A stretch of 31,507 bases of DNA from a virus. The notes below the pieces were generated by a model. That model did no database searches. It worked only from the letters and a program-made list of their open reading frames with translations, and had not been told where the DNA came from. Both the position numbers and the translations under genes were made by a program. The number at the start of each line of letters is the position of its first letter. Position 1 is the first letter of the stretch. Location: positions 1 through 31,507 of IMG/VR virus record IMGVR_UViG_3300020401_000057; one strand, given 5' to 3'. Of the stretch, positions 1 through 31,507 are shown piece after piece.

Positions 1-2894
1 TTTAACGCAGTCAAATTTCCAGCATGCTGAGTACCTCTAATCTCTAGTAGTCTACTTGGCTCCGTAGTACCAATACCGACATTGCCTGCGGAGTCGATAG
101 TCATATCAGGACTAGCCCCATTACCTGCAAAGTACAACCTAGCTCCAACTGAATTTTGTTGATGATTTTCAATCACACAGCCTATTCTTGCTGCGGTTCT
201 GAGAACTTGATTCGCGTCAAGACCCTGAAAATCCAATCCCGCTTCTATATTATCTGAACCGTCATCATTTCTTAAAGCAATATTAGTAGTTGCGCCGCTT
301 CCTGTAGTAAGGTTCCTTTGAAAAACTCCAATGCCATCAAAGAGATGTAACTTGGCTACAGGGCTATCAGTACCAATACCTACATTGCCGCTGGTGTCGA
401 TGCGCATGGTCTCAGTCGCATCAGAAGCTTTAAATATAGTAGCTACATTAGCAACGGGATGATTTCCAGCTTGTATCGTTAGTTCATAAGGACTTGAAGT
501 ATTTTTATTAATAGTTGCAGTTCTTGCATTAGAAGCATCTGAACCACCTATAGTAAATGCAATATTACCTTGGTCAATATTTAAGCCTGTAGATACGTGA
601 AGTTTACCAGCAGGACTCGTAGTACCAATACCTACATTGCCCGAGGTGTGATTAATTGTTAATCTATTTGCGACAAAAGAATCAGCGTCTGTCGCTGTAT
701 CAATTTGAAAAAGAGAGCCATGGCTCCTTATTAGGGTGTTTAAATCTGTTTGATCAGTTTCGCTTAGCCATATTCTTGGTTGTGTGCCTTCAAGCTTCAT
801 CGCTGGAGTTCCACCAGCAATATGCAATTTATAATCAGGCTCCGTAGTACCAATACCGACATTGCCGTCTTTGTCGATTCCAAGGGCGCTACCCGTTTGG
901 GTTGGAGAGAATGCTAAAAAGTCTGCATCTGGCATATATTTAATATAAGCATTTACCCCTGTGCCCTGAGAGTTTGTTGCTGTAAATCCAACGAGCAAAT
1001 CTTCACCTAAAGTTGATTCACGCATATGAAGTTTGGCTACAGGACCGTTAGTACCAATACCGACATTGCCATCTTTATGGATGAGCATTTTAGCCGAGTT
1101 ATTAGTATATATTGCAAAGTTATCGTTAGTCTGACTTCCTACGTATGGACAAGCTGGATCATCCGCACTCGCAGCTAAAACCGCTGTTCTACTTATGTCA
1201 CTCCTCGTGACTGCCAACCTGGAGGATTCATTACTTCCTCCCTCAACATGCAAAGTTTCACTAGGGCTCGCAGTACCAATTCCAACTTTACCCGCAACAG
1301 TTAATGATGTATTTGTGTCAGCTAATTTTAAAGCCCATTGAATATTGTTTTGGTGAGTAGTTCTATCTCCAATTCTATTGATTCTTCCGTCTCCAAATAA
1401 TACATCCGCATAAAGCGCTTGTCTTCCTTCGACAACGTAATCTGTGGTTCCTGGTAAATCTGGATAATCTGACCAAGTTATGTCTTCTGCTGATGGAAGT
1501 GGGTCAAATTTAAATTCATCATCTGCGGTACCCGCACCCCAATTTGCGTCAACACTAATTCTTGTGCAGCTATCAGAATTAAAAGAAGTGATTTTTACTC
1601 GAACATTTGCAAAATTGTTAACGTCAACATAAAGAGGTATCAGTGCTACATCTCGATCACTAACATTAACGCCAGTGTCTTCTGGTGCTCCCAATCTCGC
1701 TCTAAACTCATATAAATTGCCCTTACCTTCTTGTTCTAAAATTTTTAAAACATAATCTCTAGATCCTGCTTTATCAACAATGCCGTCTTGACTTCCATTC
1801 GTGCTAGTATCTAGGTATGTGTGGGATAATAAATACTTTTGATATCCTTGAGAGCTAAAATGATTAGAATAAATTTCAATGATAAAAGATGTACCATGGT
1901 CCCAATGATGGGTGTTATATCCAACTTGTAAAACTTTATAGCTTTTTGCAACATTCATTCCAGAAGATGTTAATGATTTACTGAATAAAATTTCTTCTGA
2001 TCCAATAGAAATCATATCTCCTTTTGAGGTAAATGTTCCGTCAATTGTTAAATCTCCTCCTGTAGCAGTACTTCCCGCGGTTTTCTTTTCAAGGGTAATG
2101 TTTCCGTCCTTAGTGAGAGTAAAAAAGTCTAAAGCATTTGTACCTAATGAAAGGTCATTATCAGAAAGCGTTTTGAATACAACTTTGTCTGCTGGTTTGT
2201 CAATATTAATTATTGACGATATTGATGTTGTTTTGTGTGTCAATAAAAGATTCGTGTCGCTGTCTCTTTTGAGTTCTAAAACTGCCCCTGGATCGTTTTT
2301 TAAGATGCCAATTCCAACTCTGCCTGAGGGATGAATAAAAACCCTTTCTTCTGCCGAAGCGGTGCCTGTAGATAAAGTAATTCCATTTCCTACGTTATTT
2401 AAATTTGTTACATCTTCGTCAGACAAACCTAAAACGTTAACTTTGGTTCCAGAAATATTTTTAGACATTAAAAGCTGCTCGTTTTCAAGTAGCATGCTTC
2501 CTGACAAATGCAGCTGTTCTTCTGGACTTGTGTTGCCTAGCCCTACAAAACCTCCAAAAGGTGCGTCGCCCCTGATATAAAGGGCGCTAGATCCATCATC
2601 TTGAATGTCTATTAAGGCTTGTTGCCCAAGTTGATTAATGATTGCGGCTGGCCCTGTTCCGTCGTTTGTAACAATTAGCTGTTCGCTAGTATTTGTGTCA
2701 GTATGTATAACCGTAGTTTTTCCATTAACTTCTAATTCATCAACCCTAAGCTTGGTATTGATGTGGAAAGTGTTGTTTGATTTATCTGGTAAATCGGTTA
2801 TGCTTGTTGCGTCATATTGAAACGGAGAGTTTGCAATTTCTTCAAACGTTCCGTCTGCTTTTTGTCTTACTAAATATATATCGTTTTGGGCCAT
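1..2894 (-). CDS. Tail fibre protein with VGIGT repeats (C-terminus beyond window)
   Basis: The reading frame is open from the ATG at 2894 to the left edge (964 codons), so the C-terminus is missing. The protein begins MAQNDIYLVRQKADG. It carries at least eight copies of a short beta repeat of the form N-VGIGT-xxP-xxxLxV, for example NVGIGTTEPSRLLEI at about residues 936-950. Such repeats are typical of trimeric phage fibres and of other beta-rich surface proteins. A non-repetitive, probably globular stretch lies at about residues 300-510. Proteins with this repeat often end in an intramolecular chaperone (peptidase S74) domain; whether this one does cannot be seen. The gene follows the second fibre gene with a 28-base gap, and AGGTG lies 12 bases before the ATG. 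Likely role: host recognition on the virion surface. Fibre class is fairly certain; the receptor is unknown. Confidence 0.85.
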   Translation of the reverse strand, partial: MAQNDIYLVRQKADGTFEEIANSPFQYDATSITDLPDKSNNTFHINTKLRVDELEVNGKTTVIHTDTNTSEQLIVTNDGTGPAAIINQLGQQALIDIQDDGSSALYIRGDAPFGGFVGLGNTSPEEQLHLSGSMLLENEQLLMSKNISGTKVNVLGLSDEDVTNLNNVGNGITLSTGTASAEERVFIHPSGRVGIGILKNDPGAVLELKRDSDTNLLLTHKTTSISSIINIDKPADKVVFKTLSDNDLSLGTNALDFFTLTKDGNITLEKKTAGSTATGGDLTIDGTFTSKGDMISIGSEEILFSKSLTSSGMNVAKSYKVLQVGYNTHHWDHGTSFIIEIYSNHFSSQGYQKYLLSHTYLDTSTNGSQDGIVDKAGSRDYVLKILEQEGKGNLYEFRARLGAPEDTGVNVSDRDVALIPLYVDVNNFANVRVKITSFNSDSCTRISVDANWGAGTADDEFKFDPLPSAEDITWSDYPDLPGTTDYVVEGRQALYADVLFGDGRINRIGDRTTHQNNIQWALKLADTNTSLTVAGKVGIGTASPSETLHVEGGSNESSRLAVTRSDISRTAVLAASADDPACPYVGSQTNDNFAIYTNNSAKMLIHKDGNVGIGTNGPVAKLHMRESTLGEDLLVGFTATNSQGTGVNAYIKYMPDADFLAFSPTQTGSALGIDKDGNVGIGTTEPDYKLHIAGGTPAMKLEGTQPRIWLSETDQTDLNTLIRSHGSLFQIDTATDADSFVANRLTINHTSGNVGIGTTSPAGKLHVSTGLNIDQGNIAFTIGGSDASNARTATINKNTSSPYELTIQAGNHPVANVATIFKASDATETMRIDTSGNVGIGTDSPVAKLHLFDGIGVFQRNLTTGSGATTNIALRNDDGSDNIEAGLDFQGLDANQVLRTAARIGCVIENHQQNSVGARLYFAGNGASPDMTIDSAGNVGIGTTEPSRLLEIRGTQHAGNLTAL
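62..1294 (-). repeat. DNA-level direct repeats encoding the VGIGT motif in fibre 1
   Basis: Near-identical blocks recur with the plus-strand form GTAGTACCAATACCGACATTGCC. They lie at about 62-86, 368-389, 618-641, 842-866, 1048-1070 and, more diverged, near 1270-1292. The 62-86 and 842-866 copies are identical. They encode (G)NVGIGT-type turns of the fibre and are conserved at nucleotide level beyond what the protein motif requires. This makes them possible recombination sites for gaining or losing fibre segments. Confidence 0.8.
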
Positions 2895-2922
2895 CTTATT
2901 GTATTACACCTATTTTAAATAA

Positions 2923-5900
2923 TTACCACTCGCTAATTGCAAATCTTTTCCAAGCTACTCTAGATGGGTCATTGCCATCACTATCTTTTGTACAGATAAA
3001 AATATAATCATCATCAAAATAAATTGTGCCTTTGTCTCCAGCAGAGTGAGAATACTGTGGTCGGGTGACGGTGCTGCCTTGATGGGTATCTCCTACTTTA
3101 GGAATAACTGGGTATGTTTCAAAGACATCTGTTGCAAATAGCCTGCCATCAAACTTCACATCTCCTTGGACATGTAATTTAAATTTTTCATTATTTGTTG
3201 GCGATAGTTCTACTTCTGCAACATTGATTCCGACATTTGCATCTTCAGAAAAAAGAACATCGTTTCCAGCTTCTGCCCCTGTAGAAGGATGCGAATCTGT
3301 TGTTCCTGTAAATGTAACAAGCTTTTTATTTCCTGCGCCAATATGTACATCTGTGCCGTTCATCGAAGAAAATAAAGCGAGGTCTTGTTCTACTGATCTA
3401 ATATAACCAATGTTTGTTCCATATAAATTATGAAAACTTGACGCTAAGGTTGCTGCAGATCCAGTTTGCAAATACGAAGTTGCGCCCGACTCTTTGAGGT
3501 TGATCATTGCTCTTTCTGAAACTTCAGAATAAATATCTATACCAGTAATTCCTGGCTGGGTTGCAATTGTTAGCATGCTGCCTGTGTCCCATGTTCCGAT
3601 GCCAAGCTTTCCGTCTTCGCGCAAATGAATTCCTCCTGTGTCGCCAGCAGGTTGAGTGGTGTGTTTTATAGAAAAGTATTCTTGATCACCCGCAACAGAG
3701 GCTGGGTTGTCTTGGTAAATTTGAAAAGAATCTGTTGATGTTATGCCGTCTCTTGGTCCAATTTTTAATTTATTATATACAATGACATCTCCATCGTTTT
3801 CTATTTCAAGATGCTTGCTGCCACTCTCTGCAATAAAAATCGGTAATGTATTGTCTGTATTTGTTACATGAAGTCTGGCGGCCGGAGCTTCCTGTCCAAG
3901 GCCAGTTTTGCCTACAACCATTAAGTCTGAATCAAAATGCGTTTTATAATCATCTAGAGGCGTAGGAATGAATTCTTGCCACTGAGAAGGATCTGTTCCT
4001 GGAGGTTGATGCTGTGGATGTCCTTGTAGTCCTGTTTTATCCCAAATCTTTCCATCGTATTGAATTCTGTCTCCGTCTTGATAAGTTACATCCGACTGAT
4101 AAGTAGGAAGACCTTGGATGACATTATTATCAAATTTAATATTAAAAACATCACCTCTTACAGTTAAATCATTTTGTACAGTTAAATTGTTGTTTACCTG
4201 TACATCGTTTTCAATTTCAATATTTCCGCCATTAGCTATTTTAAATACGGTTGTGCCATTTTGTTTAATTTCAAAATTATCTCCGCTTGAAAAATCTATA
4301 TATGCTTCTGTGTCATTAATTCCTTGATTGAGCGTTCTGCTATTGTTTTTATTTTCAAGACTAAATAGGTCGTTAACCCCTTTTATCTGGAGTTTAAAAT
4401 CTGGAGAAACTGTTCCTATGCCAACATTTCCGCCTCTAAAATAAGAGAACCCGCTAGAGTGCAGTTGTAATTTAGAGTCGCTACCTTCGCCCCTTAATAA
4501 TACATATGGATTTTCTTGTGTTGAATTAATTTGAAATTCATGGCCAACAGCAGCAGTTCCTCCAACCCTAAATACTGTGCCAGTAGAATCTTCTTCAACG
4601 TCTAGCTTGCATTCGGGAGACGAATCGCCAATTCCAACATTACCTCCATTGAAATAAGAGTCGCCGTTAGATTTGATAGCAACCTTTGTCGATCCACCAG
4701 GTTGTTTTAGATATAAATCCAAGCCGTCAGTTGTAGCGCCATCTTCATGCACAAACAGCCCGCCTAGGTGCTGCTCTGGCGCAGTGTCATCAACAACTGA
4801 AAAGGCATATTTACCACCTGGAGTTTTTACTTCGAGTTTATTGTCAGGGCTAGTAGTGCCAATACCTACATTGCCGGCATCTGTGATTGTCATCGAGGTT
4901 GTGTTATTGGCTGCTAAATATAAGGGGTGACTAGAATAGGCGCCTAATATTACCCCTCCATCTTCTGCTCGAAATGTTCCAGCTGCTGCGGAATTGGGAT
5001 CAGTGTCGGTAATTCTTATCTCTGGATTTGTTTCTCCAGCGACCTCAAGCAAAGCATTGGGGCTCGTAGTACCGATACCGACATTGCCACCTGAAGCAAT
5101 TGTAAATCGGTCTTGCCCATTTGTTACTAATTTTAAATCAGATTTAGAAGATATAAACGCTTCTGCATCTCTAGTGAATTGAAGTCTGCTATAAAGTAAA
5201 TTAACTTCATTTCCCCCATTTTTATCATATAAAGATAATTTTGGATGATCCGCCGCGCCGCCTGAATTTAAGTCTAACGATGTAACGCCCCCGTCTGCTG
5301 TTGTTTTTGTGGTTCTGAGGTTTCCTGCCACTTCGAGGGTTTTTTGTGGATTATTAGTACCAACTCCTAGCTTATCTAAAACCGTAGTTTGTCCTGTTAC
5401 TTCAAGTTTTTGATCAAAAGTAACATCTCCTTGAGTGTTAAGGTTTGATTTTAAAGTTGAGTCTAAATCTACGCTAAGAGTTCCTTTAGTAATTAAGTTG
5501 GAGTCAAGCTGGGTAAGGTAGTTGTCTGCATTACCGCCTGCGCCATCATCAAATTTTAAATTGAATAAGTCGCCTTTGACAGATAAGTCTCCTTGTATCT
5601 CGACATCTTTTTCAAATACTGCATTATCTACAATAAACCTAGCTTCGGCGGCCGTAACTGTTAAATTGTCGTTAAGTGATGTAGTTTTATCTACTTGTAA
5701 ATCACCCTCCAGAAAAGTGGTTTCTTTAACCGTTAAGTCTTTTAAAATGGTAAGATTTTGAGATAAATTAGCGTCTCCTGAAACTGTTAAATCGTTACCA
5801 ATGTTAAGATCGTTTTCTACATAACCGTCGGTTTTTACAATTAAATCTTTTTCAGCTGTAAGGTTATCTTTAAAAAGAGCTTCTGTATGTGCCGTAAGGT

Positions 5901-6798
5901 TTGAAAATAAATCGGTGGTCCCGTCTACTTTTAAAGTACCTTTAAGGTGCGAATCAGATTCTACAGCCAAATCGCCCTGAGTGTTTAAGTTTGAATCTAA
6001 TTGTGTTAAGTAGCTGTCTGCGTCTTTTTTGGTAACGTCTACCCAAGGACTAACAGCGCTACCTGATCCCCCACTGAAGTCTTCTTTAGAAATTTGTGAT
6101 GGATTTGCCGTGTCAACTGTGATCGTGGTATTGCCCGCAATGCCAATAGTTGTTTGTGTGATAATAATTTCATTAGAGTTAATATCACTCGTCGCAGAAA
6201 AATTTGCATTAGAGTTGATTGCATTAGCAATATTTGTTGCTGTTGCTTCCTTGTTTGCCCCTACGGACCAATCTTGGCTTTCCACAAAACCATGGGTAAT
6301 TCCTGCTGGATCAATTAAGGTAATCATATCTCCGTTTAGTATGTGGTCGTGGTCGTCTACAGTTAACTTGCCTTGAGCGGCAACACCTGCAACCTCAGGC
6401 TCATCAGAGGGAAGTGTTTGAAATGAGGCTCTCCACGCTTTTGAATTGTGCGATACTTCTGCATTGGCAGGGTAAATTACAGACTGCCAGGCACTTAAAA
6501 GAGCTGGGTCGACTCCTTCTTCAAATTTTAAATTAAAAATATCCCCACGGACGCTAAGGTTTCCTTGTACGGATAGGTTTTTATTAAAAATAGCATTGTC
6601 CTCGAAGGTCTTTAAGCCTGCGATTGATTGGTCTCCTGTAATGAATACGCAAAAATCTGTAATGGATTTTTTGAAATCCTGATATTGCATAGTTTCATTA
6701 TGCGATTTTGCTCTCGCAATCAGGAGAAGCGCTTCTGCATCTACGTCTTGATCTAGCGTCGATACTTTAAATAAATCTGAAATTCTACTGTTTGGCAT
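2923..6798 (-). CDS. Second tail fibre protein, 1291 aa
   Basis: I place the start at the ATG at 6798 (MPNSRISDLFKV); a GTG 11 codons upstream is possible, but the ATG fits the promoter at 6823-6851. Three copies of an LSVxGDxFNLKF-type repeat, a long series of NLTVxxDLTV beta-helix-like turns and several VGIGT repeats indicate an elongated trimeric fibre. Two small modules with the pattern W-Y-GD-V-W lie at about residues 95-252 (split by an inserted domain) and about 889-946. The C-terminus ends GTIYFDDDYIFICT ... WKRFAISEW, a tip motif I associate with phage fibres and not with an S74 chaperone. The gene is first in the fibre unit, ahead of the 964-plus-residue fibre. Likely role: adsorption to the host surface. 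Confidence 0.85.
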   Translation of the reverse strand: MPNSRISDLFKVSTLDQDVDAEALLLIARAKSHNETMQYQDFKKSITDFCVFITGDQSIAGLKTFEDNAIFNKNLSVQGNLSVRGDIFNLKFEEGVDPALLSAWQSVIYPANAEVSHNSKAWRASFQTLPSDEPEVAGVAAQGKLTVDDHDHILNGDMITLIDPAGITHGFVESQDWSVGANKEATATNIANAINSNANFSATSDINSNEIIITQTTIGIAGNTTITVDTANPSQISKEDFSGGSGSAVSPWVDVTKKDADSYLTQLDSNLNTQGDLAVESDSHLKGTLKVDGTTDLFSNLTAHTEALFKDNLTAEKDLIVKTDGYVENDLNIGNDLTVSGDANLSQNLTILKDLTVKETTFLEGDLQVDKTTSLNDNLTVTAAEARFIVDNAVFEKDVEIQGDLSVKGDLFNLKFDDGAGGNADNYLTQLDSNLITKGTLSVDLDSTLKSNLNTQGDVTFDQKLEVTGQTTVLDKLGVGTNNPQKTLEVAGNLRTTKTTADGGVTSLDLNSGGAADHPKLSLYDKNGGNEVNLLYSRLQFTRDAEAFISSKSDLKLVTNGQDRFTIASGGNVGIGTTSPNALLEVAGETNPEIRITDTDPNSAAAGTFRAEDGGVILGAYSSHPLYLAANNTTSMTITDAGNVGIGTTSPDNKLEVKTPGGKYAFSVVDDTAPEQHLGGLFVHEDGATTDGLDLYLKQPGGSTKVAIKSNGDSYFNGGNVGIGDSSPECKLDVEEDSTGTVFRVGGTAAVGHEFQINSTQENPYVLLRGEGSDSKLQLHSSGFSYFRGGNVGIGTVSPDFKLQIKGVNDLFSLENKNNSRTLNQGINDTEAYIDFSSGDNFEIKQNGTTVFKIANGGNIEIENDVQVNNNLTVQNDLTVRGDVFNIKFDNNVIQGLPTYQSDVTYQDGDRIQYDGKIWDKTGLQGHPQHQPPGTDPSQWQEFIPTPLDDYKTHFDSDLMVVGKTGLGQEAPAARLHVTNTDNTLPIFIAESGSKHLEIENDGDVIVYNKLKIGPRDGITSTDSFQIYQDNPASVAGDQEYFSIKHTTQPAGDTGGIHLREDGKLGIGTWDTGSMLTIATQPGITGIDIYSEVSERAMINLKESGATSYLQTGSAATLASSFHNLYGTNIGYIRSVEQDLALFSSMNGTDVHIGAGNKKLVTFTGTTDSHPSTGAEAGNDVLFSEDANVGINVAEVELSPTNNEKFKLHVQGDVKFDGRLFATDVFETYPVIPKVGDTHQGSTVTRPQYSHSAGDKGTIYFDDDYIFICTKDSDGNDPSRVAWKRFAISEW
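4402..5360 (-). repeat. DNA-level direct repeats encoding the VGIGT motif in fibre 2
   Basis: Copies of the block seen in fibre 1 occur near 4402-4425, 4630-4650, 4851-4875 and 5064-5088, with a weaker one near 5355. The 5064-5088 copy (GTAGTACCGATACCGACATTGCC) differs by about one base from the fibre 1 copies. The two genes therefore share nucleotide homology that could support recombination between them. Confidence 0.7.
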
Positions 6799-6822
6799 AA
6801 TTCGAAAGTTTGGAACATTAAT

Positions 6823-6851
6823 ATTATACACATTAAATATACTATTGGCAG
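6823..6851 (-). promoter_or_regulatory. Sigma70-like promoter for the fibre genes
   Basis: On the minus strand CTGCCA (6851-6846) is followed by a 17-base spacer and a perfect TATAAT (6828-6823). Transcription would start near 6816, giving a leader of about 17 bases before the ATG at 6798. The site sits in the 76-base gap between divergent genes. No clear Shine-Dalgarno sequence precedes the fibre ATG. Confidence 0.5.
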
Positions 6852-6874
6852 ATTTTTATTGTGTAAGTAAAATT

Positions 6875-8110
6875 ATGTCTCAAGGGAAAAGGTTACATCT
6901 TAGTTATGAGCGGGTAGTTCTGTTGGCGGATTCTGCGCCAGCTTTTAGAGCACAAGATACTGTTCATAATCCAACATTAATATCTAGAGTACAAGATATA
7001 TCTTATTCTTTTAACTTTAATCCGTTACAATTAAAAGAAATCGGGTCAAGCGAATATATAAAAGATAGAACCCCAGCCGTTGGAGCTGTTGCTATGAAAT
7101 CTAGGATACCTATTCTTTCACAACCCACAGTAGATGTTCAATTTTCATATTTATTTTTTGATGCAGCAAACGAATCAGCTTTGGGTTTTAATGTTGATGG
7201 AGGTTACTTGTTTGAAAACTCAAAACTATATAATAAACCTGATTGGGCAAATTTGGGCGCCTCGGCAGAAGCCAAAAAAGGAGATATAAATTTATACCTA
7301 CTAGCAGAGCAAGCAAATCCTAGAAAAGATATTTTAGGGAGGCAAGATAAAACAGACAATTCTGAATTTGATAAATTAGATTTAATTGGTATAGGTAATT
7401 GTTATCTGTCATCTTATGGTATATCTGCCCAGCTTGGGTCAATGGTTTCTTGTCAGTTGTCTTATAGTTGTAGTAATATATGTATAGATGAATATAATTT
7501 TAATCATTTAAATGATTTTGTTCCCGCTGTAAACAATAAAGGCGAAAGATCAACGTCAATAGTTCAAATACACAAGTCAATACTAAGAAACGGCGCCCTT
7601 GATACTGACAATTCCGAGTCTTCTTTGGCACTGAGGCCTGGAGATATTGAAATTACATGGACAGACAACAAGGCCGACTCTGAAGGAGGTTTTAGTCTTA
7701 TTGATATTGATCCAGAATTAATGTTAATACAATCAATTCAAGTATCATTAGATATAAATAGACAAGATATAAATTGTTTTGGTTCTGATTATATTAAAGA
7801 TAGAAAAATTCAATTTCCTATACTAGGATCTATGTCTGCTAATATTATATTAAGAGACATACAAAAAAATGCAAATAAATCAGAAATATCACAAATATTT
7901 AAAGACGATGTATCTATGGATATAGAAATAAAATTATATAGCAGAACTTCTGCTACTTCTAAAAAACACTATGCCACGGTTAAAATACCCGATGCAAAGC
8001 TAGCTTCTGAGTCTCACTCTATGTCGATAGGCGGTTTTGCTGAAGTGTCTGCAGAATTTCTATTTGAAATTGGCACAAACAGTGGCATGCAAATCATAAA
8101 GCATGTATAA
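6875..8110 (+). CDS. Tail-tube-like protein, paralogue of the major tube protein, 411 aa
   Basis: The first ATG in frame is at 6875 (MSQGKRLHLSYERV); a TTG ten codons upstream is less likely. The protein matches the 559-aa tube protein encoded at 8158-9837 at several landmarks in the same order: RVQDISYSF against RVQSANYSF, a GSM motif, VPAVNNKGERS against VPAVNNERGTP, LRPGDIE in both, and NRQDINCFG against NRQDVNQFG. Each half repeats a similar beta-rich pattern, suggesting two tube-fold domains per chain. It lacks the 164-residue N-terminal extension of the larger protein and is more AT-rich. It is the only plus-strand gene among minus-strand neighbours and has its own terminator. It may be a minor tube, ring or surface protein. 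The paralogy is well supported; the specific role is inference. Confidence 0.7.
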   Translation: MSQGKRLHLSYERVVLLADSAPAFRAQDTVHNPTLISRVQDISYSFNFNPLQLKEIGSSEYIKDRTPAVGAVAMKSRIPILSQPTVDVQFSYLFFDAANESALGFNVDGGYLFENSKLYNKPDWANLGASAEAKKGDINLYLLAEQANPRKDILGRQDKTDNSEFDKLDLIGIGNCYLSSYGISAQLGSMVSCQLSYSCSNICIDEYNFNHLNDFVPAVNNKGERSTSIVQIHKSILRNGALDTDNSESSLALRPGDIEITWTDNKADSEGGFSLIDIDPELMLIQSIQVSLDINRQDINCFGSDYIKDRKIQFPILGSMSANIILRDIQKNANKSEISQIFKDDVSMDIEIKLYSRTSATSKKHYATVKIPDAKLASESHSMSIGGFAEVSAEFLFEIGTNSGMQIIKHV

Positions 8111-8136
8111 AAAAACCCGCCGAAGCGGGTCTTTTT
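8111..8136. terminator. Bidirectional intrinsic terminator
   Basis: A perfect 6-base-pair stem ACCCGC/GCGGGT (8115-8120 and 8125-8130) closes a four-base loop, CGAA on the plus strand and TTCG on the minus strand. A run of A precedes it and CTTTTT follows, so each strand ends in a U-tract. It lies between the converging genes ending at 8110 (+) and 8158 (-) and should stop transcription from both sides. Confidence 0.93.
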
Positions 8137-8157
8137 AAATAATCTATAAGATTAATA

Positions 8158-9837
8158 TTAAGCTGTTGCAGGATCAAACCTTGACAGGAAAGATGATTCA
8201 ACAACCCCTCTTGATCCAGCGACCATAATTCCTCTAGTGGTATCTTCTGGCCCACCAACTTGACATGTAAATGTAATATCTACAGACTTGTTGTCGCCGA
8301 TAGAAGAACTAAAGGATTCTCCTTCAAGCTGAGCACCTTTTACGAAGAACGACATTGCAACCGGACCTTTTCCGTCTGCCTGCGGCTCTCTTAAGATGAA
8401 CTGAAGGTCATGGTTTTCAAAATCAAACAAATGATTCGCTACATTTCCTGAAACCAAGTCAGAAGCAATGGCGCTTACGCTAACACTAACCGTCAAAGGA
8501 AAATCTAGTGGTCGGGTATATGCGTAAGGTGTTCCAAGTCTTTGAAGAGGTGTTCGGGACATAGGAATTTCAATGCTGAAACTTTGAACGTGGCAGCTTC
8601 CTACTTTATGGTCTGTAGGAGGTGTTCCGTCTGGAAGGGTTGTCATCATTGCTGCCCCACCAGCTGTTCCGAGATGCATTTCAATGTCTCCAGGACGCAA
8701 GCAAGACCATCCGTCTGCTTGACTCGAATAAGAGTCTGCGTCACCTAGTGTTGGGTCGCTAGCAGCGTCATTCAAAACACCACTTACTGGTGCAGGAAGG
8801 CTATACTGTATACCCTCAATTGGTGTTCCGCGTTCATTGTTGACCGCAGGAACATCAATATTGTGGAAACCTGCGTCAGATTTCAAATTGAGTCCTTCTA
8901 CTGTTACATTTGCTGTGGGCATGCTTCCAACAGAGGCTTCAACTGAATAATTTGTGACATAACCATTACCCAGAGCAATGGTAGATGCTGTTGTATCGTC
9001 TGAATCTCCGTAAGCGTCGAACACAGAGTTTCCAACAGCGTCAGTTCCTTGAGGTGTGGTAAGAATAAAAAAGTTTCTACCAGCATAGTCATCTTCTTGT
9101 TTGTCTGTTTTGACAAAGTTAACTGCGGTTCCTGCATCAAGGGCGGAATGTTCTTCAACATTAAATCCCATAAGCTTTTCGTTTGCACCATTATTAAGAT
9201 AGTATGAAAAATCCAAACTAACTGTAGGTGGTTCAATTGCGACAGAATCAATTCTGGAAAGCTGTCCGAATTGATTTACGTCTTGCCTGTTGATTGTAAA
9301 ACTGTAGTTGGCGCTCTGTACTCGATTAAGCTGTTTAACCGCAGGAAGAATATCCCAATGTGAAAGGTCAACATTGTTTGATAAATCATAGTTGCCATTA
9401 TCTGTAAACTGTGGAATTGGTGGTACTGCGGCTGCATCTCCAACCAGCGCCGTAAGCGGATGCTTGCCGGTGCTAGCTCCAGAAGCCTCAAAATACCAAT
9501 CTTGTCCACCGTCTGATACTTTTACAATATCTTCATTGGCATAGGTTGCATTTTCATCAAAATCTCCCTTAAAGGGATCAACTGGATCGCCACCTGCATC
9601 TACAAGGTCTGTGGGCTTGGTGATTAATGTCCAGGAATCGGTGTTGTCCAAAATGCATAAGTCTGTATTATTGGCTGGTTCTTTAACCAGGCCCCAAACT
9701 TTACTACTAACCGTTTTTGGAGACGCGCTCGCATCGGTAGCATTATTACTTTTAGCAGTGATGTGGTGGCCTGTAGCTTCAGGCTGTCCCACATACAGCG
9801 CTTCACTCTGATAAATAACTCTATTTCTAGTTGCCAT
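8158..9837 (-). CDS. Probable major tail tube protein, 559 aa
   Basis: Residues from about 171 onward form two similar beta-rich halves. The first starts RVQSANYSFTINRQDVNQFG and the second starts VQSFSIEIPMSRTPLQRLG, consistent with a duplicated tube fold. T5 pb6 is a known case where a duplicated tube domain builds trimeric rings in place of hexamers. Residues 1-170 are an N-terminal extension. It includes a WGLV..DSWTLI segment and a W-Y-GD-V-type module at about 90-164 (NEDIVKV, QDWYFEAS, SHWDILP). The gene is visibly richer in G+C and less biased to AT-ending codons than its neighbours, as expected for an abundant virion protein. It is the last gene of the minus-strand neck-to-tube cluster and ends at the bidirectional terminator. 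No good Shine-Dalgarno is visible before the ATG. The tube assignment rests on fold pattern, paralogues and position. Confidence 0.75.
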   Translation of the reverse strand: MATRNRVIYQSEALYVGQPEATGHHITAKSNNATDASASPKTVSSKVWGLVKEPANNTDLCILDNTDSWTLITKPTDLVDAGGDPVDPFKGDFDENATYANEDIVKVSDGGQDWYFEASGASTGKHPLTALVGDAAAVPPIPQFTDNGNYDLSNNVDLSHWDILPAVKQLNRVQSANYSFTINRQDVNQFGQLSRIDSVAIEPPTVSLDFSYYLNNGANEKLMGFNVEEHSALDAGTAVNFVKTDKQEDDYAGRNFFILTTPQGTDAVGNSVFDAYGDSDDTTASTIALGNGYVTNYSVEASVGSMPTANVTVEGLNLKSDAGFHNIDVPAVNNERGTPIEGIQYSLPAPVSGVLNDAASDPTLGDADSYSSQADGWSCLRPGDIEMHLGTAGGAAMMTTLPDGTPPTDHKVGSCHVQSFSIEIPMSRTPLQRLGTPYAYTRPLDFPLTVSVSVSAIASDLVSGNVANHLFDFENHDLQFILREPQADGKGPVAMSFFVKGAQLEGESFSSSIGDNKSVDITFTCQVGGPEDTTRGIMVAGSRGVVESSFLSRFDPATA

Positions 9838-9889
9838 AATAATAAGTATTCTTTTGTTTATTACATTTAATTTTTAAAAAAGTGAAATT

Positions 9890-10918
9890 TTAAATTCTTG
9901 GGTAGCGGTATGTGTTGATTTCAAAATCAATAAATCCTACAAATGTATTGGGACTAATTGTTTTTGTGACTCTGTCGCTTAATTTAGATACATCCACTCT
10001 GTCAATATGGTGAACTGCTGTTGGATTAATATTTGTTCTATGTTGTGCTAGATCATCATAATTAAAATTAAATGCGTCACCAAATTCATTTAAAGGGTAG
10101 TCTTCGAATGATAACGCAGCAAAGCATAATTTGCTTGCGTCATTAAATATAGAAAGGACGGCATCGAGTTGGTAAATATTTTCCGCCATAACTACGCACC
10201 TAATGTCTCCGATTGTTTTTTCTTCGCCGCCTAGAGAGAATGGGTCGTTTGTGCTTCTGATGTTATTTATAAAAATGGCGGGAAGAACCTGATCATAAGG
10301 GGGTATCGGTGTTAGGGTTTGATCGAATCTACTGTTTACATCAAACTTAGACTCCACAATTAAATTTTCTTCCGTTTCGTTTGTTACGTATATATTAAAA
10401 TCTTTTACGGCATAATCTATAGATACTGTTGAGCTTGACGAAGCCGCAGAACTAATTACCCTGCCGTTAACATAATCAACAAAAAGTATTTCTCCAGCTT
10501 GGCTTGTTGTTGTCCACGTAATGTCTTCCCATTTGCTTGACACTCCAGGCTCTTCTGCGACATCTGTATACTCCATAGCTCTCCATGAAGCGGATGAGTG
10601 GGAAACCATTTCTCTGGGAGCGTAACCCTTTGTTATATCCCAGCTTGATAGTGTGCTTGGATCTATGCCTCCAGATTTAGGTTGAGCCACCCCGTCTATT
10701 GTAACTTCAAAGGGTATGCTTGCCCCTGTAATGCTTTTATCAAAAACCCATTGCTTGTAAGGGCTAGAAAAGCTTTTAAGACTCGCATCTAATCTATCAT
10801 CGGTAATTAATGTAAGAGGATCTGTTTTATTAGAATAAGCCTCGCCTTTTTTGAGCAAAAAGTTTTCAAACCATAAGGAAAAGCTCGTAGTAATTTCATG
10901 CTGGAATTGAGGTTTCAT
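9890..10918 (-). CDS. Neck-proximal virion structural protein, 342 aa
   Basis: The protein begins MKPQFQHEITTSFSLWFENF and has an SSPYKQWVFD segment near residue 55. A W-Y-V-W module occupies about residues 85-134 (LSSWDITKGY, SASWRAMEY, SSKWEDIT). The remaining two thirds look beta-rich and soluble, with PAIFINNIRSTNDPFSLGG in the middle and an FINTYRYP-like end (FEINTYRYPRI). No signal peptide or membrane segment is visible. The ATG overlaps the stop of the upstream gene (ATGA), so the two are translationally coupled. It lies between two connector-type genes and the tube gene, so a tail-terminator, neck or tube-cap role is plausible. I do not recognise a named family with certainty. Confidence 0.6.
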   Translation of the reverse strand: MKPQFQHEITTSFSLWFENFLLKKGEAYSNKTDPLTLITDDRLDASLKSFSSPYKQWVFDKSITGASIPFEVTIDGVAQPKSGGIDPSTLSSWDITKGYAPREMVSHSSASWRAMEYTDVAEEPGVSSKWEDITWTTTSQAGEILFVDYVNGRVISSAASSSSTVSIDYAVKDFNIYVTNETEENLIVESKFDVNSRFDQTLTPIPPYDQVLPAIFINNIRSTNDPFSLGGEEKTIGDIRCVVMAENIYQLDAVLSIFNDASKLCFAALSFEDYPLNEFGDAFNFNYDDLAQHRTNINPTAVHHIDRVDVSKLSDRVTKTISPNTFVGFIDFEINTYRYPRI

Positions 10919-11496
10919 AATGTAAGTCCGTAAGATAGTAGTCTTTTTTTGAAGTCGTTAATAATTGTAGATATATAAGAGGTGTTTCTAAATACACCTC
11001 CAGAGGAATGTTTTGCTTGAAAACCTTCGCCCGATCTACTTGATGGAGATTCTATATCTATATAGTTGCCCATTCCAGATATACCCTGCTCTATAGCCTT
11101 GACCCAGCTTCTGCCCGAGGCCCAAGGTAAGGGTGTTGCATCATAAATATCATCTTTGGTGGGAATGTTTACAATATATTTTCTGCGACCATTTCGCTTA
11201 TCATTGTTTGTAAACCTTATATTAATAGAGCGTTCTAAGAACTGACGCAAGCTTTCTGCTGGAGAGTCCGTAGACTCAAACCCTAAAAATCCGAACAAAG
11301 TTCCTTTGGTCACAAGGCCGCTATTAGATTCATTATTTAAATCTCTGGTGACGGGGTGCATATCATAATCCATGAAAAGCTTTTTCTTTGCACCGTCAAA
11401 ATGTTTAAATACTAGCTCATCAAATTGTTTTTCAACAATCTTGCTATTTAATAATTGTGATTTTAAAGTATTGCGTAATGCGTATACAGAAATCAT
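10915..11496 (-). CDS. Neck / tail-completion candidate, 193 aa
   Basis: A 193-residue soluble protein beginning MISVYALRNTLKSQLLNSKI. A helical N-terminus is followed by TLFGFLGFESTDSP and by a C-terminal half with PWASGRSWVKAIEQGISGMG and a final helix IINDFKKRLLSYGLTL. The size, a charged helix near the end and the position between a connector-like protein and the tube gene resemble the HK97 gp10 / tail-completion class. The sequence alone does not prove this. Both ends overlap neighbours by 4 bases (ATGA), giving tight translational coupling. Function is assigned by context only. Confidence 0.55.
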   Translation of the reverse strand: MISVYALRNTLKSQLLNSKIVEKQFDELVFKHFDGAKKKLFMDYDMHPVTRDLNNESNSGLVTKGTLFGFLGFESTDSPAESLRQFLERSINIRFTNNDKRNGRRKYIVNIPTKDDIYDATPLPWASGRSWVKAIEQGISGMGNYIDIESPSSRSGEGFQAKHSSGGVFRNTSYISTIINDFKKRLLSYGLTL

Positions 11497-11951
11497 TTCG
11501 CTTCAACTGGTTTTAGATACAATGTATAAAAATTAACATCAAATAATCCGTGCGCTCTTGGATCTGAGTCAACCATAAACATTCTTTCATCAAATTCAAT
11601 TCTTTTTAAATCTTTTATTTGCATGTAATCTTCTTTTTTTAATTTAATTCTTACTCTGCTATTTGAATCAACTCGTTTTACTTTTGTGCTTGTACCAAAT
11701 TCTCCGAAATATTCTGTGTCTCTGTTATCATCATATAGAATGCGCGCTTTGAATACAAACTTTTGAGGAACATTTTGTACGCTCGCTGCGCCGCCTGTAT
11801 TATTATATATGTAATTGTAATTGGGGTCTGTGTTGATAATTACTTTTTTTGCTTCTTTGTATACAACTATATCTCGCGCAAATGTATCATGAATATGCTC
11901 GAACTGTTTTGCAAAAGCCTGCTTTGCGAAATCTGAAATAAAACTTGCCAT
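11493..11951 (-). CDS. Head-tail connector-like protein, 152 aa
   Basis: I take the ATG at 11951 (MASFISDFAKQAFAKQF); a TTG 12 codons upstream would run through the divergent promoter region. A short N-terminal helix is followed by a predicted beta-rich body: DIVVYKEAKKVII, KFVFKARILYDD, RVRIKLKKEDYMQIKDLKRIEF, RMFMVDSDPRAHGLF and FYTLYLKPVE. Small beta-barrel proteins of this length at the head of a neck-tail cluster are often head-closure or tail-adaptor proteins, which is my inference here. It is the first gene of the minus-strand cluster and overlaps the next by 4 bases. No strong Shine-Dalgarno is visible. Confidence 0.55.
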   Translation of the reverse strand: MASFISDFAKQAFAKQFEHIHDTFARDIVVYKEAKKVIINTDPNYNYIYNNTGGAASVQNVPQKFVFKARILYDDNRDTEYFGEFGTSTKVKRVDSNSRVRIKLKKEDYMQIKDLKRIEFDERMFMVDSDPRAHGLFDVNFYTLYLKPVEAK

Positions 11952-12004
11952 AATTAATTCTACACTAAATAATAATAGGTGTATCAACTATTAGGAATAA
12001 GGTT
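11945..12004 (+). promoter_or_regulatory. Divergent intergenic region with promoter for the main tail operon
   Basis: TTGCCA (11945-11950), a 17-base spacer and AATAAT (11968-11973) form a sigma70-like promoter on the plus strand. It would start near 11980, giving a leader of about 25 bases. AGGA at 11993-11996 lies 8 bases from the ATG at 12005 and serves as ribosome binding site. The -35 overlaps the start codon of the minus-strand gene. The 10-mer AATAGGTGTA at 11974-11983 recurs in the gap between the two fibre genes (2905-2914, minus strand). The gap separates the neck/tube half of the tail programme from the ruler/tip half. Confidence 0.4.
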
Positions 12005-12007
12005 ATG
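11993..12007 (+). repeat. Duplicated translation start, copy 1
   Basis: AGGAATAAGGTTATG, containing the ribosome binding site and ATG of the 95-aa gene, is identical to 12305-12319 in front of the next gene. The AGGA is 8 bases from the ATG. Confidence 0.8.
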
Positions 12008-12292
12008 GAAGCAGGAAATATTTTTCGCAAATATTGCGAGAGGAATACTAAATCTTTGTTTAAAGGTTTTCTAATGATGTTAGAAGATTTAAACGAAGAA
12101 CATAGAATTCATTTTGGTAAACTTAAACAAAATTTACCAGAGGAATATCGTGCGCTAATTGATCAAGCGGATTATTTTGATCAAGACAAACTGCAACACT
12201 TAAGAAAAAGAACTCTAGACATAGGTAACGAAGCGATCCGCAATATAGAAGGTGATTTGCAAAATTTTACTATAGATTTTGAGTTCAAATGA
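12005..12292 (+). CDS. Small hypothetical protein, first gene of the tail operon, 95 aa
   Basis: A 95-residue, mostly helical, charged protein beginning MEAGNIFRKYCERNTKSLFKGF. It has no signal peptide, membrane segment or recognisable catalytic motif. Features include an LMMLEDLNEEHRIHF segment, an ADYFDQDKLQHLRKR segment and an acidic beta-like end (NFTIDFEFK). It is preceded by a good ribosome binding site and followed after 24 bases by the next gene, whose start carries the same 15-base leader. Position suggests a role in tail assembly, perhaps as a chaperone partner, but I do not recognise the family. Confidence 0.65.
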   Translation: MEAGNIFRKYCERNTKSLFKGFLMMLEDLNEEHRIHFGKLKQNLPEEYRALIDQADYFDQDKLQHLRKRTLDIGNEAIRNIEGDLQNFTIDFEFK

Positions 12293-12304
12293 ATATAATA
12301 AGAA

Positions 12305-12319
12305 AGGAATAAGGTTATG
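12305..12319 (+). repeat. Duplicated translation start, copy 2
   Basis: Identical 15 bases (AGGAATAAGGTTATG) to 11993-12007, again placing AGGA 8 bases before an ATG. A TATAAT lies just upstream at 12294-12299, but without a convincing -35 at 16-18 bases. Confidence 0.8.
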
Positions 12320-13135
12320 CAATTATTGGAAAGAGAAAAACAAGAAAAAGAAGAAGGGGATGTAGTTTCTTCTTTGAAGGAGGTCTATAGTTTTACTGTA
12401 GAGCAAACTGAAAAAGTAAAAGTTACTGAAGTTGAGTCTAGGAAAGACAAAGACGGTAACGAGGAAGAGGTTGAGGTTACCAAAGAGGTTGACCAAGCTG
12501 TTCCCTACAGAATCATCATAAAGCAGCCTAATCGACGCGAAATGGAAGAAGCTGAGCTTGAGTATAGCATTGAAATGAGTAACTGCGTTAAGCAAGGTAT
12601 TCTGACTAAAGCTATGCTTGCAAAAAAGTATTCTGACAGCGGAGGTTTGATGCCAGAAGAAGACGCTCAAGCACTCACAAGACTGTACATGAAGTTTGGA
12701 GAATACAGTAATGAACTTGGCAGGCTAAATACTAAGTCAGCTAAAACAAAAAAGGATGAAGACCGAGTTAGGGAATTATCTGGCAAGCTTGGTGAAGCGA
12801 GAAAAGAAATTGTAAATGTTGAAACAAATTATGCATCTCTATTTAATCACACCGCAGACTCTAGAGCAGCCAATAAAGCTGTTACTTGGTACTTGTTAAA
12901 TTTATCTTACATTAGAAAAGATTCTGAAGAAGAAGCGTCCCCAATTTTTAAGGGAGAAACTTTTGAAGATAAGATTGATGAGTATTACAGGTTAGAAGAA
13001 GAAGGTAGTGAAATATACTATACAATCTCTAATAAGCTCGCCACATATGTAAGTTACTGGTATTACAGCGCTGGTGCTGTTTTGGCCGCCGACTTCGAGA
13101 AGCTTCAAGAAGACATCGATAACGGAGAGATCTAA
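12317..13135 (+). CDS. Putative tail assembly chaperone (gpG-position), 272 aa
   Basis: A highly charged soluble protein. The N-terminus (about 1-65) is rich in K and E and has alternating strands (KVKVTEVESRKDKDG, EVEVTKEVDQAVPYRIIIK). It is followed by helical segments including REMEEAELEYSIEMSNCVKQG, a coiled-coil-like stretch around 130-170 and an aromatic C-terminal helix (NKLATYVSYWYYSAGAV). It sits two genes before the tape measure, where long-tailed phages keep their tail assembly chaperones (lambda G/GT). The next gene starts on the last base of its stop (TAATG), so the two are coupled. I see no slippery heptamer at the junction, so separate initiation seems to replace the lambda-type frameshift. 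Assignment is by position and composition. Confidence 0.55.
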   Translation: MQLLEREKQEKEEGDVVSSLKEVYSFTVEQTEKVKVTEVESRKDKDGNEEEVEVTKEVDQAVPYRIIIKQPNRREMEEAELEYSIEMSNCVKQGILTKAMLAKKYSDSGGLMPEEDAQALTRLYMKFGEYSNELGRLNTKSAKTKKDEDRVRELSGKLGEARKEIVNVETNYASLFNHTADSRAANKAVTWYLLNLSYIRKDSEEEASPIFKGETFEDKIDEYYRLEEEGSEIYYTISNKLATYVSYWYYSAGAVLAADFEKLQEDIDNGEI

Positions 13136-14121
13136 TGTCCAGCGCCACTGAACACCGAAAGGCGTTTAGGGATGTCGTTAGGGGATACTCATCTGCCGTA
13201 TTTGATGATGGTCTTGTATACATAAGACACTTAACTCCTCATGATCAAGTTGAGCTTGAGGACATAACTGACTTGTATATAGAACGAGCAAAAAAACGAG
13301 GACTTCCTACTAATCAAGACATGATGGATCTTCTTGAAAAAGAAGGCGATTGGACTCAAAAAGATGAACGGGATGTAGAAAAGCTACAAGCATTTATAGA
13401 AACTCTACAAATCTCCAAAAAGAAACTAGTAATAAAATCTGCAATAGATAAGCAGAATGAAATTATTGAGCAAGAGCAAGAGAAACTAAACGTAAAGCTT
13501 TTGCAAAAAGATAATCTTATTGGTAATACTTGTGAAAAGTACGCAGCACAACGCACAAACGATTTTTATATATTAAAAAGTTTTTATAAAAATGAAAGTT
13601 TTGATGCTCCTTTATATACTGAAGCTGAATATGATGAACTTGATTCAAGAAAAATAGCAGAATTAATTAAAATATATAATGATACATTTCATTTTTTTAG
13701 TGAAGATAGTATACAATATTTAATACTAGAAGATTTTTATCAACCATATTTAAATTTTGCTGATGATAGTATGCAATTTTATGGTAAAGCATTTTGTTCA
13801 TTAACATATAATCAAATTAGAATGATTGTATATACTAGAATATTTAAAAATATATTTGAAAATAATGAAAATATCCCTGAGAAAATAAGAAAAGATCCAA
13901 AAGCGTTATTAGACTTTGGTAGCACTTCAAGCGAGGAGCGAGAAAAAATGAAATCTAGATTTGAAGATAGCGATGGATCTACAATTGTTGGCGCAAAGGA
14001 TGAAGACTATGAATATCTTGGCATTCAAAAGCCTGCTGGCGGAATTGATTTGCATAAAGAGGCGCAAAAGAAGGGTGGTTCTTTGAGCATGCAAGATATG
14101 ATGAAGCTTTCTGGAGTTTAG
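13135..14121 (+). CDS. Putative second tail assembly chaperone (gpT-position), 328 aa
   Basis: Begins MSSATEHRKAFRDVVRGYSS, with GGAGAG as ribosome binding site inside the upstream gene. The protein is hydrophilic, with a long helical or coiled-coil stretch at about residues 60-130 (QISKKKLVIKSAIDKQNEII and following). A tyrosine/phenylalanine-rich middle spans about 145-245. The C-terminus contains KDPKALLDFGS and ends SLSMQDMMKLSGV. Bases 13560-13880, encoding the middle part, are markedly richer in A+T than both flanks. The gene directly precedes the tape measure with a 39-base gap, so it probably helps load or fold the tape measure during tail assembly. No family was recognised with certainty. 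Confidence 0.55.
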   Translation: MSSATEHRKAFRDVVRGYSSAVFDDGLVYIRHLTPHDQVELEDITDLYIERAKKRGLPTNQDMMDLLEKEGDWTQKDERDVEKLQAFIETLQISKKKLVIKSAIDKQNEIIEQEQEKLNVKLLQKDNLIGNTCEKYAAQRTNDFYILKSFYKNESFDAPLYTEAEYDELDSRKIAELIKIYNDTFHFFSEDSIQYLILEDFYQPYLNFADDSMQFYGKAFCSLTYNQIRMIVYTRIFKNIFENNENIPEKIRKDPKALLDFGSTSSEEREKMKSRFEDSDGSTIVGAKDEDYEYLGIQKPAGGIDLHKEAQKKGGSLSMQDMMKLSGV

Positions 14122-14141
14122 AATATAAAATACGTGTAATA

Positions 14142-14159
14142 CCTTGTCAAGGAACAAGG
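14142..14159 (+). promoter_or_regulatory. Short hairpin over the tape-measure ribosome binding site
   Basis: CCTTG at 14142-14146 can pair with CAAGG at 14155-14159 (loop of 8 bases), right up to the ATG at 14161. CAAGG also occurs at 14148-14152. The ribosome binding site AAGGAA (14149-14154) lies inside this structure. A modest translational control of the tape measure is possible; the stem is only 5 base pairs. Confidence 0.35.
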
Positions 14160-14160
14160 C

Positions 14161-17100
14161 ATGAGTATTAACATAGATGTACAAGGTAACACAACACCTC
14201 TTGAAAGAGATGTACAAGCCGCTGTAAAAAGAATCAACCGCTCTGGCGGAGTTAAAATCCGTATAGACGAAAAAGGCGTAACGCAACCGCTTGGAAACAT
14301 GAAGCGTAGCGCTGATGAATTTACAAAATCATTGGAAGCTTCTAATGCTCGTGTTCTTGCGTTCGGCGCATCTGTTGGAATTATTAATGCTGTAGCTGAT
14401 GCGTTCAAGGGCTTGGTGACAAGCACCATGAAGGTAGAAAAAAATCTTACTGACATTAATGTTGTGATGGGGCTTACCAATAAGCAGCTTGATAAATTTG
14501 GAGGCGGATTATTTAAGGTAGCAAAAGAAACAGGCGCTGGATTTGATGCAGCAAGTGAAGCTGCCACAGAATTTGCACGTCAAGGTTTGAGTGTTAATGA
14601 AACTTTAAAAAGAACCAAAGACGCTTTGATACTAACAAGGCTGACCGGAATGAAAGCTGCGGAATCGGTTAAATCTTTGACCGCTGCAATGAATACATTT
14701 AAAGGAGAAATTTCAGACTCAACAAAATTGGTAAGTAAATTTGCTGCGGTAGATGTTAAGTTTGCAGTTAGTGCTGAAGATTTCGCTCAAGCTATTGCTA
14801 GGTCAGGACAGGCTGCACGAGACGCAGGGGTTGATTTAAATGATTTAATAGGTTTAGTTACAGCTGTTCAAGAGCGTACTGCTCGTGGTGGTGCTGTAAT
14901 TGGTAATAGTTTTAAAACTATTTTTACAAGGGTTCAAAGGAGTTCTACTCTTAATGAGCTAGAGAATATTGGAATCGCTGTTAGAGATATTAGTGGTAAT
15001 ACTTTACCTGCGATACGTATTTTAGAAAGTCTTGCTAAAAAATACGATCACTTGAATGACGCGCAAAGAGCATATATTTCTCAGAATGTTGCGGGAGTTT
15101 TTCAAGTTAATATTTTAAAAGCCGCTTTGTCTGATTTAAGTAAAGCAAACAGCGTCACTGCACAGGCAACAAAAATTGCATCTAACGCAACAGACGAATC
15201 AAGTAGAAAAAATGAACAATTAAGAGAAACAATGTCTGCACTAGCAGGTGAAACTGGTGTGGCTGTGCAACAACTCGCTAAAACAATTGGAGACATCGCT
15301 CTTGCTCCAGGTATTAATAAAATACTTGATGGTATCAAAGGGCTTGCAGAAGGCGCAACAAATTTACTTGGCAATGGAGAAGATCAAGGTAATACTTTTG
15401 CAAAAGGAGTATTAAAAGGCATTGGAAATATTATTACTGGCCCAGGCTTGGTAGTAATCGGAGCACTATTTACTAAACTTTTTGTAAACGCAGCAAAATA
15501 TGCAACAAGCAGTTTAAGTAGTTTGTTGAATATGAATAAGGCGGCTGCTGGAAGAAAAAGTATTGAAACCAGCTTGATGCAGGTTTTAACTCAAAATGCA
15601 GCTTTGCAGCAAGAAATGCTGAGAACAGATATTAGTCGCGAACAAAAAGAAAAAACAATTTTAAATTTAATTAAACAGCAAACCACTGAGGCTGCAAGAT
15701 TAGCAAGCATTACAAAAAGCATGACACCTTCATTGATGCGTCAAGGTGTTGGGCCTAATTTGAGTTATAGTCGTAGAGGAGCATATGGATTTATTCCAAA
15801 TTATGCTAAAGACGATCAAGAAAAGAAAATGGCCAGAAGCGCAGGATACACACCAGGTCATATCAAAACTATGAATATACCAGGCGCAGGAGGTATGATA
15901 TACAATAGTTCCGAAACGGTTAAAAATTTTCCAGGCCTTTCGCAGCCAGCAATTATGCCGCCCGCTTCAAGTAAAGCTGGAGAGAATTATAAAAAAATAT
16001 TTGCTAGCACGCATGGATTTGATCCATATGCTGCGCAAGGATATATTCCTAATTTTAGTTTAGTTGGCGCACTGCAAAGATTTGCCGCAGGTGGTGGAAA
16101 GCTTACTGGGCTAGCTACATCGAAACATCACCACGGAAATAGCCTGGAAGGCGCTCTTATTAACGAGTGGAAAGCTTCTGGGCGTAGCCAATCAAATTTA
16201 AACAAAGGAAGTATTGACGCTTTTATAACTGCAAATGCTGGTAAATTCGACAACAAAACAGATTTAGTATCTTATAAAGGTCATTTAAGCAGGGGTAGAG
16301 CGGTGGGCCGAGCTGAGCGGGGAATTACGAACATCAATGCAGGAGGGTCAAGCTTTGTTGTGCTTACTGCAGACGAACAAGCAGATAACCCAAATCAACA
16401 TATGTTTGCAAACCGGAGCGGTCAAATTGGTGGTTCTAAGGGTACCGCGACAACAAAGATACTTAAAAAACCAGCAGCTTATAAAATTGCGACCCCTTTA
16501 TATGGAATGGGTCCAGGAGAAGAGAAAAAAATGCAGGCTAAAAAATCTAGAAGCATACAAAATGAGCTTCAAGATTATATGACCAATGGAGCTATTGATC
16601 TCGCAACAGATATTATGGGCAAACCAATTAAGCCTATTAATAAATCACACATAGAAAGCTCTCTTAATAAAGGTGCAGTTAGTGCGGCAGCAGGAGGAAT
16701 ATTTGAATCTGGAATTGCATCAATTATGGATAAAGTTGAAAGCGAAGGCTTGTTCCAAAACTATATGGCTCGAACTGATACATCCGCGATTGACTTGCCA
16801 GCTTCTCCGCAGCTATATGAACTTTTTGGAGTAAAAAATAAAGGTCAGGCTGGGGCTGAAGCAAAAATATCTATGTCCGAGCCAAATATAAAAAGCAGCG
16901 CCAAGAAATTTCTTGATATACTTGGGCCAAAAAGCAAGGATGCGTTTGCGTACGCTGATTCGAACTATAAAGAGAGCGAAAAATTTAGAAGAATGCGGCA
17001 GCCTGGAAGGGCCGCTGCTGGATATATTCCAAATTACGATGATCCATTAACCGCATCAATTAAGCGAGAAAAAAGCGCTGGGGTGCCTGTTTCAAAAATA

Positions 17101-20100
17101 CGAGTTGGGTCACACAGAGCATTAGTTGGCAGAAGCAACCCTATGGGACTGGGAGTTACAAATACTGATGACGAGCCGGGCGGATTAAAAGATTTATTTG
17201 GAGCAAAAGGGTTTGTGCCTAATTATGCTTTAGGTGATATGTTAAAAATGGGCACCCAGGAATCTATTGATAATGCTAATGAACAAGTTGATAAACTTTC
17301 GATGGAGTACGATGATTTGAGAAGCGAAATTAAAGAGGCTAAAAGAATCCAAGAAGAAGCTAATGCAGCAAGTAAAGAAAATCAAAATGAGGTCGACGAG
17401 TATACAAAAGCAATAGAAAAAGACAAGGAAGAATTAAAAAGAAAACGAAAAGGTTCTAAAAGATACAACGAACTTCAAAATAGAATTAATAATACCACCC
17501 AAAAATTAGATGCAGCTAATAATAAACTTACCGCGTCCAAAGATAGATCAAGCGCTGCGACCAATAGAGTTTCAACTGCAGAAAATAAATTAAAAACAAC
17601 TTCAGATAAACTTGCAACCGCAAGAAGAGGCGCCACAAGGCAAACCAGGGCCGGATCTATGAGGAGTGCTGCACCTATGGCTCTTGCGATGGGGCTACCA
17701 ATGGTGTCTGGTATGATTTCTCAGGCAGCTGGAGAAAACAAAACTGGACAAGGAATTGCGGGTGGTCTAACTGGGGCTGCAACAGGAGCCATGATGGGCA
17801 GTATGATTCTACCCGGAGTAGGAACTGCAATCGGCACGGTAGTCGGAGCGCTAGCGGGCGCAGTCAGTTCATATAACCAAGCATCAAAGGCTGCGGACGA
17901 AAAGAAAAAAGCAGACGAAGCGGCGGCTGAAGCTGCGAGAAAAAATGCGCAAGCATTTAATGAAAATTCATTCGCCCAAACAGCAGCTAAAGCTGCTGCG
18001 ACTAACACTCTATTGAAAAACTTTTCTGGAGGTAACGGAGGAATAGGAGCTTTAGGTCTTAATAATAATTTTTCGCTTAATGTTGCAAGCGGAGAAATAA
18101 GTCAAAATGGGTTTCCAACACCATATACGGGGCTTTCACTAAAACAAGCGGCGGCACGAGAAGCTGCATACGAAAAAAATATTTTGAGCGATAGAAGTAT
18201 ACATAAAAGCTTAATAGACTTATCTGATGTTGAAAAAGGAGGGCCAGGAAATGGGATGAGATCAAACATAGAAAAAATATATGGATTCAGCAAGCAAACA
18301 AAACAACAAAATTTCAAAAAAGACATGACTAGAGCTGCAATAGATATTGTTAACAGTGGGTCACAGGGCAATGAATCGGCAATTGAAAATTTAAGAAAAA
18401 AGTATCCTTATAAACAAAAAGAAATTGATGACTTTTCAAAAATGAGTCGGGGAGAGATGGAAATGATGTCACTGCTAGACTCAACCACAAGTGTGAGCGG
18501 CGCAGGCAAAACCGACCTGGAAGCTCTGTTGAATGGCACCATAAAAACCGATAATTCTGCAATCAAAAACGCCGAAGAGGTCGCTCGAAAATTGCAAAAC
18601 GAAATAGTAGCTAATTTATATGGTACTGGAAAAGAAGCTGATAGAGTTCATACCACAACTATTGCGAATACAAAAACTAAAGACGGAAAGCCTGTTACTG
18701 AGCATCGTGAAGTAAAGATGACTGGAAAAGATATGGCAATTTTGCAAAGAGGAGGAAAAGAAAGTTTAGAGCTCGGAAGAAAACTAGGCATGACTGAAAA
18801 GGATATAGAAACCTTTAAAAATGGTCAGCTATTGGCAGTTAAACAACAGTCTCAAATTATACAAGATCAAACAAATGCATTTATTAAAACTTTAAACTTT
18901 CAAAGTATAGAACTTAAAGTTAGACATGATTTAAACAAAAGCCTTCAATCTCAAGCTCATTCCGCAACAGAATTGTCAAATAAAAATAAAGCTTTATCTG
19001 CAATCATGGGAAAAAATTTGAAAGAAGCAACAAGGGTCAGCATGCAAACCGAAGAACAAAGATTGGCGATTAAAAATCAGAGATCTAAATCGGATTTAAC
19101 TGCCGAATCAGATTTTAGATCAGGGTTATTTAAATCAATCTCTGGGAATACTGTGGCTTCAGATCAATTTAGAACAGTTTTTGGAGCAGATCAAAAAGAA
19201 GATGGCACTATAGAGTTTAAGAATAATGCAGGTCTAAAACAATTATTTACAGGGTTAGGCAAAAATGCTGGTACTCCAAAATTTCTTGAAAAACAATACA
19301 ACAAATACATAAACACCGCAGAAAGTGATGGCGTAGAAAGCGCGTTATCAGGAATAGATATAAAGGTATTGAAAGCTATGGTGGAGCAAGAAGATGGAAT
19401 ACTTAAAAATAATGCAGCATTAAGAAGACAATTGGAGGGATTAATTCTAAAAAGAGAAAACGCTTTAGAGCTTTCTAAGAAAGATTTTGATTTTTCAGAT
19501 CAACAATTAACCATTATAAGTAAAATAAACTCAGATCTGGCAAAACAGTCTGATATCAGAAAAGATATATCAGATAGAATTGATATTGACTCAAAAAAGT
19601 TAGCGTCACAAGTGGCTATCGCGCAAAAGACTTTAGAAATAGAAAAGTTAAGAAGGCAAGTTGCTCAAGGCCCTGGATATCAAACTGCATCTGTAACTGC
19701 AAGCAACCAATTGCAAGATATTGATGAAACATTTAATATTCAAGAGCTTGCCATGCGTGGAGAAAACAATATACAAAGAAGAAGTTACGAAAACGAAATT
19801 CTTAATCCACTTAAATCTAAACTACGTTCAAAATCTGAAATGCTGTCAAATCCTAAAAACACCCCAGAACAATCGAAAGTTCTAAGAGAACAATATACAA
19901 AAATTTCAAAAGATATTCGAAAAGCAGAAGAATCACAAGCTATAATCGTAGCACAGCAAGAATCAGAAATTGAGAATTTAATAAAAATGCGCGATCTAAG
20001 AAAAGAAATGATAAAAGACGAATTAAATGCTAGGGGTAGTTTCTCAGCAGGCATGAATGAATCTCTTAGAAAAATGTCTGATGAATCTAGTGACTTTTAT

Positions 20101-21495
20101 AATAATTTGGGGCAAATGATTCCAAATGCTTTTGCGAATAATTTGAGCAACGCAATGACCAATGCAATTAAACAAGGAGGAAGCTTAAAAGATTCTTTGA
20201 AAGATGCAGCTTTATCATTTTTACAAACCATGAATCAAGCGTTCGCGCAACAATTCGCAAGAAACGCTACTCTTGCTATATTTGGTAGCGGCGAGGAAAA
20301 ATTTAGAGGGGGATTGGTAAAAAGAAATAAAGGTGGACTTGTTCCTGGTATGCTTACTAACGGAGAATACAGAATGAATCCAGGCGCAGTTTCTAAATAC
20401 GGGGTTAGTATGATGGATTCTCTAAATGCAGGACACCTACCTAAAAGAAATTCTGGAGGAATGATGAGTTCACTTGTGGGTTTTGGAGTTACAGCTGGAC
20501 TGCAAAGTTTATTTAAAAAGAAAGAAGAGCCAAAGCACGAAGTAAGAAAAAAGGATCGATTTGAAACTGACGGAGCATTTAAAAAACATAATATGTCCGC
20601 TCATTATATGCAAAATAATTCTAGAGCTCAAGCATACGTTGATGAACTTAGACAACAAAAAGCAGAACAAACTAGAAAGTTTATAGAAAAAGCTGAAAAA
20701 CGAGCTCAAAGAGGTCGCGCAATTACTCAATTTATTGGCAACATGGCAATGGGTAAGCTAGGTAAACATCTCGAAAAATCAGGAGCATTCGCTAGGGCCG
20801 ATATAGCTTTAGGCCAAGGCACAGAAATTAGCACTGCAGATGGATTAAAAGGAATTATGGCTCCAGGCGGTAAAATTAAGCTCACCGAAGATATCCCATT
20901 TGGGCCTGCTGGAGTTGGAAAGGCAGGAGACGTAATGGACATTAAAAAGCTAAAAAGTTTTGGTTATAAATTTGGAAAAGGGAATGTTGATAGGGTTGCT
21001 GGTGGCGACCACGGTTGGTGGTCAAATGCCGCACAGTCAATAGGAAGCTTTGGAGAAAAATCCATGGGCATGGCAAGAAAATTTGGCTACAAAAATTCTG
21101 GAGGATCAGTTACAGGACCTTCTGGTATAGATAGAATACCAACAATGTTAAGTGAAGGAGAATATGTTATTCGAGCAGATGCAGCAAGAAAAATTGGAAG
21201 GCCTGCTTTAGAAAAAATCAACTCAGGAAGATATAATTCAGGGGGAATTGTAGCAAGCAATTCTTCTGGTCTTGATGGCGCATCGCCACAATCTGGAGGA
21301 GTAAATAATATATCCATAACAGTAAATGTTGATGGTTCGGGCGGACAATCAGGAGAAAAGAAAGATAACGATAGCAACGGAGATAAAAAGGATAAGATGG
21401 ATAAAATGTCTGCTAAAATTAAAGACCAAGTTGTCACAGTAATTAAAGAAGAAAGTCGCCCTGGAGGTCTACTCGATAAGGGAGGTGACGGATGA
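14161..21495 (+). CDS. Tail tape measure protein, 2444 aa
   Basis: The tape measure sets tail length and fills the tube before DNA passage. Residues about 50-360 resemble the TP901-type tape-measure core (AFGASVGIINAVADAFKG, TARGGAVIGNSFKTIFTRVQ). A hydrophobic stretch lies near 420-450. Four G[FY][IV]PN[YF] motifs lie at residues 543, 627, 954 and 1017. Between the second and third is a block with a nuclease-like pattern E849, D878, E900-x-K902. A coiled coil spans about 1028-1155, a glycine zipper (GIAGGLTGAATGAMMGSM) about 1196-1240, and long helices about 1450-1950. Two copies of the GG..LxxGEYxxxxxAxxxxG motif (2058-2090 and 2314-2357) and a final RPGGLL complete the typical C-terminus. 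At about 1.5 angstrom per residue the upper bound on tail length is roughly 365 nm; folded insertions would shorten it. Start supported by AAGGAACAAGG; the stop overlaps the next ATG. Confidence 0.95.
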   Translation: MSINIDVQGNTTPLERDVQAAVKRINRSGGVKIRIDEKGVTQPLGNMKRSADEFTKSLEASNARVLAFGASVGIINAVADAFKGLVTSTMKVEKNLTDINVVMGLTNKQLDKFGGGLFKVAKETGAGFDAASEAATEFARQGLSVNETLKRTKDALILTRLTGMKAAESVKSLTAAMNTFKGEISDSTKLVSKFAAVDVKFAVSAEDFAQAIARSGQAARDAGVDLNDLIGLVTAVQERTARGGAVIGNSFKTIFTRVQRSSTLNELENIGIAVRDISGNTLPAIRILESLAKKYDHLNDAQRAYISQNVAGVFQVNILKAALSDLSKANSVTAQATKIASNATDESSRKNEQLRETMSALAGETGVAVQQLAKTIGDIALAPGINKILDGIKGLAEGATNLLGNGEDQGNTFAKGVLKGIGNIITGPGLVVIGALFTKLFVNAAKYATSSLSSLLNMNKAAAGRKSIETSLMQVLTQNAALQQEMLRTDISREQKEKTILNLIKQQTTEAARLASITKSMTPSLMRQGVGPNLSYSRRGAYGFIPNYAKDDQEKKMARSAGYTPGHIKTMNIPGAGGMIYNSSETVKNFPGLSQPAIMPPASSKAGENYKKIFASTHGFDPYAAQGYIPNFSLVGALQRFAAGGGKLTGLATSKHHHGNSLEGALINEWKASGRSQSNLNKGSIDAFITANAGKFDNKTDLVSYKGHLSRGRAVGRAERGITNINAGGSSFVVLTADEQADNPNQHMFANRSGQIGGSKGTATTKILKKPAAYKIATPLYGMGPGEEKKMQAKKSRSIQNELQDYMTNGAIDLATDIMGKPIKPINKSHIESSLNKGAVSAAAGGIFESGIASIMDKVESEGLFQNYMARTDTSAIDLPASPQLYELFGVKNKGQAGAEAKISMSEPNIKSSAKKFLDILGPKSKDAFAYADSNYKESEKFRRMRQPGRAAAGYIPNYDDPLTASIKREKSAGVPVSKIRVGSHRALVGRSNPMGLGVTNTDDEPGGLKDLFGAKGFVPNYALGDMLKMGTQESIDNANEQVDKLSMEYDDLRSEIKEAKRIQEEANAASKENQNEVDEYTKAIEKDKEELKRKRKGSKRYNELQNRINNTTQKLDAANNKLTASKDRSSAATNRVSTAENKLKTTSDKLATARRGATRQTRAGSMRSAAPMALAMGLPMVSGMISQAAGENKTGQGIAGGLTGAATGAMMGSMILPGVGTAIGTVVGALAGAVSSYNQASKAADEKKKADEAAAEAARKNAQAFNENSFAQTAAKAAATNTLLKNFSGGNGGIGALGLNNNFSLNVASGEISQNGFPTPYTGLSLKQAAAREAAYEKNILSDRSIHKSLIDLSDVEKGGPGNGMRSNIEKIYGFSKQTKQQNFKKDMTRAAIDIVNSGSQGNESAIENLRKKYPYKQKEIDDFSKMSRGEMEMMSLLDSTTSVSGAGKTDLEALLNGTIKTDNSAIKNAEEVARKLQNEIVANLYGTGKEADRVHTTTIANTKTKDGKPVTEHREVKMTGKDMAILQRGGKESLELGRKLGMTEKDIETFKNGQLLAVKQQSQIIQDQTNAFIKTLNFQSIELKVRHDLNKSLQSQAHSATELSNKNKALSAIMGKNLKEATRVSMQTEEQRLAIKNQRSKSDLTAESDFRSGLFKSISGNTVASDQFRTVFGADQKEDGTIEFKNNAGLKQLFTGLGKNAGTPKFLEKQYNKYINTAESDGVESALSGIDIKVLKAMVEQEDGILKNNAALRRQLEGLILKRENALELSKKDFDFSDQQLTIISKINSDLAKQSDIRKDISDRIDIDSKKLASQVAIAQKTLEIEKLRRQVAQGPGYQTASVTASNQLQDIDETFNIQELAMRGENNIQRRSYENEILNPLKSKLRSKSEMLSNPKNTPEQSKVLREQYTKISKDIRKAEESQAIIVAQQESEIENLIKMRDLRKEMIKDELNARGSFSAGMNESLRKMSDESSDFYNNLGQMIPNAFANNLSNAMTNAIKQGGSLKDSLKDAALSFLQTMNQAFAQQFARNATLAIFGSGEEKFRGGLVKRNKGGLVPGMLTNGEYRMNPGAVSKYGVSMMDSLNAGHLPKRNSGGMMSSLVGFGVTAGLQSLFKKKEEPKHEVRKKDRFETDGAFKKHNMSAHYMQNNSRAQAYVDELRQQKAEQTRKFIEKAEKRAQRGRAITQFIGNMAMGKLGKHLEKSGAFARADIALGQGTEISTADGLKGIMAPGGKIKLTEDIPFGPAGVGKAGDVMDIKKLKSFGYKFGKGNVDRVAGGDHGWWSNAAQSIGSFGEKSMGMARKFGYKNSGGSVTGPSGIDRIPTMLSEGEYVIRADAARKIGRPALEKINSGRYNSGGIVASNSSGLDGASPQSGGVNNISITVNVDGSGGQSGEKKDNDSNGDKKDKMDKMSAKIKDQVVTVIKEESRPGGLLDKGGDG
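16147..16870 (+). other. Nuclease-like block embedded in the tape measure
   Basis: Within tape-measure residues about 660-905, between two GYIPN motifs. The stretch GGIFESGIASIM places a glutamate at 849, AIDLPASPQLYEL an aspartate at 878, and AEAKIS the pair E900-x-K902. The order E ... D-(21)-E-x-K is the classical PD-(D/E)XK nuclease signature. A preceding stretch (HHHGNSLEGALINEW, E663) has a similar opening and may be a second, diverged or scrambled unit. This is a motif-level observation only; the fold is not proven. Confidence 0.4.
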
Positions 21496-22520
21496 GTTTT
21501 TCAAGTTACGAACAAGAATTTGTTATAAACGATCAAATTATAAGCGGTATTTCTTCTGCTTCTATTTCTTATGGATCAAGCGTAGAGCCTTTGTATCTTG
21601 CTGGAATAGGATACATAGACAGTTTCATTAATGGACCAGTAGAAGGCGACCTATCTATTACAAGATACATGCTTGGGCCGGATATTCTTGCAGATAAACG
21701 TGATAATCAAGATCTTACTGGGGGATTTGTTCTTGGAGAAGGAGTTCAAGAAGCAGGTTTTACAAAAGGGCGCGTTATATCTAGAAAAGTTTCTTGTAAT
21801 ATAGGAGAAATTCCAGCCATAGATAATACAATAAGAATTTACGGTAACTTTGGCGGAGGAATTCCAGCAATAACTGGGAGCTATACCGACTCTCAGGGTA
21901 ATCCAATTAGTTCTTATGAAGGTGTTAAAGTAAACCAAGAAGACAGAGAGTATATAATTCCTACTCAAGGTAGTATTGCTGTTGAAATCGGAGGAAACGA
22001 TTATGATATTCTTGGTTTTGCTATCGATAGAACTTTAACAGTCGAGGCTTTATATGCTCTTAATAAAGAACACATTAATTCATTAAAAAATTATGAAGCA
22101 CATGATATACAAATTATATATCCTATAGAAACAAAATTAGATTTTACTATTTCGCAAGAAGATTATAATATATTACAAATGAGAGAGCTGATGGATTATG
22201 ATTCAATTCAATCTAGCGTAGAAAATTTAAATGTTAAAATATATGATCCACAAACAATGGATGATCCAACTCCGCGTGTAATTAATGAATACAATATTGT
22301 TGGCGCGAAACTTTCTTCTGTCAATCAAAGCTCCGCAACAGAGCAAGAAACTACTGTCGCTCTAAGTTTTGTAGGATTCGAAACCGATCCGAGGACACCA
22401 GACACATACCCAACTGAACAAACCACGCCAACACCGAGCTACGGAACAGATGCCACGGGAGATTTTATAACCGCAGAAGAACAGGCTAATTCTGATGAAA
22501 GGATGTTTGGTGGGCTATGA
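21492..22520 (+). CDS. Tail tube/ring-like protein near the tail tip, 342 aa
   Basis: Starts on the stop of the tape measure (ATGA) with GGAGGTGA as a strong ribosome binding site. The protein is beta-rich with no membrane segment. The first half has ISGISSASISYGSSVEPLY and GPVEGDLSITRYM; the second half, GFAIDRTLTVEALYAL, NYEAHDIQIIYPIETKLDFT and IVGAKLSSVNQSSATEQETT. Both halves fit the two-domain tube-like pattern also seen in the 411- and 559-aa proteins and in the next gene. The C-terminus (about 295-342) is a low-complexity T/P/D-rich tail. Placed between ruler and tip proteins, it likely forms a ring at the distal tube end, comparable in position to a distal tail protein. The fold assignment is inference. 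Confidence 0.55.
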   Translation: MSFSSYEQEFVINDQIISGISSASISYGSSVEPLYLAGIGYIDSFINGPVEGDLSITRYMLGPDILADKRDNQDLTGGFVLGEGVQEAGFTKGRVISRKVSCNIGEIPAIDNTIRIYGNFGGGIPAITGSYTDSQGNPISSYEGVKVNQEDREYIIPTQGSIAVEIGGNDYDILGFAIDRTLTVEALYALNKEHINSLKNYEAHDIQIIYPIETKLDFTISQEDYNILQMRELMDYDSIQSSVENLNVKIYDPQTMDDPTPRVINEYNIVGAKLSSVNQSSATEQETTVALSFVGFETDPRTPDTYPTEQTTPTPSYGTDATGDFITAEEQANSDERMFGGL

Positions 22521-23455
22521 GCGAGTTTACTAGTTTTAACAGATGCCTGATTGAACTCGGGGATCAACAAATATTTGCTACATCTGCAAGCTTAAACATT
22601 GCACCATCACTAAAACGCGATGTAAGGTTTGATGGATTTAGTCTTACTGATGCTGGGGCTACGGTAAATGACCCAACTTTTGTACCAACAGGGCCGCTAA
22701 AGGGTTCGTTGTCTTTTGAATTTATAGTTGCTGATCAACATTTTAATCCAATACAAACCATATTTGATATTAGCGAAAATATGAAAGAAAGCCCTATAAC
22801 TATGGGTAGAATAGGTCAATACAGATTTTGGACGGCGTATCTGTCTAACTTTTCTTTTACTATGGAGCCATTTCAGTTAATTAAAGCTAAAGCAGAATAC
22901 GAAATATTTGGAACAATACATGAAATTGGCGACAAAAAACTAGCAGAAGTTCCAGATATTAATCCTGCAGAAAGTTTAAAAAGCTACGGAGAAATAGTTG
23001 CTTCGGGTATAGATCTTCAAGATGAGAATAATAAATTTGATTTAAGAATGCTTAGTGTTGAATACAGTGCAAAAGCTTCTAGGAAGACAACATACACAAT
23101 TAGAATGAATGAACATAGAGCATCGCTACTTTCATCGGGAGGTTTGCTTCCTTACAGGAGCGCAATAAATAGTATAGAAATTAATTGCAACATAAAGTCT
23201 AATAAAATAATTAACTATGTAAATCATATGGGCGAAATACAAATGAAAAATCCTTCTGAAATACCACAAAACGTTGCTGTTGACTTGCACCTATATGGCG
23301 CTAAGAAAATAGATGTTCCAGGTGGTAATCCAGATCGTCAATCTCCGCACATAGCGACATTTAGTTGTATAGGTAAAGTGATGTCTCAGAGTTTAGAGGT
23401 TTCTACAGGAGGGTATCTTAGTGGTAATTTTCAGGTATCACAGGTAATTAGATAA
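22517..23455 (+). CDS. Tail tube/ring-like protein, second copy, 312 aa
   Basis: Overlaps the upstream stop by 4 bases (ATGA). Beta-rich, with two comparable halves. The first has FATSASLNIAPSLKRDVRFDG followed by LKGSLSFEFIVADQ. The second has LRMLSVEYSAKASRKTTYTI followed by SINSIEINCNIKS-type strands (AINSIEINCNIKSNKIINYV) and a closing SGNFQVSQVIR. The pattern of an opening strand, a long loop and a paired-strand sheet is shared with the preceding 342-aa protein and with the tube proteins. It directly precedes the gpM-like gene, so a tail-tip ring or adaptor between tube and tip is likely. No catalytic motif is seen. Exact counterpart in lambda is uncertain. Confidence 0.55.
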   Translation: MSEFTSFNRCLIELGDQQIFATSASLNIAPSLKRDVRFDGFSLTDAGATVNDPTFVPTGPLKGSLSFEFIVADQHFNPIQTIFDISENMKESPITMGRIGQYRFWTAYLSNFSFTMEPFQLIKAKAEYEIFGTIHEIGDKKLAEVPDINPAESLKSYGEIVASGIDLQDENNKFDLRMLSVEYSAKASRKTTYTIRMNEHRASLLSSGGLLPYRSAINSIEINCNIKSNKIINYVNHMGEIQMKNPSEIPQNVAVDLHLYGAKKIDVPGGNPDRQSPHIATFSCIGKVMSQSLEVSTGGYLSGNFQVSQVIR

Positions 23456-26400
23456 TGAGTGCTAGATATACAGGCTTTTGGGATCCAAAGAGAAACTATA
23501 TAGTAGACGATATTGTTACTTATTATAGTACAACTGGATATAACACAACTACATACTATAAATGCATATCTCCTGTTAGTTCTGTAAGAAACAATCTGGG
23601 ATACACTGGATGTCCTCTTGCGGATTTTCAGCAACCCGTTGTTTCAGGAGGTTTAACTCCTTATGTTATTGATCCCGCAGAATGGAATCCAACTAAAGGT
23701 CACAAACTAATAGAAATCTCTGCAGAATTAATGTCTGATACATCAGATTGGACGTCATATCAATATTATCATGGCACTTTTTGGCAAGGACCAAATGGTG
23801 ACCCAGCAACACTATCGTTACAAGGTCATTTGTGGGAAGTAACGACTGTCTCAGCTAATACAGCAAACATAGAGAATGCGCCCGTAGCGTCTCAAAATTT
23901 TAGCGCAACATCAAGAACAACTGCCACGGGTGGATTGTACAATTCTCCTGGATTAGAAGAGATTCCGTTTGATAATATAGCAGACTCAGAAGAGGGCGGA
24001 GAACTTGAGGCGGATAATTACTATATATCTTCAGTGCAAAATTACAAAGGATATTGGAATAAAGCTGGGGATTATAAAAAATTTGATATTGTTAGACACA
24101 GAGAAAGTAATGCTTTTTACTACGCTAAGAAAGATATAAATAATTTTATAAATTCTGCGTGGGAGGATTATGGGAGCGATATTCGGACTTTTATTTCGCT
24201 CGATATGTTTCCGCCTGATATTCCGCTGGTAGAAAATCATGTTGGTACTGTAGTTTGTAGAGACCCTACAGGTTTTATTTACGATAATCAGGGGAATGTT
24301 TTGAATAATCGTATGATTGAAGGTCAAACTGTTAGGATAGATTTGGGTGGAAATGTAATTCTTGGAACTTATTCTATAGCAAGGGTGACGAACGACGTAA
24401 TGCTTTTGGCGAGTTATTGTGCTAGTGGGCAAGACTATCACCAGGTGACAGAAGAAGATTTTTTACCGAATTTTTCCTCAAGAGGTATGGATTTTAAAGT
24501 ATTAACCTTAGATGAAAGCGCTGGAGATCCATTTTTAGACAATGATTATCAAAACGATTGGACTAAGGATCATTTTATATTTGATCCAGACTACGGATCT
24601 TCTGTTGAGTTTAAGTCGGATCTTGTTGCTTACGAATATGGAGACGGTTATAATTCTTATAGACCTAAAGGCCCTAATGGTTTGAATGCTACTTTTAAAT
24701 TAAAATTTTCTAATAGAACAAACCGCGAAGCAAACGCTATACTTCACTTTATTGAAAACCATTTAGGTCAACACGAACCAGGTCCAGAAAAAAAATTCCA
24801 ATTAGACTATGATCAAGGTATTGATGGTTTTTATATGGATGGATTAAGTTTATTTTTTCCATATTTAAATACAGAAAATTTAACACGAAAATTTTATTGT
24901 TTTGAATTTGATCATGAAATTGAAACAGAAGACACACATACTGTAAACTTATCTATATTTAATAATAATGCTAGTATTTTAAATAGAAATGATTATATGT
25001 ATCTTAATAGACCTGATATATATGACGAAGATAGAATTTACAGAAAAAATGATGTTGTATATGTAGAAGAAAATGATGCATACTATTATCATATAGGTGA
25101 AGTGACGAGTCACGGAGACCCGCCGATTGTAGAAGATGCAGATGGTAATGTAACTTCAATCAATCATAATATATGGTCAAGAGAATTCCATTGGTTTGCG
25201 TCTACCCCGTTTAATGTAAGCCATAAGCCAAGTATTGTTGAAATGGGCGGAAAAAATTCGGCATATACTCAATATTTTCCTGGCAATAAAGCAAATATAA
25301 ATCTTTTAGAGTTTCAATTAACATTTTCAAATAGACACGCCGAAGAAGCGTACGCTATACTGCATTTTCTAGAATCACACCTAGGCTATAGATCGTTTTT
25401 ATATACTCCTCCAGCTCCATATAACAGAAAAAGGAGGTTCATATGCACGGAGTGGACTCACACTTACGAATTTCAAAATAGTCATACTATCACAGCCAAG
25501 TTTCAGCAATTTGCGTTGGGACAAAATACACCGTTAGATGACGATGAAATAGATTCTGTAAGATTAGAAAAAACTGCTCCTCAGGGGGCTAAGTTGGTTG
25601 CTAATCACGAAATTAATTTAGAGTCAAGCTATTTGCCCGCAAGTGGTAATAAATTTTTTGTAAGAAATATTGTTGAAATAGAAAATATTGGAGAAAAAGA
25701 AGCTGAAAATATTACCGTAGCAATTACTGAAGACCCCAATTCAAATTTTGCTATAAGTAAATTAGGGACATATGCTGACATTACTGGTAAGGAGATGTTA
25801 TCTTCACCAGAAGGTCACAATAACGGTGAGTCTGGAGTGTTTTTATATAGAGAGTCTGGCGTAATAAAAGCGCAGGATAATCTTGGTAGGAAATCAACGG
25901 TTGGTTCTGGAATTTTAAGCGATCGAGAAACAGGTGGGGAGGAGCATATCAGCTGGAATTTTATAACTGAGCAAAATACGTTAGAAGTCGGTAATAAGAT
26001 TTTTGTGGAAGTTGTTACTGAGGTTGATGATGCCCAAAAGAATGAAATTTATGACGCAAAATTAAAATTTCAATATAATTCAAAAGACGAAAGTGAGACT
26101 TTAGAGTCTACAATAAATATTAACGCAAGAATAGCTTACGAAGCTTCTAAAGAACACACCATTAATGTTGACGTGGAAGGTAGCGATCTTGCGGACTCGT
26201 ATAAAAAAGACTACTCTGTAGATGTTTATTCTGAAATAAATACTGTTGATCCCGCAGATCAGTTTCTTAACTTTAAGGCTAGCGCAATGGTGTCTGGAGG
26301 GTATTTAGCGGAACCCAAAAGCATAGAAGAGTTTAACGACATGGTTTTGTCAAATGGAGTTTCAGGCCTTATATTGTTAGGAATTAAATATGATTCTTCT

Positions 26401-27441
26401 AGTAGTCCAGCCTGGACATATGTTACTAGCGGAGAAAATGCTACATCTTTTATGTCTAGCTTAGGGACGCTAATAAGCTCAGGAAACGTAAGTTATGATA
26501 ATAATATCACTAACGATTTAAGTGACGGAAACATGGTTGCATTTAAAACAAAAGGTAATCCTAGAGAAATTGAAAGCATCGAATCTATTAGCAATGAAAA
26601 CGCTTCATTAATTGATGCAATTATGATTGAAAATTTAAGATTTAATTCTTTGCATAATATTAATTTAAAAGACCTACTAATTCAGCAAGTCAATGCTGAT
26701 GGTAAAACGCTATCAAATATTAAAAACATTAACTTTAATATTTCTGGAGTGATATCTTCTAAGAGCGCTGATATTCCGGCAATAAAAAGCGGTAATGGTT
26801 ATATAAAAGGACAAATTGTTACAATTACAATGGCTGATGATTGCCTTGTTGTTGGTAAAGGTGGTAAGGGAGGTAACGGAATGTTTTCAGAAGGTAAGAT
26901 AGATGAAAATGATGGAAGTAAAACTTCAATTCCTTACATAACTCCCCCAGGTTCTGGCGAAGATGGGGGTGTTGCATTAGAAATAAATGAAACAAACACC
27001 TTAGTCCAATTCAACGTAACACTACCTTCAAGCGGTGGCGGTATATTTGGAGGAGGCGGTGGCGGTGCAGGCGGAAATGTAAATCAACCCCCGACTTTTG
27101 AGTGGCCAGTGTCTCTTTCTTCTAATATAGACTTTGGAGGCGGCGGGGGCGGTGGCGCAGGAATGGGAGAGCCTGGAAATATACTGGCTCGCGCAGGAAA
27201 AATAAACTCTGCTGGTAGTGGCGGAGAGCATAAGACGCACTCTCAAATGTATACGATGAATAATGGTGGAAATGGTGGAGAATTAGGGTCTGATGGAAGT
27301 TCGAATACGGCTGGTCAAATGTTTGAAGTTAGTGGTGGAAGCGCCGGCTCAGGTATATTATGTTATAACAGCACTAATTTAACAGTAACCAACAATAATG
27401 CTGCAAATTTAAAGGGTAGCCCTGACATAGAAAGATTATAA
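23455..27441 (+). CDS. Tail-tip protein: duplicated gpM-type domains fused to a glycine-rich adhesin, 1328 aa
   Basis: The start codon uses the last base of the upstream stop. Residues 4-82, 196-238 and 519-578 are W/Y-D-V surface modules (GFWDPKRNYIVDDIVTYY, GYWNKAGDYKKFDIVRH, YDEDRIYRKNDVVYVEE). Two copies of a phage minor tail protein (lambda gpM-like) domain lie at about 377-505 and 583-690. The first has YEYGDGYNSYRPKGPNGLNA and ILHFIENHLG. The second has ILHFLESHLGYRSFLYTPP, ICTEWTHTYEF and TITAKFQQF. From about 719 an Ig-like stretch (NIVEIENIGEKEAENITV) and a non-repetitive part follow. Residues about 1105-1300 are a glycine-rich adhesin: SGNGYIKGQIVTITM, VGKGGKGGNG, GIFGGGGGGAGGN and GGNGGELGSDG. 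This composition resembles the tip domain of T4-type Gp38 adhesins. The protein would place a receptor-binding domain on a tail-tip ring. gpM similarity is strong; adhesin function is inferred. Confidence 0.8.
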   Translation: MSARYTGFWDPKRNYIVDDIVTYYSTTGYNTTTYYKCISPVSSVRNNLGYTGCPLADFQQPVVSGGLTPYVIDPAEWNPTKGHKLIEISAELMSDTSDWTSYQYYHGTFWQGPNGDPATLSLQGHLWEVTTVSANTANIENAPVASQNFSATSRTTATGGLYNSPGLEEIPFDNIADSEEGGELEADNYYISSVQNYKGYWNKAGDYKKFDIVRHRESNAFYYAKKDINNFINSAWEDYGSDIRTFISLDMFPPDIPLVENHVGTVVCRDPTGFIYDNQGNVLNNRMIEGQTVRIDLGGNVILGTYSIARVTNDVMLLASYCASGQDYHQVTEEDFLPNFSSRGMDFKVLTLDESAGDPFLDNDYQNDWTKDHFIFDPDYGSSVEFKSDLVAYEYGDGYNSYRPKGPNGLNATFKLKFSNRTNREANAILHFIENHLGQHEPGPEKKFQLDYDQGIDGFYMDGLSLFFPYLNTENLTRKFYCFEFDHEIETEDTHTVNLSIFNNNASILNRNDYMYLNRPDIYDEDRIYRKNDVVYVEENDAYYYHIGEVTSHGDPPIVEDADGNVTSINHNIWSREFHWFASTPFNVSHKPSIVEMGGKNSAYTQYFPGNKANINLLEFQLTFSNRHAEEAYAILHFLESHLGYRSFLYTPPAPYNRKRRFICTEWTHTYEFQNSHTITAKFQQFALGQNTPLDDDEIDSVRLEKTAPQGAKLVANHEINLESSYLPASGNKFFVRNIVEIENIGEKEAENITVAITEDPNSNFAISKLGTYADITGKEMLSSPEGHNNGESGVFLYRESGVIKAQDNLGRKSTVGSGILSDRETGGEEHISWNFITEQNTLEVGNKIFVEVVTEVDDAQKNEIYDAKLKFQYNSKDESETLESTININARIAYEASKEHTINVDVEGSDLADSYKKDYSVDVYSEINTVDPADQFLNFKASAMVSGGYLAEPKSIEEFNDMVLSNGVSGLILLGIKYDSSSSPAWTYVTSGENATSFMSSLGTLISSGNVSYDNNITNDLSDGNMVAFKTKGNPREIESIESISNENASLIDAIMIENLRFNSLHNINLKDLLIQQVNADGKTLSNIKNINFNISGVISSKSADIPAIKSGNGYIKGQIVTITMADDCLVVGKGGKGGNGMFSEGKIDENDGSKTSIPYITPPGSGEDGGVALEINETNTLVQFNVTLPSSGGGIFGGGGGGAGGNVNQPPTFEWPVSLSSNIDFGGGGGGGAGMGEPGNILARAGKINSAGSGGEHKTHSQMYTMNNGGNGGELGSDGSSNTAGQMFEVSGGSAGSGILCYNSTNLTVTNNNAANLKGSPDIERL

Positions 27442-27442
27442 A

Positions 27443-28480
27443 ATGGAACCAGATAGTTCAAAGAAAAATATAACAAAAGAAGTTTTTAAGTTAGAATCTG
27501 ATGCTATTGTTGAGATGTATGAAATAGACTTTTCTCACTTACAAAATGACTTTTCTTTTCTAAGTAAAAAACACAAAGTAGACTTAGGTTCTGAACCTGT
27601 ATATAGATTTTGTCCCGCAGCAAACACAACACAACCAATAAGATGGCAAGGTAAAAGCTACCAACCACTACCTATATTTACATCTGATTTTGAGATGCCT
27701 TCAGACGGCAGGCTACCAAGACCAAAACTATCCATAGCAAATCCATCTGGTTTGTTATCAACAATAGTTTTAATGAATCATGATTTTCATGGGTGCAAGG
27801 TAACAAGAAGAAGAACATTTGTAAAATTTTTAGATGACGAAAACTTCAGGCCAAGAGATTCCAACGCACCACCTAAAAACCCAAGTGGGCAAGCTGATCC
27901 TAACGCTCATTTGCCAGACGATATATTTTATATAAATAGAAAAATTGCTGAAACCAAAGAAAGTATAGAATTTGAGTTAACGTCCATGCTTGAAATGGAG
28001 GGGGTTATATTTCCTGCAAGAGAGATGCTTGCAGATCACTGTTCTTTTAGGTACAGAGGTGCAGGTTGTGGATATACTGGCGCACCCTGCTGTACAGAAA
28101 CAGGGTCTTCGTTTGCCAAATACGGAGTAACAAAGTTTACCAACCCAAACACGCAACAGCTTATATCTGTAATAAATTGGCAAAATAACTCTCAACATTT
28201 TTTGGAGTCAATAAAGTGGGATGTAGATAAAGCTTATCAAAAAGGTAATATAGTAAATCATCCTGGATTTAAAGAGCCCTATGTTCCGGCAATATTTGTA
28301 TGTATAAAAACGCACGAAGACCCATCTCCTAATCCATATAGCGCAAAAGATTTTTGGATAAAAGATAGTTGCGAAAAGACGCTTGGAGCATGTTTAAAAA
28401 GATGGGGAGGAAATTTAGCTAATGGAGAACCTGTTCCATTTGGTGGGTTTCCAGAAACCGCAGGTTTTAAACATCAATAA
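27443..28480 (+). CDS. Minor tail protein L, cysteine-cluster tail-tip protein, 345 aa
   Basis: Order and motifs match lambda gpL, which sits in the tail tip and binds an iron-sulphur cluster. The body ends in HCSFRYRGAGCGYTGAPCC (C200, C209, C216, C217), followed later by CEKTLGACLKRWGG (C310, C317). The pairs C200-x8-C209 and C310-x6-C317 are the likely cluster ligands by analogy with gpL. Between them, at about 254-309, lies an extra W-Y-GN-V-W module (IKWDVDKAYQKGNIVNH, FVCIKTHEDPSP, FWIKD). At 345 residues it is longer than lambda gpL (about 230), largely because of this insertion. It follows the gpM-like gene by one base and precedes the gpK-like gene by one base. Assignment is firm; metal binding is inferred from cysteines. 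Confidence 0.9.
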   Translation: MEPDSSKKNITKEVFKLESDAIVEMYEIDFSHLQNDFSFLSKKHKVDLGSEPVYRFCPAANTTQPIRWQGKSYQPLPIFTSDFEMPSDGRLPRPKLSIANPSGLLSTIVLMNHDFHGCKVTRRRTFVKFLDDENFRPRDSNAPPKNPSGQADPNAHLPDDIFYINRKIAETKESIEFELTSMLEMEGVIFPAREMLADHCSFRYRGAGCGYTGAPCCTETGSSFAKYGVTKFTNPNTQQLISVINWQNNSQHFLESIKWDVDKAYQKGNIVNHPGFKEPYVPAIFVCIKTHEDPSPNPYSAKDFWIKDSCEKTLGACLKRWGGNLANGEPVPFGGFPETAGFKHQ

Positions 28481-28481
28481 T

Positions 28482-28826
28482 ATGCCACAAATAGATGAAG
28501 AGATTTTAAATAAAATAAAACAAGCTGCAGAAAATAAAAAACAAGAAATAGCTGGTGTTATATTTAATTTTAATGGTTTGAATTTTTATCAAATGCCCAA
28601 CAAATCTGGTGATAAATCTGCATCTTTTAGGATAGACGAAAAAATTATATTACTTAAAGATAAAATACATTGTTTTGTTCATTCTCATCCAGAATCTGAT
28701 GCAATGCCTTCTGAGTCAGATAAAAGATTATACAACAATCATAAAATACCACTTTTAATATATAGCTGTATTTATGATAATTTTTTATATTTTGATGGTG
28801 AAAAGTGTAAGCCTATTAAGGTATAA
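28482..28826 (+). CDS. gpK-like JAMM/MPN metalloprotease, 114 aa
   Basis: I choose the ATG at 28482 (MPQIDEEILNKIKQ), one base after the gpL stop; an in-frame ATG at 28422 lies inside gpL. The sequence carries the full JAMM signature: E22 in EIAGVIF, then H67-S-H69-P70 and S77-x2-D80 in VHSHPESDAMPSESDK. Phage JAMM proteins in this position correspond to the N-terminal half of lambda gpK. They are thought to process or help assemble the tail tip, with Zn2+ held by the two histidines and the aspartate. Lambda gpK (about 200 residues) also has an NlpC/P60 peptidoglycan hydrolase half, which is entirely absent here. The gene is very AT-rich. It lies between gpL and the gpI-gpJ fusion, as in lambda. 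Confidence 0.88.
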   Translation: MPQIDEEILNKIKQAAENKKQEIAGVIFNFNGLNFYQMPNKSGDKSASFRIDEKIILLKDKIHCFVHSHPESDAMPSESDKRLYNNHKIPLLIYSCIYDNFLYFDGEKCKPIKV

Positions 28827-28828
28827 GG

Positions 28829-31507
28829 ATGAAAAATATTTATTTACATGGCGTTTTTGAGCAACGGCTCGGGAGTAAGTGGAGGCTTAACGTATCATCT
28901 CCTGCGGAAGCCGTAAACGCTATAGACTCTAATACTAATGGCAAACTGACATCTACTATGTCAGAAATAATACAAAACGGGGATGATTTTGCTATAGCGT
29001 CTATAGGAGATAAGCAATTAAATAGAATTGAGTCCTTTTTAGCAAACGATGAATTTGATGAAAATATTTTAAATGATATTTTTTGCAATGAGAAGGATTT
29101 TTATTGTTTGTCTAAAGATTCTGATATACATATTATACCTGTCATAGAAGGTGAGGCTATTATTGGCGGACTAATGGCTATGGTTGGTAAAGCCGCTGGG
29201 GCACTTAAGGGTGTTATGGGCAAGATGAGCCTAAGTAAAACAGCATTTAATATTTTGGCGCCAATGGCTGTATCTGCGATAGCAAATGCGCTATTTCCTT
29301 CCCCAAAAGTTACAGACAAAACAAGACAAACTAAGTCGTACTTATTTGATGACAGGCCAAACACAACAAGGCAGGGCGCTCCGGTTCCGATAGGCTATGG
29401 AATGCTGAAAATTGGATCTAATACAATCTCATACAATAGGACCAATAAAGATAAAACTGGAGCCTCTAAGAATGGACCGATCGAAACATTTACAACATAC
29501 AACGTTTATGACGTTTTATCTGAAGGCCCAATTGAGGGCTTATGCGACTTTGCTGGAAATCTAGCTGGACCAGCAAATGATGGTAATATCAACCGAGCGA
29601 GCACTTTTAACGACAATGATGCACTAAAGTCAATGTTCTTGAATGATATGGTGATTATGAATCATCCATCAAATAGTTTAAACTTTTTGGTTAATGAAGA
29701 CGATATTCAACCACAAGGAACGCTGGGGTTCTTGGATACAACTTTAGAATCTAGAGGTAGTTTTTTTATTGCTGGAGAATCAGAAAACGCTTCTTCTTCT
29801 GAGCTTCCTGGCCCCAGCAATGGATCAAAGGCTCCTCCTGCGATATTAACTGGTTTGCCAGAACCATTTCTTGATGCTCAAAACAACGGAGCTAAGGTTT
29901 TTTCATATCCAATCACAAGGCCTTATACCCAGTTACTAAAAATTACATTAAGCCCTCAAGCTATGTTTCATAATTGGACAGATCAAAGAACTAGGCGTGG
30001 ATTTTTGGGTATTGGAGCTAGGTCAAAAGTAGTTACTGGAACATCTGGCCAAACAATAGAAGCGTTAGTAACTCTAAGAGACGGTGCGGCTAGAATTCCG
30101 GTTATATACCCTAAAGAAAGAGGCGGTTTTGGTGGTGGAGAAGGGGGTACCACCTGGACGACAACAACTGACGGCCAAAGATCTGTAACCAATCACTTGG
30201 GCCCTACTGACAGCATGTCGGATCCTAGGCCGTGGTCTGCAGCGGATTTTAATGGAATGTTTGCTAGAGCAATGTTTTATTCTAATACAGAAGTATTTGC
30301 GGAATGTAATAGTATTTTTAATTTAATTAATAAATTAATATCAACCTACAATTCTACAGAAGTAATAGCCAGTACAGATCATTTTGGCACAGAATCAAAT
30401 TTAACTTTTATACAAGCCGTGGATGATATATATGGTGATGATGCATACGAGGATCAAAGGAATAGTATAGGGGAGGTGTTAGTTGATCTAATATCCGTAA
30501 TCAGAGCAGGTGGCTCTGCACAAGAAATGTCTTACAGATATTATCACCAGATCATGCCACTAATTAAAAAAGAAATTCAAAAAAAATATGGCACTTCAAA
30601 TCGCCCAGGATTTAAGGTGCTAGGCGCAGATGGGATTATATATAACTGTGGAGAAAAAGAGCATTCTATACTTACTGTCGCAGGATTATGTACTAGTCCA
30701 GCAGGCCTAGATTTACATGTTGCCCTACCATACTTTGGTCCAAGCGAGAGCTTGGTGATGACAATGGTTAGGACAACATTAGAGTATACAGACCCAAAAG
30801 ATTTAAGAGAAAAAAACAATAAAATGAGATTAAGCTCTATAACTTCAGCAGACGGATTGATGGGTAGAACTGTAAAGTATTCTCACCCTGGGGTGTCTTG
30901 TATTAAAATACCTTTTGACGCAGTTAATTTTCCACAGCTTCCCGAGCGAAATTTTTTAGCCAAACTTAAAAGGGTTGCTGTTCCAGAAAATTATAATCCT
31001 GTAACTAGAAAATATCATGGAGCTTGGAATGGGTTATTTCATGGCCAGACCGAATCTAATTTAGATTATGGAGGGATAAAAGAGAAAGACTTAAAGTGGA
31101 CTGACAACCCCGCTTGGATCTTGGCCGATATACTTTTGAATAGAAGATATGGGGTGGGTTCTTTTGGTTTTACTATGGCTGATATTGATATATGGAAACT
31201 ATACGCTGCTGCAAAATTTTGTGATGAACTGGTAGAAACTGGGTTTCCTTTAGAAAACCCAAAAAGAAGATTTGAAAGCACGGTATCCAATCAAACAAAG
31301 AAACAATTTTTATCTACCGAGCCAGAGCAAAATTCCTTTACAGTCAAAATTGAGTATAACCATTTACAGGCGTCAGAAAGGCCTGCTGCTTTTTCCGCAG
31401 AATTTAATTTGGCACACAAAGATACAAAATATTCTGCTGGTAGAAAGGTAGCGTTTTTTATGGATGATGGCTCTATAGAAGAAAGAACCGTGACTAACGC
31501 TAATATG
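28829..31507 (+). CDS. gpI-gpJ fusion: tail-tip host-specificity protein (C-terminus beyond window)
   Basis: Open from the ATG at 28829 to the right edge (893 codons). Residues 1-190 match lambda gpI: KNIYLHGVFEQRLGSKWRLN with SPAEAVNAI at the start, a hydrophobic glycine-rich stretch GGLMAMVGKAAGALKGVMG near 112-130, and FDDRPNTTRQGAPVPIGYG at about 173-190, a gpI C-terminal signature. The chain continues without stop into a gpJ-type central tail-tip protein, with YDVLSEGPIEGL at about 226 and NPAWILADILLNRRYGVG at about 760. gpJ forms the tail tip, recognises the host receptor and opens during DNA ejection. In lambda, I and J are separate genes. The receptor-binding C-terminus of gpJ is not in the window. 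The ATG is 2 bases after the gpK stop. Confidence 0.92.
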   Translation, partial: MKNIYLHGVFEQRLGSKWRLNVSSPAEAVNAIDSNTNGKLTSTMSEIIQNGDDFAIASIGDKQLNRIESFLANDEFDENILNDIFCNEKDFYCLSKDSDIHIIPVIEGEAIIGGLMAMVGKAAGALKGVMGKMSLSKTAFNILAPMAVSAIANALFPSPKVTDKTRQTKSYLFDDRPNTTRQGAPVPIGYGMLKIGSNTISYNRTNKDKTGASKNGPIETFTTYNVYDVLSEGPIEGLCDFAGNLAGPANDGNINRASTFNDNDALKSMFLNDMVIMNHPSNSLNFLVNEDDIQPQGTLGFLDTTLESRGSFFIAGESENASSSELPGPSNGSKAPPAILTGLPEPFLDAQNNGAKVFSYPITRPYTQLLKITLSPQAMFHNWTDQRTRRGFLGIGARSKVVTGTSGQTIEALVTLRDGAARIPVIYPKERGGFGGGEGGTTWTTTTDGQRSVTNHLGPTDSMSDPRPWSAADFNGMFARAMFYSNTEVFAECNSIFNLINKLISTYNSTEVIASTDHFGTESNLTFIQAVDDIYGDDAYEDQRNSIGEVLVDLISVIRAGGSAQEMSYRYYHQIMPLIKKEIQKKYGTSNRPGFKVLGADGIIYNCGEKEHSILTVAGLCTSPAGLDLHVALPYFGPSESLVMTMVRTTLEYTDPKDLREKNNKMRLSSITSADGLMGRTVKYSHPGVSCIKIPFDAVNFPQLPERNFLAKLKRVAVPENYNPVTRKYHGAWNGLFHGQTESNLDYGGIKEKDLKWTDNPAWILADILLNRRYGVGSFGFTMADIDIWKLYAAAKFCDELVETGFPLENPKRRFESTVSNQTKKQFLSTEPEQNSFTVKIEYNHLQASERPAAFSAEFNLAHKDTKYSAGRKVAFFMDDGSIEERTVTNANM

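Follow-up and report, generated by a model that had tools for sequence, protein, structure and literature searches.

Four paralogous two-domain tube-type proteins and a duplicated gpM suggest a phage tail built of three-chain rings

A 31,507-nt stretch of DNA from an uncultivated, apparently long-tailed phage (IMG/VR record IMGVR_UViG_3300020401_000057; hereafter the window) encodes four paralogous tube-type proteins, P0001 to P0004, predicted to carry two tube-fold domains per chain, together with a distal tail protein in which two gpM domains are fused (Table 1). Their assembly into three-chain rings is the best overall explanation of the locus, and one that we consider likely. The first-pass annotation of this DNA had proposed that the 411-, 559-, 342- and 312-aa proteins each contain two halves of similar beta pattern and, following T5, build trimeric rings of sixfold appearance. 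All four ORFs are present where it placed them, and the T5 principle fits P0002 and P0004 by predicted structure and P0001 and P0003 by homology; its reading of the four tube proteins is supported, but it was incomplete, having missed a fifth double protein, the 1328-aa gpM fusion.

Table 1 Tail-related features of the window (nucleotide positions; residues count from the start of the named protein)
Feature	Position	Strand	Size or residues	Remarks
P0001, second tube paralog	6845-8110	+	421 aa from TTG; 411 aa from ATG at 6875	
P0001 half 1	~6845-7630	+		
P0001 half 2	~7631-8107	+		
P0002, probable major tail tube protein	8158-9837	-	559 aa	
P0002 half 1			residues ~1-375	
P0002 half 2			residues ~376-559	
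Probable decoration insert, P0002 domain 1	9364-9738	-	residues ~34-158	model confidence low
Small gene near tube gene	10915-11496	-	193 aa	possible tail terminator, by position only
Tape measure protein	14161-21495	+	2444 aa	PF10145, E 1.1e-26; tblastn matches among annotated tape measure proteins
P0003, two-domain tube-like ring protein	21492-22520	+	342 aa	directly 3' of tape measure gene; homology to P0002 family
P0003 half 1	~21492-21962	+		
P0003 half 2	~21963-22517	+		
P0004, two-domain tube-like ring protein	22517-23455	+	312 aa	AlphaFold2 model
P0004 half 1	~22517-22996	+		
P0004 half 2	~22997-23452	+		
Fused distal tail protein, both gpM domains	23455-27441	+	1328 aa	next gene after P0004
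gpM domain 1 (D1)	24589-24978	+	residues ~379-508	own M profile, E 1e-31
gpM domain 2 (D2)	25201-25524	+	residues ~583-690	own profile, E 3e-35
gpL homologue (hub component)	27443-28480	+	345 aa	PF05100, E 1.4e-45

The AlphaFold2 monomer models of P0002 (pLDDT 70.3, pTM 0.72) and P0004 (pLDDT 76.1, pTM 0.75), both of moderate confidence, aligned nearly end to end with solved two-domain tube proteins (Z 14.9-20.1). The P0002 model matched the P74-26 tube 8ed0 at Z 20.1 over 303 residues, the T5 tube 9iny at Z 19.9, the major tail protein 8xan of phage SH-Ab15497 at Z 19.3 and the T5 tip chain 9ioz_A at Z 17.0, and 8xan was also its top Foldseek match (E 1e-11). The P0004 model, from residue 5 to 312, matched 8ed0 at Z 17.3 over 266 residues, 8xan at Z 16.8, 9iny at Z 16.4 and 9ioz_A at Z 14.9, with 7qg9_G as its top Foldseek match (E 1.4e-9); 8ed0 was therefore the top VIA-align match to both models, tied within 1 with the T5 and SH-Ab15497 proteins. 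From chain length we take 7qg9_G (298 residues) and 9ioz_A (293 residues) to be T5 p140. One-domain hexameric tubes scored far lower and covered half a chain, residues 5..328 of P0002 alone matching lambda gpV (Z 8.3) and residues 380..541 alone matching Hcp (Z 9.4).

Single alignments across both domains of the monomer models against the T5 and P74-26 chains gave an rmsd of 3.5-5.0 Å over 232-312 residues. The Foldseek superpositions were loose, with TM by query 0.49-0.57 and rmsd 6.4-9.5 Å in the nine best for P0004 and TM by target 0.40-0.62 and rmsd 6.4-11.1 Å in the eleven best for P0002, suggesting that the inter-domain angle of the models resembles that of the trimers only roughly. P0002 and P0004 are modelled as two tandem tube-fold domains per chain, and homology to P0002 extends this prediction to P0001 and P0003. 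The claim of two similar halves thus holds as a statement of fold, decided by the two models, in both of which the second half was a tube fold: residues ~380-546 of P0002 resemble Hcp tubes (Z ~9), and P0004 is aligned to its last residue. The probable decoration insert of P0002 had pLDDT <50 over most of its length, and relatives of 368-371 aa are too short to hold it, judged by alignments and ORF lengths.

At the sequence level, profile comparisons confirmed that the four proteins form one paralogous set. As an iterative P0003 profile absorbed the P0001/P0002 set, the links were re-measured with separated families and column-reversed controls. The hhalign probability was 100% for the P0002 and P0001 family profiles (the two proteins share 25% identity over 401 columns, E 3e-21), 98.15% for P0002-P0003 over 292 columns, 96.5% for P0001-P0003 and 90.45% for P0003-P0004; the controls reached at most 2.7% at full length (n=16), and the six top-scoring controls among halves (n=64) lay at 2.5-4.6%. 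The one sequence link of P0004 is with P0003 (just 14% between their second halves), its full-length probabilities with P0002 and P0001 being 1% and 5%. Searched at E up to 1, 33 of 50 related records gave a P0003 homologue and 32 a P0004 homologue, the weakest of the best matches having E 6.5e-4. In record G036 the P0003 match spans just 27 residues, and homologues of the two proteins lie adjacent in 21 of the 50 (G007-G023, G025 and G053-G055). Two to three tandem tube-type copies occur in records L069, L091, L100 and L106.

Sequence alone could not carry the two-half claim, since an internal repeat was significant only in P0001 (z 4.3, 2 of 500 shuffles as high) and at chance in P0002 (z 1.3), P0003 (z 1.0) and P0004 (z 1.1), each as a single sequence; profile-profile probabilities between the halves of one protein were 1.5% for P0002, 10.4% for P0001, 10.2% for P0003 and 0.2% for P0004. 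Between paralogs, the best scores paired the two first halves and the two second halves wherever any link appeared. Leaving aside 41 homologous ORFs truncated at the end of a locus, 192 of 197 distinct complete ones had half 1 followed cleanly by half 2, three had both halves with overlapping edges, and two (291 and 296 aa) had half 1 only. A tube built from unfused relatives was considered and set aside, none of the 197 being of one-domain length. The two-domain fusion is probably older than the split of the paralogs.

Known families gave little signal. P0003 matched PF18906 (Phage_tube_2) at 25.7 bits (E 1e-5), below the curated cut-off of 27, and at E 0.01 this family matched none of 65 P0002-family or 36 P0004-family members; one of the 65 weakly matched another tube family, PF09393 (E 0.0075). 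PDB sequences yielded nothing for the P0001/P0002 profile at E up to 10, three rows at chance level for P0003 (E ~0.5) and two Rab-family rows for P0004 (best E 0.017), which we take as chance. By tblastn against GenBank phages, P0002, P0003 and P0004 had no match at E up to 0.1, nor had the compact L094 relative at E up to 0.01, and PHROGs gave no credible match to any of the four (best E 0.056).

The 1328-aa protein matched PF05939 (Phage_min_tail) at 70.6 bits (cut-off 39) in two stretches. D1 and D2 share 30% identity (E 5e-11), D2 matched the lambda tail tip protein M, 8iyk_M (phmmer E 1.2e-7), and the ~75 residues between them are probably an external module. Judged by these matches, the protein is a gpM duplicated and fused, departing from the one domain per chain of lambda. 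Among 40 related records, not all independent, gpM was fused in 35, split into two adjacent ORFs in one and single in four; nine ORFs of 307-338 aa are compact fused forms with 33-34 residues between the domains. Against cultured phages, the two-gpM query matched 131 records, in none of which one place covered 80% of the query, and in all of the best 40 of these matches the second domain alone was matched; a compact fused gpM query had no match there. On this sequence evidence, two gpM domains in one polypeptide suggest that the gpM ring, too, probably consists of three chains, here of the 1328-aa protein.

The gene order is M, L, a JAB protein and a frame at the place of J, which names gpJ by position only. 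No sheath occurs among the Pfam matches of 16 window proteins and the M and L genes of the tip resemble those of lambda, and a contractile tail was therefore judged improbable for this record, which is a fragment. The P0002 gene adjoins small neck-type genes, an arrangement shared with the related record L094. The 193-aa gene near it has a homologue at a conserved place in L094 and no family match in PHROGs or Pfam; this putative terminator perhaps still forms a six-copy ring.

Two-domain tube proteins are known. T5 pb6 is described as a duplicated and fused hexamerisation domain that forms a trimeric pseudo-hexameric ring (PMC5717097), and T5 p140 and the P74-26 tube protein, the latter attributed to an ancient duplication, are likewise described as two-domain trimers. 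As in T5 (and DT57C), each chain here is predicted to carry two tube domains, with a probable outer decoration, and an extra two-domain ring protein would lie beyond the tube. However, T5 has two such paralogs rather than four, its distal ring is formed by pb9, a hexamer of one-domain chains, whereas gpM is doubled here, and its decoration is a C-terminal Ig-like domain instead of, as is probable here, an insert in domain 1. T5 pb6, p140 and pb9 showed no sequence similarity to the P0001-P0004 family profiles, hhalign probabilities of the four families against pb6 and p140 being 0.05-0.42%, and pb6 and p140 themselves scored 0.21% against each other. For P74-26, the accessible text of the report discusses one two-domain tube protein, against four here, and its sequence did not match the present profiles in the PDB search. 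The HFTV1 baseplate-tail connector, which we take to be 9fkb_BA (Z 10.4 against P0002, 9.9 against P0004), is also a duplicated-domain pseudo-hexameric trimer at the distal end, but the HFTV1 tube is hexameric and changes from six to three at the tube/connector boundary, whereas in the present phage we propose threefold symmetry already for the tube. In lambda, gpM (8iyk) belongs to PF05939 and its gene stands in the same order, yet it is a 109-aa chain; it is present in six copies and gpL in three in the hub (PMC11101478). The set of four paralogs, and its pairing with a fused gpM, appear to be new.

Most structurally reported siphophages are described with a tube:distal-ring:hub ratio of 6:6:3, a six-copy distal ring standing between tube and hub (PMC13252515); T5 is 3:6:3 and HFTV1, its connector counted as distal ring, 6:3:3, each fusing one level. 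For the present tail we infer the trimer stoichiometry, ring order and paralog roles as follows. A one-domain tube protein would have been duplicated and fused into an ancestral two-domain protein that gave rise to the four paralogs. Each chain would fill two adjoining ring positions, so that three chains give a ring of sixfold look. P0002 would be the major tube protein, stacked round the tape measure, and P0001, whose gene adjoins it, a tube variant; P0003 and P0004 would form specialised tip-end rings, like p140 in T5. The distal ring would comprise three chains of the double-gpM protein above a three-copy hub (the gpL homologue and positional gpJ). All rings between tube and hub, both included, would then have three chains, and the distal ring would no longer mark the usual step from six to three. 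That tube, extra tip rings and gpM ring are all threefold (3:3:3), with no such change, and that the lineage keeps the single, two-adjacent and fused steps of gpM, seems to us somewhat more probable than its opposite.

Tube and extra rings may be trimeric while six copies of the double gpM form two stacked hexameric rings, an arrangement that we regard as unlikely, even though the ~75-residue spacer means that D1 and D2 need not be ring neighbours and the one record with two separate gpM genes is compatible with two different homo-hexameric rings. The spacer shrinks to 33-34 residues in the nine compact ORFs, however, and the known tube-domain fusions (T5 pb6, P74-26 and the HFTV1 connector) hold both domains in one ring.

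Alternatively, the tube could be P0002 only, with P0001, P0003 or P0004 not forming structural rings but serving as spares or variants, or sharing the fold while acting in decoration or assembly. Records with tandem tube-type copies would accord with this, as would the many loci, some ending close to the tube gene, in which a P0001-type gene was not seen. The recurrence of P0003 and P0004 homologues, often side by side, argues for dedicated rings instead, and T5 p140 is a documented ring of this fold, making the single-protein tube distinctly improbable. Least credible, to the point of being nearly dismissible, is that the halves are unrelated beta domains, such as a tube and a decoration domain, in ordinary hexamers. 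Although half-to-half sequence similarity is at chance in three of the four proteins, each half of P0002 matches a one-domain tube fold and P0004 aligns with two-domain tubes throughout, so that the models already contradict this for these two proteins.

If the three-chain reading is true, fusions at both levels and four fused tube paralogs would mean that sixfold rings can give way to threefold ones, one ring at a time. Single, split and fused gpM then offer a natural series for asking why fusion arose, candidate reasons being matching to the tape measure, differing decoration of alternate positions and tip signalling. In one scan of IMG/VR, 216 stretches encoded a P0001/P0002 relative, of which 80 were kept and examined. 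With an E limit of 0.001, the P0004 model matched 57 predicted viral structures, at least 40 of them (among the 50 listed) being 260-410 aa long. These two counts suggest a wider occurrence of two-domain tube proteins than is implied by the few phages for which the accessible literature reports threefold tubes, namely T5, phiCbK and P74-26.

The first-pass annotation had proposed that four proteins of this virus, P0001 to P0004, each contain two tube-like halves, and AlphaFold2 modelling bears this out for P0002 and P0004, which match two-domain tubes along their length; P0001 and P0003 would be two-domain by homology. The best Foldseek matches of the P0002 model (65 input sequences, pLDDT 70.3, pTM 0.72) were 8xan (E 1e-11), 7qg9_G (E 2e-10) and P74-26 (8ed0, E 5e-10), and in VIA-align P74-26 (Z 20.1, 303 residues, 8..546), the T5 tube 9iny (Z 19.9) and 8xan (Z 19.3) were tied within 1. 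For the P0004 model (36 sequences, pLDDT 76.1, pTM 0.75), 7qg9_G was the best Foldseek match (E 1.4e-9), and VIA-align returned P74-26 (Z 17.3, 266 residues, 5..312), 8xan (Z 16.8) and 9iny (Z 16.4). We take 7qg9_G to be T5 p140: it comes from a T5 tip entry and is 298 residues long, the length also of the T5 gene product adjacent to pb6. One-domain tubes covered half a chain at Z about 6-9, far below the two-domain matches, with lambda gpV lying on 5..328 of P0002 and Hcp on about 380..546, in agreement with the earlier expectation that the second half is itself a tube fold. On P0004 the one-domain matches fell chiefly on half 1, so its half 2 rests on the whole-length matches. Foldseek superpositions over both domains were loose for both models (TM about 0.4-0.6, rmsd 6-11 Å), thereby fixing the inter-domain angle only roughly. 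The P0004 model also matched 57 predicted viral structures (E up to 0.001). Of the 50 listed, 40 were 260-410 aa long and one, with 140 aa, is too short for more than one domain. On this count, two-domain tube folds seem not to be rare.

Sequence comparison places all four proteins in one family. A direct alignment of P0001 with P0002 gave 25% over 401 columns (E 3e-21), and full-length profiles from separated family alignments (78, 39, 34 and 33 rows for P0002, P0001, P0003 and P0004, respectively) linked P0002 to P0001 at 100%, P0002 to P0003 at 98.15% over 292 columns, P0001 to P0003 at 96.5% and P0003 to P0004 at 90.45% over 257 columns, with column-reversed controls (n=16) at 2.7% or below. 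P0004 reached 1% with P0002 and 5% with P0001, and is therefore tied to the family through P0003 alone. HMM searches of the families gave the same chain of links, and those of reversed ORFs gave zero matches at E up to 10. Two to three tandem tube paralogs stand in a row in four related loci (L069, L091, L100 and L106), where mixed-composition tubes or differently made tail segments are possible.

In local profile comparisons of the halves, half 1 matched half 1 at 99.9% (P0002/P0001), 92% (P0003/P0004) and 84% (P0002/P0003), and at 28% (P0001/P0004), 24% (P0001/P0003) and 18% (P0002/P0004); half 2 matched half 2 at 99% (P0002/P0001), 98% (P0002/P0003) and 96% (P0001/P0003), and at 14% (P0003/P0004), 3% (P0002/P0004) and 0.3% (P0001/P0004). 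The highest value for half 1 against half 2 was 36% (P0002/P0003), and no other exceeded 10.4%. Because the strong links run like with like, they are best explained by one fusion older than the paralog split; for half 2 of P0004 the sequence gives no answer. The order of the halves was counted in 197 distinct whole ORFs, after setting apart 41 that were truncated at a locus end. A half 1 match precedes a half 2 match in 192 of them, and in three more the two matches overlap at their edges. The remaining two, which at 291 and 296 aa could accommodate two domains, had a half 1 match only.

The tail module is of the siphophage type, and no tRNA genes were detected in the 31,507-base record.

Tail genes and chitin-binding-like module places
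Feature	Position, strand	Size (aa)	Pfam	Placement
P0001	6845-8110 +	421/411		beyond P0002
P0002	8158-9837 -	559		follows 164-, 193-, 342-aa genes
164-, 193-, 342-aa genes	minus strand	164, 193, 342		
272-, 328-aa genes		272, 328		opposite side of tape measure gene
Tape measure		2444	PF10145	
P0003	21492-22520 +	342		between tape measure and gpM genes
P0004	22517-23455 +	312		between tape measure and gpM genes
gpM protein	23455-27441 +	1328	PF05939	
gpL homologue	27443-28480 +		PF05100	
JAB-domain protein		134	PF14464	
Open frame		893	no match	where lambda has gpJ; named by position only
Modules, window	9364-9738, 23455-25200, 27443-28480, 2926-6831, 9890-10918			
Modules, relatives				P0001-type protein of L004, P0003-type protein of L023 (inserts)

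The related locus L094 carries, on one strand, homologues of the 164-193-342 genes, a 367-aa tube gene and homologues of the 272-328 genes (27-33% identity, E 4e-11 to 7e-55), followed up to the locus end by no stop-bounded ORF of at least 100 aa, as expected of a long open frame that we read as the tape measure. This gene order points to P0002 as the major tube protein. At 6845-11987 of the window, the tube and small neck-type genes lie on the strand opposite the tape measure, and P0001 is convergent to P0002; the L094 homologues share a single strand. Upstream of its tail genes, L094 encodes a 1050-aa RCC1-repeat protein (21 PF00415 stretches) and a sulfotransferase-like protein (951-4103 and 5172-5957). 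IMG/VR relatives lie on contigs up to 211 kb; GenBank phages gave no match to P0002, P0003 or P0004.

The 1328-aa protein, a putative fifth ring component of the fused kind, contains two PF05939 stretches, 30% identical (E 5e-11), one matching lambda gpM in 8iyk (E 1.2e-7); in lambda the copy numbers are six for gpM and three each for gpL and gpJ (PMC11101478). PF05939 was found at E up to 0.01 in 41 of 50 related records, with architecture scored in 40. Two domains stood in a single ORF in 35 (307 to over 1000 aa), and four (G049, G050, G051 and G056) had a single domain in about 200 aa. In G035 (L207) they stood in two adjacent one-domain ORFs of 197 and 177 aa, possibly an alternating hetero-hexamer, where other records have a fusion. 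These cases are not independent events, since some records are near-copies (G029/G030, G041/G043); in G045 two separate profile matches make up the second domain. In a tree of 74 gpM domains, the 34 first copies all grouped together (support 91/86; recovered in 95% of 200 bootstrap trees), second copies did not (three changes), and single copies fell near second copies with weak support. With a mere 133 columns, long branches and a bootstrap that had not settled, the tree is tentative; it is compatible with one duplication, in which case the single forms would be either ancestral or the product of reduction. Of 131 GenBank phage records matching the two-gpM region, none had one place covering 80%, and all of the 40 listed matched the second domain only.

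T5 pb6 arose by duplication/fusion and forms a pseudo-hexameric trimer ring (PMC5717097), the P74-26 tube protein is likewise a trimer (PMC10034513), and phiCbK is the sole phage named beside T5 in a passage of a 2021 review (PMC8718954). In the P0002 and P0004 models, both domains appear to be placed roughly as in the T5 and P74-26 trimers. Counted as chains per ring in tube, distal ring and hub, reported siphophages are mostly 6:6:3 (PMC13252515), HFTV1, whose connector is pseudo-hexameric, is 6:3:3 (PMC12494034) and T5 is 3:6:3, whereas the window phage is predicted to be 3:3:3 from tube to hub. Since T5 has a hexameric tail terminator despite its trimeric tube (PMC11784142), the head end may, by analogy, still be sixfold in the window phage. 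The tube part is of a known kind, and what appears new is the four-paralog set with the doubled gpM; the portions of open-licence PMC literature consulted yielded no report of a fused gpM together with a two-domain tube.

P0003 and P0004 would form two extra rings between the last tube ring and gpM, perhaps anchoring side fibres. T5 p140 is described as a paralog of the tube protein, located in the collar-bearing ring of the tip; its gene adjoins pb6 ahead of the tape measure gene, a place resembling that of P0001. With P0004 closest to p140 by Foldseek and P0001 by gene place, the p140 counterpart could be any of P0001, P0003 and P0004.

Many of the tail proteins seem to contain short chitin-binding-like modules, dispersed over fibre proteins, tube domains and the stretch that separates the two gpM domains. 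PF02839 matched weakly, under the cut-off, in a 1302-aa protein (E 2.5e-4) and gpL (0.04). Residues 90-145 of the 342-aa minus-strand protein matched the insert of the L004 P0001-type protein (42% over 57 residues, E 1.6e-8), and at the other places the pattern was identified by visual inspection; the module is possibly a mobile decoration module.

Follow-up and report, generated by a model that had tools for sequence, protein, structure and literature searches.

The protein gpM of phage lambda is present in six copies, which adopt two conformers and form a threefold ring (PMC10721106). In phage JBD30, three chains make up the distal tail protein, each with two beta-sandwich domains, and this trimer takes the tail from sixfold to threefold symmetry (PMC11445458). 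In myophage S16, the adhesin Gp38 grips the gp37 fibre by its N-terminal domain (PMC6851490), and in gp25 of the Alishewanella siphophage LSH1, reported in June 2026, a Gp38-like domain forms the C-terminal end of the hub protein (PMC13243795). Glycine-rich 'brush' domains, at least as cited in the LSH1 report, occur in mycobacteriophages, including Bxb1 (PMC13243795).

Here we analyzed a 31.5 kb virus record from a marine phage (31,507 nucleotides, hereafter the window) encoding a large protein that, according to a preliminary description, joins gpM-type domains to a glycine-rich, Gp38-like adhesin.

A Tandem gpM Protein in a Lambda-Like Tail-Tip Locus

The tail-tip genes of the window follow the lambda-like order, namely tape measure, gpM, gpL, gpK, and gpI/J, with two extra ORFs between tape measure and gpM (Table 1), the second of which matched no database family. 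Among the relatives, gpM was followed by gpL in nearly all whose locus reaches that far. The fused glycine-rich ORF was recovered uninterrupted at exactly the positions first described, and its motifs, VGKGGKGGNG starting at V1133, GIFGGGGGGAGGN, and GGNGGELGSDG, read as originally quoted. Its product is likely the distal tail protein of a siphophage with a lambda-like tail.

Table 1. Coordinates of the tail-tip genes in the window and of the regions of the tandem-gpM protein
Feature	Window position	Strand	Evidence or remark
Tape measure protein	14161..21495	+	PF10145, E 1.1e-26; several tape-measure PHROGs
Tail-tube-like protein, first of two ORFs preceding gpM	21492..22520	+	PF18906, E 1e-5, weak (25.7 bits vs. 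cut-off 27)
Second of these ORFs, similar in size	22517..23455	+	Tube-like by position and by eye only
Likely distal tail protein with tandem gpM-type domains and predicted C-terminal Gp38-like adhesin domain	23455..27441	+	1328 aa; ATG start; ORF unbroken
N-terminal surface region (residues 1-367)	23455..24555	+	CBM5/12-like motifs at about residues 5-40 and 196-230, read from sequence
gpM-type ring domain 1 (residues 368-508)	24556..24978	+	PF05939, E 7.8e-8
Inter-domain module (residues 509-571), CBM5/12-like by eye	24979..25167	+	Sequence pattern only
gpM-type ring domain 2 (residues 572-700)	25168..25554	+	PF05939, E 5.6e-13
Ig-like beta-sandwich region (residues 701-915)	25555..26199	+	Predicted model, pLDDT about 80-90 over much of the region; Ig-like beta-sandwich proteins in the Foldseek list
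Fast-evolving linker (residues 916-1060)	26200..26634	+	Low identity among relatives
Start of Gp38-like domain, helix and beta-helix part (residues 1061-1131)	26635..26847	+	AlphaFold2 model; PF05268 match at 1063-1308
Glycine-rich motifs and loops, predicted polyglycine-sandwich part (residues 1132-1297)	26848..27345	+	Foldseek to 9v85_C and 6f45_D; motif order
Loop A (residues 1143-1166), long, nearly invariant in close relatives	26881..26952	+	89-100% identity
gpL homologue (hub)	27443..28480	+	TIGR01600, E 6.9e-50
gpK-type JAB protein	28422..28826	+	PF14464, E 1.5e-6; phrog_30, E 1.3e-14
gpI-gpJ fusion (hub), cut by the window end	28829..31507	+	phrog_32 at 1-209; phrog_31 at 663-807

Elsewhere in the window, two fibre-like proteins with repeated GNVGIGTTSP-type motifs are encoded on the minus strand (3-2894 and 2923-6831), the latter with Pfam matches to bactofilin and, weakly, to CBM5/12. 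An oppositely oriented pair (6845-8110, plus strand; 8158-9837, minus strand) encodes proteins that resemble each other by eye and had no confident family.

The presence of two gpM-type domains was borne out. PF05939 matched the whole 1328-aa protein in two stretches (E 1.7e-19). Cropped separately, domain 1 (24502-25014, residues 350-520) scored 33.1 bits, under the family cut-off of 39, and domain 2 (25132-25554, residues 560-700) scored 49.7 bits, over it, with the E values given in Table 1. Aligned with one another by hhalign, the two domains proved homologous (probability 98.8). Lambda gpM (8iyk, 109 aa) matched residues 577-684 by phmmer (E 1.2e-7) and was also reached by fold (Foldseek TMt 0.72, probability 1.00). 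Both domains and the short module between them were found in all nine aligned sequences, at 42 to 64% identity to the window. The predicted model of residues 182-1062 was weak overall (pLDDT 67, pTM 0.42), and its best PDB matches were chain 8rk3_D of the JBD30 baseplate (E 2.8e-4) and chain 8vjh_B of the phage Chi tail tip. Judged by chain length and the residue ranges in the paper, 8rk3_D is probably the JBD30 distal tail protein.

Of the surface modules attributed to this protein, the CBM5/12-like motifs at the N terminus are visible by eye and Pfam scored CBM_5_12 in two of five orthologues in alignment A1, but Pfam called no CBM5/12 in the window protein itself. Several tail proteins in this group of phages have CBM5/12 matches, some of them weak.

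The C Terminus Is Predicted to Adopt the Gp38 Adhesin Fold

Glycine makes up 27% of residues 1130-1297 vs. 7% of residues 1-1060. An AlphaFold2 model of residues 1060-1328, built from 13 sequences, was confident (pLDDT 89.9, pTM 0.85). When it was compared by Foldseek with 350,542 PDB chains, only two matched at E<=1e-3, both of them Gp38 adhesins with probability 1.00: PP01 Gp38 (9v85_C; E 1.7e-9, TMt 0.64) and S16 Gp38 (6f45_D; E 2.6e-8, TMt 0.53). The structure prediction returned the adhesin family that the preliminary description had suspected from a glycine pattern, and the C terminus is predicted to combine a beta-helix with a polyglycine sandwich as Gp38 does. In a library of viral models, proteins named Gp38 and tail fibre were among the top fold matches. 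As some of these are long, the Gp38 fold already serves elsewhere as a fused module. Together with the lambda-like gene order, the predicted fold agrees with the earlier proposal of an adhesin-like domain fused to a tail-ring protein.

Sequence profiles pointed the same way at lower strength. PF05268 matched residues 1063-1308 of the window protein (E 2.8e-4) at 21.3 bits for the whole protein and 24.7 for the crop, vs. a cut-off of 25, and exceeded the curated cut-off in four orthologues (37.9, 34.6, 28.0, and 26.4 bits). The match begins after the linker at profile position 6-7, with the Ig-like and gpM domains upstream, and the N-terminal Trp-bearing helical domain by which Gp38 attaches to gp37 has no counterpart in the window protein. 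No second PF05268 match was present in the 205 and 211 kb records. As a control for composition, a two-sequence HMM of S16 and T2 Gp38 was run against 500 each of full, block, and glycine-fixed shuffles. The window C terminus outscored 500 of 500 full, 500 of 500 block, and 497 of 500 glycine-fixed shuffles, and orthologues L010 and L004 (L numbers denote loci of relatives) outscored all 500 of every kind; L011 did not score above its shuffles with this HMM. Gp38 adhesins bind an outer-membrane receptor and pack about ten polyglycine-II helices into a lattice; the glycine motifs, when counted, run in the same order in the window, S16 Gp38, and T2 Gp38. The glycine positions are kept across the 13 sequences, of which some share no more than about 30% identity with the window. 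In the window, L010, and L004, the resemblance to Gp38 exceeds glycine composition; the strong evidence for it is the fold match.

A profile search of PDB sequences with the C-terminal alignment A2 returned nothing relevant, placing the Gp38 structures beyond the reach of sequence alone. Likewise, tblastn found no match to residues 1011-1328 among cultured phages or to residues 1060-1328 among plasmids. In one relative (L005:4518-5885), a CBM5/12-like motif seen by eye lies just before the first glycine motif and a second in the C-terminal part of the Gp38-like domain; Pfam scored CBM_5_12 in one member of alignment A3 (E 1.7e-4).

The Gp38-Like Domain Is under Purifying Selection

The preliminary description proposed looking for hypervariable loops between the glycine motifs in relatives; the loops proved not to be hypervariable, and the longest, loop A, shows the opposite. 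Its protein sequence is the same in the window and L002 (100% identity), the codons differing by 10 synonymous and 0 nonsynonymous changes (NG86); the identity of this pair to L003, L004, and L008 is 89%. In distant relatives the core of loop A (SEG) is kept while identity falls to 33%. The other loops vary more, at 45 to 75% identity between the window and L002, and are also more variable across clades, the faster ones being residues 1242-1269 and 1282-1292. Where computable, pooled dN/dS in these loops was 0.06 to 0.15, several synonymous distances being saturated, and the sole high ratio (0.79) came from the last 31 residues in the window/L002 pair. In this pair, evolution is faster in the Ig-like region than across the Gp38-like domain taken together. 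The Gp38-like domain is under purifying selection.

Fibre Genes Downstream of gpJ in Relatives

The adhesin had been described as lying next to a gpJ receptor-binding protein. A gpI-J gene is indeed downstream, but a receptor-binding gpJ is not established: the window ends inside the gene, and two relatives (the 205 and 211 kb records) place the fibre in a separate gene. In these two, gpI-J is 1632 to 1649 aa long and ends soon after the hub domains, and a giant fibre gene follows directly (L035:4041-14297, 3418 aa; L036:5069-16501, 3810 aa). Pfam placed a C-terminal Peptidase_S74 chaperone domain and a CBM5/12 match in the L035 fibre; the C-terminal sequence of the L036 fibre is similar by eye. 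The fibre function, which in lambda lies at the end of gpJ, thus appears to be a separate gene in these phages. The tip would then hold at least two candidates for host contact, with the Gp38-like domain as one of them, instead of a lambda-type gpJ tip to which that domain is added. Near the fibre gene of L035, two glycosyltransferase genes (group 1 and family 9) lie on the opposite strand (L035:207-3310), and ORFs similar to them by eye occur in L036.

Distribution and Domain Content of the Family

Scanning viral contigs with the C-terminal alignment A3 confirmed no relative, so we extended the family through the tandem-gpM region, which confirmed 339 relatives. The best 80 of these 339 loci were kept. 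A tree of 64 deduplicated rows, drawn from these best 80 matches and a few earlier loci by a quick search under a simple model, contained 13 rows with a fused Gp38-like domain (the window included), one with the domain as a separate gene (L018), and 50 without it. The fused rows formed one clade (SH-aLRT 100), with L018 as its sister (99) on a long branch. In L018, the Gp38-like part is a separate 706 aa gene (L018:8799-10919) that overlaps gpM by ATGA and precedes gpL. The preliminary description had set a separate gene with no link to the tail tip against its own reading; a separate gene does exist, yet it sits within the tail-tip operon, and so the Gp38-like part is linked to the tail tip in both forms. 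The L018 form may be either the state before fusion or a product of fission.

Complete family proteins ranged from about 730 to 2549 aa. The longest (L092:3556-11202) carries an N-terminal RCC1-like propeller (E 2.9e-67), and that of L022 carries DUF4214. This range of sizes and modules suggests that the tandem-gpM ring protein is a platform for appendages.

With respect to hosts, the whole-protein alignment matched nothing among genome contigs, and the gpM part matched once, in L116, a contig of 8.3 kb that had been assigned to a Flavobacteriaceae MAG. This is a weak hint that applies to the wider family, too weak to name a host. The gene psbA, a marker for a cyanophage link, was not found in four large records.

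A Proposed Tail-Tip Assembly and Its Alternatives

With two gpM-type domains per chain, three copies would close a pseudo-sixfold ring under the last hexamer of the tail tube, as in JBD30. The Ig-like spacers would reach outward and down from this ring, with three Gp38-like tips arranged around the hub. These would be adhesins borne on the tail tip, contacting the host surface by their distal loops. A trimeric tandem-gpM distal tail ring carrying three Gp38-fold adhesins around the hub is, in our view, the best explanation of the locus and a probable one. Homology and published structures argue for a trimer; the placement of the Gp38-like domains around the hub and their binding to a receptor are presumed, and the phage may have the second receptor specificity originally proposed for it. 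Points against this reading are that the loops do not show the hypervariability of T4-type Gp38, that the window protein falls just short of the PF05268 cut-off, and that the model of residues 182-1062 is weak.

The main alternative is that the domain keeps the adhesin fold but acts inside the virion, docking or capping a fibre, such as the giant one encoded downstream of gpJ, on the tip, with the fibre binding the host. The near invariance of loop A among close relatives and the strong purifying selection are compatible with docking, as are the position of S16 Gp38 itself on the gp37 fibre trimer (PMC6851490), the part played by the JBD30 distal tail protein in holding side fibres (PMC11445458), and the separate fibre gene (3418 to 3810 aa) right after gpJ in relatives. 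Yet Gp38 attaches to its fibre through the N-terminal helical domain that the fusion replaces in the window protein, the conserved loop belongs to the polyglycine portion, where Gp38 has its receptor loops, and the remaining loops vary more across clades; we regard docking as unlikely. We also doubt, rather strongly, that the domain is a virion decoration with weak, non-specific affinity for polysaccharides, comparable to the OB-fold or galactose-binding decorations of other distal tail proteins, and no specific adhesin. Distal tail proteins often bear decoration domains, including those of LSH1 and JBD30, and the CBM5/12 matches among the tail proteins of this group fit such a role, but the predicted fold is that of Gp38 and not a carbohydrate-binding one.

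We consider it hardly credible, as a further possibility, that the glycine-rich part resembles Gp38 by chance and is an elastic linker of low complexity. Glycine-rich sequence does inflate profile scores, as seen from glycine-fixed shuffles outscoring full ones and from the failure of L011 to beat them. Against this stand the confident model with Gp38 proteins as its sole significant PDB matches, the glycine positions conserved across divergent sequences, and purifying selection; on the predicted fold we reject the linker.

Beyond the ring of adhesins that we prefer, the family may reflect a more general arrangement, on which our judgment is evenly balanced. The tandem-gpM protein would be an exchangeable platform bearing, according to clade, a Gp38-like domain, an RCC1-like propeller, DUF4214, or long extensions of unknown nature, and a complete Gp38 adhesin domain would have been acquired by one clade, forming round the hub a threefold crown of adhesins that is constrained for a conserved receptor and not diversifying. 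Natural comparison sets exist in which this ring protein bears the domain as a fusion, is accompanied by it as a separate gene, or lacks it; with them one can test whether receptor specificity may reside on the distal tail ring and whether adhesins of this kind can go without diversifying.

Comparison with Known Systems

Like lambda gpM (PDB 8IYK), the window protein belongs to the PF05939 ring-domain family and occupies the gene position held in lambda between gpH and gpL, but the lambda protein has 109 aa, a single domain, six copies, and no appendage. Closer in architecture is JBD30 gp49 (probably PDB 8RK3 chain D), in which two gpM/tube-like beta-sandwich domains also share one chain and whose trimer bridges the sixfold tube and the threefold hub. 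Unlike the window protein, it has OB domains, and no Gp38-like domain is reported for it. The brush domains of Bxb1-type phages, as far as the citing report describes them, are likewise glycine-rich and located at a siphophage tail tip, but the fold match between a Bxb1 tail-tip chain and the window domain was insignificant (E 0.25).

Similarity to Gp38 of T2-, S16-, and PP01-type myophages (PF05268; PDB 6F45 and 9V85) extends over 271 alignment columns of predicted fold and includes the order of the glycine motifs and a helix and beta-helix before the polyglycine part. In contrast to Gp38, which caps the gp37 fibre trimer, the window domain is fused to a tail-ring protein and lacks the N-terminal attachment bundle. 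Its loops, unlike those of T4-type Gp38, are not hypervariable, and loop A, about 24 aa long, is conserved.

In the literature on Gp38 and polyglycine adhesins and on lambda-like tail tips, with subscription journals little covered, we found no report of a Gp38-like domain on a distal tail protein. The adhesin fold of Gp38 is best known at the ends of T4-type long fibres and has recently been seen on one siphophage hub; here it is predicted on a tail-ring protein. In that hub, LSH1 gp25, the Gp38-like domain is likewise placed covalently on a siphophage tail tip, and the published model has three copies of it per tail. A siphophage hub bearing such a domain is thus already on record, and placement on the distal tail protein is the new element: in LSH1 the domain ends the gpJ-like hub protein, whereas in the window it ends a gpM-like protein with two ring domains per chain.
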